64,000 bases of DNA from Desmonostoc muscorum LEGE 12446 (GTDB lineage: Bacteria > Cyanobacteriota > Cyanobacteriia > Cyanobacteriales > Nostocaceae): positions 7,091,001 through 7,155,000 of the forward strand of contig NZ_JADEXS020000001.1 of NCBI RefSeq assembly GCF_015207005.2, given 5' to 3'. Below, in pieces: positions 1 to 64,000 of the stretch; positions within the stretch are counted from its first letter, which is position 1; each line of letters starts with the position of its first letter. The notes beneath the pieces are model-generated. The model was given only the letters and a program-made list of their open reading frames with translations. It searched no databases and had not been told where the DNA came from. The translations under genes were made by a program, and so were the position numbers.

Positions 1-3000
1 CTACACAGGACAAACAGACATTTTAGTGGGTTCACCAATTGCCAACCGCGATCGCAGTGAAATAGAAGGGTTAATAGGCTTTTTTGTCAACACATTAGTT
101 TTACGGACAGATCTTTCGGGCGACCCCAGTTTTGAGGAATTACTGCCTCAAATTCGGGAAATGGCACTCAGTGCTTACGCTCATCAGGACTTACCGTTTG
201 AAATGTTGGTGGAAAAATTACAGCGAGAACGAGACCTGAGTCATACACCATTGTTCCAGGTGATGTTTGCCCTGCAAAATGCACCCATATCACAAGTAGA
301 GTTGACAGGCTTAAGTGTCAGTTCATTGCCAATAGAAAACACCACAGCAAAGTTTGACCTGACCTTGGCAATGGAAAACACTGCCACTGGACTAGTGGGA
401 GGTTGGGAATACAACACTGACTTGTTTGATAACAGCACCATTGAGCGGATGAAGGGTCATTTTGTCACAATGCTTTCGGCAATCGTGGCAAATCCCAAAC
501 AGCGAATTTCCAAGTTGCCCATCTTAACATTCGTTGAGTCGCGGCAGTTATTAGTTGAGTGGAATAATACACAGGTAGATTATCCAATAGATAAATGTAT
601 CCATCAGTTGTTTGAAGAGCAGTGTTTGAGGACACCTAATGCTGTAGCAGTGGTGTTTGAAAATCAACAACTTACCTACGGGGAGTTGAACTCTCGTGCT
701 AACCAGTTGGCACATTACTTGCGCTCATTGGGCGTTGCTCCCGATGTGCTGGTGGGTATTTGCGTGGAGCGCTCTGTAGAGATGGTGGTGGGATTACTTG
801 GTATTCTCAAAGCCGGTGGGGCTTACGTACCCCTTGACCCAGAGTATCCCCAAGACCGTCTGCATTTTATGCTCGAAGACACTCAAGTTTCACTGCTGCT
901 CACACAACAGCATCTAGTGGATAGACTACCCCAGCATCAAGCACAGCTTGTTTGTTTGGATACCCAGTGGCAGTTGATTTCTCAATTAAATCAGGATAAT
1001 CTAATCACCGAAGTCCAAGCTAGTAACTTAGCTTACGTCATTTATACCTCTGGTTCTACAGGGATACCCAAGGGAGTACTGATTACTTATAAAGGATTGT
1101 TAAATTTAGTCTTCTGGCATCAGCGTGCTTTTGAAATCACTTCATCAGACAAAGCCACGCAGTTGGCAGGAACAGCGTTTGACGCTGCTGTATGGGAATT
1201 ATGGCCTTACCTAACGGCAGGAGCAAGTATCTACTTAGTCAAATCTGAAATCCTCACCTCGCCAGTAAATCTACGAGACTGGTTGACATCAAACAAGATT
1301 ACGATTAGTTTTGTGCCAACACCAGTGGCACAGGAGTTATTGTCTTTGGCATGGACTACTGAAAGTTTAGCAATGCGTTGCATCCTGACTGGAGGGGACA
1401 AGCTTCATCAATATCCATCAGTTTCAGTTCCTTTCCAAGTAGTGAACAATTATGGTCCAACTGAGAATACTGTTGTCGCCACTTCTGGGTTGCTAGTTGC
1501 TGACAAAAACCACGTTCAGATATCACCCCCCATTGGTCGTCCAATTGCCAACACCCAGGTTTATATATTAGATCAATATTTACAACCAGTACCCGTAGGT
1601 GTACCAGGAGAACTGCACATCGGTGGTGCGGGATTAGCAAGAGGCTACCTCAACCGTCCAGAATTGACACAAGAAAAATTCATCCCCAACCCGTTTGACA
1701 AGTCACTTGTCACAGGTCACTTGTCAAAATTATATAAGACTGGGGACTTAGCGCGTTATCTGCCAGATGGCAACATCGAATACCTGGGACGCATCGACAA
1801 CCAAGTAAAAATCCGGGGCTTCCGCATTGAGTTGGGAGAAATTGAAGCAGCGCTGAGCCAACACCCAGATGTGCAAGCATCTTGTGTCATCGCAAGAGTT
1901 GATATTCCTGGAAATAAACGCCTAGTGGGCTACATCGTACCCAAGCCACAGCAAACACCCACAGTCAGCGTTGTGCGTAGCTTCCTCAAAGAAAAGCTAC
2001 CAGACTACATGGTGCCTTCAGTAATAGTCATCCTGGAATCCTTACCGTTAACCCCCAACGGCAAAATAGACCGTCGCGCCCTACCAGAACCAGAATCACG
2101 GGCTGGAATAGAAACCACCTTAGTGGCACCACGTACCGCCATCGAAGAAAAATTAGCCGAAATTTGGGCGCAAGTCCTCAGAGTCGAATCAATTGGCATA
2201 GATGATAACTTCTTTGAACTAGGTGGAGATTCCATCCTCAGCATTCAAATCATCACCAGAGCCAAGTTAGCTGGAATTGAACTAACAGTCAAACAACTAT
2301 TTGCCAATCAAACAATCGCCCAATTAGCCACAGTAGCAGGCACAACAAAAGCACTCTTCATTGAACAAGGATTAGTAACTGGCACATCACCCTTAACGCC
2401 CATTCAACACTGGTTTTTTGAGCAGAACCTCCCAGAAAAGCACCACTTTAATCAATCATTTCTACTCTCGATTCCATCAGATCTGAAGGTGGAAATATTA
2501 GAACAAGTCTGGCAGGAATTGCTCAGACATCACGATGCTCTGCGCTTGAGATTTAGTCAAACAGACTCTACTTGGCAGCAGATTCATGCCGCTCCAACTG
2601 ATAGCAATATTATCTCGCGTTTCGACCTGTCAACAATCCCAGAAAATCAGCTTGAAACTGTAATTGAAAGCACAGCCAATGAATTACAAGCGAGTTTAAA
2701 TCTGGACAAAAATCTCGTACAAGTGGCATTGTTCTGGTTAGGAATTAACAAAAGAGCGCGATTACTGATTGTGATTCACCACTTAGTAGTAGACGGTGTT
2801 TCCTGGCGGATATTGTTAGAAGATTTGCAAACAGCATACGAGCAACTAAGTCTTGGGCAAGCCATTCAACTACCAGCCAAAACCACATCCTTCAAAGATT
2901 GGGCGCAACGACTGACAGAATATGCCCAATCAAATATCTTGAAATCAGAACTGAGTTATTGGTTGAGTGCGTCTGAGTGTGCAGTTGCTTCTCTACCTTT

Positions 3001-5570
3001 AGACTATGCAGATGGAATAAACACTGCGGCATCAGTTAATACAGTATCAGTGTCATTAGATGAGGTACAAACTCAAGCACTGTTGCAAGATGTGCCGAAA
3101 GCTTACAAAACACAGATTAACGATGTGTTGTTGAGTGCCTTAGGGTTAGTTTTGAGCAGATGGACTAATAGTGAGTCGGTGTTGTTCAACTTAGAAGGTC
3201 ATGGGCGGGAAGATATTATTGATGGTCTAGACTTATCACGGACTATTGGTTGGTTTACAACGATTTTCCCGGTGGTTTTAAAACTTTCAGCAATAGACTT
3301 TGAAGATCTTGGGAATGCTTTAAAATCTGTCAAGGAACAATTACGAAAAATTCCCAACAAAGGCATTGGCTACGGCTTATTGCGCTATCTAAATGTTGAT
3401 GCAGAAATACTAGCTAAACTACAGACAATTCCCACAACAGAGATTAGCTTCAATTATCTGGGTCAATTTACTCAAGTTGTAAATACATCTTCTTTGGTGC
3501 AATTGGCTAGTGAGTCTAGCGGACAAAGCCAGAGTTTACAAGGTCAGCGTTCAAGTCTACTAGATGTTAATGCCATAATTACAAACGAAAGGCTGCAAAT
3601 AAATTGGATATATAGTAGCAATATCCATCAGCAGAGAACCATTGAGAATATTGCCGCTTATTTTGTTGAAACTTTGCAGAAGCTAATTGCTCATTGTTTA
3701 TCCCCAGAAAATGCAGGTTATACGCCAACAGATTTCCCATTGATCAAACTTAATCAACAAGAACTCGATGGAGTCTTGGCAAGACTACCATTGCAACTGC
3801 AACTGGGTAAAACTAATTGGCAAAATATTGAGGATATTTATCCGTTATCTCCCATGCAAGAGGGGATGCTGTTTGAAAGTTTGTATGCTCCAGACTCCGG
3901 CGTATATTTTGAACAGGTGATTTGCACTTTCAACGGAAACCTGGATGTGGAAGCTTTTGAAAAAGCTTGGCAGCAAGTAGTAGAAAAGCATTCTATTTTC
4001 CGCACTGGTTTTGTTTGGGAGTCTTTGAACCAGCCAATTCAAATTGTCTATCGACAGGTTGAGGTGAGCGTCGTTAATGTAGATTTGCGAGAGTTATCTC
4101 CACAACAGCAGCAACAGCAATTAAAAACTTTTCTTGATGACCAGCGACAACAAAGTTTTCAACTCACACAAGCGCCATTGATGCGCCTGCATCTGCTGCA
4201 ATTGGATGAACATACTTATCAATTTGTTTGGTGTCATCATCATTTATTACTTGATGGCTGGTCGTTACCTTTAGTTTTCCAAGATTTGTTGGAGTCTTAT
4301 CAAGCAATTTATGATGGTGAAGCTTTACCGTTGCAACCAACTCTGGGCTACCGCAATTACATTGCTTGGCTACAGCAACAAAATCGAGATTTAGCAGCAG
4401 ATTTTTGGCGACAAAAACTCCAAGGTTTTACTGCGCCCACTCCCTTGACGGTGGATAAACCATTGTCAAATCGTCATCAGCATTCCGGTTATGGTGAACA
4501 ACAAATTCAGTTAACGGTATCAGCAACTGCCGCAGTCAAGTCTTTTGTGCGGCAGCATCAATTGACTATAAACAATTTGGTGCAGGCGACTTGGGCATTA
4601 CTACTGTCTCGCTACAGTCAAGAAACTGATGTGGTTTTTGGTGCTACTGTGTCTGGTCGTCCGCCATCCCTTGTGGGTGTGGAGTCGATGGTGGGATTAT
4701 TTATTAATACTCTGCCTGTGCGGGTGCAAATCTCTGATGATACTCAACTGCTGAGTTTGTTGAAGGATTTACAAGCCCAACAGGTGGAGTCTGAGCAATT
4801 TTCCTATAGTTCATTGGTAGAGATTCAGGCTCTGAGTGATGTCAACAGAGGTACGTCTTTATTTGAGAGCATTGTCGTCTTTGAGAATTATCCGGTGGAT
4901 AGTGCTGCTTTACAAGGTGATGGCAGTTTTTCTGTTTCAAATTTTGGGGCTATTGAACAAACAAATTATCCTCTAACGATTTTAGCTGCCTGTGAGCAGC
5001 AATTGTTGCTCAAGGTCAGCTATGATACCAGTCGATTTGAGTCTGGGGCGATTACCAGAATGCTGGGGCATTTTGTCACAATGCTTTCGGCAATTGTGGC
5101 TAATCCCAGCGAGCGAATTTCTCAATTGCCAATGCTCACAGAAGTTGAGCAACACCAGTTATTAGTTGAGTGGAATGATACACAGGTAGATTACCCAATA
5201 GATAAATGTATCCATCAGTTGTTTGAGGAGCAGTGTCTGAGGACACCGGATGCGGTGGCAGTGGTGTTTGAAAATCAGCAACTTACTTACGGGGAATTGA
5301 ATAGTCGGGCTAACCAGTTGGCGCATTACTTGCAGTCCTTGGGAGTGGGGGCTGATGTGCTGGTGGGGATTTGCGTGGAGCGTTCAATAGATATGGTGGT
5401 GGGATTACTTGGCATTCTCAAGGCGGGTGGTGCTTATGTGCCCCTTGACCCGGAGTATCCTCAAGAACGTTTGAGTTTCATGTTAGAAGATGCTGCTGTG
5501 TCTGTGCTGCTGACTCAAAACCATCTGGTTGACAAATTACAAAAGCATCAGGCACAACTTGTTTGCTTAG
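1..5570 (+). repeat. Two-module tandem duplication, copy 1 (runs off the window start)
   Basis: This segment aligns with the one 7,836 bp downstream (e.g. the GTG at 26 matches 7862 and the A-domain Asp codon at 1181 matches 9017). It covers C-A(Leu)-T-E, the next C domain and the N-terminal part of the next A domain. Roughly 2100-3780 shows no difference I could see by eye from 9936-11616, apart from a Leu/Pro change at the very end. Near-identity over the epimerase and both linkers points to recent duplication or gene conversion. The boundary near 5570 is approximate, because the A-domain cores diverge there. Confidence 0.9.
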
Positions 5571-8500
5571 ACTCCGATTGGCAAAAAATTGCTCAACAGT
5601 CCGAATCAAACCCCGAAAATGGAGCAATCCCCAGTAACCTCGCATACGTTATCTACACTTCTGGTTCCACAGGCAAGCCCAAAGGCGTTTTAGTCAACCA
5701 CAATCATGTAACTCGTCTATTTGCAGCGACAGAACCTTGGTATGACTTCAATTCTCAAGATGTGTGGACACTATTCCACTCTTATGCCTTTGACTTTTCC
5801 GTGTGGGAAATTTGGGGTGCATTGTTGTATGGCGGAAAACTAGTAGTAGTACCTTATTTGGTGACGCGATCGCCAGAATCCTTTTATGAGTTATTGTGTC
5901 AACACAAAGTCACAGTTCTCAATCAAACACCTTCAGCCTTCTGCCAGTTAATTACAGCAGAACAGTCAATGGCAACTGTTGGCGATTTGAAGTTGCGCCT
6001 AGTTATTTTCGGTGGAGAGAGCCTTGAAATTAAGAGTTTGCAGCCTTGGTTTGAACGCCACGGCGACCAATCACCTCAGTTAGTAAATATGTACGGGATT
6101 ACAGAAACTACCGTACACGTAACTTATTATCCATTAACCAAAGGCGATTTGGATGGCACAGCAAGTATAATTGGTCGCCCGATTCCTGATTTACAGGTAT
6201 ATATACTAGATCAACATTTACAGCCAGTGGGGATTGGAATTCCTGGCGAGATGTATGTTGGTGGCGGTGGGGTAACCCGTGGCTATCTCAATCGGGACGA
6301 ACTGACAGCCGAACGGTTTATCTCCAACCCCTTCAGGGGACAAAGGGAACACAGAGGCACGGGGGGAGAACGCCTCTACAAAACAGGGGATTTGGCACGC
6401 TATTTGCCAGATGGGAACATCCAATACCTGGGACGCATTGACAACCAAGTGAAAATCCGGGGCTTCCGCATTGAGTTGGGCGAAATTGAAGGTGTAGTTA
6501 GCCAACATCGGGATGTGCAAGCATGTTGTGTCATTGCACGCATTGATCCGACCGGGGATAAACGGCTAGTTGCTTATATTGTTCCACAGCCACAGCAGAC
6601 ACCCGTAATCAGTCAAGTACGTAGCTTCCTCAAAGAAAAGTTACCAGACTATATGATGCCTACTGCAATAGTCATCCTCGAGTCTTTACCCCTAACTCCC
6701 AGTGGCAAAATAGACCGCCGCGCTTTACCAGCACCAGAAGCAAGTAGTCAACTAGGAGAAAAATATGTCGCACCGCGCACAGCGATGGAAGAAATCTTGG
6801 CGCTGATTTGGACACAAGTGCTGAAAATAGAGCGAGTAGGCATCCATGATAACTTCTTTGAAATTGGAGGGCACTCGCTACTAGCAACGCAACTCATCTC
6901 CCGCGTGCGTACCAGTTTAAAAGTAGAACTACCATTGCGTAGCTTATTTGCAGCACCAACAATTGCCCAATTGTCGCAAAACATTCAACAGTTGCAGCAA
7001 CAAGACTTAGAACTTTCTGCACCACCGATTTTACCAAGAGTTGAGAACACAGAACTACCACTGTCATTTGCTCAACAGCGTTTGTGGTTCTTAGACCAGT
7101 TCGAGCCGAATAGTGCATTCTACAACATCCCTGCCGCTTTGCGTTTAGTGGGGACTCTCTCATTTGCAGCCTTAGAACAAAGCTTAAAAGAAATTATTCA
7201 ACGCCACGAAACATTACGGACTAATTTCATCACAATTGATGGAAAAGCAACTCAAATCATCCAAACACAAAGCAATTGGACAATTACAGTTGTTGAGTTG
7301 AAGGATTTATCCACAAACTCTCCAGAAATCGCTTTACAGCAATTAGCCCAACAACAAGCACTCCAACCTTTTGACTTAGCAAGTGAAACATTAATCAGAG
7401 CAACATTAGTAGTGCTGTCTCCTACAGAACACGTGTTAATAGTGTGTATGCACCATGTTGTCAGTGATGGCTGGTCAATGGGTGTGTTTGTCGAAGAGTT
7501 GCGATCGCTCTACAATGCTTATTCAATAGGGCAGCCTTGTTTGTTACCGCCATTGCCAATTCAGTATGCAGATTTTGCCATTTGGCAGCGAGGCTGGTTG
7601 CAAGGGGAGGTATTACAAAACCAATTGAATTACTGGCAAGAACAACTAGCCTCAGCACCCACATTCTTGCCACTACCCACAGACCGACCAAGACCTGCTG
7701 TGCAAACCTTTGTTGGCGGACATATTGAGTTTGCACTGTCTGTTGAACTCACTCAAGGACTGATAAAACTGAGCCAGGAGCAAGGAGTCACCTTGTTCAT
7801 GACGTTGTTGGCAGCATATAACACATTACTTTACCGCTACACAAGACAAACAGACATTTTAGTGGGGACACCAATTGCCAACCGCGATCGCTCTGAAATA
7901 GAAGGGTTAATAGGCTTTTTTGTCAACACATTAGTTTTACGGACAGATCTTTCAGGCGACCCCAGTTTTGAGGAATTACTGCCTCAAATTCGGGAAATGG
8001 CACTAGGGGCTTACGCTCATCAGGACTTACCGTTTGAAATGTTGGTGGAAAAATTACAGCGAGAACGAGACCTGAGTCATACACCATTGTTCCAGGTGAT
8101 GTTTGCCCTGCAAAATGCACCCATATCACAAGTAGAGTTGACAGGCTTAAGTGTCAGTTCATTGCCAATAGAAAACACCACAGCAAAGTTTGACCTGACC
8201 TTGGCAATGGAAAACACTGCCACTGGACTAGTAGGAGGGTGGGAGTACAACACTGACTTGTTTGATAGCAGCACCATTGAGCGGATGAAGGGTCATTTTG
8301 TCACAATGCTTTCGGCAATTGTAGCCAATCCCAAACAGCGAATTTCCCAATTACCTGTTTTAACAGAAATTGAGTCGCGGCAGTTATTAGTTGAGTGGAA
8401 TGATACACAGGTAGATTATCCAATAGATAAATGTATCCATCAGTTGTTTGAAGAGCAGTGCTTGAGGACACCTAATGCCGTAGCAGTGGTGTTTGAAAAT

Positions 8501-11500
8501 CAACAACTGACTTATGAGCAGTTGAACTCTCGTGCTAACCAGTTGGCACATTACTTGCGCTCATTGGGCGTAGGGGCAGATGTGCTGGTGGGTATTTGCG
8601 TGGAGCGCTCTGTAGAGATGGTGGTGGGATTACTTGGTATTCTCAAAGCGGGTGGGGCTTACGTACCCCTTGACCCAGAGTATCCAACTGAGCGCTTAAG
8701 CTTCATGTTAGAAGATGCAGCGGTATCAGTGCTGCTAACCCAACAGCATCTAGTGGACAAACTACCCCAGCATCATGCACAGCTTGTTTGTTTAGATACC
8801 CAGTGGCAGTTGATTTCTCAATTAAATCAGGATAATCTAATCACCGAGATCCAAGCTAGTAACTTAGCTTACGTCATTTATACCTCTGGTTCTACAGGGA
8901 TACCCAAGGGAGTACTGATTACCTATAAAGGATTGTTAAATTTAGTCTTCTGGCATCAGCGTGCTTTTGAAATCACTTCATCAGACAAAGCCACGCAGTT
9001 GGCAGGAACAGCGTTTGACGCTGCTGTATGGGAATTATGGCCTTACCTAACGGCAGGAGCAAGTATCTACTTAGTCAAATCTGAAATCCTCACCTTGCCA
9101 GTAAATCTACGAGACTGGTTGACATCAAACAAGATTACGATTAGTTTTGTGCCAACACCAGTGGCACAGGAGTTATTGTCTTTGGCATGGACTACTGAAA
9201 GTTTAGCAATGCGTTGCATCCTGACTGGAGGGGACAAGCTTCATCAATATCCATCAGTTTCAGTTCCTTTCCAAGTAGTGAACAATTATGGTCCAACTGA
9301 GAATACTGTTGTCGCCACTTCTGGGCTGCTAGTTGCTGACAAAAACCACGTTCAGATATCACCCCCCATTGGTCGTCCAATAGACAACACCCAGATCTAT
9401 ATATTAGATCAATATTTACAACCAGTACCCGTAGGTGTACCAGGAGAACTACACATAGGTGGTGCTTCCTTAGCAAGAGGCTATCTCAACCGCCCCGACT
9501 TAACACAAGAAAAATTCATCCCCAACCCTTTTGACAAGTCACAAGTCACAGGTCACTTGTCAAAATTGTATAAAACTGGCGACTTAGCACGCTATTTACC
9601 AGATGGCAACATCGAATACCTGGGACGCATCGACAACCAAGTAAAAATCCGGGGCTTCCGCATTGAGTTGGGAGAAATTGAAGCAGCGCTGAGCCAACAC
9701 CCAGATGTGCAAGCATCTTGTGTCATCGCAAGAGTTGATATTCCTGGAAATAAACGCCTAGTGGGCTACATCGTACCCAAGCCACAGCAAACACCCACAG
9801 TCAGCGTTGTGCGTAGCTTCCTCGAAGAAAAGCTACCAGACTACATGGTGCCTTCAGTAATAGTCATCCTGGAATCCTTACCGTTAACCCCCAACGGCAA
9901 AATAGACCGTCGCGCCCTACCAGAACCAGAATCACGGGCTGGAATAGAAACCACCTTAGTGGCACCACGTACCGCCATCGAAGAAAAATTAGCCGAAATT
10001 TGGGCGCAAGTCCTCAGAGTCGAATCAATTGGCATAGATGATAACTTCTTTGAACTAGGTGGAGATTCCATCCTCAGCATTCAAATCATCACCAGAGCCA
10101 AGTTAGCTGGAATTGAACTAACAGTCAAACAACTATTTGCCAATCAAACAATCGCCCAATTAGCCACAGTAGCAGGCACAACAAAAGCACTCTTCATTGA
10201 ACAAGGATTAGTAACTGGCACATCACCCTTAACGCCCATTCAACACTGGTTTTTTGAGCAGAACCTCCCAGAAAAGCACCACTTTAATCAATCATTTCTA
10301 CTCTCGATTCCATCAGATCTGAAGGTGGAAATATTAGAACAAGTCTGGCAGGAATTGCTCAGACATCACGATGCTCTGCGCTTGAGATTTAGTCAAACAG
10401 ACTCTACTTGGCAGCAGATTCATGCCGCTCCAACTGATAGCAATATTATCTCGCGTTTCGACCTGTCAACAATCCCAGAAAATCAGCTTGAAACTGTAAT
10501 TGAAAGCACAGCCAATGAATTACAAGCGAGTTTAAATCTGGACAAAAATCTCGTACAAGTGGCATTGTTCTGGTTAGGAATTAACAAAAGAGCGCGATTA
10601 CTGATTGTGATTCACCACTTAGTAGTAGACGGTGTTTCCTGGCGGATATTGTTAGAAGATTTGCAAACAGCATACGAGCAACTAAGTCTTGGGCAAGCCA
10701 TTCAACTACCAGCCAAAACCACATCCTTCAAAGATTGGGCGCAACGACTGACAGAATATGCCCAATCAAATATCTTGAAATCAGAACTGAGTTATTGGTT
10801 GAGTGCGTCTGAGTGTGCAGTTGCTTCTCTACCTTTAGACTATGCAGATGGAATAAACACTGCGGCATCAGTTAATACAGTATCAGTGTCATTAGATGAG
10901 GTACAAACTCAAGCACTGTTGCAAGATGTGCCGAAAGCTTACAAAACACAGATTAACGATGTGTTGTTGAGTGCCTTAGGGTTAGTTTTGAGCAGATGGA
11001 CTAATAGTGAGTCGGTGTTGTTCAACTTAGAAGGTCATGGGCGGGAAGATATTATTGATGGTCTAGACTTATCACGGACTATTGGTTGGTTTACAACGAT
11101 TTTCCCGGTGGTTTTAAAACTTTCAGCAATAGACTTTGAAGATCTTGGGAATGCTTTAAAATCTGTCAAGGAACAATTACGAAAAATTCCCAACAAAGGC
11201 ATTGGCTACGGCTTATTGCGCTATCTAAATGTTGATGCAGAAATACTAGCTAAACTACAGACAATTCCCACAACAGAGATTAGCTTCAATTATCTGGGTC
11301 AATTTACTCAAGTTGTAAATACATCTTCTTTGGTGCAATTGGCTAGTGAGTCTAGCGGACAAAGCCAGAGTTTACAAGGTCAGCGTTCAAGTCTACTAGA
11401 TGTTAATGCCATAATTACAAACGAAAGGCTGCAAATAAATTGGATATATAGTAGCAATATCCATCAGCAGAGAACCATTGAGAATATTGCCGCTTATTTT

Positions 11501-14500
11501 GTTGAAACTTTGCAGAAGCTAATTGCTCATTGTTTATCCCCAGAAAATGCAGGTTATACGCCAACAGATTTCCCATTGATCAAACTTAATCAACAAGAAC
11601 TCGATGGAGTCTTGGCAAGACTACCATTGCAACCGCAACTGGGTAAAACTAATTGGCAAAATATTGAGGATATTTATGCCTTATCTCCCATGCAAGAGGG
11701 GATGCTGTTTGAAAGTTTGTATGCTCCAGACTCCGGCGTATATTTTGAACAGGTGATTTGCACTTTCAACGGCAATTTGGATGTGGAAGCTTTTGAAAAA
11801 GCTTGGCAGCAAGTAGTAGAAAAGCATTCCATTTTCCGCACTGGTTTTGTTTGGGAGTCTTTGAGCCAGCCAATTCAAATTGTCTATCGACAGGTTCAGG
11901 TGAGCGTCGAAACTGTAGACTGGCGGCAGTTATCTCCACAACAGCAGCAACAGCAATTAAAGACTTTTCTTGATGACCAGCGACTCATCGGTTTTCAACT
12001 CACACAAGCGCCATTGATGCGCTTACATCTGCTGCAATTGGATGAACATACTTATGAGTTTGTTTGGTGTCATCATCATTTACTACTTGATGGCTGGTCG
12101 TTACCTTTGGTTTTCCAAGATTTGTTGGAGTTTTATCAAGCAATTTCTCATGGTGAAGCTTTACCGTTGCAACCAACTCTGGGCTACCGTAATTACATTG
12201 CTTGGCTACAGCAACAAAATCGAGATTTAGCAGCAGATTTTTGGCGACAAAAACTCCAAGGTTTTACTGCACCCACTCCCTTGACGGTGGATAAACCATT
12301 GTCAAACCGTCATCAGTATTCCGGTTATGGTGAACAACAAATTCAGTTAACGGTATCAGCAACTGCCGCAGTCAAGTCTTTTGTGCGACAGCATCAATTG
12401 ACTATAAACAATTTGGTGCAGGCGACTTGGGCATTACTACTGTCTCGCTACAGTCAAGAAACTGATGTGGTTTTTGGTGCTACTGTTTCTGGTCGTCCAC
12501 CGGCACTTGTTGGTGTGGAGTCGATGGTGGGATTATTTATTAATACTCTGCCTGTGCGGGTGCAAATCTCTGATGATACTCAACTGCTGAGTTTGTTGAA
12601 GGATTTACAAGCCCAACAGGTGGAGTCTGAGCAATTTTCCTATAGTTCGTTGGTAGAGATTCAGGCTCTGAGTGATGTCAACAGAGGTACGTCTTTATTT
12701 GAGAGCATTGTCGTCTTTGAGAATTATCCGGTAAATAGTGCTGCTTTACAAGGTGATGGCAGTTTTTCTGTTTCAAATTTTGGGGCTATTGAACAAACAA
12801 ATTATCCTCTGACGATTTTAGCTGCCTGTGAGCAGCAATTGTTGCTCAAGGTCAGCTATGATACCAGTCGATTTGAGTCTGGGGCGATTACCAGAATGCT
12901 GGGGCATTTTGTGACGATGCTATCAGCAATTGTGGCTAATCCCAAAGAGCAAATTTCTCAATTGCCAATGCTCACAGAAGTTGAGCAACACCAGTTATTA
13001 GTTGAGTGGAATGATACTCAAGCCGATTACCCAATAGATAAATGTATCCATCAGTTATTTGAGGAGCAGGTCGAACGTACACCCGATGAAATCGCGGTGG
13101 TGTTTGAAAATCAACAACTTACTTATCAGGAATTGAATACTCGTGCAAACCAATTGGCACATTACTTGCGTTCCTTGGGAGTGGGAGCAGATGTGCTAGT
13201 GGGTATTTGTGTCGAGCGCTCAATAGAAATGGTTGTGGGATTACTTGGGATTCTGAAGGCGGGTGGTGCTTATGTGCCCCTTGACCCTGAGTATCCGACT
13301 GAGCGCTTAAGCTTCATGTTAGAAGATGCTCAAGTGTCAGTACTGCTAACCCAAAACCATCTAGTGGACAAATTACCCCACCGTCAGGCACAACTTGTTT
13401 GCTTAGATACCGACTGGCAAATCATTTCACAGTTGAGTCAAGACAATCTGCTCTCTGGTGTCCTTGGAAATAACTTGGGTTACGTGATTTACACAAGCGG
13501 TTCCACAGGTCAACCTAAGGGTGTAGCCATGAATCAGTCTGCTCTTTGCAATCTCATCCTGTGGCAAGTAGAAAATACGACAATTCCTGGTGGAGTCAAA
13601 ACCCTGCAATTTGCACCTGTGAGCTTTGATGTTTCGTTTCAAGAAATGTTCTCGACGTGGTGTTGTGGTGGCACATTGGTGTTGATTGGGGAGCAATTGC
13701 GCCGGGAACCATTGGCTTTATTAGATTTACTCCAACAACAAGCTGTTGAAAGACTATTTGTTCCGTTTGTTGGTTTACAGCAACTAGCCGAAGTTGCTGT
13801 TGCCAATGAATCAGTGACTAGTAATCTCAGGGAAATTATTACTGCTGGGGAACAATTACAGATTACTCCTGCCATTTGCAATTGGTTAAGTAAGCTAACT
13901 GACTGTACTCTGCATAATCATTACGGTCCATCGGAGAGCCATGTTGTCACCAGTTTGACTTTGACTGATTCAGTGGAGAGTTGGCCGCTACTTCCTGCCA
14001 TTGGGCGTCCCATTGCCAACACGCAAATCTACATCTTGGATGAGTATCAAAAGCCTGTACCTGTGGGTGTACCAGGAGAACTGCACATTGGTGGTGTCGC
14101 TTTAGCACGCGGCTACCTCAACCGTCCAGAATTGACACAAGAGAAATTTATCCCTAACCCGTTTGACAAGTCACTTGTCACAGGTCACTTGTCAAAATTA
14201 TATAAGACTGGGGACTTAGCGCGTTATTTGCCAGATGGCAACATCGAATACTTGGGGCGCATCGATAATCAGGTGAAAATCCGGGGCTTCCGCATTGAAT
14301 TGGGCGAAATTGAAGCAGTACTGAGCCAACATGACGATGTGCAAGCATGTTGTGTCATCGCACGCGTTGATACGACTGGGGATAAACGACTAGTCGCCTA
14401 CATCGTGCCACAAAAACAGCAGACACCGAAAGTTACTGAACTGCGTAGCTTCCTCAAAGAAAAGTTACCAGAATACATGGTGCCAAGTGCAATAGTCATC

Positions 14501-15709
14501 TTGGAATCCTTACCGCTAACTCCTAGTGGCAAAGTAGACCGCCGCGCCTTACCAGCACCTTTGAACCCCAGTGGTTCGGACACATTTGTTTCTCCCCGGA
14601 ATACTGTAGAACTGCAACTGGTGCAAATCTGGTCAAAAATTCTCAAGGTTGACAATGTAGGGGTAAAAGATAACTTTTTTGACCTCGGTGGTCATTCCCT
14701 GCTAGCTCCCTCCTTAATGGCTCAGATTAAACAGCACTTTGGTAAAGATATTCCCTTAGCCATCCTTTTCCAAAATCCAACAATTGAAGACTTAGCATCT
14801 GTAGTACAAAAAGATACGGATGCTTCTAGTTGGTCTCCCTTAGTTGCAATTCAGCCAGCCGGTTCCAACCCACCTTTCTTCTGTCTTCCAGGTGCTGGTG
14901 GCTATCCGTTCTACCTTTATAACTTAGCCCGTTGTCTCGGTTCAGATCAGCCGTTTTACAGTTTCCAAGGTCAGCGTCAGGATGGAGAATTAGCGGCAAT
15001 CAGCCAAGTTGAGGATATAGCTGCCCAATACCTTGAAGCAATACAAGCTGTGCAACCTAAAGGCCCGTATTTTTTGGGCGGACATTCTTTTGGCGGTAAA
15101 GTTGCGTTTGAAATGGCTCAACAGTTACTACTTCAGGGAGAGGTGGTGGCTCTAGTTGCCATTTTTGATACCACAGCACCCACCGTTCAGCTAAAGCCAG
15201 AAGAAATGGATGATGTTCAATGGCTGATTAACACTGCCAAACTTTTGCAACTTACGTTCACAAAGGATTTGGATATGGATGCTGATCCCCTCTTATCTTT
15301 AGCTCCAGAGGAGCAATTTAAATATGTTCTAGATTACTTGAAAATACTTGACGTTCTGCCTCTCGATGCCGACATCACATATTTGAAGCGTTTGATCCAA
15401 ACTTTCAAGGCTGACGATAAAGCTTTCTACGAATATCTACCACAACAAGTCAATCCGATCGCAATTACTCTTTTTCGCGCTAGGGACTTTTATCAAAAAG
15501 AGCATCCTGCGTTACAACAGTCTGAGCTTTTAGAGGATTCAACCTGGGGGTGGAGCGCGTTGTCTAGCGAACCAGTGGATGTCCACTTAGTTCCAGGCAC
15601 CCATGTGACGATGATGAATCAACCCCATGTCCAGGTTTTAGCCGAACGGTTGAAGGCTTCCATCAAGCAGGCAATAAAAAAAATGGGACTGTCGGAAACG
15701 CTTAGCTAA
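2..15709 (+). CDS. Giant NRPS, 5'-truncated: (C)-A-T-E / C-A-T / C-A-T-E / C-A-T-TE
   Basis: The reading frame is open to the window edge, so the start lies upstream. The first GTG at 26 falls inside a condensation (C) domain and is not a start. Domains by approximate nucleotide: C remnant to 540; A1 600-2095, T1 2137-2330 (LGGDS), E1 2368-3700 (HHLVVDG); C2 3825-5130 (HHHLLLDGW, D-L type), A2 5204-6740, T2 6780-6985; C3 7050-8370 (MHHVVSDGW), A3 8430-9930, T3, E3 10204-11540; C4 11660-12970, A4 13040-14560, T4 14590-14800, TE 14840-15700 with the GHSFGG nucleophile motif. Pocket codes read against GrsA: A1 and A3 DAWFLGNVVK (Leu), A2 DFWNIGMVHK (Thr), A4 DVQFIAHVVK (Pro). The predicted C-terminal portion is therefore D-Leu-Thr-D-Leu-Pro, released by the TE. 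The exporter 3' of it suggests a separate peptide pathway beside the anabaenopeptin genes. The number of upstream modules and the final product are unknown. Confidence 0.95.
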   Translation, partial: YTGQTDILVGSPIANRDRSEIEGLIGFFVNTLVLRTDLSGDPSFEELLPQIREMALSAYAHQDLPFEMLVEKLQRERDLSHTPLFQVMFALQNAPISQVELTGLSVSSLPIENTTAKFDLTLAMENTATGLVGGWEYNTDLFDNSTIERMKGHFVTMLSAIVANPKQRISKLPILTFVESRQLLVEWNNTQVDYPIDKCIHQLFEEQCLRTPNAVAVVFENQQLTYGELNSRANQLAHYLRSLGVAPDVLVGICVERSVEMVVGLLGILKAGGAYVPLDPEYPQDRLHFMLEDTQVSLLLTQQHLVDRLPQHQAQLVCLDTQWQLISQLNQDNLITEVQASNLAYVIYTSGSTGIPKGVLITYKGLLNLVFWHQRAFEITSSDKATQLAGTAFDAAVWELWPYLTAGASIYLVKSEILTSPVNLRDWLTSNKITISFVPTPVAQELLSLAWTTESLAMRCILTGGDKLHQYPSVSVPFQVVNNYGPTENTVVATSGLLVADKNHVQISPPIGRPIANTQVYILDQYLQPVPVGVPGELHIGGAGLARGYLNRPELTQEKFIPNPFDKSLVTGHLSKLYKTGDLARYLPDGNIEYLGRIDNQVKIRGFRIELGEIEAALSQHPDVQASCVIARVDIPGNKRLVGYIVPKPQQTPTVSVVRSFLKEKLPDYMVPSVIVILESLPLTPNGKIDRRALPEPESRAGIETTLVAPRTAIEEKLAEIWAQVLRVESIGIDDNFFELGGDSILSIQIITRAKLAGIELTVKQLFANQTIAQLATVAGTTKALFIEQGLVTGTSPLTPIQHWFFEQNLPEKHHFNQSFLLSIPSDLKVEILEQVWQELLRHHDALRLRFSQTDSTWQQIHAAPTDSNIISRFDLSTIPENQLETVIESTANELQASLNLDKNLVQVALFWLGINKRARLLIVIHHLVVDGVSWRILLEDLQTAYEQLSLGQAIQLPAKTTSFKDWAQRLTEYAQSNILKSELSYWLSASECAVASLPLDYADGINTAASVNTVSVSLDEVQTQALLQDVPKAYKTQINDVLLSALGLVLSRWTNSESVLFNLEGHGREDIIDGLDLSRTIGWFTTIFPVVLKLSAIDFEDLGNALKSVKEQLRKIPNKGIGYGLLRYLNVDAEILAKLQTIPTTEISFNYLGQFTQVVNTSSLVQLASESSGQSQSLQGQRSSLLDVNAIITNERLQINWIYSSNIHQQRTIENIAAYFVETLQKLIAHCLSPENAGYTPTDFPLIKLNQQELDGVLARLPLQLQLGKTNWQNIEDIYPLSPMQEGMLFESLYAPDSGVYFEQVICTFNGNLDVEAFEKAWQQVVEKHSIFRTGFVWESLNQPIQIVYRQVEVSVVNVDLRELSPQQQQQQLKTFLDDQRQQSFQLTQAPLMRLHLLQLDEHTYQFVWCHHHLLLDGWSLPLVFQDLLESYQAIYDGEALPLQPTLGYRNYIAWLQQQNRDLAADFWRQKLQGFTAPTPLTVDKPLSNRHQHSGYGEQQIQLTVSATAAVKSFVRQHQLTINNLVQATWALLLSRYSQETDVVFGATVSGRPPSLVGVESMVGLFINTLPVRVQISDDTQLLSLLKDLQAQQVESEQFSYSSLVEIQALSDVNRGTSLFESIVVFENYPVDSAALQGDGSFSVSNFGAIEQTNYPLTILAACEQQLLLKVSYDTSRFESGAITRMLGHFVTMLSAIVANPSERISQLPMLTEVEQHQLLVEWNDTQVDYPIDKCIHQLFEEQCLRTPDAVAVVFENQQLTYGELNSRANQLAHYLQSLGVGADVLVGICVERSIDMVVGLLGILKAGGAYVPLDPEYPQERLSFMLEDAAVSVLLTQNHLVDKLQKHQAQLVCLDSDWQKIAQQSESNPENGAIPSNLAYVIYTSGSTGKPKGVLVNHNHVTRLFAATEPWYDFNSQDVWTLFHSYAFDFSVWEIWGALLYGGKLVVVPYLVTRSPESFYELLCQHKVTVLNQTPSAFCQLITAEQSMATVGDLKLRLVIFGGESLEIKSLQPWFERHGDQSPQLVNMYGITETTVHVTYYPLTKGDLDGTASIIGRPIPDLQVYILDQHLQPVGIGIPGEMYVGGGGVTRGYLNRDELTAERFISNPFRGQREHRGTGGERLYKTGDLARYLPDGNIQYLGRIDNQVKIRGFRIELGEIEGVVSQHRDVQACCVIARIDPTGDKRLVAYIVPQPQQTPVISQVRSFLKEKLPDYMMPTAIVILESLPLTPSGKIDRRALPAPEASSQLGEKYVAPRTAMEEILALIWTQVLKIERVGIHDNFFEIGGHSLLATQLISRVRTSLKVELPLRSLFAAPTIAQLSQNIQQLQQQDLELSAPPILPRVENTELPLSFAQQRLWFLDQFEPNSAFYNIPAALRLVGTLSFAALEQSLKEIIQRHETLRTNFITIDGKATQIIQTQSNWTITVVELKDLSTNSPEIALQQLAQQQALQPFDLASETLIRATLVVLSPTEHVLIVCMHHVVSDGWSMGVFVEELRSLYNAYSIGQPCLLPPLPIQYADFAIWQRGWLQGEVLQNQLNYWQEQLASAPTFLPLPTDRPRPAVQTFVGGHIEFALSVELTQGLIKLSQEQGVTLFMTLLAAYNTLLYRYTRQTDILVGTPIANRDRSEIEGLIGFFVNTLVLRTDLSGDPSFEELLPQIREMALGAYAHQDLPFEMLVEKLQRERDLSHTPLFQVMFALQNAPISQVELTGLSVSSLPIENTTAKFDLTLAMENTATGLVGGWEYNTDLFDSSTIERMKGHFVTMLSAIVANPKQRISQLPVLTEIESRQLLVEWNDTQVDYPIDKCIHQLFEEQCLRTPNAVAVVFENQQLTYEQLNSRANQLAHYLRSLGVGADVLVGICVERSVEMVVGLLGILKAGGAYVPLDPEYPTERLSFMLEDAAVSVLLTQQHLVDKLPQHHAQLVCLDTQWQLISQLNQDNLITEIQASNLAYVIYTSGSTGIPKGVLITYKGLLNLVFWHQRAFEITSSDKATQLAGTAFDAAVWELWPYLTAGASIYLVKSEILTLPVNLRDWLTSNKITISFVPTPVAQELLSLAWTTESLAMRCILTGGDKLHQYPSVSVPFQVVNNYGPTENTVVATSGLLVADKNHVQISPPIGRPIDNTQIYILDQYLQPVPVGVPGELHIGGASLARGYLNRPDLTQEKFIPNPFDKSQVTGHLSKLYKTGDLARYLPDGNIEYLGRIDNQVKIRGFRIELGEIEAALSQHPDVQASCVIARVDIPGNKRLVGYIVPKPQQTPTVSVVRSFLEEKLPDYMVPSVIVILESLPLTPNGKIDRRALPEPESRAGIETTLVAPRTAIEEKLAEIWAQVLRVESIGIDDNFFELGGDSILSIQIITRAKLAGIELTVKQLFANQTIAQLATVAGTTKALFIEQGLVTGTSPLTPIQHWFFEQNLPEKHHFNQSFLLSIPSDLKVEILEQVWQELLRHHDALRLRFSQTDSTWQQIHAAPTDSNIISRFDLSTIPENQLETVIESTANELQASLNLDKNLVQVALFWLGINKRARLLIVIHHLVVDGVSWRILLEDLQTAYEQLSLGQAIQLPAKTTSFKDWAQRLTEYAQSNILKSELSYWLSASECAVASLPLDYADGINTAASVNTVSVSLDEVQTQALLQDVPKAYKTQINDVLLSALGLVLSRWTNSESVLFNLEGHGREDIIDGLDLSRTIGWFTTIFPVVLKLSAIDFEDLGNALKSVKEQLRKIPNKGIGYGLLRYLNVDAEILAKLQTIPTTEISFNYLGQFTQVVNTSSLVQLASESSGQSQSLQGQRSSLLDVNAIITNERLQINWIYSSNIHQQRTIENIAAYFVETLQKLIAHCLSPENAGYTPTDFPLIKLNQQELDGVLARLPLQPQLGKTNWQNIEDIYALSPMQEGMLFESLYAPDSGVYFEQVICTFNGNLDVEAFEKAWQQVVEKHSIFRTGFVWESLSQPIQIVYRQVQVSVETVDWRQLSPQQQQQQLKTFLDDQRLIGFQLTQAPLMRLHLLQLDEHTYEFVWCHHHLLLDGWSLPLVFQDLLEFYQAISHGEALPLQPTLGYRNYIAWLQQQNRDLAADFWRQKLQGFTAPTPLTVDKPLSNRHQYSGYGEQQIQLTVSATAAVKSFVRQHQLTINNLVQATWALLLSRYSQETDVVFGATVSGRPPALVGVESMVGLFINTLPVRVQISDDTQLLSLLKDLQAQQVESEQFSYSSLVEIQALSDVNRGTSLFESIVVFENYPVNSAALQGDGSFSVSNFGAIEQTNYPLTILAACEQQLLLKVSYDTSRFESGAITRMLGHFVTMLSAIVANPKEQISQLPMLTEVEQHQLLVEWNDTQADYPIDKCIHQLFEEQVERTPDEIAVVFENQQLTYQELNTRANQLAHYLRSLGVGADVLVGICVERSIEMVVGLLGILKAGGAYVPLDPEYPTERLSFMLEDAQVSVLLTQNHLVDKLPHRQAQLVCLDTDWQIISQLSQDNLLSGVLGNNLGYVIYTSGSTGQPKGVAMNQSALCNLILWQVENTTIPGGVKTLQFAPVSFDVSFQEMFSTWCCGGTLVLIGEQLRREPLALLDLLQQQAVERLFVPFVGLQQLAEVAVANESVTSNLREIITAGEQLQITPAICNWLSKLTDCTLHNHYGPSESHVVTSLTLTDSVESWPLLPAIGRPIANTQIYILDEYQKPVPVGVPGELHIGGVALARGYLNRPELTQEKFIPNPFDKSLVTGHLSKLYKTGDLARYLPDGNIEYLGRIDNQVKIRGFRIELGEIEAVLSQHDDVQACCVIARVDTTGDKRLVAYIVPQKQQTPKVTELRSFLKEKLPEYMVPSAIVILESLPLTPSGKVDRRALPAPLNPSGSDTFVSPRNTVELQLVQIWSKILKVDNVGVKDNFFDLGGHSLLAPSLMAQIKQHFGKDIPLAILFQNPTIEDLASVVQKDTDASSWSPLVAIQPAGSNPPFFCLPGAGGYPFYLYNLARCLGSDQPFYSFQGQRQDGELAAISQVEDIAAQYLEAIQAVQPKGPYFLGGHSFGGKVAFEMAQQLLLQGEVVALVAIFDTTAPTVQLKPEEMDDVQWLINTAKLLQLTFTKDLDMDADPLLSLAPEEQFKYVLDYLKILDVLPLDADITYLKRLIQTFKADDKAFYEYLPQQVNPIAITLFRARDFYQKEHPALQQSELLEDSTWGWSALSSEPVDVHLVPGTHVTMMNQPHVQVLAERLKASIKQAIKKMGLSETLS
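1697..1725. repeat. GACAAGT-CACTTGTC palindromic insert in A1 loop (copy 1)
   Basis: GACAAGTCACTTGTC, then CAGGTCACTTGTC, lies between the NPF and LYKTGDL motifs of the A domain, adding about ten residues (DKSLVTGHLS). Copies lie at the same loop in A3 (9533) and A4 (14165). Confidence 0.75.
7837..13410 (+). repeat. Two-module tandem duplication, copy 2
   Basis: Second copy of the 7,836-bp-offset repeat. The Leu A domain, T and E domains and the following D-L type C domain are near-identical to copy 1. The following A domain then switches from a Thr core (copy 1, about 5690-6200) to a Pro core (about 13510-14000). The A-domain C-terminal part after 14080 again resembles that of the Leu A domains, as expected if only the substrate-binding core was exchanged. 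Confidence 0.88.
9533..9561. repeat. GACAAGT-type palindromic insert in A3 loop (copy 2)
   Basis: Same loop as 1697, with ACAAGTC in place of ACTTGTC in the middle (Leu to Gln change). Confidence 0.75.
14165..14193. repeat. GACAAGT-type palindromic insert in A4 loop (copy 3)
   Basis: Same as the copy at 1697, now in the proline A domain. Confidence 0.75.
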
Positions 15710-16263
15710 TTTTTGCCACGTTACTGAAAACAGAAAGGATTTAACTGGGAGTGGGTGGCTTGTATCTGCTTATCTTCTTAGAGGATGAACAGGTCTGCTA
15801 TTAATTCCCAGTGTTCTGATGTCAGATTGTTACGGTATGCTTTACTAGAGAAGACGCAAAGTAGCGGGAGATTCAGTGACGCCGAGAAACTTGTATTCTC
15901 CAACGGGAAGAGCGAATGGTTTAAAGCAAGCGAATTTATTCGGGAAAGCAAAAAAATTTTCACCTCCTTAAAAAATCCCCTGAATTTATTCATCGGGTTT
16001 ACACGTATCTTTGTGTCCTCTTCTCAATCATTCACTCATAAGGTGCTGGTTTATACAAATCTCTGTATACCCCTGGTGAGTTTTATTGCAATACCCCGCA
16101 ATTTTCAAACATCCTTTCATATCAAATTTGGCTAATTGCACATACAATCTTGTAATCAACAGGTTTGTAGCTTGTTTTTGGTGTGGTTGTTCAATCAGAT
16201 ATGATATCCTATCATCGTTTTCCGTAGTTAAGTGATACAAAATTTTTGACTTATTTGTAGAGT
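15710..16263 (+). other. Intergenic region between NRPS and exporter
   Basis: This is 554 bases without a gene I can support. A frame at 15785-16135 would encode 116 residues, but it has no recognisable domain, no convincing ribosome binding site and an overlapping antisense frame of similar length, so I treat both as chance. I see no clear terminator hairpin after the NRPS stop, so read-through from the NRPS into the exporter is possible. Confidence 0.5.
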
Positions 16264-18291
16264 ATGCAAACCCAAGTTCTTCGCGATCAAACATTAACAA
16301 ATAAAACTTCTGTGTTTTCGGCTTTTAATCGATTTTGGCAGAATATAAAAGCGATCGCACTGCCTTACTGGTATCCCACAGAATCAGGAAAAAGAGCATT
16401 TTCAGACGTTATTCGTGCCTGGGGAATGCTCGCTCTGATGATTTTATTAATTATCGCCATTGTAGGCGTAACCGCCTTTAATAGCTTCGTGAATCGGTAT
16501 TTAAGCGATGTTCTGATTCAAGATAAAGATTTGACTAAATTTGTTCAGATTTTATCGGTTTATGGCGGTGCCCTGATTTTGGGAACCTTGTTGCTAGGAT
16601 TTTCTAAATTTATCAGAAAAAAAATAGCTCTTGATTGGTACGAGTGGCTGAATAATCACATTTTAGAAAAATATTTGAGCAATAGTGCGTATTATAAAAT
16701 CAACTTTAGATCCGATATTGATAACCCAGATCAACGTCTATCCCAAGAAATCGAACCCATTACCAGGATTGCTCTGAGTTTTTCAGCTACTTGTTTGGAA
16801 AAAGTGCTGGAAATGACGACTTTTTTAATCATCCTCTGGTCAATTTCCAAATTTGTCGCAGTTATTCTGATTATTTATACGACTATAGGCAATTGTATTG
16901 CTATTTATTTAAGTCAAGAAGTAAATAAGATTAATGAAGAGGAACTCAAATTTGAAGCCGAGTACAGTTATTCTCTGACTCATGTACGAAACCACGCTGA
17001 ATCTATCGCTTTTTTTCATGGAGAAAACCAAGAATCAAATATAGTTTTGCGAAGATTTAGTAAGGTAGTGAAAAATACTAAACGCAAGATTGATTGGGAG
17101 AGAATTCAGGACATTTTTAACAGTGGATATCAGGTTGCTATCCAACTATTTCCGTTTGTAGTATTTGGTCCTTCATTTATTAGAGGTGAAATTGATTTTG
17201 GAGAAGTTGGGCAAGCCAGTTTAGCTTGCAATCTGTATGCCACTGCACTAGGAACATTAATAGCTGAATTGGCAACTTCCGGACGATTTTCCAGTTACGT
17301 TGAGCGTTTAACTGAGTTATCGGATGTGTTAGAAGCTGTCACCAAGGAACCAGAGAATGTAAGTACTATTAAAACAATAGAAGAAAACCGTCTCGCTTTT
17401 GAGAATGTCACCTTACAAACACCGAATTATCAGCAGGTAATCGTCGAAGATTTATCACTTTCTGTTCAACCAGGAGAAGGTTTATTGATTGTCGGGCCTA
17501 GTGGTCGAGGTAAAAGTTCTCTCCTGAGAGCGATCGCTGGTTTGTGGAACGCGGGAACCGGTCGTTTGGTACGTCCTCCCCTAGAAGAAATCTTATTTTT
17601 GCCCCAACGCCCTTATATAATTTTGGGAACTTTGCGCGAACAGTTACTCTATCCCCAAACAAATCGTAAAATGACGGATGCAGAACTCAAAGAAGTATTG
17701 CAACAAGTAAACTTGCAAAACTTACTGAGTCGAGTTGATGACTTTGATGCAGAAGAAGTCCCTTGGGAGAATATATTATCTTTGGGAGAGCAACAACGTC
17801 TTGCTTTTGCACGACTGTTAGTTACCCGTCCTAGCTTTACTATATTAGATGAAGCAACGAGTGCTTTAGATTTAAAAAATGAAGGTAATTTATATCAACA
17901 GTTACAATCAACGAAAACAACTTTTATCAGTGTTGGACACAGGGAGAGTCTGTTTAATTATCATCAATGGGTTCTAGAACTTTCACAAGATTCTAGTTGG
18001 CAACTTGTGACCGTAGAGGATTATCGGCTGCAAAAAGTCCAAGAAATGATTACTAATCCTCCTGTAAACTATCAAATTCCAATAGATGTTTCACCACAGA
18101 ATCAATCACTGAGTCAACCAGAAACAAGCACTATTTTAGGGCTTTCTCATAAGGAAATGCAGATATTAACAGGTACTTCCATTAGCACTATCAGAAGCAA
18201 GGCAAGCCTTGGTAAGCCGATTCAAACTAAGGATGGCTTTACTTATTGCTATAACAAAGACCCCAAGGTTTTGAAATGGATCAGAGTTTAG
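16264..18291 (+). CDS. ABC exporter, fused permease-ATPase (SbmA/BacA/ABCD-like)
   Basis: 675 residues. The N-terminal half has several hydrophobic segments (about residues 45-75, 95-115, 185-225 and 295-350) of the SbmA/BacA/peroxisomal ABCD-type permease fold. The C-terminal half is an ATPase: Walker A GPSGRGKSS near residue 411, signature LSLGEQQR near 505, Walker B FTILDEATSALD near 525. A conserved extension of about 50 residues (from about 626, starting GLSHKEMQ) follows the ATPase and has a helix-turn-helix-like pattern. It probably exports the peptide made by the NRPS directly upstream. A paralogue at 60699 shares the whole architecture, including the extension and the MQTQ start, so the two arose by duplication. 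The start at 16264 is supported by that shared N-terminus. Substrate assignment is inference from context. Confidence 0.9.
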   Translation: MQTQVLRDQTLTNKTSVFSAFNRFWQNIKAIALPYWYPTESGKRAFSDVIRAWGMLALMILLIIAIVGVTAFNSFVNRYLSDVLIQDKDLTKFVQILSVYGGALILGTLLLGFSKFIRKKIALDWYEWLNNHILEKYLSNSAYYKINFRSDIDNPDQRLSQEIEPITRIALSFSATCLEKVLEMTTFLIILWSISKFVAVILIIYTTIGNCIAIYLSQEVNKINEEELKFEAEYSYSLTHVRNHAESIAFFHGENQESNIVLRRFSKVVKNTKRKIDWERIQDIFNSGYQVAIQLFPFVVFGPSFIRGEIDFGEVGQASLACNLYATALGTLIAELATSGRFSSYVERLTELSDVLEAVTKEPENVSTIKTIEENRLAFENVTLQTPNYQQVIVEDLSLSVQPGEGLLIVGPSGRGKSSLLRAIAGLWNAGTGRLVRPPLEEILFLPQRPYIILGTLREQLLYPQTNRKMTDAELKEVLQQVNLQNLLSRVDDFDAEEVPWENILSLGEQQRLAFARLLVTRPSFTILDEATSALDLKNEGNLYQQLQSTKTTFISVGHRESLFNYHQWVLELSQDSSWQLVTVEDYRLQKVQEMITNPPVNYQIPIDVSPQNQSLSQPETSTILGLSHKEMQILTGTSISTIRSKASLGKPIQTKDGFTYCYNKDPKVLKWIRV

Positions 18292-18439
18292 GGTAGGGTT
18301 CTGCTGTTAATATCGCATGAGTTTTGCGAAGCGGTACTAGGTATGGCGATCGCTTAAACTATGCTTCATACCTCCATTCAGCAACGCCAGTAAAGGACTT
18401 CCAGAAAATAAATTATCCCAAATTGTTTGTACATTTTTC

Positions 18440-18461
18440 GGGTAGCACAGCTGTGCTACCC
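18440..18461. repeat. Perfect 22-bp palindrome, intergenic copy
   Basis: The sequence is GGGTAGCACAG followed directly by its reverse complement. The same core (GCACAGCTGTGC) occurs inside NRPS genes at 40220, 50159 and 50553, so this is one copy of a dispersed palindromic element. A T-run sits about 10 bases downstream, so it might also help end transcription after the exporter, but the spacing is long for a standard terminator. Confidence 0.85.
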
Positions 18462-18642
18462 TACGATTGAATGTTTTTTTCCTTGGAAATCCCTAAGTAA
18501 TATTCCCCCTGATTTAGGGAAACTCGATATAATTCTCGCTAAAGACATTCTTCAATGAATATATTTACAAAAGCCAAGTCAGCTTTTGTAACATAATTTT
18601 TACAGTTATTAATTATTATTTATTAAGTGTTTTAAATATTTT

Positions 18643-18766
18643 AATTAATCGCTTAAGTGTCTTAACTGTCTTAACTGTCCACCAAATTAATCACTTAAGT
18701 GTCTTAAGTGTCTTAAGTGTCTTAACTGTCCACTTAATTAATCTCTTAACTGTTTTAACTGTCCAT
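18643..18766. repeat. Higher-order tandem repeat of CTTAA[G/C]TGT 9-mers
   Basis: Three blocks each begin with an AATTAATC-like lead, run through two to four copies of CTTAAGTGT or CTTAACTGT, and end in CCA. The 9-mers start at 18652, 18661, 18670; 18694, 18703, 18712, 18721; and 18745, 18754 (the last with T for the first C). CTTAAG is itself palindromic. This could be a multi-site protein-binding array upstream of the hph genes or simply a cyanobacterial short tandem repeat. Confidence 0.8.
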
Positions 18767-18938
18767 TTATTCTTGTTTTACCTGCTATTGCATTTTCTTG
18801 ATAAAACTGAGATTATTTGAAAGCTTAGGCTAAAGTCTTAGTTTCAAGAATAAGCTAATTTAATCAGAAAATTTATTAAACAGAATTCAGTTGGGTATTG
18901 TGACCAAAAAAGCGTCTGAATAACTGGGTTTAAGACCC

Positions 18939-18961
18939 CCACCAAATTTCAAATTTGGTGG
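18939..18961. repeat. Perfect 11-bp inverted repeat (hairpin)
   Basis: CCACCAAATTT, one C, then AAATTTGGTGG. It lies inside a longer dispersed-repeat-like stretch (about 18920-19030). No T-run follows, so I do not call it a terminator. Confidence 0.7.
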
Positions 18962-19521
18962 TCAATAAGACAGTAGCGGGTCTGAATGCCCCACGCTCAA
19001 GAATTCTGAATTCTGTATTCTGCATTCTTCTTCAACTCTGACTTTAAATAAATATCCTTTAATCAGGAGTACTTATAGTATTACAAAAGTAATATAATTT
19101 GTTAATCAATTAACGAAATGTTAATTTCATCAAAAAAAACAAAGAAAAATTTTAATGTAATTAAAATTTTATTCTCTAAATCAGTTAAAATAAAGTGGTT
19201 TATTTAAAAGCCATTGAGTGTTAAAGAGATTTTGACTCTCTATTCACCTATTAACTAAATAATCATAATTAAACTCTGAGCAGAGTAAATGTTTGGGATA
19301 CCATCAATACTTGATTAAAGATTATAAAATAATTATGACGGTATCAAAAAAGCTCTAGTATAATTTGTTAATTACAATAATGATAAGTCAGAGCCATTTT
19401 CTTTCTACTGGAGAAAAAATAGGAAAAATGTAGCTCCAGTGACTTGCTGAATCATTAAAAATTTTCCCCCATTATTTTAGTTGTTTATTATTAATATTTT
19501 TTCCACATCCTCTAACCACTT

Positions 19522-20808
19522 ATGACACTTAACTTATCTCAAATTGGTGTTCAAATGTCCAGCCTAACAGGTGTTAGAGGGATGATGAAAGACGTTCAAG
19601 AAACACTACAAAGCAAGCAAGGACAAGAATTTCTGGTTTTGAGTGCTGGAAATCCCTTGCTTTTGCCAAAAGTTGAGCAGATGTGGCGGGAATGTGACGC
19701 AGAACTTTTAGCTAGTTGTGAATATGGTGAAGTAGTTTGTCGTTATGGTTCAAGTCAGGGTTACGTCCCATTTATTCAAGCGATCGCTGCATATTTTAAT
19801 CGTCGGTATGGACTTTCATTAAGTGAACGCAACATTTTAATTACTCCTGGAAGTCAAATGTTGTATTTTTATGCTGCTAATGCTTTTGGCGGCTACACAA
19901 GGGACAAAGAATTAAAGCAAATTGTCTTACCATTGAGTCCTGAATATACAGGTTATGGTGGAATTAGTTTAGCGCCAGAGGCCTTAGTTTCCTATAAACC
20001 AACATTAGATATTGATAGCTCTTCTCACAGATTCAAATATCACCCGGACTTCAACAACCTAGTGATTACAGAAAACACTGGTTGCATCATCTTCTCTCGT
20101 CCTTGTAACCCTACAGGCAATATTTTATCCAACGATGAAATCAAAAAAATTGTGGCTCTTGCGAGACCATATAATATTCCCGTATTCATAGATTCTGCCT
20201 ATGGACCACCCTTTCCAGCATTAAATTTTCAGGATATGATACCCGTGTTTGGAGAGAACATAGTACATTGTATGAGCTTTTCCAAAGCGGGTTTGCCAGG
20301 AGAGCGAATTGGCGTTGCTATTGGCGACTATAAAATCATTGAAGTTCTAGAATCTTTTCAGACAAATTTATGTATACACCCTTCTCATTATGGGCAAGCG
20401 ATCGCTGCTCGTGCTATCAACTCTGGTGCCCTTGAATTCGTATCTCAAGAAGTCATCAGACCCTTTTACAAAAATAAGTTTTCTGTCCTCGAAGCCAAAC
20501 TCGACCAAGTGATGCCCAAAGATTTACCTTGGTTTCTACATCGGTGCGAGGGAGCAATTTATGGTTGGTTGTGGTTCAAAAATTTACCGATCAGTGATTG
20601 GGATTTATATGAAAAACTCAAGCATGTGGGTGTAATTGTTGTACCTGGTAGGTTTTTCTTCCCTGGTTTAGAAAAAGACTGGTCACACCAGTATCAATGT
20701 ATACGTATTAGCCTGACAGCCAGCGATCAAGACATCGAAACTGGTATAGAACGTTTAGCAGAGGTCGTTCAAAATGTTTATCAATCAGCAGTAGTTCCTA
20801 GTATTTAG
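19522..20808 (+). CDS. avtA: Valine-pyruvate-type aminotransferase (AvtA family, PLP)
   Basis: 428 residues, the usual length. The sequence follows E. coli AvtA closely along its length as I remember it: AGNP near the N-terminus, LITPGSQ, LPLSPEYTGY, SRPCNPTGN, and the PLP-lysine region SMSFSKAGLPGERIG with Lys255, then EGAIYGWLWFKNLPI and VVPGRFFFPGL. Fold type I aminotransferase. AvtA enzymes move amino groups between alanine or valine and 2-oxo acids. Here the gene heads the set leading to hphA/B/CD, so its likely job is the last step of homophenylalanine/homotyrosine synthesis, amination of the elongated aryl 2-oxo acid. That role is inference; a general Val/Ala enzyme is possible. The start ATG follows a long AT-rich leader. 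Confidence 0.85.
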   Translation: MTLNLSQIGVQMSSLTGVRGMMKDVQETLQSKQGQEFLVLSAGNPLLLPKVEQMWRECDAELLASCEYGEVVCRYGSSQGYVPFIQAIAAYFNRRYGLSLSERNILITPGSQMLYFYAANAFGGYTRDKELKQIVLPLSPEYTGYGGISLAPEALVSYKPTLDIDSSSHRFKYHPDFNNLVITENTGCIIFSRPCNPTGNILSNDEIKKIVALARPYNIPVFIDSAYGPPFPALNFQDMIPVFGENIVHCMSFSKAGLPGERIGVAIGDYKIIEVLESFQTNLCIHPSHYGQAIAARAINSGALEFVSQEVIRPFYKNKFSVLEAKLDQVMPKDLPWFLHRCEGAIYGWLWFKNLPISDWDLYEKLKHVGVIVVPGRFFFPGLEKDWSHQYQCIRISLTASDQDIETGIERLAEVVQNVYQSAVVPSI

Positions 20809-20935
20809 AACTTATCTATTAGGAATTGAAGACTTATGGCTGATGCCAAAATGTGGAGAGATTTTAACTGCAAACCTGGTTTAATCAAACTTTCTTAATT
20901 ACGGGTTACGAATTATCTTATTTGGAGATGGAGAT

Positions 20936-23074
20936 ATGGTAACAAACAACGTATATACCCAATCAGTTCTGACATTTGATGGTCAAGATGATTACATAAG
21001 TTTTGGCAGAAAGGATATTGATGGAGTTTTTGCAGAGGGGAGTTCAGCCTTTACAATTTCGGGATGGATCAATCCTCATCAACTCACAAATAAAGCCAGT
21101 AGTTACGGGACGCGCAATGTTTTTTTTGCTCGTTCTTCAGATCGATACAGTGATAATTTTGAGTTCGGCATCAGTGAAGATGGGAAACTAGATGTATACA
21201 TCGATGAGAAGGTTGACAATGTTATCAAAACCTTTGGCGATGGAGAATTAACTGTCGGACAATGGCACTTCTTTGCTATTGTTTTCAGCAAAGGTCAACT
21301 GACCATATATCTAGATGACCATGAGTATTTTGGCTATTGCACAGGTGACTCTTTAAACAAAGCAACTAGTGCTGTAACTCTTGGTGCCACTTTACACAAC
21401 AACATATATTTCACAGGACAACTAGCTAACATTAGTGTTTGGAATTACCCCTGTCCCCCGGTAGAAATCCAGAACCATCGCGATCGCCCTCTGGCTGGTA
21501 ATGAACAAGGATTAGTAGCCTATTGGCCACTAAACGAAGGAGAAGGAACAACCGTCAAAGATCAGACGGTAAATGCCCATAATGGCACCTTACATGGCAA
21601 TCCCAGTTGGGATTTAGCAGAAATTCCCTTTGGAATTAAGCAATTATCAAATGAGGGCAAAAAACAAGACCAAACAGCAAGTAGTTCCCAGGAGGTAAAC
21701 CCTGAAGAAATTGTGGTGGTGGAGTTGGTAAGCGAGGCGATCGCAGTTGATGAAACTACGGGTGAAATCGAGTTGCAGGAAGTGTCTGTTGAAGTTGTCT
21801 CCATTGTAGAAACTGATGTCTCCACTGAACCGACACCTGTGAATCCCAAAGGAAAAAAAGGGACAAAAAAACAAAGCGAAAAATCTGCGAACATTCAAAC
21901 TCTCCAGCCAAAAGAGGCGCAAAGCGAAACTACGGAAACCGAAATTGCAGCCATTATTCAACAGCAAGAACAACCCCAAACATTAACTCAGGAAGAATCG
22001 CAAAAAACTATGAATACGACACCTAATCCTAAATATAAAATACTCGCTATTGATGGAGGCGGTATTCGGGGCATTATCCCAGCACTGGTACTAGCAGAAA
22101 TTGAAAAACGTACACAAAAGCCGATTTCTAGTTTATTCGATTTAATTGCCGGTACTTCTAGCGGAGGAATTCTGGCACTCGGATTAACCAAACCCCGATT
22201 AAATTTACAAGCACCTGATAGTCCACCGGCTGCTGAATACAGTGCTGAGGAACTCGCGCAAATATATATCGAATATGGGGCTGAGATATTTTATGAGCCA
22301 TTCTTTGAACAATTACTTGGTCCACTAGAAGATATATTTGTCCAACCCAAATATTCTTCGGACGGAAGAAAAGAAATTTTGAAGCAATATTTTGGAAACA
22401 GCCCTCTAGAAAAAAATCTCAAAGAAGTTTTCGTGACTAGCTATGATATTGAACAGCGAATACCTATATTCTTTACAAATAAAATTGAAAAACAACAAAC
22501 AGAATCCAGGAAGTTTCGCAAATTGTGCTTAGGTTTTACACTCACAGATGCAGCACTAGCAACTAGCGCAACTCCGACTTATTTTGCTCCATATCAGGTT
22601 GGTACTTCCGAGAATCCCAACGGCTTCTATAGTTTAGTCGATGGCGGATTAGTTGCTAATAATCCAGCTAATTTGGCTATTTCTGAGGCGCAAATTAGTA
22701 GACAGGAACAAAAAGAAATTCTCAATATAAATGATATCTTGTTAGTTTCCTTGGGTACTGGTTCCCTGACAAGTGTCTACCCTTATAAGGATGTTAAAAA
22801 CTGGGGACTTTTACAATGGGCAAGACCGCTGTTAAATATTGTACTTGATGGTGGTAGTGAAGTAGTTGCCGGACAATTAGAACGGTTATTTCAAGCTAGT
22901 AATCAAGGTACTCAAACATCTTATTATCGTTTTCAAACCTTCCTCACAAGCGAACAGGAAGCAATAGATAACATCAAACTAGAAAATATCCGTCAGCTAC
23001 AAGGATTAGCCGCTCGAATCATTCAAGAAAGAAATCAAGAAATTGATGAGTTGTGTAGTCTGTTAACAACTTAA
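20936..23074 (+). CDS. LamG-domain/patatin-like phospholipase fusion
   Basis: 712 residues in three parts. Residues about 10-230 form a LamG/concanavalin-like lectin domain (LTFDGQDDYISFG, ISGWINP, NISVWNYP, GLVAYWPLNEGEG). Residues about 230-358 are a low-complexity acidic and Gln-rich linker with a Lys patch (KGKKGTKK). From about 366 there is a patatin acyl hydrolase: oxyanion loop DGGGIRG near 374, nucleophile motif GTSSGG near 406-411, and catalytic Asp in DGGL at 568. An in-frame ATG at 22010 (Met359) sits just before the patatin domain, as if a stand-alone patatin had gained the LamG part. The start at 20936 has a GGAGAT upstream. No signal peptide is evident. It lies between the aminotransferase and hphA, apparently within the operon, but no step of the peptide pathway obviously needs it. 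Confidence 0.88.
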   Translation: MVTNNVYTQSVLTFDGQDDYISFGRKDIDGVFAEGSSAFTISGWINPHQLTNKASSYGTRNVFFARSSDRYSDNFEFGISEDGKLDVYIDEKVDNVIKTFGDGELTVGQWHFFAIVFSKGQLTIYLDDHEYFGYCTGDSLNKATSAVTLGATLHNNIYFTGQLANISVWNYPCPPVEIQNHRDRPLAGNEQGLVAYWPLNEGEGTTVKDQTVNAHNGTLHGNPSWDLAEIPFGIKQLSNEGKKQDQTASSSQEVNPEEIVVVELVSEAIAVDETTGEIELQEVSVEVVSIVETDVSTEPTPVNPKGKKGTKKQSEKSANIQTLQPKEAQSETTETEIAAIIQQQEQPQTLTQEESQKTMNTTPNPKYKILAIDGGGIRGIIPALVLAEIEKRTQKPISSLFDLIAGTSSGGILALGLTKPRLNLQAPDSPPAAEYSAEELAQIYIEYGAEIFYEPFFEQLLGPLEDIFVQPKYSSDGRKEILKQYFGNSPLEKNLKEVFVTSYDIEQRIPIFFTNKIEKQQTESRKFRKLCLGFTLTDAALATSATPTYFAPYQVGTSENPNGFYSLVDGGLVANNPANLAISEAQISRQEQKEILNINDILLVSLGTGSLTSVYPYKDVKNWGLLQWARPLLNIVLDGGSEVVAGQLERLFQASNQGTQTSYYRFQTFLTSEQEAIDNIKLENIRQLQGLAARIIQERNQEIDELCSLLTT

Positions 23075-23109
23075 ATTTCACCTTGACTTTTATCAGGAGT
23101 GTGTGAAAA

Positions 23110-24288
23110 ATGGAAACTCTGCCGATCAAAATTTACGATGACACCCTGCGAGATGGAGAACAACAAGCAGGGCTTTTCTTCTCTTACTCAACCAAATATG
23201 AACTCGCCCATTTAATTGACAAAACAGGAGTTGATGGGTTTGACATCATGCCCTGCGTCTGTGACGAAGAAGCAAAACTCGCTAAAACATTAGTATCAGA
23301 GGGATTCGGTAGTCAGATTTTTGCGGCTACCTTAATGAACAAGCAGTTTATTGATTTAGCAAAGGACTGCGGCATCAATCGTATCGTTTTGATCTATGCT
23401 CTTTCCGATCGCTTCCTGTTTTTACGAGATCCTCAGATCCGCCTGATGGACGAGTTTAAAGGAAAAACCATTGATGATAATATCCCAACTAACCTGATTG
23501 ATAAAATTCGCCAAAATGCTATTGATTTAATCGTCGAAAATTTACGCTATGCCACCACAGTGGCTGGACTGAGAGTAGACTTTGCCGCCGAGGATGCCTC
23601 AAGAACTGATTTTGACTTTTTAGTGCAATGTATCCGCTCTTTTAGTCCTTATATTGAAAACTTTATCCTCAGTGATACAGTGGGAATTCTCAGTCCAGAA
23701 AAGAGCTATATCTGGATTAATGACCTGCTGCAATCCACTACAGGAGTTGCTTTCGGGGTACACTACCACAATGACATGGGTATGGCTCTGGAAAATACTC
23801 TCCAGTCGGTTATGGCTGGAGCGACTTTAGTATCGGGCACCTTCGCCGGTATTGGCGAACGAGCCGGAAATGTTGCCATCGAGCAGGTATTGAATGGCTT
23901 GCGAGTCCGCTTCGGAATTGAAGTTAAGGGAATTAACTATGATGCTATAGCCCCTGTGACTGATTACATCGAGCAAATGGGGATTCGTCCCGCCCCTCCT
24001 TACTCTCGAACTGCTCAACGCCACGAAACAGGTGTGCATGTCAATTCTTTGTTATCAGACCCCAAAAGCTATGCAGTTTTTCCTCACAGCGCCATAGACG
24101 TTGTATTTGGCAAATGGAGTGGAGTGAGTAATTTTCAATATCTATTTGAAAAGCAACTGCAAAATCCTCAACCCAGAGAGCAATACGAGAAAATGCGCTC
24201 AACGATTAAATCTCTTGCTACTGAGCAAGAACGCTATTTTACAGCTAACGATGTCTTGGAATTCTGGAAAAATGGGGTTTTTAAGTAA
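23110..24288 (+). CDS. hphA: HphA, benzylmalate synthase-like (isopropylmalate/homocitrate synthase family)
   Basis: 392 residues. A single HMGL-like TIM-barrel domain with metal-site motif DDTLRDGEQ (residues 10-18) and HYHND (His218, His220). The C-terminal leucine-binding regulatory domain of LeuA (usually about 510 residues in all) is missing, so feedback control by leucine is not expected. In Nostoc punctiforme, HphA condenses acetyl-CoA with an aryl pyruvate as the first step of homophenylalanine/homotyrosine synthesis, followed by HphCD and HphB. The same set, including a fused HphCD, follows here next to anabaenopeptin synthetases, which makes this reading stronger than plain leucine or lysine synthesis. 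AGGAG lies upstream of the ATG, and the 3' end overlaps hphB. Confidence 0.88.
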   Translation: METLPIKIYDDTLRDGEQQAGLFFSYSTKYELAHLIDKTGVDGFDIMPCVCDEEAKLAKTLVSEGFGSQIFAATLMNKQFIDLAKDCGINRIVLIYALSDRFLFLRDPQIRLMDEFKGKTIDDNIPTNLIDKIRQNAIDLIVENLRYATTVAGLRVDFAAEDASRTDFDFLVQCIRSFSPYIENFILSDTVGILSPEKSYIWINDLLQSTTGVAFGVHYHNDMGMALENTLQSVMAGATLVSGTFAGIGERAGNVAIEQVLNGLRVRFGIEVKGINYDAIAPVTDYIEQMGIRPAPPYSRTAQRHETGVHVNSLLSDPKSYAVFPHSAIDVVFGKWSGVSNFQYLFEKQLQNPQPREQYEKMRSTIKSLATEQERYFTANDVLEFWKNGVFK

Positions 24289-25363
24289 TCCATCCTATCG
24301 AATCGTCGCCATTCCTGGGGAAGGAATTGGGCCGGAAGTTGTCCAAGCTTCCTTAAAAATTCTGCAACAGGTAGCTGAAATTGAGGGCTTTAGTTTACAG
24401 GTAGACTATGGCTGGCTGGGCGCGATCGCCTTTGAGCAGCTGGGTAGTTATTGCCCTCAAGCAACTCTTGAATTGTGCGATGGAGCCGATGGCATTGTAT
24501 TTGGTGCGGTTACTGAAGGCGGACTATTAGAACTGCGAAAACATTTCGACTTTTTTTGCAATCTGCGCCCGATTCGTAGCGTTAAAAGTTTGCTGGATAA
24601 ATCCAGCCTGCGACCAGAAAAAGTGCAAGACCTCGATCTTTTGATCGTCCGAGAATTGGTAAGTGGGATTTATTTTGGCCCATCTGGACGTGCTTCAGAT
24701 GACAAGGGAGCTTATGGTTACCATACCATGCGCTATTACGATGAAGAAATTCGTCGCGTTGCTCGTAAGGCTCTACAGCAAGCCCAACAGCGGCGAGGAC
24801 TACTCACCGTCGCTCACAAAGAAAACGCCTTGCCTCATCTGCCTTGGACTCGTTTAGTGCAAGAAGAAGCCAAGGAATTTGACGGCGTTGTTGTTGAGTC
24901 AATGTTGGTGGATAACTTAGCCATGCAAATGGTTTTAAATCCCCAGCGGTTTGATGTAATTTTGGCGGGCAATTTATTTGGAGATATTCTCAGCGATATT
25001 GGCGGTGCCTTAGTTGGTTCCATCGGCTTATTAGGATCGGCTAGTCTGAACGCTGATGGATTTGGTTTATACGAAGCGATTCATGGCACAGCGCCAGACA
25101 TTGCAGGCAAGGGAATTGCCAATCCCCTGGGAACCCTGGGAGCTTGTATTTTAATGCTTCAGCAATGGGGAGAAGAACGAGCTGCCCAACGAATTATTCA
25201 AGGGCAAGAACGAATTTTAGACAAGGGATATCGGACAGCCGATTTGTCCCCCCAAGGAGGAGAAATCTTTGTCAACACTGAAACCTTAGTTGACCTTTTA
25301 CTGGAAGAACTTTCAGTAGTGCCACATTCGGAATTAGGAGTGATTTATGAGTCCCGCAAATAA
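24272..25363 (+). CDS. hphB: HphB, 3-benzylmalate dehydrogenase-like (LeuB family)
   Basis: 363 residues from the chosen start, normal for isopropylmalate dehydrogenases. Motifs: [10 protein letters not shown] at the N-terminus, [17 protein letters not shown] with the catalytic lysine, and [20 protein letters not shown] for metal and NAD binding. The frame is open back to 24146, but that upstream part lies inside hphA; the ATG at 24272 gives a normal LeuB N-terminus and a 17-base overlap with hphA (ATG at 24251 is the alternative). It catalyses oxidative decarboxylation of the 2-aryl-substituted malate to the 2-oxo acid. The overlap with both neighbours indicates translational coupling. Confidence 0.86.
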
Positions 25364-27056
25364 CGTTTTGCATTTGGGAGATGATATTAATACTGATGAT
25401 ATTATTCCTGCCAATCGGGCAACAACAGACGATCCCGAACACTTAAAACAGTATGCTTTAGAACATATTATTGGCGAAGGCGAACTTTTAAAATACAACG
25501 CGATCGCCGCCGGAGAAAATTTCGGCTGTGGTTCCAGTCGAGAAGTTGCTCCCATTGCCCTACAAGCTGCTGGAATTGAAAAGATTCAGGCGCGATCGTT
25601 TGCCGAAATTTTTTATCGCAATAGCATTAATATTGGACTTTCCCTGGAAATTTTGGGAGAAAAACAGCAGAATCCAGTGGTAGATGCGATCGCACTTGCA
25701 GGCGGGCTAATGTCTTTTAATCAAATGCGTCGTCAGGGGCAAATCACCATTCCTCCCAGCATTACCCCCCCACGACCCATGACTTTAGTTGAAAAACTCC
25801 TAGCTAAAGCCTCCGGTAATTCCTACGTCCAACCAGGGGAAGTGGTTTTTGCCCAGGTCGATTTAGCCTTATCCCACGATGCTGTAGCAGGTCCTGTAGC
25901 CAAGATATTTTATAAACAGTATGGGGCAGAGGCAAAATTGTGGGACTCCCAACGAGTGGTTTTAGTCGCCGATCACTTTATCCAAGTCAACGACATTCGT
26001 GCTGATCATAAAGCCCATATCATGTACGAACAGATGGTTCAATTTGCCCAAGACCAGGGATGCCACTTATTTGATGTCGTTTCCCCAGGTGAAGCTGCCG
26101 GCATTTGCCACGTTCTACTACCAGAAAAAGGATTTGTCCGGCCAGGGATGCTGATTGCTGGTACAGATTCTCATACCTGCACCTACGGAGCCTTGGGAGC
26201 CTTTTCCACAGGGGTAGGAACCACAGACATGGCTAATATCTATGCAATGGGGGATATGTGGATTCGTGTTCCCCAAACCTTGGTATTTGACTTGTCTGGA
26301 ACTCTACCGCCTCAAATCAGTGCCAAGGACATTATATTATTTATCTTGGGACAAATTGGCTGTGCTGGCGCTACTAGTAAAGTAATGGAATTTAGGGGGT
26401 CAATTATCGCCCAACTGCCCTTTGATGAGCGATTGACTCTAGCGAATATGGCAGTTGAATGTGGCGCGATCTGCGGCTTGATTGTTCCTGATGAGGTGAC
26501 CCGTGAGTATGTGAAAAACCATAGCTCCCAGGGCTTTGAAGAGATTATTGCTGATGCTGATGCTGAGTACGAAAGAATTTATCAATTTGACCTCAGTAAT
26601 TTAGAACCCCAAGTTGCACGCCCTCCAAAACCAGATCAAGTAGTGGGCATTAGTCAGTTAGAAGACATTTCCATTACCAAGGCTTTTATTGGCTCTTGTA
26701 CAGGGGGTAAACTTTATGATTTGGCTCAAGCAGCCGAAGTTTTGAACGGTCGCCAATTGGCAGAAGGCGTCAGCTTATTTATTGTACCTGCCACCGTGGA
26801 AATTCGTGAGCAAGCCGAAGAATTAGGCTATCTTGACATTTTTGAAAAAGCAGGGGCACAGATTCTCAAGTCAGGTTGTGGGGCTTGTATCAATGCTGGA
26901 ATTGGAGTTTTGGCAAAAGAAGAAACAGGAGTTTATGCAACCAATCGCAATTTTAAAGGACGCAGCGGCGATCCAACCGGCAAAAACTATTTGGCATCAC
27001 CAAGAACGGTGGCTATCTCAGCTGTAAAAGGCAAAATTAGTCATCATCTCGATTGA
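25347..27056 (+). CDS. hphCD: HphCD, fused 3-benzylmalate isomerase (LeuD-LeuC fusion)
   Basis: 569 residues. Residues 1 to about 145 match the small (LeuD, swivel) subunit: [38 protein letters not shown]. Residues about 150-569 match the large (LeuC, aconitase) subunit: [19 protein letters not shown] with Cys451, GCGACINAG with Cys511 and Cys514. These three cysteines would bind a [4Fe-4S] cluster. Leucine biosynthesis normally uses two separate subunits; the fusion with the small part first fits the HphCD protein known from Nostoc. It overlaps hphB by 17 bases, with TAGGAGTG just upstream of the ATG. Role: isomerisation of the aryl-substituted malate before HphB. Confidence 0.9.
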
Positions 27057-27240
27057 AAACGGAGCTATAAAATATGAGTGAATAGAGAGAAAGATTCTAA
27101 AATCTTAACCCAATCTAAATGCAAGTTACTCTTATTTAGCTTAGTCTAGATTTGGAGATAGGTTTCTTTGTTTACAAAGATTCCAGTTTTCTACCCTTAG
27201 TAATGTTTTAACCAAAACGTAAGGATTTTAGGTAATTCCA

Positions 27241-27633
27241 ATGGATGAAATTGTTAAAAAACTTGCCGGTCTAGGTCTTCCTGGCATCTTTCTTGTGATT
27301 CTCGCAGCCACATCAGGAGGTAGTTCTGCTGCTGTTGCTGCTGCCATCACAGCCTTGGGAGGTCCCTTTGGTATCGTCGGAGGCATAGCCCTACTTGGTC
27401 TAGTAACAGTTGTTGGGGATACTATAGCCGGATATGGTATTGAAGCCATTCTGAAGGCTGTCTATACAGAACGTAGCAAAACCGAATCTCTGAGATTTCT
27501 CCTCAAAGAAATTAAAGATCTACCGATTTCGGAAGAGCTAAAACTCAGACTGAAAAATGAACTTAGCCCACAAGCCACTGCTTATACTGAAGTAACTGAT
27601 GAACCAAGGACAGTTGAAATTGTTGATGAATAA
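27241..27633 (+). CDS. Small Gly/Ala-rich membrane protein, function unknown
   Basis: 130 residues. An N-terminal amphipathic stretch (MDEIVKKLAGLG) is followed by about 60 very hydrophobic Gly/Ala-rich residues (IFLVILAATSGG, GGPFGIVGGIALLGLV), likely two helices, then a charged C-terminal half with a short helical repeat-like segment (LLKEIKDLPISEELKLRLK). I recall similar small proteins as common in cyanobacteria, but I know no established function. It starts 184 bases after hphCD, so it may or may not be co-transcribed. Pore-forming or signalling roles would be guesses. Confidence 0.65.
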   Translation: MDEIVKKLAGLGLPGIFLVILAATSGGSSAAVAAAITALGGPFGIVGGIALLGLVTVVGDTIAGYGIEAILKAVYTERSKTESLRFLLKEIKDLPISEELKLRLKNELSPQATAYTEVTDEPRTVEIVDE

Positions 27634-28379
27634 TTTTACTGTTTTAAGAGAATTCAGAATTCAGTATTCAGTATTCAGTAGTTAGAATTGGGAAGTCAAA
27701 CAATTTTGGATTTTAGATTTGCGATTTTGGATTGACTCCGCGCCACTTGCGGTGCGGGGCATTATGATTTTAAATTTTGGATTTTGGATTTGTTCCGCCC
27801 ATTAGGGGCGGGGCATGTAGCTTGCTTCTGGGTTCGCGTAGGGTTCCGCAGGAAAGGAGTACCGAAATAATCTAAAATCTAAAATCTAAAATCTAAAATT
27901 GGCACGGTCAAATACGTTTGAGGCGAGGCTACCAAATTTAGGTTGTGTACTTTACATTCCTGGAAATCGGCTTTAAATTCGGTGACAATTCCAAAACGAA
28001 TGGCACTAGATATAAAGTTGTATAATTTGGAGTCTCGCCAAATTTAATCTGCTACGAATTAGGCAAATGGTGTACTAAATTAACGTGAATTCGATGGCTT
28101 ATATAGTGTCCACCTAAAGTTAAGCAATTCTTTTTCTGGAGAATGCTAAAGTAGCAAATTCAAATTGTATTGAGAAAATAAAATGGTCTCTGAGTAGGAC
28201 TTCACCGAATTAAACTCTCAAAAACCATTATTTAAAATCACCTAATCAAGTGCCTTTAATATAATAATGCACTTTGATTTTTGAACTTATTTGCTTCTGT
28301 GATGGAGTAGGTACATAAGTTAGGAAATAGGGAATCAGGGTTTCCAGATTCTAGAGAACTTTTTCAAGAAATTTAGATC
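27634..28379 (+). other. Intergenic region upstream of aptA1, with dispersed repeats
   Basis: No gene. It holds GAATTCAG/TATTCAG repeats (27650-27682), a large hairpin-type repeat element (27700-27900), then about 480 bases of AT-rich leader before the aptA1 ATG. The apt promoter should lie in this last part, but I could not identify a convincing -10/-35 pair or an NtcA-type GTA-N8-TAC site. Confidence 0.6.
27700..27900. repeat. Intergenic hairpin element with TTTTGGATT / AATCTAAAA arms
   Basis: The left arm has repeated TTTTGGATTTTAGATTT-like heptads. The centre contains GC-rich inverted segments (GCGCCACTTGCGG, CCGCCCATTAGGGGCGG). The right arm is four AATCTAAA heptads (to about 27899) complementary to the left arm. 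It is the non-coding relative of the shorter elements inserted in A-domain genes at 29564, 32893 and 39882. Confidence 0.75.
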
Positions 28380-31300
28380 ATGTTTGAACAATGTATTCAT
28401 CAGTTATTTGAAAGCCAGGTTGCGCGAACTCCACAAGCAATAGCTGTGGAATATGGCCACGAACAACTGACATACCAAGAATTAAATATTAAAGCTAATC
28501 AACTCGCTCATCATTTGCAAAAATTAGGGGTAAGGGCAGAGACCCTGGTAGGAATTTGCGTCGATCGCTCCTTAGAAATGATTGTGGGTTTGTTGGGAAT
28601 TCTCAAAGCCGGGGGAGCATACGTACCGCTAGATCCCGCCTATCCTACTGAACGATTGCAGTTCATGGTAGAAGATGCTCAAATCTCTATTTTGGTAACG
28701 CAAGAAAAATGGTCTAGTTTAATATCTGATTATTCAGGGCAGGTAATTTGTTTAGATAGTCACCAGGACGAGATATTTAACGACAGCAATGCCTACGGCG
28801 GGCAAAGCCAACACAATCTCATTAACACAGTCAAACCGAATAATCTAGCTTACGTCATCTACACATCAGGTTCAACTGGAAAACCCAAAGGAGTGATGGT
28901 TGAACATCATTCATTGGTGAATTTTATTCAGATGGCGTTGGCTTTGCCGGCCGTAGGCATCGCCCAATACAAAATCTCTGAGTGCGACCGGATTCTTCAG
29001 TTCGCCTCCATGAGTTTTGATGTAGCCGCAGAAGAAATATATTCCTGCTTAAGTTGTGGTGCAACTCTAGTGTTACGAACTGAAGAAATGATGAGTTCTG
29101 TAGCATCATTTGTACAACAATCTCAAAATTGGCAAATAACTATATGGGATTTACCCACAGCTTACTGGCATTTAATAGTCAATGAATTAGCCACTGGTAA
29201 AATAACATTGCCCCAATCATTGCGCTTGGTAATTATTGGCGGAGAAAGGGTACTACCAGAAAAAGTGAAAATGTGGCTCAAATGTGTAGGAAATTTCCCT
29301 GAATTGATCAATGCCTACGGCCCCACCGAAGCCACCATTGCAGCTATAAGTTGCTGCTTATCAAATTACACCAAACTAGAAAATACAGAAGTACCTATTG
29401 GTAAACCAATGGGGGAAAATATTCAAGTTTATGTGTTGGATCAAAACCTGCAACAAGTTCCAACCCAAGTAACAGGAGAAATACACATCGGAGGTGCTGG
29501 ACTTGCACGCGGCTATCTCAATCGCCCAGAATTAACAGCAGAAAAATTTATTCAAAATCCCTTTGGCGATTTTGGATTAGGAAACACTAGCGAAAATTTA
29601 GAACTACCTGAAATTGATTTAGAAAACAAATTTAATAATCCAAAATCCAAAATTCAAAATTCAAAATTATATAAAACTGGTGATTTAGGAAGATATTTAC
29701 CAGACGGTAACTTAGAATTTGTAGGACGCATTGACGAGCAGGTAAAATTTAATGGCTTCCGAATTGAATTAGGAGAAATTGAGTCTGTTCTCAATCAACA
29801 TTGCGAAGTATCTCAAAGCGTAGTCATTATTCGTGAAGATTCCCCTGGAAACAAACGTTTAGTAGCTTATATTGTCCCCCATCAAAAAACGGCGATTGCC
29901 CCCACAACTTTTGAAAGCTTCCTGAAAAAAAAGCTACCGAGTTACATGGTGCCAAGCATCTTTGTTTTCTTAGATGCTTTACCCCTCACCCCCAATGACA
30001 AAATCGATCGCCAAGCACTTCCTGTTCCTAATCTGCAAAAAACTTTTGTCGCTCCCCGGAATTCACAAGAAGAAGCCCTAGCAGAAATCTGGCGTCAAAT
30101 TTTTGGATTAGAACAGATTGGTATTGATGATAATTTTTTCCAGTTGGGTGGTCATTCTCTAATCGCCACACAAATTTTGTCTCGCATACGAGATGTTTTT
30201 CAAGTTGAACTATCCTTTAAACAACTGTTTGAAAATCCAACTATTGATGACTTAATTAAAGTCATTTTCCACCAACAGCAAATCAAACAGACATTCCCCA
30301 TAGCTAAAATTCAGCCGATTCCACGAGGGGGTTACTTACCCGTTTCCTTTGCCCAAGAGCGGGTATATTTCATTGAGCAATTAGCACCCTCCATGAGCGC
30401 TTACCAATTCCAAGAGAGTTTGCGCTTTCAAGGATATTTGAATATATCTATACTGGAAGAAAGTCTGGGCGAAATTTTGCATCGTCATGAGATTTTTCGC
30501 ACTACCTTTCCAGCCGTAGAAGGAAAGTTAGTACAATTAATTCATCCTCCTCAACCAGTAAAATTAGAAGTAATTGACCTGCAAAATTTTGCCAAATCTG
30601 AACAGGAAGCCGAAGTCGAAAGATTAACAGAGGTGGAAATTCACAAACCTTTTAATATTAGTGAGTTACCCTTAATTCGGTGGACGTTATTAAAATTAAG
30701 TGACCACGAACATGTATTAGTTCATGTTGAACATCACATGGTTCATGACGGTTGGTCATTTAATTTATTTTTGCGAGAATTATTAGCACTATATCAAGCC
30801 TTTTCTGAAGGTAAACCCTCTCCCCTAGCTGAACCATCACTTCAGTTTGCAGATTTTGCCCATTGGCAAAGACAGTGGGTGTTAACAGAGGAAGCACAAG
30901 CCCAGCTAGATTATTGGAAACAAAAATTATCTGGTAGTCCGCCTTTACTGGAATTACCTGGCGTTAGCCCGCGCCCAGTAGAACAAACTTACCAAGGCGG
31001 AATGCGGAGAATGGAACTTCCTCTTCATGTCTGCGAAGCCCTAAGAAATATGGGTCGTCAAGAAGGCGTAACCTTATTTATGAGTATGTTTACAGTTTTC
31101 GTAACCATGCTCTACCGCTACACCGGACAAGAAGATCTTTGCGTGGGTTCTGGAGTCGCTAACCGTCGTTGGCGAGAGACAGAAGGGTTAATTGGCATGA
31201 TTGTCAATAACATTGTTCTCCGCACAAATGTTTCCGGAAACCCCACCTTTCGAGAACTTCTGGCTCAAGTGCGTCAAGTCACCCTGGAAGGTTATGCTAA

Positions 31301-34300
31301 CGAAGACTTACCCTTTGATAAGGTGGTAGAGGCACTCAAACCAGAGAGGAATCTCAGCTATAATCCGCTGTTTCAGGTGATGTTTAGCTTCCATGATGCG
31401 CTGTTACCCGAATTGCGTTTACCAGGGTTGAGTATTAAACAGCATGAGGCACTCAACAATAAATCAGCCAAATTCGATCTTGATATTGTCGTTATTCCCC
31501 GTTCTGAACAACGAGTAGGGCGTAATTCCCAACATGAAGCCCAGGGAATCGAAACAGAGGGCATAACCCTTGTTTGGGAATATAACAGCGATTTATTTGA
31601 TGCCGCCACCATCGATCGCATGATGGGACAATATCAAACATTGGTAGAAGGAATTGTAGCTAACCCCGATTTACGAATTTCCCAATACCCGCTGTTAACA
31701 CCAGAACAACAGCAGCAATTATTAGTTGAGTGGAACGCAACAAAAACAACTTATCCCCAAGGGAAATGTATTCATCAGTTAGTTGAAGCACAGGTAGACA
31801 AAACTCCTGATGCAGTAGCAGTCATATTTGGGGGGCAAAAACTCACCTATCGGCAATTAAATGAACAAGCTAACCAACTCGCTCATTACCTAAAAACCTT
31901 GGGAGTAAAAGCTGATACATTAGTAGGAATTTGCATTGAGCGCTCCTTAGAAATGATAGTGGGACTATTAGGAATTCTCAAAGCGGGGGGTGCTTATGTT
32001 CCCCTAGATTCCGCCTATCCAGCCGAACGATTGAGCGAAATAGTAAATGATGCTCAAGTGCCGATTCTGGTAACGATGCAGCAATGGGCAACTGTATCAG
32101 CTGAACATTCTTTGGAAATAGTTTGTTTAGATACTCAAAGAGAATTGATTGCCAACCAGAGTAGAGAAAATCCTGACTCTGAAGTAGCAGACAGTAACTT
32201 AGCCTATGTTATCTATACATCAGGCTCCACAGGCAAGCCCAAAGGGGTGCTGATTGAACATCATTCATTGGTGAATTTTAGCCAAGCAGCATTGGCTCAA
32301 TATAAAATGACAGTTGGCGATTGCATTCTCCAATTTGCCTCAATTAGTTTTGATGCCGCCGCCGAAGAAATCTATCCGTGTTTAACTTGTGGTGGCACAT
32401 TAGTGCTGCGAACCGAAGAAATGTTGCAGTCTGTGTCAGCATTTGTGCAGCAGTCAAAAGATTGGGAATTAACAGTATGGGATTTACCTACAGCTTATTG
32501 GCATTTGTTAGTCAGTGAATTAGCCAGTGGCAATTTATTATTACCTGAATCATTAAGACTGGTAATTATTGGTGGAGAACGAGTGCTACCGGAAAAAGTT
32601 GCAATCTGGCATCAATTGGTGGGCAATTATCCACAGTTGATTAATAGTTATGGCCCGACTGAAGCCACTGTTGTTGCTACATTATCTGATTTGTCAGAAA
32701 ATGCCCTCAATCATTCAGAAGTCCCCATTGGTAAACCTATCAATAATGTTCAGGTATATGTGTTAGATAAATACTTGCAACCTGTTCCCATCGGAGTACC
32801 AGGGGAACTGCATATTGGTGGTGTGGGTGTGGCACGGGGTTACTTGAACCGTCCAGAATTAACATTAGAAAAATTTATCCTCAATCCCTTTACCGATTTT
32901 GGATTGCCGATTTTAGATTTTGGATTAGGAAATACTGGTGAAAATTTAGAATCTTCCCAACCTCTTGAATTAGAAAATCAATCCAATAATCCAAAATCCA
33001 AAATCCAAAATCCAAAATTATATAAGACTGGCGATTTAGTCCGTTATCTACCTGATGGCAATTTGGAATACTTGGGGCGAATTGATTCTCAAGTGAAGAT
33101 TCGCGGTTTTCGCATTGAACTTGGCGAAATTGAAACAGTTTTAAATCAACATCCCCAGGTAGCTCAAGCTGTTGTTATTGCCCGTGAAGACATTCCTGGC
33201 AATCAACGTCTCGTCGCCTACGTGGTTGGAAATCAAATCCAAATTGATGATATCCGCCAATTCCTCAAACAGAAGTTACCACCCTACATGGTTCCTTCTG
33301 CCTTTATCTTATTGGATCGTCTACCGATGACTCCCAATGGGAAAGTAGACTATCGTGCTTTACCTGCCCCAGATACTTCCCAGAGAAATTCAGAGGTTGA
33401 GTTTGTTCTTCCTCGGACTTTTGCAGAAGAAAAATTAGCTGCAATTTGGGCTGAAGTTTTGAGACGCTCAAATGTCAGCATTCACGACAATTTCTTTGAG
33501 TTGGGTGGCGATTCAATTATCAGCATTCAGATGATTTCTAGAGCCAATCAAGTCGGATTACATCTGACTCCCAAACAACTTTTTCAACATCAAACAATTG
33601 CAGAGTTAGCCACCGTTGTTGGTACAACCAGTCAAATCAAAGCCAATCAAGGATTAGTCACAGGTTCAGTACCGCTAACGCCTATCCAGCATTGGTTTTT
33701 CCAGCAAAATTTACCTGATGCTGACTACTTTAATCAGTCAGCAATGCTTGTGATTCCATCGGGGACAAAACCGGAGTTATTAAAACAAGCCGTGCAAGAA
33801 TTATTATGGCATCATGATGCGTTGCGATCGTGCTTTGCACGTCTCCCCTTGGGAGAATCGCAGTTCATCCGAGAAAGCATTCCTCCGCAACAAATTCATC
33901 ATCCGCCCCAAGAAACAGTACCTTTCACCATTGTTGATTTATCGGAACTTTCTCCCCAAGCACAACAAACTGCGATGCAGACAAAAGATGCCCAACTTCA
34001 AGCCAGCCTGAATTTATCATCAGGAGAAATTGTCCAAGTCGCCTTGTTCAACCTGGGGATAAATCAACCAAATCAACTACTATTTGTTATCCATCACCTA
34101 GCCGTAGATGGTATCTCATGGCGAATTTTACTCGAAGACTTGGCAACAGCTTATCAGCAGCTAAATCGTGCTGAAGCAATCAAATTGCCTGCTAAAACTA
34201 CTTCTTTTCAAGAATGGGCAAATCGGTTACAAGAATACAGTAAATCAGAAATTATTGCCAAAGAAATTGATTATTGGCTATCTCCGTTTCAGGGCGATAT

Positions 34301-35123
34301 TGCTCCTTTGCCGATAGATTATCCATCAGGTATAAAAGATAATACCTTAACCTCAACTCATTCTTTTACCCTGTTTTTAAATGAGGATGAAACCCGCGCT
34401 TTGTTGCAAGATGTCCCCTCTGCTTACAACACACAAATTAACGATATTTTGCTGACTGCTTTAGTACAAAGTTTCAGTCAATGGACAGGGCAAAAATCCT
34501 TAATTGTTGATTTAGAGGGACATGGAAGAGAAGACTTATTTGAAGATGTAGATTTGTCGCGTACTGTAGGCTGGTTTACTACTTTATTCCCTGTGGAATT
34601 AAAAGTGAGTTCTGTTCACGATTTACCAGCAACTTTAAAATTAGTTAAAGAACAACTGCGCCGCCTTCCTAAACACGGTATCGGTTATGGGATCTTGCGA
34701 TATTTACATCCAAATCCAGCAGTTAAAAATAAATTCCAGAGTTTAGCGCCAGCAGAAGTCAGTTTTAATTATTTAGGTCAATTTGACCAAGTTTTGTCTG
34801 CATCTGGAATGTTGGGAACTGTAAAAGAGTGGAAATCAGAGCATAGTAAGCGCGGAAATCGTAATCATTTATTGGCAATCAGTGGATTAATTCACTCAGG
34901 AAAGCTAGAAATAGACTTTGCTTACAGTGACAAAATTCACAAAATAGATACCATCGAAAGATTGGCTTTTGGATTCATGGAGGCATTAAGAACTCTGATT
35001 ACTCACTGTCAATCAAAAGAGTCCCAAGACTATACTCCTTCTGACTTTTCTGCTGCCAAAATTAATCAACAACAACTGGATAAATTCATCGCTAAAATTA
35101 ACAAAAATAAAACCAAATCGTGA
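28380..35123 (+). CDS. aptA1: AptA1-like starter NRPS: A-T-C-A-T-E
   Basis: 2247 residues. It starts directly with an A domain and has no C domain, as in a chain-starting synthetase. Domains by nucleotide: A1 28390-30020, T1 30061-30265 (LGGHS), C 30333-31690 (HHMVHDGW), A2 31768-33370, T2 33418-33610 (LGGDS), E 33652-35010 (HHLAVDG). Codes: A1 DVEDIGAIAK, with two acidic pocket residues that suggest a basic substrate (Lys/Arg); A2 DAEDIGSVVK, Lys-like. With the epimerase this gives X-(ureido)-D-Lys, the hallmark of anabaenopeptins; the ureido bond is thought to form at the C domain. The tail SAAKINQQQLDKFIAKINK is a docking motif shared with the next gene. In-frame repeat elements interrupt both A domains (28786, 28938, 29564, 32893). 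A1 and A2 share WDLPTAYWHL, so the starter probably arose from the Lys domain. Confidence 0.92.
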   Translation: MFEQCIHQLFESQVARTPQAIAVEYGHEQLTYQELNIKANQLAHHLQKLGVRAETLVGICVDRSLEMIVGLLGILKAGGAYVPLDPAYPTERLQFMVEDAQISILVTQEKWSSLISDYSGQVICLDSHQDEIFNDSNAYGGQSQHNLINTVKPNNLAYVIYTSGSTGKPKGVMVEHHSLVNFIQMALALPAVGIAQYKISECDRILQFASMSFDVAAEEIYSCLSCGATLVLRTEEMMSSVASFVQQSQNWQITIWDLPTAYWHLIVNELATGKITLPQSLRLVIIGGERVLPEKVKMWLKCVGNFPELINAYGPTEATIAAISCCLSNYTKLENTEVPIGKPMGENIQVYVLDQNLQQVPTQVTGEIHIGGAGLARGYLNRPELTAEKFIQNPFGDFGLGNTSENLELPEIDLENKFNNPKSKIQNSKLYKTGDLGRYLPDGNLEFVGRIDEQVKFNGFRIELGEIESVLNQHCEVSQSVVIIREDSPGNKRLVAYIVPHQKTAIAPTTFESFLKKKLPSYMVPSIFVFLDALPLTPNDKIDRQALPVPNLQKTFVAPRNSQEEALAEIWRQIFGLEQIGIDDNFFQLGGHSLIATQILSRIRDVFQVELSFKQLFENPTIDDLIKVIFHQQQIKQTFPIAKIQPIPRGGYLPVSFAQERVYFIEQLAPSMSAYQFQESLRFQGYLNISILEESLGEILHRHEIFRTTFPAVEGKLVQLIHPPQPVKLEVIDLQNFAKSEQEAEVERLTEVEIHKPFNISELPLIRWTLLKLSDHEHVLVHVEHHMVHDGWSFNLFLRELLALYQAFSEGKPSPLAEPSLQFADFAHWQRQWVLTEEAQAQLDYWKQKLSGSPPLLELPGVSPRPVEQTYQGGMRRMELPLHVCEALRNMGRQEGVTLFMSMFTVFVTMLYRYTGQEDLCVGSGVANRRWRETEGLIGMIVNNIVLRTNVSGNPTFRELLAQVRQVTLEGYANEDLPFDKVVEALKPERNLSYNPLFQVMFSFHDALLPELRLPGLSIKQHEALNNKSAKFDLDIVVIPRSEQRVGRNSQHEAQGIETEGITLVWEYNSDLFDAATIDRMMGQYQTLVEGIVANPDLRISQYPLLTPEQQQQLLVEWNATKTTYPQGKCIHQLVEAQVDKTPDAVAVIFGGQKLTYRQLNEQANQLAHYLKTLGVKADTLVGICIERSLEMIVGLLGILKAGGAYVPLDSAYPAERLSEIVNDAQVPILVTMQQWATVSAEHSLEIVCLDTQRELIANQSRENPDSEVADSNLAYVIYTSGSTGKPKGVLIEHHSLVNFSQAALAQYKMTVGDCILQFASISFDAAAEEIYPCLTCGGTLVLRTEEMLQSVSAFVQQSKDWELTVWDLPTAYWHLLVSELASGNLLLPESLRLVIIGGERVLPEKVAIWHQLVGNYPQLINSYGPTEATVVATLSDLSENALNHSEVPIGKPINNVQVYVLDKYLQPVPIGVPGELHIGGVGVARGYLNRPELTLEKFILNPFTDFGLPILDFGLGNTGENLESSQPLELENQSNNPKSKIQNPKLYKTGDLVRYLPDGNLEYLGRIDSQVKIRGFRIELGEIETVLNQHPQVAQAVVIAREDIPGNQRLVAYVVGNQIQIDDIRQFLKQKLPPYMVPSAFILLDRLPMTPNGKVDYRALPAPDTSQRNSEVEFVLPRTFAEEKLAAIWAEVLRRSNVSIHDNFFELGGDSIISIQMISRANQVGLHLTPKQLFQHQTIAELATVVGTTSQIKANQGLVTGSVPLTPIQHWFFQQNLPDADYFNQSAMLVIPSGTKPELLKQAVQELLWHHDALRSCFARLPLGESQFIRESIPPQQIHHPPQETVPFTIVDLSELSPQAQQTAMQTKDAQLQASLNLSSGEIVQVALFNLGINQPNQLLFVIHHLAVDGISWRILLEDLATAYQQLNRAEAIKLPAKTTSFQEWANRLQEYSKSEIIAKEIDYWLSPFQGDIAPLPIDYPSGIKDNTLTSTHSFTLFLNEDETRALLQDVPSAYNTQINDILLTALVQSFSQWTGQKSLIVDLEGHGREDLFEDVDLSRTVGWFTTLFPVELKVSSVHDLPATLKLVKEQLRRLPKHGIGYGILRYLHPNPAVKNKFQSLAPAEVSFNYLGQFDQVLSASGMLGTVKEWKSEHSKRGNRNHLLAISGLIHSGKLEIDFAYSDKIHKIDTIERLAFGFMEALRTLITHCQSKESQDYTPSDFSAAKINQQQLDKFIAKINKNKTKS
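28786..28812. repeat. GCCTACGGCGGGC-type dispersed element in aptA1
   Basis: GCAATGCCTACGGCGGGCAA, read as NAYGGQSQ in frame ahead of the NNLAYVIYTSG motif. An inverted copy follows at 28938. Confidence 0.7.
28938..28964. repeat. Inverted GCCTACGGC-type element in aptA1
   Basis: On the minus strand it reads GGCGATGCCTACGGCCGGCA. It adds seven residues (LPAVGIA) that the otherwise very similar second A domain of this protein lacks. Confidence 0.75.
29564..29667. repeat. In-frame TTTTGGATT/AATCCAAAA hairpin element, aptA1 A1
   Basis: GATTTTGGATTAG on the left and AATCCAAAATCCAAAATTC heptads on the right bracket about 60 bases. Located between FIQNPF and KLYKTGDL; it lengthens the loop by about 34 residues and keeps the frame. 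Confidence 0.85.
32893..33018. repeat. In-frame TTTTGGATT/AATCCAAAA hairpin element, aptA1 A2
   Basis: Same element type and same loop (LNPF to KLYKTGDL), about 42 residues. Confidence 0.85.
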
Positions 35124-35297
35124 ATTATAAGGCTATAAAATTACGAACCACAGAGGCGCAAAGGTCGCAGAAAATAAGAAAAACTCAATATTTCTCAAAA
35201 CTCTCCTCTCTGCGCCTCCGCGTGAAATAAATATTCACAACCAAAATAGGATAACTTTAGTACTTGATTACCTGAGTAAAAAATTTAAATTTAATTT

Positions 35298-38200
35298 ATG
35301 CATAAAATCGTGATTGGCTCTACTGATTCTGTTGATAATTTTTCTGCTTTAACTGAGCAAGAACGACATAAAATATTGTTGGAATGGAATGATACAACGG
35401 TAGATTATCCTAAAGATTTGTGCATACATCAGTTATTTGAAGCACAGGTGAAAAAAACTCCAGACAATATTGCTGTTGTCTTCAATGAGCAGAAACTTAC
35501 TTATCAACAATTGAACCATCAAGCCAATCAACTTGCACATTATCTGCAATCTTTGGGTGTAGGGGCAGAAGTTTTAGTCGGGATTTGCGTAGAGCGCTCT
35601 TTGGAAATGGTAGTGGGAATGCTGGGTATTCTCAAAGCAGGTGGAGCTTATGTACCGCTAGATCCAACATATCCCGAAGAACGTCTGAGCTTTATGCTGG
35701 CAGATTCTCAAGTGCAGGTGTTATTAACTCAGCAAAAGTTGGTTGCAGGGTTTAATGCAAGTGAGGCAAAGCTAGTTTGTCTGGATACTGATTGGGAATT
35801 GATTAACCAACACAGCCAAGAGAATCTCACTAGCAACGTCACGTCTGAAAACCTGGTTTATGTCATCTATACCTCTGGTTCTACGGGAACACCAAAGGGA
35901 GTAGCTGTACCCCATCGGGCTGTGAATCGGCTAGTATGCAATACTAACTACGTGCAGTTGACAGCTGAGGATTGCGTTGCTCAAGCCTCAAATGCTTCCT
36001 TTGACGCAGCTACATTTGAAATCTGGGGTTCTCTCATCCACGGGGCTAAGTTGGTAGTCATTCCTCAGAATGTTGTGCTTTCACCCCAGCATTTCGCAGC
36101 CTGCATCCGCGAACAAGGAATTAGTATATTATTCTTGACCACAGCCTTATTTAATCAGTTAGCGAGCATTGTTCCCCAGGCATTTAAAGATTTGCGATAC
36201 TTGCTATTTGGAGGCGAGGCTGTAGATCCTAAGTCCGTGAAAGCGGTTTTAACGAACGGATCGCCACAACGATTGTTGCATGTTTATGGCCCGACTGAGA
36301 ATACAACATTCTCTTGTTGGTATTTAGTTGAGGACGTTGCAGAAGGGGCAATAAATTTGTCCATTGGTCGTCCAATTTCCAATACACAAATCTACATACT
36401 GGACTCCCGACTGCAACCAGTTCCCGTTGGTACTCCCGGAGAATTATATATCGGCGGCGATGGCTTGGCACGAGGCTACTTAAACCGTCCAGAGTTAACT
36501 GAGGAAAAATTCATTCCCAATCCCTTTAAAAGAGGCAGGGGGGCAGAGGAGCAGGGGAGCAGAGGAACAGAAATTCTTCCTAATTCCCAATCCCCAGTCC
36601 CCAGTCCCCAATCCCCAGTCCCCAATCCCCGCCTTTACAAAACTGGGGATTTAGCCCGTTATCTACCAGATGGCAACATTGAGTTTCTGGGGCGAGTCGA
36701 TAATCAGGTGAAGATTCGCGGTTTTCGCATTGAATTAGGAGAAATTGAGGCGCTTTTGAGTCTACACCCGGATGTACAGCAGGTAGTGGTCATCGCTCGT
36801 GAAGACATCCCCGGTGATAAGCGGCTTGTTGCCTATATTGTCTTGAATCAAAAGCTTGAGACGATGCCTGCGGCGGGCTGCGCCTACGCCACTACCCTCA
36901 AATGCTTCCTCCAAGAAAAGCTGCCCCACTATATGGTGCCAGCAATATTTATTTTTTTAGACTCCTTGCCCCTGACGCCCAACGGGAAAGTCGATCGCCA
37001 GCATCTTCCCGCCCCCGATCGCACACGCCCCGATTTAGCAGAAACCTTTGTCGCTCCTCGTAACCCAATTGAAGAAAAACTAGCTCTCATTTGGGCTGAG
37101 TTACTGGGACTTGAGCAAATTGGAGTTAATGATAATTTTTTCCAGTTGGGTGGTCATTCCCTCATCGCCACTCAAATCCTTTCTCGCGTGCGCGAAGTTT
37201 CCAGCGTGGAGTTGTCGTTTCACCACATCTTTGAAAACCCTACGGTAGCGGGACTAGCTGGGGTAATCGAAAAGTGCAGTTTTCAACAAGAGCGATCGCA
37301 GCGTCCTGCCATCCAACGAATTGCCCGTGAAGGACTCTTACCAGTCTCCTTTGCCCAAGAGCGAGTCTACTTTATCCAGCAATTGGCACCTGAAAATAGC
37401 GCCTATCAATTCCAAGCAACTATGCGATTTCAGGGTCGGCTTGATGTGGCAATTTTACAACAGTGCCTCGATGAAATTGTGCAACGGCATGAAATCTTTC
37501 GCACAACTTATCCGGCGGTAAATGGGCAGCTATTTCAGGTAATCAACCCACACCAACCAATTAGCTTTAGTGCGATCGACCTGGAATCATTCGCTGAATC
37601 TGACCGTGAAACTGAGGCTCAAAAGCTAGTTGAACTAGAAGTGCAAAAGCCGCTTGACATTAATCAATTACCCTTAGTTAGGTGGGTTTTGTTGAAGTTA
37701 AGTCACCAAGAACATTTGTTGCTCCACATTGAGCATCACATGGTTCATGATGGTTGGTCATTCAACGTCTTTCTGGCTGAGTTGGTGGAACTTTATCAAG
37801 CCTTCTGTTTGGGTAATCCTTCTCCCCTAACTGAGCCAGTTTGGCAATTTGTGGACTTTGCCCATTGGCAGCGACAGTGGGTAAAAAGCCAGTCAGCCCA
37901 AGCTCAATTAAACTATTGGCAACAGAAACTATCCGGCAGTTCACCGCTGTTAGAATTACCCTATGACCGCCCGCGACCACCAGAGCAAACTTACAATGGC
38001 GATCAAATCAGGGTAGAACTGCCCATCGACTTGTGTGAATCCTTAAGAATTCTCAGCCGTCAAGAAGGTGTCACCTTATTTATGACGATGCTGGCAGTTT
38101 TTCTGGTCATGTTGCATCGCTACACTGGGCAAGACGACATTACCATCGGCACTGCTGTTGCCAATCGGCGGATGCATGAAATAGAGAAGTTAATTGGCAT

Positions 38201-41200
38201 GATTGTCAATAACTTGGTTTTACGCACCGATTTGTCAGGTAATCCCACATTTCGGGAGTTACTTGACCGAGTGCGTCAAGTGACGATGGAAGCTTATGCT
38301 AACGAAGACCTACCCTTCGATAAGGTGGTGGAAGTTCTCAAGCCAATACGCAACCTCAGCCACAATCCTCTGTTTCAAGTGATGTTCAGCTTCCATGATT
38401 CATCCATGCCAGACTTGAATCTCCCAGGCTTGGACATCAGTTTGCATGAACCTATCAGCAACAAATCCTCAAAGTTCGATTTGGATTTCCTGGTCATACC
38501 GCGTTCTGAACAACGGGTGCAAAACGGTTCCAAAACAAAAGCTAAGGGAATCACCCTCGTCTTAGAATACAACAGCGACCTCTTCGATGCTGCCACCGTT
38601 CAACGGATGTTAGAAGAGTATGAAAATTTACTCCATAGCATTATTACCAACTCAGAGCAGCGAGTTTCAGAATTACCCCTGTTGACCGTAAATCAACAGC
38701 AGTTGCTAAAGTCATGGAATAAAACTCAGCGTGATTATACTTACAAAAAGTGTATTCATAAATTATTTGAAACTCAGGTAGAATTAAAGCCAGATGCGAT
38801 CGCTCTAAAGCAAGATGGTCAAAAATTAACTTACCGTGAATTGAGCGATCGCGCCAATCAACTAGCCCACTATCTACAAAGTTTGGGAGTCAAGCCAGAA
38901 ACCCTTGTCGGTATTTGCGTTGAACGTTCCTTAGAGATGATTGTCGGCTTACTCGGTATTCTGAAAGCTGGTGGTGCTTATGTTCCCCTTGATCCTGCTT
39001 ATCCAAAAGAGCGATTAACTGATATTCAACAAGATACGCAACTGAGAATTCTGCTGACTCAAGAAAGATTCCAAGACAAATTGCCAGATTATCCCGCAAA
39101 AACAATCTGTTTAGATAAAGACTGGCCAGCGATCGCTCAACATAGTACGCGACAACCCATTAGTCAGGTTGAACTTCATAACCTCGCTTACATGATTTAT
39201 ACATCTGGTTCTACGGGTAAACCGAAAGGGGTGATGGTTGAACATCGGTCATTGTTGAATTTTGCGATCGCCGCCATTGATGAATATGGAATCAATGCCA
39301 GCGATCGAATTCTGCAATTTGCCTCTATTTGTTTTGATACATCTATTGAAGAAATCTTTCCTTGTCTGGCGGCTGGTGCAACATTAGTGCTGCGAACCGA
39401 AGAAATGCTGCACTCAAGTGATGAATTTTGGCGGTGTTGCCAACAATGGCAGTTAACTGTTTTGGATTTACCTACAGCTTATTGGCATCAGTTGGTGGCA
39501 GAACTCACCCCTGATGACTCCCGAATTCCTGAAAATCTGAGAACTGTGATTATTGGGGGAGAAGAAGCTCAACTAGAAAAAGTCAAGCGTTGGCACAGTA
39601 GTGTGGCTCATTTGCCCAATCCCCCGCAATTATTTAATAGTTACGGGCCAACAGAAGCAACAGTTATTACCACTTTACACCGCTTAAATTCCTCAGATAC
39701 TTCCGGCGTTGCCATCGGGCGACCCATCAGCAATGCTCAAGTTTATATCCTAGATCGATATCTGCAACCAGTACCCATAGGAGTTCCTGGGGAACTGCAC
39801 ATTGGCGGAGCAGGTTTAGCCAGAGGATATTGGCAACGCCCTGAATTGACGACTGAGAAATTTATCGAGAATCCCTTGAGCAATTTTGGATTTTCGATTG
39901 CCGATTTTGGATTAAGTGGCGATCGCAAAGAAACAAAAACTGTGGACATCACTCAGACAGTTAATAATCCAAAATCCAAAATCCAAAATCCAAAATTATA
40001 TAAAACAGGAGACTTGGCACGATTTCGCCCAGATGGCAACCTAGAATATCTCGGTCGAGTTGACGATCAGGTGAAGATTCGCGGTTTCCGCATCGAGTTG
40101 GGAGAAATCGAGACGGTGTTGAATCAACATCCCCAGGTGTTTCAAGCGGTTGCGATCGCCCGTGAAGATATTCCTGGGCAAAAACGCCTTGTGGCTTATG
40201 TTGTCCCTAAGGTAGGGGCAGGGGCGCACAGCTGTGCGCCCCTACGGGATTTCCTCAAGGGAAAACTGCCTAATTATATGGTGCCTTCGGCTTTTGTGCT
40301 GCTAGAAACACTGCCCATGACACCCAATGGCAAAGTAGACTACCGCGCCCTACCAGTCCCCGAATTTACCCGCAGTCCAGAAGATAACTTTGTAACTCCA
40401 AGCACCCCGACAGAAGAGAAATTAGCGGCCATTTGGTCAGAAATTTTAAGATTAGAAAAAGTCAGTATCCACGATAACTTCTTTGAACTAGGCGGAGACT
40501 CGATTCTCAGCATTCAAGTAATTTCCCGTGCTAATCAGGCAGGTATCCAAATTGCCCCCAAACAGTTATTTCAGCACCAAACCATTGCTGAGTTAGCTGC
40601 TGTAGCAGGCATCACTCGCTCCATCAAAGCCGAACAAGGGTTAGTAACTGGTGCGGTGCCGCTGACACCCATTCAACAATGGTTTTTTGAGCAGCAATTA
40701 CCCGAAGTTCATTACTTTAACCAGTCAGCACTGGTGGAAGTGCCGCCAGATTTGAAAGCAGAGTTATTACAGAAAATTGTGCAACAATTGCTACTGCACC
40801 ACGATGCTTTGCGTCTGCGGTTTGTACAAGAAGGGGAAAACTGGCAGCAAATTAACGCCGCCGAGGAAATTGTGTCATTTAGGACGATGGATTTGTCACA
40901 CTTGCCAATAGAAGAACAGCAAACAGCCATCAAAGCTGCCGATACTGAACTTCAGGCTAGTTTAAACTTATCCACCGGACCGATCGCACGAGTAGCACTG
41001 TTTCAATTAGGCAAAGATCGACCAGGTAGGTTACTGTTCATCATCCATCATTTAGCAGTAGATGGCATCTCCTGGCGGATTTTACTAGAAGACTTGGCTA
41101 GTGGTTACCAACAAATCAGTCGGGGCGAAGGAATTAAACTACCAGCCAAGACAACTTCGTTTCAATATTGGAGCGATCGCCTTTTAGAATATGGACAATC

Positions 41201-42101
41201 AGAGGCGATGGCATCTGAGTTAGATTACTGGCTGGGTGAGCAAGAAAAACAAGTTACTCCTTTGCCAGTAGACTATCCTGGCAGTCAAGAAGATAACACC
41301 ATAGCTTCAACTGCTTCCGTGTCACTTTCTTTAACTGAAGAACAGACCCGCGCCCTCTTGCAGGATATACCCTCTGTCTACAACACTCAAATTAACGATG
41401 TGCTGTTGACTGCCTTAGCGCAAACCTTTGCCCAATGGACAGGAGAACATTCCTTGCTAGTTGACCTTGAAGGTCATGGACGAGAAGACTTGTTTGACGA
41501 TGTGGATTTGTCCCGTACCGTCGGCTGGTTTACCACCTTATTCCCCGTTCATTTACAGCTAGAACAAATTGACCATCCAGCAGAGGCTTTAAAGTCAGTC
41601 AAAGAACAACTGCGCCGCATCCCCAACCGAGGCATCGGCTACGGCGTATTGCGATATCTGCGACAAATTCAAGAACATCGAAACGCACACAATCCCTTAT
41701 CAAATCTTTCCCCGCATCCTCTTCCCTCTCAGCCACAAGTCAGTTTTAACTACCTTGGTCAATTCGATCGGGTACTTGGAGCATCTGCGGTATTGGGTTT
41801 AGCTCAAGAATTCAAAGCCCAACAGAGTTTACTTCAGAAGCGCAGCCATCTGCTAGGGGTAAGCGGATTCATTCGCGCAGGAAAACTGGAAATGACTTGG
41901 GCTTACAGCGAGAAAGTCCACAAACGAGACACCCTTGAACACTTGGCTTTTGGATTTATGGAGGCATTAAAAACCCTAATTACCCACTGTCAATCCCCTG
42001 ATGCTGGAGGTCATACACCTTCCGACTTCTCAGCAGCCAGACTCAGCCAAAAACAGCTAGATAAATTCCTAGCCAAAATCAACAAACACAAAAGTCATTA
42101 G
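35298..42101 (+). CDS. aptA2: AptA2-like alternative starter NRPS: A-T-C-A-T-E
   Basis: 2267 residues with the same architecture as AptA1: A1 35425-37010, T1 37062-37265, C 37333-38690 (HHMVHDGW), A2 38755-40345, T2 40408-40600, E 40639-41980. The first 45 residues keep the end of a lost C domain (LTEQERHKILLEWNDT), so it derives from an elongation module. Codes: A1 DAFFLGVTFK, Ile/Val-like; A2 DTEDIGSVIK, acidic and Lys-like. Anabaena sp. 90 is known to carry two alternative anabaenopeptin starter synthetases, and this pair matches that plan: one synthetase would load a basic residue and this one an aliphatic residue. The tail SAARLSQKQLDKFLAKINK matches the AptA1 tail, so both should dock on AptB. 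In-frame repeat insertions lie at 36531, 36862, 39882 and 40220. Confidence 0.92.
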   Translation: MHKIVIGSTDSVDNFSALTEQERHKILLEWNDTTVDYPKDLCIHQLFEAQVKKTPDNIAVVFNEQKLTYQQLNHQANQLAHYLQSLGVGAEVLVGICVERSLEMVVGMLGILKAGGAYVPLDPTYPEERLSFMLADSQVQVLLTQQKLVAGFNASEAKLVCLDTDWELINQHSQENLTSNVTSENLVYVIYTSGSTGTPKGVAVPHRAVNRLVCNTNYVQLTAEDCVAQASNASFDAATFEIWGSLIHGAKLVVIPQNVVLSPQHFAACIREQGISILFLTTALFNQLASIVPQAFKDLRYLLFGGEAVDPKSVKAVLTNGSPQRLLHVYGPTENTTFSCWYLVEDVAEGAINLSIGRPISNTQIYILDSRLQPVPVGTPGELYIGGDGLARGYLNRPELTEEKFIPNPFKRGRGAEEQGSRGTEILPNSQSPVPSPQSPVPNPRLYKTGDLARYLPDGNIEFLGRVDNQVKIRGFRIELGEIEALLSLHPDVQQVVVIAREDIPGDKRLVAYIVLNQKLETMPAAGCAYATTLKCFLQEKLPHYMVPAIFIFLDSLPLTPNGKVDRQHLPAPDRTRPDLAETFVAPRNPIEEKLALIWAELLGLEQIGVNDNFFQLGGHSLIATQILSRVREVSSVELSFHHIFENPTVAGLAGVIEKCSFQQERSQRPAIQRIAREGLLPVSFAQERVYFIQQLAPENSAYQFQATMRFQGRLDVAILQQCLDEIVQRHEIFRTTYPAVNGQLFQVINPHQPISFSAIDLESFAESDRETEAQKLVELEVQKPLDINQLPLVRWVLLKLSHQEHLLLHIEHHMVHDGWSFNVFLAELVELYQAFCLGNPSPLTEPVWQFVDFAHWQRQWVKSQSAQAQLNYWQQKLSGSSPLLELPYDRPRPPEQTYNGDQIRVELPIDLCESLRILSRQEGVTLFMTMLAVFLVMLHRYTGQDDITIGTAVANRRMHEIEKLIGMIVNNLVLRTDLSGNPTFRELLDRVRQVTMEAYANEDLPFDKVVEVLKPIRNLSHNPLFQVMFSFHDSSMPDLNLPGLDISLHEPISNKSSKFDLDFLVIPRSEQRVQNGSKTKAKGITLVLEYNSDLFDAATVQRMLEEYENLLHSIITNSEQRVSELPLLTVNQQQLLKSWNKTQRDYTYKKCIHKLFETQVELKPDAIALKQDGQKLTYRELSDRANQLAHYLQSLGVKPETLVGICVERSLEMIVGLLGILKAGGAYVPLDPAYPKERLTDIQQDTQLRILLTQERFQDKLPDYPAKTICLDKDWPAIAQHSTRQPISQVELHNLAYMIYTSGSTGKPKGVMVEHRSLLNFAIAAIDEYGINASDRILQFASICFDTSIEEIFPCLAAGATLVLRTEEMLHSSDEFWRCCQQWQLTVLDLPTAYWHQLVAELTPDDSRIPENLRTVIIGGEEAQLEKVKRWHSSVAHLPNPPQLFNSYGPTEATVITTLHRLNSSDTSGVAIGRPISNAQVYILDRYLQPVPIGVPGELHIGGAGLARGYWQRPELTTEKFIENPLSNFGFSIADFGLSGDRKETKTVDITQTVNNPKSKIQNPKLYKTGDLARFRPDGNLEYLGRVDDQVKIRGFRIELGEIETVLNQHPQVFQAVAIAREDIPGQKRLVAYVVPKVGAGAHSCAPLRDFLKGKLPNYMVPSAFVLLETLPMTPNGKVDYRALPVPEFTRSPEDNFVTPSTPTEEKLAAIWSEILRLEKVSIHDNFFELGGDSILSIQVISRANQAGIQIAPKQLFQHQTIAELAAVAGITRSIKAEQGLVTGAVPLTPIQQWFFEQQLPEVHYFNQSALVEVPPDLKAELLQKIVQQLLLHHDALRLRFVQEGENWQQINAAEEIVSFRTMDLSHLPIEEQQTAIKAADTELQASLNLSTGPIARVALFQLGKDRPGRLLFIIHHLAVDGISWRILLEDLASGYQQISRGEGIKLPAKTTSFQYWSDRLLEYGQSEAMASELDYWLGEQEKQVTPLPVDYPGSQEDNTIASTASVSLSLTEEQTRALLQDIPSVYNTQINDVLLTALAQTFAQWTGEHSLLVDLEGHGREDLFDDVDLSRTVGWFTTLFPVHLQLEQIDHPAEALKSVKEQLRRIPNRGIGYGVLRYLRQIQEHRNAHNPLSNLSPHPLPSQPQVSFNYLGQFDRVLGASAVLGLAQEFKAQQSLLQKRSHLLGVSGFIRAGKLEMTWAYSEKVHKRDTLEHLAFGFMEALKTLITHCQSPDAGGHTPSDFSAARLSQKQLDKFLAKINKHKSH
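36531..36630. repeat. In-frame GCAGAGGAG/CCCCAGT element, aptA2 A1
   Basis: G-rich left half and (CCCCAGT)n right half, in the same NPF to LYKTGDL loop. Read as a Ser/Pro/Gln-rich stretch (SQSPVPSPQSPVPNP). Confidence 0.85.
36862..36890. repeat. GATGCCTGCGGCGGGC-type element in aptA2
   Basis: Read in frame as MPAAGCAYA, in the A domain just before the CFLQEKLPHYM motif. Same family as 28786, 28938 and 54953. Confidence 0.72.
39882..39996. repeat. In-frame TTTTGGATT/AATCCAAAA hairpin element, aptA2 A2
   Basis: Same element type and loop as 29564. Both arms are present, with a HIP1-like GCGATCGC in the centre. Confidence 0.85.
40220..40243. repeat. In-frame perfect palindrome, aptA2 A2
   Basis: AGGGGCGCACAG and its reverse complement, 24 bases. 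Read as GAHSCAPL just before the LPNYMVPS motif. Confidence 0.9.
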
Positions 42102-42113
42102 TCATTAGTTATT

Positions 42114-42223
42114 CCCCAGTCCCCATTCCCCAGTCCCCACTCCCCAGTCCCCAGTCCCCAGTCCCCATTCCCCAGTCCCCATTCCCCAGTCCCCACTCCC
42201 CAGTCCCCACTCCCCACTCCCCA
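42114..42223. repeat. Heptanucleotide STRR (CCCCA[G/T/C]T)15 between aptA2 and aptB
   Basis: Fifteen 7-base units (CCCCAGT, CCCCATT, CCCCACT) run to 42218 with a partial unit after, ending six bases before the aptB ATG. A GTCATTA repeat precedes them. The aptB start has no Shine-Dalgarno sequence because the repeat occupies that place. Confidence 0.92.
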
Positions 42224-42228
42224 TCATC

Positions 42229-45200
42229 ATGAACAACATCGAAGACCTTTATGAACTTTCGCCCATGCAGCAGGGGATGTTATTTCATACCCTTTATGCA
42301 CCAGAATCGGAAATCTATTTTGAGCAGTTGCTTTGTATCCTCTCAGGAGAATTAAATTTTTCTGCCTTTGAGAAAGCTTGGCATTCTGTTGTGGCGAGAC
42401 ATGCAGTTTTACGCAGTTCCTTTCATTGGGAAGAGATAGAAAAACCCTTGCAAATGGTGAATAAGCAAGTGGATCTTTCTTGGGAAAAGCTGGACTGGCG
42501 GCATTTAACAGGTGATGAACAACAACAAAGTTTAGAGGATTTTCTCAAAAGCGATCGCCAAAAAGGATTTGACCTTGCTGAAGCTCCCTTAATGCGCTTC
42601 ACCCTAATTCAACTAAAAGAACAAACCTACCAATTTATCTGGAGTCATCATCATATTCTCTTTGACGGCTGGTCGATGCAAATTGTCCTCAAAGAGGTTT
42701 TAGCTTTCTATGAGGCACATCAACGGGGTGAACAGTTACGCCTATTACCCTCTCGTCCTTATCGAGATTATATTTATTGGTTACAACAACAAGATATTGC
42801 TCAGGCAAATCAATTTTGGCAACAAACTCTCCAGGGGTTTGAAGCTCCTACTTATTTAGGAAGAAATAGGGGACTAGCAATATATAATGAACAACATTTT
42901 CAATTCTCTCAAACGCTAACTGAAAAGCTACAATCTTTCGCGCGACAGCATCATTTAACTTTCAATAATTTGGTGCAAGGAGCATGGGGATTACTCATTT
43001 CTCGCTACAGTGGAGAAAATGATGTGGTCTTTGGTGCAACTGTATCTGGTCGCCCACCGACCCTTGAGAAAGTAGACTCAATGGTGGGGCTATTTATCAA
43101 CACTCTCCCCATACGAATAAAAGTTAGTGACAAAACAGAATTATTACCCTGGTTGAAGCAATTACAAACCCAAGGATTTGAACAGGAAGAATATGCTTAT
43201 TGTTCTTTAGCAGAAATTCAAACACTGAGTGATATTCCCGCCGGATTGCCACTATTTGAGAGTATTTTAGTATTTGAAAATTATCCCATAGATTCCGCTG
43301 AGCAGGAAAACAAAAAAACTTTAGAAATTAGCCATGTTCGTTGTTTTGAACGGACGAATTATCCTCTTTCGGTGGTGATTAATCCTGAATCACAATTGTC
43401 TGGCAGAATTATCTATGATATCAGCCGCTTTGAGCAACAGACAATTGAACGCATGATTGGACATTTCCAAACATTGCTAGCAGGAATGGTAGGCAATCCG
43501 CAACAATATATTTCCCAATTATCTCTGCTCAGTGCTGCTGAAGAGGAAGAATTACGGCTGCAAGAAAATAATCAAAAGATAGATTCGATTAACTATAAAT
43601 GTATTCATAGTTTATTTGAAGAACAGGTAGAAAAAACTCCCGATGCAATAGCGATTGTGTATGAAAAGCAATATTTAACTTATCGGGAGTTGAATAACCG
43701 CGCCAATCAATTAGCGCATTATTTACAAACGCTGGGAGTAAAACCAGAGGTACGGGTGGGGATTTGTGTAGAGCGATCGCCTTTAATGGTAATCGCAATA
43801 CTCGCTATTCTCAAAGCGGGTGGGGCTTATGTTCCTCTAGATGCGGCGTATCCATCCGAAAGATTAGCATTGATGATGGAAGATGTACAAACACCCATCT
43901 TACTAACACAAACTAATTTGAAAAATAGACTCCCACTCACTGCTCAAACTGTGGTGAATCTGGATTCAGATTGGGAAATAATTGACCAATACAAAGAAGA
44001 TAATTTACTGAGTGAAGTTAATCCAGAAAATTTAGCATATATCATTTATACCTCTGGCTCCACAGGAACACCAAAAGGTACAGAAGTTCCCCATCGTAGC
44101 TTCATTGGTTTTATGTTTGGAGTTGATTATATTCATCTTGATGCACAACAAATTTGGCTGCAACATTCATCGATTTCCTGGGATGCACTAACTCTAGAAC
44201 TTTGGCCGCCCTTACTTTATGGTGGGCGTTGTGTGCTTTATCCAGGACAAATTCCCACACCTGCGGACATAGGCAAAATCATCCAAGAACAAAGGGTTAA
44301 TATCCTATTCCTGACTACGGCCTTATTTAATCTCATGATTGATGTGATGCCCGAAGGATTGTTAGGGGTTAAACAACTGATAACAGGGGGAGAATCCGTT
44401 TCTATCGCCCATATTCATCGCGCCTTAGAGATATTACCAGGGACACAAATTATTCATGGCTATGGGCCTTCAGAATGTACAGTATTTACTTGTTGTTATC
44501 CAATTCCCGAACAAATTGCTGAAAATGTACAGTCAATTCCCATTGGCAAACCTATTGGCGATAGAAAAGTGTACCTGCTAGATAAAGATTTACACAGAGT
44601 TCCCATTGGGGTTTCTGGGGAACTTTATATAGGTGGGGCGAGTGTTGCTAGAGGTTACTTAAATCAACCAACATTAACCCGTGAAAAATTTATTTCTAAT
44701 CCTTTTATCGAGGGAGATACACTTTACAAAACCGGAGATTTAGTCCGCCGTCTTCCTGATGGAAATCTGGAATTTTTAGAGCGAATTGATAACCAAGTTA
44801 AAATTCGTGGTTTTCGCATTGAATTAGCAGAAATTGAGGCATTTTTAAATCAACACCCTGACATTAAGCAAGTCGTAGTGATTGTGCGGGAAGATGAACC
44901 TGGAAACAAGCTTTTAGTTGCCTATCTCGTTGTCAAGGATAATCAACCAACCCCTAGCAGTCTGCGAAACTTCCTCAAGACAAAGCTACCTGACTATATG
45001 ATTCCCGCTGCTTTCGTATTTCTGCAGGAATTACCCTTAACTCCTAATGGTAAAATCAACAGCCGTGCTTTGCCTGTTCCAGATGCTTCCCAAAGAAATC
45101 TAGAGGTTGCTTTTATTGCTCCTCGCACGCCTACCGAACAAGAATTAGCGACTATTTGGGCTGAAGTTCTCAAATTAAAACAAATTGGAATTCACGATAA

Positions 45201-45438
45201 TTTTTTCGAGTTGGGTGGACATTCTTTACTAGCTACTCAAGTAATTTCTCGATTAAGAGAAACCTTTTCTCTAGAATTTACTCTGCGTTATTTATTTGAA
45301 AATCCCACCATTGCAGAACTCGCCCAAAAAGTCATCGCTCAACAAATTGAACAAACAGAAAATGATGCCCTAGCACAGATTTTAGGTGAAGTTGATGGCT
45401 TATCAGAGGAAGAAGTGACACAACAATTACTCTTTTGA
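42229..45438 (+). CDS. aptB: AptB-like NRPS: C-A-T (Val/Ile)
   Basis: 1069 residues. C 42229-43560 is of the D-L type (starts NIEDLYELSPMQQGMLF, catalytic HHHILFDGW), as needed downstream of an epimerase. A 43609-45070 has code DALFIGGVFK, closest to Val/Ile pockets. T 45130-45330 carries LGGHS. The N-terminus begins at the acceptor side of a docking pair that would receive D-Lys-bearing chains from either AptA1 or AptA2. The C-terminal tail (EEEVTQQLLF) is a typical cyanobacterial NRPS tail. The A-domain loop between NPF and LYKTGDL is only five residues here, showing the short form of the loop filled by repeats in AptA1 and AptA2. The ATG follows directly on a CCCCAGT repeat with no ribosome binding site. 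Confidence 0.92.
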   Translation: MNNIEDLYELSPMQQGMLFHTLYAPESEIYFEQLLCILSGELNFSAFEKAWHSVVARHAVLRSSFHWEEIEKPLQMVNKQVDLSWEKLDWRHLTGDEQQQSLEDFLKSDRQKGFDLAEAPLMRFTLIQLKEQTYQFIWSHHHILFDGWSMQIVLKEVLAFYEAHQRGEQLRLLPSRPYRDYIYWLQQQDIAQANQFWQQTLQGFEAPTYLGRNRGLAIYNEQHFQFSQTLTEKLQSFARQHHLTFNNLVQGAWGLLISRYSGENDVVFGATVSGRPPTLEKVDSMVGLFINTLPIRIKVSDKTELLPWLKQLQTQGFEQEEYAYCSLAEIQTLSDIPAGLPLFESILVFENYPIDSAEQENKKTLEISHVRCFERTNYPLSVVINPESQLSGRIIYDISRFEQQTIERMIGHFQTLLAGMVGNPQQYISQLSLLSAAEEEELRLQENNQKIDSINYKCIHSLFEEQVEKTPDAIAIVYEKQYLTYRELNNRANQLAHYLQTLGVKPEVRVGICVERSPLMVIAILAILKAGGAYVPLDAAYPSERLALMMEDVQTPILLTQTNLKNRLPLTAQTVVNLDSDWEIIDQYKEDNLLSEVNPENLAYIIYTSGSTGTPKGTEVPHRSFIGFMFGVDYIHLDAQQIWLQHSSISWDALTLELWPPLLYGGRCVLYPGQIPTPADIGKIIQEQRVNILFLTTALFNLMIDVMPEGLLGVKQLITGGESVSIAHIHRALEILPGTQIIHGYGPSECTVFTCCYPIPEQIAENVQSIPIGKPIGDRKVYLLDKDLHRVPIGVSGELYIGGASVARGYLNQPTLTREKFISNPFIEGDTLYKTGDLVRRLPDGNLEFLERIDNQVKIRGFRIELAEIEAFLNQHPDIKQVVVIVREDEPGNKLLVAYLVVKDNQPTPSSLRNFLKTKLPDYMIPAAFVFLQELPLTPNGKINSRALPVPDASQRNLEVAFIAPRTPTEQELATIWAEVLKLKQIGIHDNFFELGGHSLLATQVISRLRETFSLEFTLRYLFENPTIAELAQKVIAQQIEQTENDALAQILGEVDGLSEEEVTQQLLF

Positions 45439-45493
45439 TAACTAGATGTAGCAATTTAATGGTACTAAGTGCAAAATCCCAGGGAGTAAAAAT

Positions 45494-45874
45494 ATGTCGA
45501 AAACTATTACCTTGCCAAATATTGCCGCCAAAAAGCAATTAATTGTTACTTTATTTTGTGCTGTTGATTCCTCTGATTGGAATTTATTAGTGAAGTGCTT
45601 TGACAAAAATATTATCTATGAACGCCCAGGTTATCAGCCTTTTATTGGTCTGGATAAACTACTCAAGTTTTATCAGTATGAGAGAATTATTGCCTCTGGT
45701 CAACATCACCTTGAACATATTGTGATTGACAATAATCATGGTGCTTGCTGGGGGCAATTTATTGGTATGCATAAAAATGGCTCTGAAATTAATGAACGTT
45801 TTGCTGATGTGTATTCTTTTGAAAATGGCAAGTTCAAAACTCGACGCAGCTACTTTTTTAGGCCAGCAATATAA
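45494..45874 (+). CDS. SnoaL-like/NTF2-fold protein
   Basis: 126 residues. Length and pattern (AVDSSDWNLLVKCFDKNIIYERPG, GLDKLLKFYQ, ADVYSFENGKFKTRRSYF) are those of small NTF2/SnoaL/ketosteroid-isomerase fold proteins, which are often small-molecule-binding or isomerase-like. It begins 55 bases after aptB with an AGGGAG ribosome binding site, so it is probably co-transcribed. It is not a standard anabaenopeptin gene; its role here, if any, is unknown. Confidence 0.7.
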   Translation: MSKTITLPNIAAKKQLIVTLFCAVDSSDWNLLVKCFDKNIIYERPGYQPFIGLDKLLKFYQYERIIASGQHHLEHIVIDNNHGACWGQFIGMHKNGSEINERFADVYSFENGKFKTRRSYFFRPAI

Positions 45875-45999
45875 GTTATACTAAATAGTTTAGCTATCCT
45901 AAAATCACTTGTAAAAGTCTCTCTCTGCGTCTCTGTAGGTCAATAATTAATGCGGAATAATCATAAAATCCCAAAAACCAAGAACAGGCTCAACTAATT

Positions 46000-47148
46000 A
46001 TGACTACCGAACAATCATTGAATCCTGAAACTCAAAAACAGGCTAAAATTCGTAATGTTATTAATAAAAAACGATTAATAGTTTGCTGCGATGGTACTTG
46101 GAATGAACTTACAAGTTACTATCCTACTAACGTCGTCAAATTCGCACGCTCAGTTAAATATACAGCTGCCGATCAAACGCCGCAACTGGTCTTCTATTTA
46201 TCAGGATGTGGCACAGAAAACGATCATTTAATTGACCGTATCGGTGGGGGTGCTTTTGGATGGGGAATTGACGAAATCATTCAAGATGCCTATCGATTGT
46301 TATGTATGAACTATGACGCAGATGCTCAAGACGATATTTATCTAATTGGTTTTAGTCGCGGAGCCTATATTGTTCGTTGTTTAGCTGGCATGATTTATAA
46401 GTCCGGTTTATTAAGACGTTCCAAAATACTAGACATTCCTAAAGCTTATGACTTTTATCGCAACTCTAAAATTAAACCAAATGATCCAAAAGCTCACAAA
46501 TTCCGTGAAGATAATTCCCAAAAAATCGAAAAAATAAATTTTCAAAAAGACTATCTGAAGTATCGTGTACCCATCAAAATGTTAGGATGCTGGGATACAG
46601 TTGGAGCATTAGGTATTCCTGACATAATACCTTGGCTACCGATCGCTAAACTCTGGAATAAAAAATATGAATTTTATGATGCTACACTGAGTCCCATTGT
46701 TGAAAATGCCTTTCATGCAGTAGCCATTGATGAAAAACGCAAAGTATTTCCCTCGACTTCTATGGATAAAAATGAAAAAAATCCCGACCAAATAGTAGAA
46801 CAAGTGTTGTTCGTGGGTGAACACGCTTGTATTGGTGGAGGAACAAAGGAATATCGAGGGTTATCAGATTACCCCTTTGAATGGATGCTCAACAAAGCTA
46901 CAAAGTTGGGGTTAGACGTTTATGATCTTTATAAAGACGAGACTGATGAAGAATTTAAAATTAAGCCAGATCCAAACATTCAATTCGATAATAGTGTTAC
47001 TGGAATTTATATGTTTGGTGGTGAGGAATGGCGACCAATAAAACCTCGAACACTTATTCATCATAGTGTCAAAAAACGAATAAACGCTCGTCCCGATTAT
47101 CGTCCCCTAAATCTCAATCCTATACTCAAGTATTTGCTCCGACCTTAA
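46000..47148 (+). CDS. DUF2235 alpha/beta-hydrolase (Tle1-like phospholipase family)
   Basis: 382 residues. N-terminal KRLIVCCDGTWNE is the hallmark of the DUF2235 family. The nucleophile elbow GFSRG lies at residues 117-121, followed by AYIVRCLAGMIYKSGLL; WDTVGALG and the late VEQVLFVGEHACIGGG also fit. Members include type VI secretion phospholipase effectors (Tle1), but many bacterial members have no known role. No signal peptide or transmembrane segment is evident. It sits between aptB and aptC in the same direction, 125 bases after the SnoaL-like gene. It is the second lipase-type gene in this locus (with the patatin fusion at 20936). Confidence 0.85.
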   Translation: MTTEQSLNPETQKQAKIRNVINKKRLIVCCDGTWNELTSYYPTNVVKFARSVKYTAADQTPQLVFYLSGCGTENDHLIDRIGGGAFGWGIDEIIQDAYRLLCMNYDADAQDDIYLIGFSRGAYIVRCLAGMIYKSGLLRRSKILDIPKAYDFYRNSKIKPNDPKAHKFREDNSQKIEKINFQKDYLKYRVPIKMLGCWDTVGALGIPDIIPWLPIAKLWNKKYEFYDATLSPIVENAFHAVAIDEKRKVFPSTSMDKNEKNPDQIVEQVLFVGEHACIGGGTKEYRGLSDYPFEWMLNKATKLGLDVYDLYKDETDEEFKIKPDPNIQFDNSVTGIYMFGGEEWRPIKPRTLIHHSVKKRINARPDYRPLNLNPILKYLLRP

Positions 47149-47323
47149 TAGTATAATTTGCAAAGCGATCGCCTGATTGTCATTGTCATATTTTCGAGTT
47201 TGATTTCAGACAAAATCCAAGATGATTTAAAGTCGAATTCCGATTTTAAAACCTCTAAAATTGTGCCTTTTGCCAATCAATGAAATCCTTAACAATAATT
47301 TATTAATTTTTCAAAACAATATT

Positions 47324-50300
47324 ATGAGCGATTTACTAAAACATCTTGAAAGCCTTTCTCCTGAAAAACGAGAATTAGTCCTACAAAAACTCAAAAAGCA
47401 ACAGCAATCTCCACTCCTGACATCCATATCGCGCAAACAACCCCTTTCTCTTTCTTTCGCGCAACAAAGGCTGTGGTTTCTCGACCAACTCGAAGGTGAA
47501 AATTGTGTCTACAACGTCCCGTTTTTCTGGCAAATAAAAGGATTTATTAACATACCTGCTTTAGAACAAGCTATTAAAGAAATTGTTCAACGCCATGAAG
47601 TCTTACGTACCAGTTTCTCAGTTGTCGATGGGTTGCCGATACAGGTAATTCACCCAGATTTGAAACTGACAATGCAAGTGCTGGACTGGCGACAATTCAC
47701 AGAAGAAGACCAGTTAAGCACAGCCACCCAGTTAGCCACAAAAGAATTACAACAGCCATTTGATTTAGCAAACGCACCTTTGCTACGGGTCAAATTGTTG
47801 CAACTAACTGACCAATCCCATCTGCTATTGCTCGTCATCCATCATATCGTTTGTGATGGCTGGTCAATGGAGATATTCCGCCGGGAATTGTTCGCCCTTT
47901 ATACCGCCTTCTGCGCTGGCCAAGCGTCTCCCTTACCCGAATTATCGCTGCAATATGCCGATTTCGCCCACTGGCAAAGGCAATGGCTACAAAAAGAGGT
48001 ACTCCAAAGACAACTCGATTACTGGCAAAAACAATTAGCCGCAGTTCCGCCCCTGTTAGAATTGCCCATAGATAGACCACGCCCGTCAACTCAAACCTTC
48101 AGGGGGCGCAGCGAGTTTGGCGAACTCAATCAAGATTTAACACAGAAGTTAAAGCGTTTGAGTCAGGAGTCAGGAACAACTCTGTTTATGACTTTACTGA
48201 CAGCATTCACGCTCTTACTTTCGCGCTACAGTGGACAGGAGGATATTGTTGTTGGTTCTGCGATCGCTAATCGCAACCGTCGTGAAACTGAACCACTAAT
48301 TGGCTTTTTTGTCAATACCTTAGCATTACGTACCAATCTCGAAGGAAATCCAAGTTTCTTAGAATTACTTGAACGAGTCAAGCAAGTAACCCTCGATGCC
48401 TACGACCATCAAGATTTACCCTTTGAGAAATTGGTTGATGAATTGGGTATAGAGCGATCGCTCTCTCATCATCCCCTGTTTCAAGTCGCTTTTAGCTTGC
48501 AAAATCAAACCAAGCAACAACTTGAAACCAATGGATTAACCCTAACTCCCTTCAAGTGGGAAAACACAACAACTCTGTTGGATTTGTCACTAATTTTCCA
48601 CGAAACTCCTCAAGGCTTGACAGGAGAATGGGAATATGCATCTGATTTGTTTGCAGCCGAAACAATTCAACGGATGGTGGAACATTTTGCAGTTTTACTT
48701 CAGGGAATTGTTGATAACCCCCGACAATCCATAAATACCCTACCGTTGATGACAGCAGCGGAACTGCTACAACTACAACGCTGGAATCAAACTCAAACCG
48801 AATATCCTGAAGATAAAACTCTAGTTGACTTATTTGAACAACAAGTTGAAAAAAATCCTCATAATATTGCTTTGGTATTTGAATCCCAAAGCTTAACTTA
48901 TCAGCAATTAAATCAAAAAGCTAACCAATTAGCTCATTATTTAATTCAAAATTACCAAATTCAACCAGACACTTTAATTGGTGTCTGCGTTGACCGTTCT
49001 TTGGAAATGATTATTGGTGTACTCGGTGTCCTCAAAGGAGGTGGTGCTTATGTACCAATTGATCCCAATTATCCACAAGAGCGGATTGGATTGATGTTAG
49101 AAGACTCTGGAATATCGGTGTTACTAACCCAAAATTTTCTCCTAGACAAATTACCCCTATCTGAACTAGAAAACTCTCCTCAAGTAATTAGTTTGGATGA
49201 AGAACCTTTTAGCGAAGAATTAACAGAAAATCCCAGTCCAAAAACTACGCCTGATAATTTAGCTTATGTAATTTATACCTCTGGTTCCACAGGAAGACCC
49301 AAGGGGGTGATGATTGAACATCGCGGGCTGACCAATGTAACTTTAGCAGTGGCTAACACTTTGCAAGTTAAATCACAAAGTCGTTTTCTTCAATTTGCTT
49401 CTTTTAGTTTCGATATTTCCATTGCTGAAATTGCTCCAACTTTAGCCACGGGTGCTTGTTTATATTTGGCTAAAAAAGAGACTTTGTTACCCGGTCAAGG
49501 CTTAATAAATTTCTTAGCTGAACGCCAAATCTCCCACATCATTGTACCTCCTTCGGCCTTATCAGTATTACCTCAAGCAACTTTACCCGATTTGCAAACC
49601 ATAAGCGTTGGTGGTGAAGCTTGCCCAGCGGAATTAGTGGCACAATGGGCAACAGGACGACGTTTCATCAATGGCTATGGCCCTACAGAATCTACAGTTG
49701 TTGCAAGCATAGCTCTTTGTCAACCCAATGGCAAAAAACCACGAATTGGTAAACCATTAGCTAATACCCGCATCTACATTTTAGATGCTCACAATCAACC
49801 ATTACCCCCAGGAATACCTGGAGAATTGTGCATCGCTGGCGTAGGTTTAGCAAGAGGCTATCTGAATCGTCCTGAAACTACCGCCGAAAAATTTATTGAA
49901 GTTGAATTATTCGGGAAAGTTGAGCGAATTTACAAAACTGGCGATTTAGGAAAATGGGGAGATGATGGCAACCTTGAGTATTTAGGTCGCATTGACGATC
50001 AAGTTAAATTACGGGGCTTCCGCATCGAATTGGGTGAAATTGAATCGCTATTATTGCAACATCCATCGGTTAAAGAAGCTGTTGTAATTTTACATGAAAC
50101 TGATAGTAATCCCAGGTTAATAGGTTATGTGACTGCGGCGGAAAAATCCGTTAATTTAGTAGGGGCGCACAGCTGTGCTACCCTACTCAAGGATTACCTG
50201 AAAATTCGTCTGCCGAATTATATGGTTCCTAGCCAGATTATTGTACTGGATAAATTTCCCCTTAGTCCTAACGGTAAACTAGATCGGAAAGCATTACCAA

Positions 50301-53300
50301 CACCAGATATAGCCACTTCAAATAACTGGGAAATGCCAGCCACTCCAACAGAAGAATTGCTGGCTAGTTTATGGCAAGATATTTTAAAAGCTAAGTCTGT
50401 TGGTCGTCGAGACAACTTCTTTGAATTGGGTGGACATTCCCTATTAGCAACCCAATTAGTTACCCGCATTCGTGATAGTTTTGGGGTGCAATTGCCTGTC
50501 CGGAAAATATTTGAGCAGAGTGTTTTGTCTGAGTTAGCAATAGAAATTGACGGTAGGGGCGCACAGCTGTGCGCCCCTACTTCGGGAATCATCACACCTC
50601 AGCCGGAAAATGAACCCAAAACTCTGTCTTTTGCCCAATCAAGACTGTGGTTTTTAGCCCAGCTTGAAGGCACCGGAACCTCGGCTACCTACAATATGTC
50701 AACAGCGCTGCAACTTGATGGCAAGTTGAATATAGATGCGTTGCGGGCAAGTTTTGAGTATCTCCTCCAACGCCATACCATTCTCCGCACCTACTTTCCG
50801 GCGCTGTCAGGAGAAGCCCAACTAGTCGTTCAAAATGCAGAAGATATGGAAGTACTGGCTATTGCAGATTTACAGCATCTCGATCGCCACACGCAAGCAG
50901 AAACTGTACAACGATTATCAGATATTCACGCCCAAGAACCCTTCGATTTAAATACCGGTCCTCTGTTCAAAGCGAAACTGCTGCAATTAAGCCAAGAGAA
51001 AAATATCTTGCTCTTAAATATGCACCACATTATCAGTGATGGCTGGTCAATGGGGATATTTAAGCGCGAATGGGAACAGGCTTATGCTGCTTTTGCTGGG
51101 GGAAATGCTCCGAATTTGTCACCATTGCCGATTCAGTATAGCGATTATGCAGCTTGGCAGCGTAGTTGGTTACAAGGAGAAATTTTAGAAAGTCAGGAAA
51201 ATTACTGGAAACAACAACTAGGCGATGCTCCCCGATTGCTAGATTTGCCTACCGATTATCCCCGCCCAGCGCAGCAAAGTTACCAAGGTGGACGCGAGGA
51301 ATATTGTCTCAGCAGCGAATTGACCCAGAAACTCAAAATCGTCAGTCAAAAACACGGCGTGACTTTGTTTATGACTCTATTGACGGCTTTTAATATCTTA
51401 CTATCTCGTTACAGCCGCCAAGAGGATTTATGTGTTGGAACTGCGATCGCTAACCGCACCCATAGCTACACAGAAGGGTTAATCGGCTTTTTTGTCAATA
51501 CTTTAGTATTACGCAGCAAAATCAAGCCAGAGCAAGGATTTGGCGAATTACTCCAACAAAGCCGCCAAACTTGCTTAGATGCCTACGCTCATCAAGATAT
51601 TCCCTTTGAATATTTAGTAGAACAGTTGCAACCAGAACGCAGTCTCAGCCATAACCCCTTATTTCAAGTGATGATAGTGTTGCAAAACACCGAAGGGGCA
51701 GGGAAAAATGTTAGTTTATCAGGGCTTGATATTAAATGGTTAGAGCAAAGTTATCCATTTGCCAAGTTTGATTTGACATTGGATCTTTGCGAAAGGAACG
51801 ACCAGCTGCATTGTATGTGGGAATATGCCACCGATTTATTTGAGGGACAAACGATTCGGCGGATGGCGGGACATTTTGAAGTTTTGCTGGAAGCAATCGC
51901 CGAAAATCCCCAACAGGCGATCGGTAAGCTGCCCTTAATGACAACAGCAGAAATTCAGCAACTGCGAGTTTGGAATCAAACCAATATTGATTATCCCGAA
52001 AACCAGACACTAGTGACTCTGTTTGAACAACAGGTAGCAGAAACTCCCGATAATATTGCCGTGGTGTTTGAAGATCAAAGCTTGAGTTATCAAGAATTAA
52101 ATCAAAAAGCAAATCAGCTGGCAGATTATTTGTTGCAACTAAAAAAAGAACAACAATTGCCTGATAATCCATTGATAGCGATTTGTGTAGAGCGATCGCT
52201 TTCTATGGTCATTGGCTTATTTGGTATCCTCAAAGCAGGCGGGGCTTATGTGCCAATTGACCCCAACTACCCACAAGAGCGAATTAATTTTATGCTCGAA
52301 GACTGTGGGGCAAGAGTTTTGCTCACCCATAGTCAACTCAAATTGGGGATTGGGGATTGGGGATTAGGGACTGGGAATAAAGAAACTCTTTCCCACTCCC
52401 CAGTACCCAGTACCCAGTACCCAATACCCACTCCCCACTCCCCACTCCCCACTCCCCACTCCCGAAAAATCCTATATTTAGATGAGGAGAAATTTACCAA
52501 CCAATCTCCAGAAAACTCCCAAATCCAAAATCCAAAATCTAAAATCCAAAATCAAGACGATTTAGCTTACGTCATTTACACATCAGGTTCTACTGGCCGA
52601 CCCAAAGGTGTACAACTAACCCACCGTGGTTTAAGTAACTATTTACACTGGGCAAAAGATTTCTATGCAGTAGCCCAAGGACAAGGTACGCCTGTACAGT
52701 CTTCCCTTAGCTTTGATGCCACCATTACCTCTCTATACCTACCTTTAATTTGTGGGCGTACCACCACCTTGGTAAGAGAAAAACAAGAAATTGAAGCTTT
52801 AGCAAATATCGTCAAACACAACAATCATCTCTCTCTAGTCAAAATCACGCCTTCCCATCTGGAAATACTCAATCAGCAACTCGATCCTGATGTGATGCCG
52901 AATCGAGTTAATGCCTTTGTTTTAGGCGGTGAGGCATTACACGCTAACCAAATAATGCCGTGGCTGACTCATGCACCTGATACCAGACTGATTAACGAAT
53001 ATGGGCCGACAGAAGCAGTTGTGGGTTGTTGTGTCTACGAAGCAACCAAAAAAATGGATCTGGTTAGCGATTTATTGATCGGACAGCCAATTGCCAATGC
53101 CCGTATTTACATCTTAGATAACCAAAATCAACCCCTACCTCCTGGCATACCTGGGGAACTTAGTATTGCTGGTGCTGGTTTAGCGCGTGGCTATCTCAAC
53201 CGTCCCGAACTCACAGCCGAAAAATTCATCGAACTTGAATTGTTAGGCGAACGAGAACGAGTCTACAAAACCGGAGATTTAGCCAGATGGTTGCCAGAGG

Positions 53301-55204
53301 GTAACTTAGAATATCTGGGACGGATTGACAACCAAATAAAACTGCGGGGTTTTCGCATCGAATTGGGTGAAATTGAAGGTTTATTAGCCAAACACCCGAA
53401 AATTCAGCAAGCAGTTGTGATTCTGGAAGGAGAAAATGCGATCGCTCAACGCTTGCTGGCTTATATTGTACCTACGCCAACAAATGTAGAGACGTTGCAA
53501 GCAACCTCTGAACAAGTCGAATCGTGGCAACAAGTTTTCAACGATAGCTATTCCCAACAAAAAATCCTAACCGATGATCCAACCCTCAATCTAGCAGGTT
53601 GGAATGATAGCTACACAGGAGAAGCCATTCCCCAAGCGGCGATGCAGGAATGGCGAGATACAACAGTTGCCCAAATTTTGTCACTCCAAGGGCAACGAAT
53701 TTGGGAAATCGGTTGTGGAACAGGTTTATTACTGTTTAAAATTGCGCCCCATTGTCAGCATTATTTAGGTACAGATTTTTCACCTGACGCATTGCAGTAT
53801 ATTGAACAACATCTTAAACAGCAATCTCTCAATGAGAAAGTTACCTTAAAAGCTAGTGCAGCTAACCAATTTGATGGCATTGAAACAAATGCTTATGATT
53901 TGGTAATCATCAATTCTGTTATCCAGTATTTTCCATCTTTGGATTACTTATTGGAAGTACTGGAAGGGGCTGTCAAAGCTGTGGCAACTCAAGGAGCAAT
54001 ATTTATTGGCGATGTGCGAAATCTGCATTTACTAGAGGCTTTCCACACCGCAGTTGAATTTTATCGCGCTCCCGATGAATTATCAATTAAAGACTTGCGT
54101 CAACAGATTGAAAAAAGTATCCGCACCGAAGCCGAATTATTAATTGACCCCGATTTCTTTATCGCCCTCAAACAACGAATTCCTCGCATTAGTCACGTGC
54201 AAATTCAATTGCAACGGGGTTATGCTCACACAGAAATGAGCCGTTTTCGTTATGACGTTGTTTTACATTTAGATCAAAAAGATATTCATGTTGCCGAACC
54301 TCAATGGTTAGATTGGCAAACCCAGCAATTGAATCTGGAAACAATCGAGAAAATTTTAACAACTCAGGAACCAGATTTGCTAGGTATTCAGAATATTCCC
54401 AATGCTCGTCTGACCTCAGAAATGGCGCTGTTAGAAACAATTGGTCAATTAGATGGTACTGTTTGGGACTTAAAAGCAGCAGTAGCCCAAGCCAAATTGG
54501 GGGTAGAACCTGAAGCGTTCCGAACCTTAGTACAAGATTTGGCTTATACGCCTTTTATACAATATAATCCCACAGAATTTGCTGATTACGATGTTGTTTT
54601 TCAAAGGAATATTAATGATGAAGTGACACTACCACGTTTTCCGGAAAAGCATAATTTACAACTCAATAATTGGCAAAATTACGCAAATCAGCCATTGCAA
54701 TATCGCACCAATCAAGTCGATCCAGCAATATTAGCAAAATGGCGGGATTTTCTGGCTAAAAATCTGCCTGATTATATGATTCCTAGTCATTTTACTGTCT
54801 TAGAAAAACTGCCACTAACACCAAATGGCAAAGTAGACCATAAAGCTTTACCTGCACCACATACAGCAGTTTCGTCAACAGACATTGAATTGCCCGTCAC
54901 CTCCACAGAAAAATTGCTTGCCGAATTGTGGGCGAAGCTGCTTAAATATCAAGCGATGCCTACGGCGGACTACGCCTACGCTCGACAAGACAACTTCTTC
55001 AACTTAGGGGGACATTCTTTATTAGCAACTCAACTGATTGCCCGCATCCGTGATAAATTCAAAGTGGAATTACCTCTGCGAAAGATATTTGAATTCCCCA
55101 CTCTCAGTGAATTAGCGAATTACCTAGATACCTGCATTTGGGTTAATTCTACTGACGAAAGTATGCAACCTTTAAACTCAGACGAAGAGGAAATTGAACT
55201 ATAA
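47324..55204 (+). CDS. aptC: AptC-like NRPS: C-A-T-C-A-(N-MT)-T
   Basis: About 2626 residues. I chose the ATG at 47324 (MSDLLKHLESLSPEK, a normal helical N-terminus) over the TTG at 47261. C1 47446-48770 (IHHIVCDGW), A1 48820-50290, T1 50344-50545, C2 50620-51950 (MHHIISDGW), A2 52000-53480 continued at 54762-54860, N-methyltransferase 53500-54680 with SAM motif EIGCGTG, T2 54900-55125. Codes: A1 DIAISGGVVK, no standard match; its pocket looks open, fitting the homo-aromatic residue expected here and supplied by hphA/B/CD. A2 DATKVGEVGK shares Lys278 and Glu322 with Asn pockets, so N-methyl-Asn is predicted rather than the common N-methyl-Ala. The tail ends NSDEEEIEL, an acidic docking peptide. 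In-frame repeats lie at 50159, 50553, 52342, 52520 and 54953. Confidence 0.92.
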   Translation: MSDLLKHLESLSPEKRELVLQKLKKQQQSPLLTSISRKQPLSLSFAQQRLWFLDQLEGENCVYNVPFFWQIKGFINIPALEQAIKEIVQRHEVLRTSFSVVDGLPIQVIHPDLKLTMQVLDWRQFTEEDQLSTATQLATKELQQPFDLANAPLLRVKLLQLTDQSHLLLLVIHHIVCDGWSMEIFRRELFALYTAFCAGQASPLPELSLQYADFAHWQRQWLQKEVLQRQLDYWQKQLAAVPPLLELPIDRPRPSTQTFRGRSEFGELNQDLTQKLKRLSQESGTTLFMTLLTAFTLLLSRYSGQEDIVVGSAIANRNRRETEPLIGFFVNTLALRTNLEGNPSFLELLERVKQVTLDAYDHQDLPFEKLVDELGIERSLSHHPLFQVAFSLQNQTKQQLETNGLTLTPFKWENTTTLLDLSLIFHETPQGLTGEWEYASDLFAAETIQRMVEHFAVLLQGIVDNPRQSINTLPLMTAAELLQLQRWNQTQTEYPEDKTLVDLFEQQVEKNPHNIALVFESQSLTYQQLNQKANQLAHYLIQNYQIQPDTLIGVCVDRSLEMIIGVLGVLKGGGAYVPIDPNYPQERIGLMLEDSGISVLLTQNFLLDKLPLSELENSPQVISLDEEPFSEELTENPSPKTTPDNLAYVIYTSGSTGRPKGVMIEHRGLTNVTLAVANTLQVKSQSRFLQFASFSFDISIAEIAPTLATGACLYLAKKETLLPGQGLINFLAERQISHIIVPPSALSVLPQATLPDLQTISVGGEACPAELVAQWATGRRFINGYGPTESTVVASIALCQPNGKKPRIGKPLANTRIYILDAHNQPLPPGIPGELCIAGVGLARGYLNRPETTAEKFIEVELFGKVERIYKTGDLGKWGDDGNLEYLGRIDDQVKLRGFRIELGEIESLLLQHPSVKEAVVILHETDSNPRLIGYVTAAEKSVNLVGAHSCATLLKDYLKIRLPNYMVPSQIIVLDKFPLSPNGKLDRKALPTPDIATSNNWEMPATPTEELLASLWQDILKAKSVGRRDNFFELGGHSLLATQLVTRIRDSFGVQLPVRKIFEQSVLSELAIEIDGRGAQLCAPTSGIITPQPENEPKTLSFAQSRLWFLAQLEGTGTSATYNMSTALQLDGKLNIDALRASFEYLLQRHTILRTYFPALSGEAQLVVQNAEDMEVLAIADLQHLDRHTQAETVQRLSDIHAQEPFDLNTGPLFKAKLLQLSQEKNILLLNMHHIISDGWSMGIFKREWEQAYAAFAGGNAPNLSPLPIQYSDYAAWQRSWLQGEILESQENYWKQQLGDAPRLLDLPTDYPRPAQQSYQGGREEYCLSSELTQKLKIVSQKHGVTLFMTLLTAFNILLSRYSRQEDLCVGTAIANRTHSYTEGLIGFFVNTLVLRSKIKPEQGFGELLQQSRQTCLDAYAHQDIPFEYLVEQLQPERSLSHNPLFQVMIVLQNTEGAGKNVSLSGLDIKWLEQSYPFAKFDLTLDLCERNDQLHCMWEYATDLFEGQTIRRMAGHFEVLLEAIAENPQQAIGKLPLMTTAEIQQLRVWNQTNIDYPENQTLVTLFEQQVAETPDNIAVVFEDQSLSYQELNQKANQLADYLLQLKKEQQLPDNPLIAICVERSLSMVIGLFGILKAGGAYVPIDPNYPQERINFMLEDCGARVLLTHSQLKLGIGDWGLGTGNKETLSHSPVPSTQYPIPTPHSPLPTPHSRKILYLDEEKFTNQSPENSQIQNPKSKIQNQDDLAYVIYTSGSTGRPKGVQLTHRGLSNYLHWAKDFYAVAQGQGTPVQSSLSFDATITSLYLPLICGRTTTLVREKQEIEALANIVKHNNHLSLVKITPSHLEILNQQLDPDVMPNRVNAFVLGGEALHANQIMPWLTHAPDTRLINEYGPTEAVVGCCVYEATKKMDLVSDLLIGQPIANARIYILDNQNQPLPPGIPGELSIAGAGLARGYLNRPELTAEKFIELELLGERERVYKTGDLARWLPEGNLEYLGRIDNQIKLRGFRIELGEIEGLLAKHPKIQQAVVILEGENAIAQRLLAYIVPTPTNVETLQATSEQVESWQQVFNDSYSQQKILTDDPTLNLAGWNDSYTGEAIPQAAMQEWRDTTVAQILSLQGQRIWEIGCGTGLLLFKIAPHCQHYLGTDFSPDALQYIEQHLKQQSLNEKVTLKASAANQFDGIETNAYDLVIINSVIQYFPSLDYLLEVLEGAVKAVATQGAIFIGDVRNLHLLEAFHTAVEFYRAPDELSIKDLRQQIEKSIRTEAELLIDPDFFIALKQRIPRISHVQIQLQRGYAHTEMSRFRYDVVLHLDQKDIHVAEPQWLDWQTQQLNLETIEKILTTQEPDLLGIQNIPNARLTSEMALLETIGQLDGTVWDLKAAVAQAKLGVEPEAFRTLVQDLAYTPFIQYNPTEFADYDVVFQRNINDEVTLPRFPEKHNLQLNNWQNYANQPLQYRTNQVDPAILAKWRDFLAKNLPDYMIPSHFTVLEKLPLTPNGKVDHKALPAPHTAVSSTDIELPVTSTEKLLAELWAKLLKYQAMPTADYAYARQDNFFNLGGHSLLATQLIARIRDKFKVELPLRKIFEFPTLSELANYLDTCIWVNSTDESMQPLNSDEEEIEL
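48770..50110 (+). repeat. A-domain DNA duplicated between aptC module 1 and aptD (copy 1)
   Basis: Runs of very high identity with 57924-59240, for example over the first about 90 bases and through the KPLAN-to-LLLQHP coding part. The differences concentrate in the pocket-forming core. Confidence 0.8.
50159..50186. repeat. In-frame palindrome (mixed arms), aptC A1
   Basis: Left arm GTAGGGGCGCACAG, right arm CTGTGCTACCCTAC: one arm of each variant. Read as VGAHSCATL, absent from the near-identical aptD A domain. Confidence 0.88.
50553..50580. repeat. In-frame perfect palindrome, aptC T1-C2 linker
   Basis: GTAGGGGCGCACAG and its reverse complement, 28 bases. Read as RGAQLCAPT in the inter-domain linker. 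Confidence 0.9.
52342..52463. repeat. In-frame GGGGATT/CCCCACT element, aptC A2
   Basis: G-rich heptads, spacer GAAACTCTTTCCC, then (CCCCACT/ACCCAGT)n, about 40 residues read as Pro/Ser/His-rich, ahead of the YTSGSTG motif. A further AATCCAAA run follows at 52520. Confidence 0.85.
52520..52552. repeat. In-frame AATCCAAA heptad run, aptC A2
   Basis: Four to five heptads read as IQNPKSKIQN, directly before DDLAYVIYTSG. Confidence 0.8.
53500..54680 (+). other. N-methyltransferase domain inside the AptC module-2 A domain
   Basis: Inserted after the A8 motif (RGFRIELGEIE) and before the last A-domain motif (NGKVDHKAL). It starts with the usual N-MT lead (WQQVFNDSYSQQ), then WNDSYTGEAIP, SAM-binding EIGCGTGLLL, and YDLVIINSVIQYFPS. 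It methylates the amino group of the residue loaded by this module. Confidence 0.9.
54953..54982. repeat. GATGCCTACGGCGGAC-type element in aptC T domain
   Basis: Read as AMPTADYAYA in the loop of the carrier domain, between the first helix (LLKYQ) and RQDNFFNLGGHS. Confidence 0.75.
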
Positions 55205-55625
55205 ACTACTACAACTGAAAACACATCCTCAGAGGATGTTTGAAAAGTCATGATTGATGTATCAAATATTTTTTTACCCCACCCTAACCCTCCCCTTATA
55301 AAGGGGAGCCACTGCGTTGGACGGGTTCCCCGGCTTGAAGCAAGTGGCGTGAGGGAACCGGATTTTCTTGTTTCCCCCCTTTATAAGGCAATACAGTTCA
55401 GTTAAGCCTTTCTTTCTTTCTTTCTTTCTTTCTTCTCTTTGCGTCCTTTGCGTCCTTGGCGGTTCGTTAAAAAATTTGAATTTGACCAAGAGTTTTAGCC
55501 TTAACTGAACCGTATTGCTTTATAAGGGGGGACTAAGGGGGGTAATAATTCGATTAAAATCACAACATATTACTTTTCAAACAACCTCTCAAGTAAAATT
55601 GATCTTTTAATCAAAAACTTAACCT
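55205..55625 (+). other. Intergenic region between aptC and the Uma2 gene
   Basis: No gene. It has nested repeat elements: CTCCCCTTATAAAGGGGAG-like inverted sequences at about 55288 and again split around 55375-55530, a MITE-like insertion (55387-55518), and a (TTTC)n run at 55409-55434. Confidence 0.7.
55387..55518. mobile_element. MITE-like element, 132 bp, with 22-bp terminal inverted repeats
   Basis: The left end GCAATACAGTTCAGTTAAG is repeated inverted at the right end (GCAATACGGTTCAGTTAAG on the other strand), with two mismatches in 22 bases. TTTATAA flanks both sides (55380-55386 and 55519-55525). The outer sequence, once joined, restores a CCCCCTTTATAAGGGGG palindrome, so the element seems to have inserted in an existing repeat. 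No transposase is encoded. Confidence 0.75.
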
Positions 55626-56222
55626 ATGATTGCCCTATCTGATTCTATTTTTCTCACTGCCGAAGCCTACCTGCAATTAGAAGAAAAAAGCGACATCAAG
55701 CACGAATATATTGATGGCGAAGTTTACGCAATGGCGGGAACAACTGACACCCACAACACCATTGGTTTAAACCTCGCTTTATTGATTCGTAACCACTTTA
55801 GAGGGTCAGAATGTCGAGTTTACTTTGCCGATATTAAAGCCCAGATTGAAAAACGTAACTGCTTTTATTACCCCGATATCATCGTCACCTGCGACCCCAA
55901 AGACCGAGAAACCTCCACCTATAAACGCTTTCCCAAACTTATTATTGAAGTCCTATCTCAGTCCACCGAAGCCTTTGACAGAGGTGATAAATTCAACGAC
56001 TATCAAACCCTTGACAGCCTAGAAGAATACGTTTTAGTTAACAGCAAACACCAACGATTTGAAACTTTTCGCCGTAATGACCAAGGACTATGGGTGCTGC
56101 AAACTTATACACCCGATGAGCAAACTTTTGAACTCCGAAGTATTAATCTAACCGCGCCTTTTACCGACCTGTACGAGGATGTAGAATTGGAAGCGTTAGC
56201 CCAGAAACCAGAACTGAGTTAA
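55626..56222 (+). CDS. Uma2-family (DUF820) putative endonuclease
   Basis: 198 residues, the usual length. Family pattern: LTAEAYLQLEEKSDIKHEYIDGEVYAMAG, then YYPDIIVTC, PKLIIEVLS and DRGDKFNDYQ, with the Asp, Glu and Lys of a PD-(D/E)XK nuclease-like site. Such genes occur in dozens of copies in cyanobacterial genomes and are often near mobile DNA; their role is not established. It lies between aptC and aptD beside a MITE-like element, and probably arrived as an insertion, with no role in peptide synthesis. Confidence 0.9.
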   Translation: MIALSDSIFLTAEAYLQLEEKSDIKHEYIDGEVYAMAGTTDTHNTIGLNLALLIRNHFRGSECRVYFADIKAQIEKRNCFYYPDIIVTCDPKDRETSTYKRFPKLIIEVLSQSTEAFDRGDKFNDYQTLDSLEEYVLVNSKHQRFETFRRNDQGLWVLQTYTPDEQTFELRSINLTAPFTDLYEDVELEALAQKPELS

Positions 56223-56312
56223 AAATTGTAAAAACTCTCCAACTTACTATTTACTGTTAATAATTCCTGACTCATATCGACAGTCAATTTTGATTGTGTC
56301 CAACTAAATATT

Positions 56313-59300
56313 ATGACAAAAAATCAGCAAGTGGTTTCTTTAATGCAGCGTTTACAGAATATAGGCTGCCGAATTTGGGCTGAAGATGATAAGTTACGAA
56401 TTCGCACTAGCAAAAACGCCTTAACCTCTGAACTCAAGCAGGAAATTCAAATCAACAAAGCAGATATATTAGCATTTTTAAATTCTGCTAAAACCCAAGC
56501 TGTAATACCAGAAGAAATTCCCGTTTTAAGAGATGATGCTCCGAAACCCCTTTCCTTTGCTCAACAACGCCTCTGGCTGTTAGCCCAACTTCAAGGGCGA
56601 TCGGCTAGTTACAACATGCCGATCGCTTTACAACTCGACGGCAACCTAAATATCCATGCCCTGCATTCTAGTTTGGCTTATCTGCTTAACCGCCATGCCA
56701 CCCTCCGAATGTATTTTCCCACAGTAGCAGGACAACCCCAAGTCGCAATCCAAAATTTAGACAACATCGAAGTTTTAACCTACCAGGGACTGGGGACTGG
56801 GGACTGGGGACTGGGGACTGGGGACTGGGAAAGAGTTTCACCAATGCCCAATGCCCAATGCCCAACTATCCAACATTTAATCGATGCTCATGCTCAAGAA
56901 CTGTTTGACTTAAATACTGGGCCTTTGTTCAAAGCCAAACTGCTGCAACTCAAAGAACAAAAATATGTGTTGCTCATTAATATGCATCACATTATCAGTG
57001 ATGGCTGGTCAATGGGTGTCTTTGTTCGTGAGTTACGGCAAGCTTACATCGCCTTTACCCAAGGTCAGACTCCAAACCTTGCCCCTCTGGCCATTCAATA
57101 CAGCGACTATGCAGCTTGGCAACGAAACTGGTTACAAGGGGAAGTATTAGAAAACCAAATCAACTATTGGAAACATCAACTCAAGGATGCTTCCCCATTA
57201 CTGGAGTTACCCACCGATTATCCCCGTCCAGCACAGCAAAGCTACCGAGGCGCACGCCATCTCTACTCTCTAACACCAGAATTAACTCTTGCTATTAAAA
57301 CCCTCAGTCAACAACAAGGCACAAGTTTGTTTATGACCTTGTTGGCGGCTTTGAGTATTCTGCTTTCTCGTTACAGTCGCCAAAACGATCTCTGTATTGG
57401 CTCTCCCATTGCCAACCGCACACATAGCCAAACAGAATCATTAATCGGCTTTTTTGTCAATACATTGGTGCTGCGTAACCAAATCAAACCTGAGCAAAAC
57501 TTTATCGAGTTCCTGCAACAAACTCGCCAAACTTGTTTAGATGCATACTCTCATCAAGACATCCCCTTTGAGTTTCTGGTAGAAAAATTACAACCAGAAC
57601 GCAGCATGAGTCATAATCCCTTATTCCAGGTGATGTTAGCAGTGGAAAATGATGAAAGTGCCGACTTGAATTTTCCAGGACTAGAGATTGAATCGCTTGG
57701 AGTAACCTGTCCCTTTGCTAAGTTTGACCTAACACTCATGGTTGTAGAATCTGACAACCAGTTAAATTGCTCTTGGGAATACGCTACCGATTTGTTTGAG
57801 AAAAGTACTATCCAACGGATGGCAGAACAATTTGAAGTTTTACTCAAAGGAATTGTTGATAACCCGAACCAACCTATCAAGAGTTTGCCTTTGATGACAG
57901 CAGCGCAACTTCTGCAACTACAACGCTGGAATCAAACTCAAACCGAATATCCTGAAGATAAAACTTTAGTTGACTTATTTGAACAACAAGTTGAAAAAAA
58001 TCCTCATAATATCGCTTTGGTGTTTGAATTCCAAAGCTTAACTTATCAGCAACTAAATCAAAAAGCTAACCAATTAGCTCATTATTTAATTCAAAATCAC
58101 CAAATTCAAGCAGACACTTTAATTGGTATCTGCGTTGACCGTTCTTTAGAAATGATTATTGGTGTACTCGGTGTTCTCAAAGCTGGTGGTGCTTATGTGC
58201 CCATTGACCCCAATTATCCACAAGAACGGATTGGGTTGATGTTAGAAGATTCTGGAATATCGGTCTTACTAACCCAAAGTTTTATTCTAGAAAAATTACC
58301 TCTGGCTGAACTAGAAAATTCTCCTCAAGTAATTTGTTTGGATCAAGAAAATTTTACCGAAGAGTTAATAGAAAATCCCAGTCCCAAAAGTAAACCTGAT
58401 AATTTAGGTTATGTAATTTATACTTCTGGTTCCACGGGAAGACCCAAAGGAGTGATGATTGAGCATCGAGGACTAATAAATATGACTTTGGCGATCGCTC
58501 AAGTTTTGCAAATTCAACCCCAAAGCCGTTTGCTTCAGTTTGCTTCTTTCAGCTTCGATGCCTCAATTTGGGAAATTGCCACTGCCCTTGCCGCAGGCGC
58601 TTGTTTATATCTTGCTAAAAAAGAAACCCTGCTACCAAGTCAAGACTTAGTGAAGTTTTTAGGCGATCGCCAAATTTCCCATATCACCTTACCTCCTTCA
58701 GTCTTATCTCTACTACCACAAGCAACCTTACCTGATTGGCAAGTCGTAGTTACTGCTGGTGAAGCTTGCCCAACAGAATTAGTTACCCAGTGGGCAAAGG
58801 GACGGCGTTTTTTTAATGGCTACGGGCCGACGGAATCTACAGTTTGTGCAGCGATCGCTCTTTGCCAACCCAATGGCAAAAAACCACCAATTGGTAAACC
58901 GTTAGCCAATATTCGCATCTACATTTTAGATACTCACAATCAACTTCTACCTCCAGGAATACCTGGAGAATTGTGCATTGCCGGCGTAGGTTTAGCAAGA
59001 GGCTATCTCAATCGTCCTGAAACTACCGCCGAAAAATTTATTGAAGTTGAATTATTCGGTAAAATTGAGCGAATTTATAAAACTGGCGACTTAGCAAAAT
59101 GGAATTGTGATGGCAACCTTGAATATCTAGGTCGTATTGACGATCAAATAAAATTACGGGGCTTCCGCATCGAATTAGGTGAAATTGAATCGCTATTATT
59201 GCAACATCCATTAGTTAAAGAAGCAATAGTAACCTTATATAAAACTGAAAGCAACCAGAGTTTAGTTGCCTATGTAACGGGAGAAATTACAACTGATTTA

Positions 59301-60554
59301 TCTACCCAATTAAAAAATAATCTCAAATCTCGTCTACCCGATTACATGGTACCTGCTGATATCGTGGTATTGGATGAATTGCCTTTAACTCCCAATGGCA
59401 AAATTGACCGTAAAGCTTTACCTGCTCCGGACAGTAGAATTGAAGGTTTATATGAAGCACCACGCAACGAAATTGAACAACAACTAGCGCAAATTTGGTC
59501 TGCTGTCCTCGAACGTCAAAAAATTGGAATTCATGATAACTTTTTCGACTTGGGCGGTCATTCTTTATTGGCGATGAAATTGCTCAATAATATTCAACAG
59601 ATATTTGGACAAAAACTTTCTTTAAGCAGTTTATTTCAGAATCCTACTATTGCTCAACTGGCACAACAACTCTGTGATACAGAGGTTCAATATTCCCATC
59701 CTGATTTACTCTCACTCCAACCTTTAGGAAACGCAACCCCTCTATTTTTTCTTCCTGGCGCAAACGGACACGGCTTTTATTTTCGAGATTTGGCAAGCAA
59801 TTTAGGCACTGAACATCCAGTGTATGGACTAGAAACTCCAGGCCGAGATGGACTTAGCCCACTTCCTGATTCAGTACCAGCCCATGCAAGTCAAATGATT
59901 GAATTATTACGCCAACAGCAAACAAAAAGTCCATACATACTGGTAGGATACTCTTCAGGTTGTGCCGTTGCTTTTGAAATGGCTGCCCAACTCGAACAGC
60001 AAGGTGAAACAGTGGGTTTACTAGCGATATTGGATGCAGGACTGGTTTCTAGACCTGAGTATTTAACTAATAGAACAGACCTTGATTGGATTTGGCAATC
60101 AATTCAACGAATTGAAGCCATTAAGGGAATTTCTTTAGGTTTGGAATACGATGATTTAGCTGCAAGTCCTGATGACCAAGCCCGTTGGGATCTAGCGGCA
60201 GAGTATCTATACCGATACAATGTCCTACCAGAACACTCAACCCTTTCTTTGCTAAAAAACAATCTGCAAGTGATGCAAGTTTTGACGCTCAACTACGCCA
60301 ATTATCAGCCCAATTATTGTATTTCTGCCCCCATTGTTTTATTTCGCGCTCAAGAAGTGAAGGAGATTGTCGTGCAAGAACTCCAAGGTTGTTCCGATTA
60401 CAATCTGCCTGATTTGGGATGGCAAGCCTTTACTCAAAAGCCTGTGAAAGTAATTTCAGTACCTGGAAACCACGGTGCAATGCTGTATGAACCTAATGTC
60501 AAAATATTAGCCGCAGAATTACAGAATTTGATCGGTTTGGAGAGTTATACATAG
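56313..60554 (+). CDS. aptD: AptD-like terminal NRPS: docking-C-A-T-TE (Phe)
   Basis: 1413 residues. It begins with a TubC_N-type docking domain (about residues 1-63: LMQRLQNIGCRIWAEDDKLR, ADILAFL). C 56545-57890 (MHHIISDGW), A 57965-59430 with code DAWTVAGVCK (Phe, near the GrsA code DAWTIAAICK), T 59470-59670 (LGGHS), TE 59735-60530 with GYSSG nucleophile motif and C-terminal GNHGAML. Phe is the usual last residue of anabaenopeptins; the TE would close the ring onto the D-Lys side chain. The N-terminal docking domain should pair with the acidic AptC tail. A G/C-rich repeat element is inserted in frame at 56785-56866 in the C domain. The TE is different in sequence from that of the upstream NRPS (GHSFGG). 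Confidence 0.93.
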   Translation: MTKNQQVVSLMQRLQNIGCRIWAEDDKLRIRTSKNALTSELKQEIQINKADILAFLNSAKTQAVIPEEIPVLRDDAPKPLSFAQQRLWLLAQLQGRSASYNMPIALQLDGNLNIHALHSSLAYLLNRHATLRMYFPTVAGQPQVAIQNLDNIEVLTYQGLGTGDWGLGTGDWERVSPMPNAQCPTIQHLIDAHAQELFDLNTGPLFKAKLLQLKEQKYVLLINMHHIISDGWSMGVFVRELRQAYIAFTQGQTPNLAPLAIQYSDYAAWQRNWLQGEVLENQINYWKHQLKDASPLLELPTDYPRPAQQSYRGARHLYSLTPELTLAIKTLSQQQGTSLFMTLLAALSILLSRYSRQNDLCIGSPIANRTHSQTESLIGFFVNTLVLRNQIKPEQNFIEFLQQTRQTCLDAYSHQDIPFEFLVEKLQPERSMSHNPLFQVMLAVENDESADLNFPGLEIESLGVTCPFAKFDLTLMVVESDNQLNCSWEYATDLFEKSTIQRMAEQFEVLLKGIVDNPNQPIKSLPLMTAAQLLQLQRWNQTQTEYPEDKTLVDLFEQQVEKNPHNIALVFEFQSLTYQQLNQKANQLAHYLIQNHQIQADTLIGICVDRSLEMIIGVLGVLKAGGAYVPIDPNYPQERIGLMLEDSGISVLLTQSFILEKLPLAELENSPQVICLDQENFTEELIENPSPKSKPDNLGYVIYTSGSTGRPKGVMIEHRGLINMTLAIAQVLQIQPQSRLLQFASFSFDASIWEIATALAAGACLYLAKKETLLPSQDLVKFLGDRQISHITLPPSVLSLLPQATLPDWQVVVTAGEACPTELVTQWAKGRRFFNGYGPTESTVCAAIALCQPNGKKPPIGKPLANIRIYILDTHNQLLPPGIPGELCIAGVGLARGYLNRPETTAEKFIEVELFGKIERIYKTGDLAKWNCDGNLEYLGRIDDQIKLRGFRIELGEIESLLLQHPLVKEAIVTLYKTESNQSLVAYVTGEITTDLSTQLKNNLKSRLPDYMVPADIVVLDELPLTPNGKIDRKALPAPDSRIEGLYEAPRNEIEQQLAQIWSAVLERQKIGIHDNFFDLGGHSLLAMKLLNNIQQIFGQKLSLSSLFQNPTIAQLAQQLCDTEVQYSHPDLLSLQPLGNATPLFFLPGANGHGFYFRDLASNLGTEHPVYGLETPGRDGLSPLPDSVPAHASQMIELLRQQQTKSPYILVGYSSGCAVAFEMAAQLEQQGETVGLLAILDAGLVSRPEYLTNRTDLDWIWQSIQRIEAIKGISLGLEYDDLAASPDDQARWDLAAEYLYRYNVLPEHSTLSLLKNNLQVMQVLTLNYANYQPNYCISAPIVLFRAQEVKEIVVQELQGCSDYNLPDLGWQAFTQKPVKVISVPGNHGAMLYEPNVKILAAELQNLIGLESYT
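56785..56866. repeat. In-frame GGGGACT/CCCAATG element, aptD C domain
   Basis: (GGGGACT)n, spacer GGGAAAGAGTTTC, (CCCAATG)n. The spacer is the reverse complement of the one at 52383, so it is the same element family in the opposite direction. Read as LGTGDWGLGTGDW. Confidence 0.85.
57924..59240 (+). repeat. A-domain DNA duplicated between aptC module 1 and aptD (copy 2)
   Basis: Partner of the segment at 48770-50110. This copy carries the Phe code DAWTVAGVCK; the other carries DIAISGGVVK. Confidence 0.8.
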
Positions 60555-60581
60555 TGTGGAAAGATGAGGGAGATGAGGGAG

Positions 60582-60665
60582 CAGGGGAGGCAGGGGAGGC
60601 AGGGGAGGCAGGGGAGGCAGGGGGAGAATAACTCCTAACTCCTAACTCCTAACTCCTAACTCCTA
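60582..60665. repeat. Short tandem repeats GCAGGGGAG (x5) and AACTCCT (x5)
   Basis: A 9-base unit repeated from 60582 to about 60627 (last copy with one extra G), then five AACTCCT heptads at 60631-60665, all in the 144-base gap between aptD and the exporter. G-rich and C/T-rich halves could pair. Confidence 0.9.
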
Positions 60666-60698
60666 CTCCCCAAAAGATGTTCAATTTATTTATCAAAT

Positions 60699-62714
60699 AT
60701 GCAAACTCAATTTTCTCTTTTTCAACCATTGACAAATACTTTTTCAAATATTAATAAATTTTGGGAGAATGTCAAGGCGATCGCTGCACCATACTGGTAT
60801 CCAACAGACTCAGATGGCAGAGCATTTTCCGATGTAATTCGCGCATGGGCAATGCTGTTTCTCTTGATTATATTAATCATCGCCCTTGTAGGTATAACAG
60901 CTTTTAATAGCTTTATTAGTCGCTATTTAGTTGATGTCATTATTGAAGAAAAAGATTCTTCTAAATTTGTTGATACATTAATAGTCTACGGTGTTGCCCT
61001 GGTTTTGGTAACGCTTTTAGTAGGATTTTCAAGATTTATCAGAAAACGAATAGCTCTTGATTGGTACCAATGGCTCAGCAATCACATTTTAAAAAAATAT
61101 TTGAGCAATCGTGCCTACTATAAAATCAACTTTAAATCCGATATTGATAATCCAGATCAACGTCTATCCCAAGAAATCGAACCCATTGCCAGGACTGCTC
61201 TCAGTTTTTCAGCTACTACTCTAGAAAAAGTCCTGGAAATGACGACTTTTTTAGTAATTCTCTGGTCAATTTCTCAACCTATTGCAATTGCTTTGGTTGT
61301 TTATACAATTATAGGTAATTTGATTGCTGTTTACTTAGCTCAAGAATTAAATAAGATTAATCAGCAAGAACTCGAAGCTGAAGCTGACCATAATTACAGT
61401 CTGACTCATGTTCGTAATCATGCTGAATCTATAGCTTTTTTTCAGGGAGAAAATCAAGAATTAAATATCATTGAACGCCGATTTAATAATATTGTTAAAT
61501 ATACTAAGCGCAAGATTAATTGGGAAAGAAGTCAGGATATTTTTAACAGAGCATATCAGGCTATTATCCAAATATTTCCATTTTTAGTTCTGGGACCTTT
61601 ATATATTAACGGTGAAGTTGATTATGGAGAAGTTGGTCAAGCTAGTTTAGCTTGTAATCTGTTTGCCGGTGCTATGGCAGAATTAATCAGAGAATTTGCG
61701 ACTTCCGGACGATTTTCTAGTTACGTCGATCGCTTAAGTGAGTTGTTGAATGTTTTAGAAACTGTTACCAAAGAACCAGAGAATGTCAGTACCATTAAAG
61801 CAGTAGAAGAAAACCGTCTGGCTTTTGAGAATGTCACCTTACAAACGCCGGATTATGAACAGGTGATTGTCGAGGATTTGTCAGTGTCTGTTCAGCCAGG
61901 AGAAGGTTTATTGATTGTTGGCCCTAGCGGTAGAGGTAAAAGTTCTCTACTGAGAGCGATCGCTGGTTTGTGGAACGCCGGAACCGGTCGTCTGGTACGG
62001 CCTCCCTTAGAAGATGTCTTATTTTTACCCCAACGTCCTTACATAATTTTGGGAACTTTGCGCGAACAATTACTTTATCCTCAAACGAATCGCCAAATGA
62101 GTAAAAAAGAACTTGAAGCAGTTTTGCAAGAAGTTAACCTGCAAAACTTATTTAGCCGAGTCGATGATTTTGATACAGAAGTTCCTTGGGAAAATATATT
62201 ATCTTTGGGAGAACAACAACGCCTCGCTTTTGCAAGAATATTAGTGACTCGTCCTAGCTTCACTATCTTAGATGAAGCAACAAGCGCTTTGGATTTAAAT
62301 AATGAAGTGAATTTATATCGACAATTGCAAGAAACGAAAACAACATTTATCAGTGTTGGACATCGGGAGAGTCTGTTTAATTATCATCAGTGGGTTCTAG
62401 AACTTTTAGAAGATTCTAGTTGGCAACTGATAACGGTACAAGACTATCGGCTGCAAAAAGCAAAACAAATTGTTACTAATCCCGCCGAAAATAATCCAAT
62501 TACGGTAGATACTTCAGCCAACAATGAATCTCAAAGTCAAGTAGAGATAGACGCGATCGCCGGACTTTCTCATAAGGAAATGCAGACATTAACAGATTCT
62601 TCCATTAATACTATCAGAAGCAAAGCTAGCCTTGGCAAGTCCATCACTACTCAGGATGGCGTGACCTACCGCTATGACAAAGACCCCAAGGTATTGAAAT
62701 GGATAAGAGTTTAG
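60699..62714 (+). CDS. aptE: AptE-like ABC exporter, fused permease-ATPase
   Basis: 671 residues; a close paralogue of the exporter at 16264, alignable over its whole length. Membrane half of the SbmA/BacA/ABCD type, then ATPase with Walker A GPSGRGKSS (near 408), signature LSLGEQQR and Walker B FTILDEATSALD. It has the same C-terminal extension (from about residue 622, GLSHKEMQ, then NTIRSKASLGK) with a helix-turn-helix-like look. Anabaenopeptin clusters carry an ABC exporter (AptE) next to aptD, and the position here fits. The start at 60699 is supported by the shared MQTQ N-terminus. The two copies could each serve one peptide, or both could serve either. Confidence 0.9.
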   Translation: MQTQFSLFQPLTNTFSNINKFWENVKAIAAPYWYPTDSDGRAFSDVIRAWAMLFLLIILIIALVGITAFNSFISRYLVDVIIEEKDSSKFVDTLIVYGVALVLVTLLVGFSRFIRKRIALDWYQWLSNHILKKYLSNRAYYKINFKSDIDNPDQRLSQEIEPIARTALSFSATTLEKVLEMTTFLVILWSISQPIAIALVVYTIIGNLIAVYLAQELNKINQQELEAEADHNYSLTHVRNHAESIAFFQGENQELNIIERRFNNIVKYTKRKINWERSQDIFNRAYQAIIQIFPFLVLGPLYINGEVDYGEVGQASLACNLFAGAMAELIREFATSGRFSSYVDRLSELLNVLETVTKEPENVSTIKAVEENRLAFENVTLQTPDYEQVIVEDLSVSVQPGEGLLIVGPSGRGKSSLLRAIAGLWNAGTGRLVRPPLEDVLFLPQRPYIILGTLREQLLYPQTNRQMSKKELEAVLQEVNLQNLFSRVDDFDTEVPWENILSLGEQQRLAFARILVTRPSFTILDEATSALDLNNEVNLYRQLQETKTTFISVGHRESLFNYHQWVLELLEDSSWQLITVQDYRLQKAKQIVTNPAENNPITVDTSANNESQSQVEIDAIAGLSHKEMQTLTDSSINTIRSKASLGKSITTQDGVTYRYDKDPKVLKWIRV

Positions 62715-62744
62715 GTGCTACTCATACTTTTGAGAATCAGGGTA

Positions 62745-64000
62745 ATGCTTACTAAACAGCAAAGACAACTAATTACTTACAAAAAGATTAGGATTTATGA
62801 ACGAACCTACAAACTACCTGTTCTGAAAAACAGCAAATTAAAAGCTGTTCAAAAAAAAATTAAGGAACGCCGAAGGTTAATTAAAGAAGGCGTTCGGTAT
62901 TATCAGCTTTGGGGAATAATTAAGCTTAAAAGAGAAATAGGTCAGGAGAAAATTTTTCAAGAAAGCCAATTACTAATAAAAGATTACACTCAAATTATTA
63001 ATTTTTTAGAAAATTATAAAGACAGTTATCAAAAATTTTTGCTGAAGCTGACTGATGATTTGAAAAAATTGTTTATCCAAAAACACCTAGAAATAAAAAA
63101 CTTAGATCGTGAAAGAAAAACACTAGAAATAAAAAATTCTAAAAATCCCCAAATACTTGAGGAATTAAACCGGGAAAAAGAAGAAAACCTGAAAGCACTT
63201 TTACTACTAAGCAATGCTTGTTTTTTGATGTTAGAAAAAATCAAATTGCTGAGCGAAGGTCTTAAAACTTTGGCAGAAGATACTAAAACTCAAAAGCAAA
63301 TTGTCGAGCAAGTAGCTAAAGATTTACAAGTTTATCAAGAAATTTACGAATATCAAATAAAAGCCCAAAAAGTTCGTCAAGAAATAGTAGAATTTGCTGA
63401 AACTGCAATTAATTTTGAAAATTATTTACAAGATTACTTTAGTCCCTTTCAATCCTTAATAGATGAAGTAGTGAAAGTAGATGAGGATTTTTACTCAACT
63501 GTCGGAGATATTAAAAATTTAGCAGATAATATTTTAAAGTCTGAGTCTAATTTATTAATTCCCAAAGAAAGTGACGGAATTTCTGAAACTTTTTTAGATT
63601 TTATGGTATCAAGTTATGAAAAAAAAGAAAGATTAAAAGATGCTTTTATTAAATGTAAATTATTAGATTGGCAACTCCATGATTTTGATTTAGCCAATAC
63701 TCATCTTTCTTTAGAGAAAGAAATTGATTTCATATCTAGCTATATTTCCAACCAACTTGTCGAGCAAAGAAAAGAAATAGGTATACCGGAAACAAATTTG
63801 GTTTCTAGAACCCCTCCCCCTGGTGTTAAAGAAACTGAATTGATAAAACTGACTAATGACGATGCTAGGTTAACACAAGGATTTCAAAAGAAAAATAATA
63901 TTGATTATACCGAATTGCGGAATCTCCTGAGCCAGGATAAGTGGAAAGAAGCTGACATTGAAACCACTAAATTAATGCTGCAAGTCATAGGCAAAAGTTA
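62745..64000 (+). CDS. Coiled-coil protein with C-terminal GUN4 domain, 3'-truncated
   Basis: An open frame runs from ATG 62745 to the window edge (418 codons and two bases, no stop). Residues 1 to about 350 are Lys/Glu/Leu-rich helices with probable coiled coils and no family I recognise. From about residue 386 the sequence DYTELRNLLSQDKWKEAD, then ETTKLMLQVIGK, is the start of a GUN4 domain. GUN4 itself binds porphyrins and assists Mg-chelatase, but cyanobacteria also have many GUN4 fusions with kinases or caspase-like domains whose roles are unclear. It starts 30 bases after the exporter stop in the same direction, so it might be co-transcribed, though a pathway role is not evident. Confidence 0.82.
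   Translation, partial: MLTKQQRQLITYKKIRIYERTYKLPVLKNSKLKAVQKKIKERRRLIKEGVRYYQLWGIIKLKREIGQEKIFQESQLLIKDYTQIINFLENYKDSYQKFLLKLTDDLKKLFIQKHLEIKNLDRERKTLEIKNSKNPQILEELNREKEENLKALLLLSNACFLMLEKIKLLSEGLKTLAEDTKTQKQIVEQVAKDLQVYQEIYEYQIKAQKVRQEIVEFAETAINFENYLQDYFSPFQSLIDEVVKVDEDFYSTVGDIKNLADNILKSESNLLIPKESDGISETFLDFMVSSYEKKERLKDAFIKCKLLDWQLHDFDLANTHLSLEKEIDFISSYISNQLVEQRKEIGIPETNLVSRTPPPGVKETELIKLTNDDARLTQGFQKKNNIDYTELRNLLSQDKWKEADIETTKLMLQVIGKS

Follow-up and report, generated by a model that had tools for sequence, protein, structure and literature searches.

Intergenic-type hairpin repeats recur in a flexible loop of cyanobacterial NRPS A domains

Repeat-filled loops at the apt locus

The window (the whole stretch of 64,000 nucleotides that was analysed) contains the NRPS genes aptA1, aptA2, aptB, aptC and aptD together with a further, upstream NRPS. 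A first-pass annotation had set a five-residue loop in the A domain of aptB, between NPF and LYKTGD, against repeat-filled loops in aptA1 and aptA2. This was borne out: the aptB loop reads IEGDT, whereas the A6-A7 loops of aptA1 and aptA2 are occupied by repeat DNA.

42229..45438, plus strand: aptB, A domain with short loop, for comparison
29565..29669, plus strand: aptA1 A1 loop fill; ATTTTGG arm, spacer, CCAAAAT/TTCAAAA heptamer arm at 29637-29668
32892..33020, plus strand: aptA1 A2 loop fill; ATTTTGG/ATTTTAG copies, spacer, CCAAAAT array at 32988-33018
36528..36635, plus strand: aptA2 A1 loop fill; period-8 GCAGGGGA repeat at 36535-36571, then CCCCAGT/CCCCAAT heptamers at 36577-36630
39879..39998, plus strand: aptA2 A2 loop fill; inverted arms at 39882-39914 and 39965-39997, with GCGATCGC in the spacer between them
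1694..1728, plus strand: upstream NRPS A1 loop palindrome, AAGTCAC-type units
about 6335..6373, plus strand: upstream NRPS A2 loop, G-rich filler
9529..9565, plus strand: upstream NRPS A3 loop palindrome, AAGTCAC-type units
14162..14196, plus strand: upstream NRPS A4 loop palindrome, AAGTCAC-type units

The fills of aptA1 A1, aptA1 A2 and aptA2 A2 share a second arm of the AATCCAAAATCC type after an ATTTTGG arm and spacer, from which the aptA2 A1 fill, with its period-8 repeat and CCCCAGT/CCCCAAT heptamers, differs in type. Loops in the window are thus filled by (i) period-7 tandem DNA of the CCAAAAT and CCCCAGT types, (ii) a period-8 G-rich repeat, or (iii) a palindrome. The palindrome of the upstream NRPS had been taken for an intergenic repeat, which is not supported: a whole-genome search placed it at seven distinct sites, six of them A-domain loops and the seventh (6633847) adjoining an A domain in the table of loci, and gave no place away from A domains. 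It looks to have spread by module copying.

Repeats are also present elsewhere in the apt genes and in non-coding DNA of the window:

52342..52463, plus strand: aptC second A domain, before YTSGSTG; ATTGGGG array (52342-52370), then CCCAGTA/CCCCACT array (52399-52463), in frame
52521..52553, plus strand: aptC second A domain; CCAAAAT array directly before YTSGSTG
56786..56865, plus strand: aptD Condensation domain; ACTGGGG array (56786-56829), then CCCAATG array (56841-56865), in frame
27703..27899, plus strand: non-coding copy; ATTTTGG arm (27703-27733), second tract (27766-27791), CTAAAAT arm (27869-27899)
40220..40243, plus strand: aptA2 A2, palindrome of a second family (AGGGGCGCACAGCTGTGCGCCCCT); in frame, some 215 nt past YKTGD (model column 402)
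50155..50190, plus strand: aptC first A domain; related palindrome, sharing the A-domain column of the one in aptA2 A2

The aptD arrays fall within the Condensation match (79-532). The second palindrome at 50553 begins with GTAG. GTAG-tagged REPs are short stem-loops that carry GTAG at one end and are linked to a RAYT transposase. Every repeat site named in the first-pass annotation (in aptA1, aptA2, the upstream NRPS, aptC and aptD) was recovered when the sequence was re-read, as were the related non-coding arms near 27700 (27703-27733, 27869-27899). Its statement that the NRPS inserts keep the frame and lack stops likewise agrees with the ORF reading; all arrays within NRPS ORFs of the window are in frame and stop-free, and no reading frame is broken.

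Repeat DNA in the genome and in other A domains

The heptamers of the window are tandem 7-nt units in about three copies or more, and they match the known short tandemly repeated repetitive (STRR) sequences of filamentous cyanobacteria. In a 1.6 Mb sample of the genome, 434 period-7 arrays of at least 20 nt were counted, 45 of them well inside ORFs of at least 100 aa and 389 elsewhere, a figure that includes ORF ends. Per kb they are about 30-fold rarer inside such ORFs. Like STRR, they are dispersed and lie mainly outside genes. The host range also agrees with that of STRR (filamentous heterocystous strains), with repeat loci in the genome itself and in named Nostoc, Desmonostoc, Brasilonema and Dendronalium; CCAAAAT heptamers precede YKTGD in nine genomes, eight in the family of the window and one in another family of the order.

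Since 7 is coprime to 3, a heptamer array reads as one heptapeptide in every frame, and CCAAAAT or CCCCAGT arrays are stop-free on both strands. Unlike the in-gene arms, the non-coding CTAAAAT arm (27869-27899) has a unit with a stop in every frame. The stop content of heptamer types inside versus outside ORFs was set aside as evidence of selection, because ORFs exclude stops and the contrast is therefore partly definitional.

Neighbouring arrays mostly keep one polarity. Among 72 neighbouring pairs of strongly skewed arrays less than 150 nt apart, the G-rich array comes first in 64, the C-rich array in 1, and 7 have the same sense. Distinct long loops mostly share this polarity of intergenic hairpins: the G-rich half is first in 28 of 33 loops of at least 30 residues (last in 2, neither in 3), as against 22 of 99 control windows (last in 18, neither in 59). 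Folding z-scores below -2, relative to mononucleotide shuffles, were obtained for 13/33 distinct loops and 4/99 control windows.

The A6-A7 loop is a hotspot in a wider survey. It is long in 75 of 225 cyanobacterial A domains, none fetched via a repeat query, and accounts for 36 of the 56 insertions of at least 15 residues found in them, although the A-domain HMM was seeded with short-loop domains and so favours calling insertions there. Filled loops span 23 to 68 residues (F to D), and their contents are of several unrelated sorts. A 12-mer present five times or more in host non-coding DNA (both strands, 0.29 Mb sample) occurs in 64 of the 85 long loops. None of 150 short loops has one, and among 1175 control windows (60 nt, same domains) 40 do; these windows are the fairer comparison because short loops are also shorter DNA. 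Chance is thus an unlikely source of the repeat content, and the repeat reading withstood the possibility that long loops are unrelated to repeats. The G-rich filler of the upstream NRPS (6335-6373) fails this 12-mer test against host non-coding repeats, and 21 of the 85 long loops lack a match in the repeat library, which comes from one genome.

Loci fetched by heptamer query (L001-L008, L153-L171) were excluded from the 225-domain counts and from the polarity and folding loops, and included in the 235, 85 and 150 loop counts, the clusters, the repeat-cluster count, the breakpoint pairs and the domain tree. An apparent frame break, which may not be real, lies near 14611 of L121. On that tree of 259 domains, at least 42 changes between short and long loops are needed; since domains are related and recombine, loop counts are not independent events. 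Long loops are not ordinary in all NRPSs: in a mixed protein set (the best 120 of 7991 listed), GY..TGD spans at least 35 residues in 8 of 148 loops, 3 of these 8 in proteins named Nostoc. Non-cyanobacterial loci yielded 25 domains with 24 readable loops, one of them long; a Fisher test that had taken 25 as the total for these loci was set aside. In other families of the order (12 hand-picked large genomes, 30 loci among the matches listed) 4 of 29 loops reached at least 35 residues.

Orthologues, other proteins and rival explanations

Close orthologues may be empty at the loop or carry other repeats. The aptA1 A1 loop measures 46 residues (F to D) in the window versus 17 in N. calcicola and D. 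geniculatum, at core identities to the window of 95.8% and 95.5%, respectively, and is also short in CHAB 5824, N. foliaceum and CCCryo 231-06. The aptA1 A2 loop is lengthened by a tandem copy in N. calcicola and is short in D. geniculatum, CHAB 5824 and N. foliaceum. Across seven strains the aptA2 A1 loop is empty in two; three carry octamer and heptamer repeats, one an octamer repeat together with other sequence, and one (L100) a 24-nt insert bounded by inverted ends. The reading of the loop as tolerated therefore survived the orthologue test, given its empty sites in close relatives.

AlphaFold models most of the A-domain core well; insert residues 341-368 have pLDDT under 50, and the ten residues after 370 have 94. 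The insert is thus probably a disordered peptide beside a normally folded domain. Similar variable repeat stretches occur in GyrA, Mfd and MutL, read in 12 genomes (MutL in 10 of 12), and the GyrA stretch spans 30-47 residues in 12/12 genomes with no empty state. The first-pass description of insertion into NRPS genes is accordingly right for the A-domain loop, but the phenomenon is not NRPS-specific. Pfam, run on 10 hand-picked ORFs among those with inner arrays, placed the array inside a matched domain in some (HATPase_c, GAF). In a cyclase and an oxidoreductase ORF the array falls among the 40 N-terminal residues, and the start codon is possibly misassigned.

The loop might be selected, with a disordered insert or mRNA hairpin being useful, e.g., for ribosome pausing in co-translational folding or for partner docking. 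Filling does recur in the A-domain survey and folding energy lies below that of controls; however, orthologues of the same cluster manage without the insert, fill content varies between strains, some fills are one-armed (L100, L103, L107), and the same repeat kinds occur in unrelated proteins. This explanation is considered improbable. No sign of selection for the loop was seen in the sequence, orthologue and other-protein comparisons, so that of the proposed "tolerated, possibly selected" surface loop only tolerance, attested by empty sites, is retained.

Insertion could instead be site-directed, elements being drawn to the loop through microhomology with a local DNA motif, for example ACTGGGGA in the TGD codons. 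This motif follows 24/85 long versus 14/150 short loops, a hint of site preference, and there is exact pairing between the CCCCAGT array and ACTGGGGATT at 36642. Yet 61 of 85 long loops lack ACTGGGGA, it also follows fills of types other than CCCCAGT (20/75, against 4/10 for CCCCAGT), codon choice varies by lineage, and the domains are not independent. Directed insertion is judged unlikely, if slightly less so than selection.

The least probable alternative, very doubtful in our view, is that repeats act as recombination joints aiding exchange of A-domain parts between modules. Mosaicism is strong among these A domains (in 3391 of 33411 pairs, identity on the two sides of the loop differs by at least 30 points), but the breakpoints lie elsewhere, which rejects a joint at the loop at protein level. 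Of 54 clear low-to-high identity switches, 52 fall in columns 260-294, 2 in 295-299 and none from 300 on, while 29 high-to-low switches fall in columns 360-379 (17) and 60-109 (12). Loop columns 312-325 were masked, so a switch within the loop would have appeared at the mask edges.

Proposed origin and relation to known systems

Intergenic-type hairpin repeats, nearly always readable as protein, recur in one flexible NRPS loop and in variable stretches of some housekeeping proteins. The explanation we favour, and hold to be probable, is that repeats enter or expand widely and, within genes, persist only where they keep the frame, bring no stop and sit at indel-tolerant loops or linkers. Nostoc-type genomes carry many hairpin repeats, often a G-rich heptamer array, short spacer and C-rich heptamer array, besides octamer arrays and palindromes, that may enter or expand in many places. 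In-gene survival would require a net length change in multiples of three, no stop and an indel-tolerant site; with 7 and 8 coprime to 3 and arrays stop-free, the set of survivable events would be wider. The A6-A7 loop would be the most permissive place of the A domain and would therefore be refilled repeatedly with different repeats, each adding probably disordered peptide to a normally folded domain. Distribution, frame, empty sites, polarity and the low model confidence of the insert are observed; the mechanism of entry and its neutrality are inferred. Slippage from seeds could make some arrays, as the empty aptA1 A1 site already reads AATTCAAAATT.

A more tentative reading, on balance doubtful, takes composite heptamer hairpins of heterocystous cyanobacteria as mobile units in their own right. 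In these composites the G-rich arm precedes the C-rich one, and the two arms usually differ in unit. They would repeatedly supply new frame-neutral, disordered peptide to the same acceptor loops in NRPSs and in proteins of replication and repair, and these loops would evolve by element replacement rather than point mutation.

Repeat-filled loops naturally document which parts of proteins accept new sequence, and they link non-coding cyanobacterial repeats to protein evolution in countable form: a single loop has 33 distinct long fills, and close relatives show empty sites. They offer NRPS engineers a naturally tested insertion site beside a catalytic motif, explain odd low-complexity stretches that trouble annotation, and form a test set for how heptamer hairpins move, while the G-arm-first polarity constrains any model of hairpin origin.

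Interrupted A domains with auxiliary domains likewise accommodate insertions in loops, including A8-A9; those carry folded enzyme domains, whereas the inserts described here are short peptides encoded by repeats and sit mostly at A6-A7. The small dispersed repeats (SDR) of Nostoc are 21-27 nt long in eight described families, a range into which the 24-nt insert in L100 would fit by size. SDR are also named in PMC3116915. No title or abstract opening among the matches listed describes repeats filling an NRPS A-domain loop, which is weak evidence of absence given that most subscription papers fall outside the coverage.

STRR heptamers of filamentous cyanobacteria, including GGGGA(C/T)T of Nostoc, are 7-nt, dispersed, mostly intergenic and in described cases able to form hairpins, according to the available passages of PMC4692102 and PMC2670836. 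These put 68% of Nostoc PCC 7120 repeats in intergenic DNA, and intragenic copies were already counted; few PCC 7120 repeat pairs could form inverted repeats (PMC4692102, available passages), whereas here, with all heptamer types counted, G-arm/C-arm pairs dominate. One protein loop refilled by several repeat families is absent from the available passages of both papers.

Intragenic GTAG/CGTC REPs are likewise short palindromes inside protein genes, including those for DNA repair proteins, and recB of two Xanthomonas species carries them at roughly one position, the authors' suggestion being flexible linkers or loops (PMC3733652, available passages). The present hotspot differs in being common to many modules and repeat types, and those passages mention neither NRPS A domains nor heptamer arrays.

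Rickettsia palindromic elements, which are about 150 bp long and encode a conserved peptide, insert in frame into unrelated protein genes (PMC10969869, available passages). The resemblance drawn in the first-pass annotation stands as regards palindromic repeats in frame in protein genes, here in a tolerated loop, but not as regards a single family: the fills are varied and unrelated, not one set of homologous copies of that length encoding a shared peptide. They comprise several repeat types at one site, mainly heptamers of the STRR kind, which give the same heptapeptide in any frame.

Loop lengths and repeat arrays in A domains

The host genome is 9.6 Mb in size, and the window (7091001-7155000 of its contig 1) holds an upstream NRPS open reading frame (ORF) and the apt-type cluster. 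The loop lies between motifs A6 (NPF) and A7 (LYKTGD) and is counted from F to D; motif names (A3 to A9) are the customary ones. The first-pass annotation, from which the apt names are taken, described a stretch of 5 residues between NPF and LYKTGD in aptB and repeat-filled ones in other A domains; the loops read bear this out, those in the other domains being much longer. The long loops in the window are long because tandem-repeat arrays occupy them. Tandem-repeat scans identified the fills as period-7 arrays (CCAAAAT, TTCAAAA and CCCCAGT type), with a period-8 G-rich repeat in the aptA2 A1 loop. The proposed in-frame repeats in NRPS genes also held, given that 10 of the window's 16 period-7 arrays lie within NRPS ORFs, which remain unbroken. 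A 16-copy CCCCAGT-type array occupies most of the aptA2-aptB gap (42113-42223). The frame of the upstream NRPS (1-15709) starts before the window and is open for 6581 aa; the loop type of its modules is also found in a further NRPS upstream (fetched locus L178).

An A-domain HMM was seeded with short-loop domains (439 columns, 16 of them loop), and its insertion profile, covering A domains only, used 225 distinct cyanobacterial domains, none fetched via a repeat query. Long loops (at least 23 residues) occur in 75 of the 225, and 36 of the 56 insertions of at least 15 residues fall in the loop, followed by columns 50-59 (5) and 240-249 (4). Long loops were read in 20/45 A domains of the host genome, in 0/15 from Planktothrix, Microcystis and Crocosphaera loci (L092, L101, L102) and in 1/24 from non-cyanobacterial loci. 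In a wider protein set (best 120 of 7991 proteins; long being at least 35 residues over GY..TGD), 8 of 148 loops are long, 3 of them in proteins named Nostoc. With heptamer-fetched loci included, clustering of 235 cyanobacterial domains at 75% gave 100 clusters, 35 with a long loop and 11 mixed, and at least 42 short/long changes are required on a FastTree of 259 domains (loop columns omitted), a tree that is approximate because domains recombine.

Repeat 12-mers, defined by at least 5 copies in a 0.29 Mb non-coding sample of the host genome, occur in 64/85 long loops (heptamer-fetched loci included) vs 0/150 short loops, a comparison weakened by unequal lengths, as short loops contain few 12-mers. 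They occur in 40/1175 control windows of 60 nt, and 21 of the 85 long loops gave no match in this one-genome library. Within A domains, 48 of 64 repeat clusters lie at columns 310-329. Fill types comprise CCAAAAT and CCCCAGT heptamers, GCAGGGGA octamers, AGGAGGC heptamers, short inverted-end inserts and others. Judged from these sequences, the loop filling can be taken to be repeat DNA.

Repeat-filled loops in cyanobacterial A domains are real, and their best explanation is probably tolerance combined with abundant repeats. Recombination joints at the loop explain them less well; all 54 low-to-high mosaic identity switches between A domains lie at model columns 260-299, upstream of the loop, a clustering that matches subdomain exchange, as expected. 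Microhomology targeting of the loop is likewise weaker than tolerance with abundant repeats. The TGD codons start ACTGGGGA in 24/85 long-loop vs 14/150 short-loop cyanobacterial A domains, an excess possibly due to microhomology or a lineage effect.

Changing sites, polarity and reading frame

The aptA1 A1 loop has 46 residues in the window vs 17 in N. calcicola and D. geniculatum, whose domains share 95.8% and 95.5% core identity with it, respectively. The empty N. calcicola site reads CCTTTTGACAATTCAAAATT, possibly the seed for an array. N. calcicola has one extra tandem copy in the aptA1 A2 loop, and the aptA2 A1 loop shows three different fills and an empty state among seven strains.

A 1.6 Mb sample of the host genome contains 318 arrays with strong G or C skew. 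Skewed neighbours less than 150 nt apart (n = 72; genome pieces L009-L088) are ordered G-then-C in 64 cases, C-then-G in 1 and alike in sense in 7. These counts become 8, 4 and 2 at 150-500 nt, and beyond 500 nt C-then-G is commonest, as expected if each G/C pair is one unit. The 66 G/C pairs (window included) have spacers of 6 to 143 nt, and both arms are of one unit in only 4. In the set of 33 distinct loops with 30 residues or more, the G-rich half comes first in 28, last in 2 and neither in 3, vs 22, 18 and 59 in 99 control windows; folding z was below -2 (mononucleotide shuffles) for 13 of these loops vs 4 of the controls. Long loops mostly share the polarity of the intergenic hairpins, which favours the proposal that repeats would have entered them as units.

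A cyclic heptapeptide is identical in all three forward frames because 7 shares no factor with 3. Thus, CCAAAAT yields PKSKIQN in every forward frame and CCCCAGT yields PQSPVPS, and a unit test found no stop on either strand for these two; octamer units behave in the same way. The CTAAAAT and TAACTCC types of the window's non-coding DNA (27869, 60629) have stops in every frame. Despite this neutrality, the net length of an insert must remain divisible by three. Selection for the loop is a weaker explanation than tolerance with abundant repeats, and the frame-neutrality of 7-nt units is sequence arithmetic, no evidence of selection. Across all loci (overlapping copies counted), A6 and A7 share one frame in 248 cases and an in-frame A7 is absent in 11; in one of the 11 (14611 of locus L121), A7 follows a G-rich repeat and is out of frame with A6, possibly a sequencing error because the contig is draft.

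A second palindrome family, GTAGGGGCGCACAGCTGTGCGCCCCTAC-like, occurs at dozens of places in the genome.

GTAGGGGCGCACAGCTGTGCGCCCCTAC-like palindromes and a related element in the window
40220-40243, aptA2 A2, in frame, A-domain model column 402
50155-50190, aptC first A domain, in frame, A-domain model column 402
50553-50580, elsewhere in aptC, in frame
18440-18461, related element, non-coding

Protein model and arrays outside NRPSs

The AlphaFold2 model of aptA1 A1, built with 50 sequences, has a mean pLDDT of 83.7, with values below 50 in insert residues 341-368 and in short stretches (82-84, 131-136), and a mean of 94 over the ten residues after 370. The insert ends directly before YKTGD, and the domain is nonetheless modelled, with a best TM-score of 0.82 to ApnA A1 structures (closest folds 4D56, 4D4I, 4D4G and 4D4H, entries named APNA A1).

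The earlier focus on NRPS genes proved too narrow, as arrays also occur in other ORFs. Among ten ORFs with inner arrays, hand-picked from the genome sample (Pfam), are GyrA, MutL and Mfd, histidine kinases and a phytochrome, along with a cyclase, an oxidoreductase and a protein resembling pyruvate phosphate dikinase. Flanking motifs were chosen to delimit the variable stretch in 12 genomes of the window's genus; it spans 30-47 residues in GyrA (12/12 genomes read, none with an empty state), 23-57 at Mfd site 1 (12/12), 14-48 at Mfd site 2 (12/12) and 19-75 in MutL (10/12), and the repeats differ from strain to strain. In GyrA, as at Mfd site 2, listed Pfam matches flank the array; the MutL array sits where the DNA_mis_repair match starts and is thus possibly a loop of that domain. 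Some strains have a TGTACAGACGCGATTAATCGCGTCTC-type palindrome in the MutL stretch (loci L240-L251), and in other strains it holds heptamer peptide of up to 75 residues. A strict pattern of two CCAAAAT heptamers plus YKTGD was found at 15 distinct sites in 9 of 388 genomes from the order, 8 of the 9 from the window's family, and a reversed-pattern control gave 0 among the genomes listed.

Comparison with known repeats

Neither the polarity rule nor the recurrent filling of a single loop by multiple repeat families was found among the literature titles and abstract openings listed, which is weak evidence of absence. Nostoc heptamer repeats with intragenic copies are already described (PMC4692102), small dispersed repeats of Nostoc are named (PMC3116915) and STRR hairpins are placed near hydrogenase genes (PMC2670836). 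Gene-breaking MITEs are reported for Anabaena sp. 90 (PMC3542288), palindromes inserted in frame for Rickettsia (PMC10969869), and intragenic REPs with flexible loops suggested as their place (PMC3733652).
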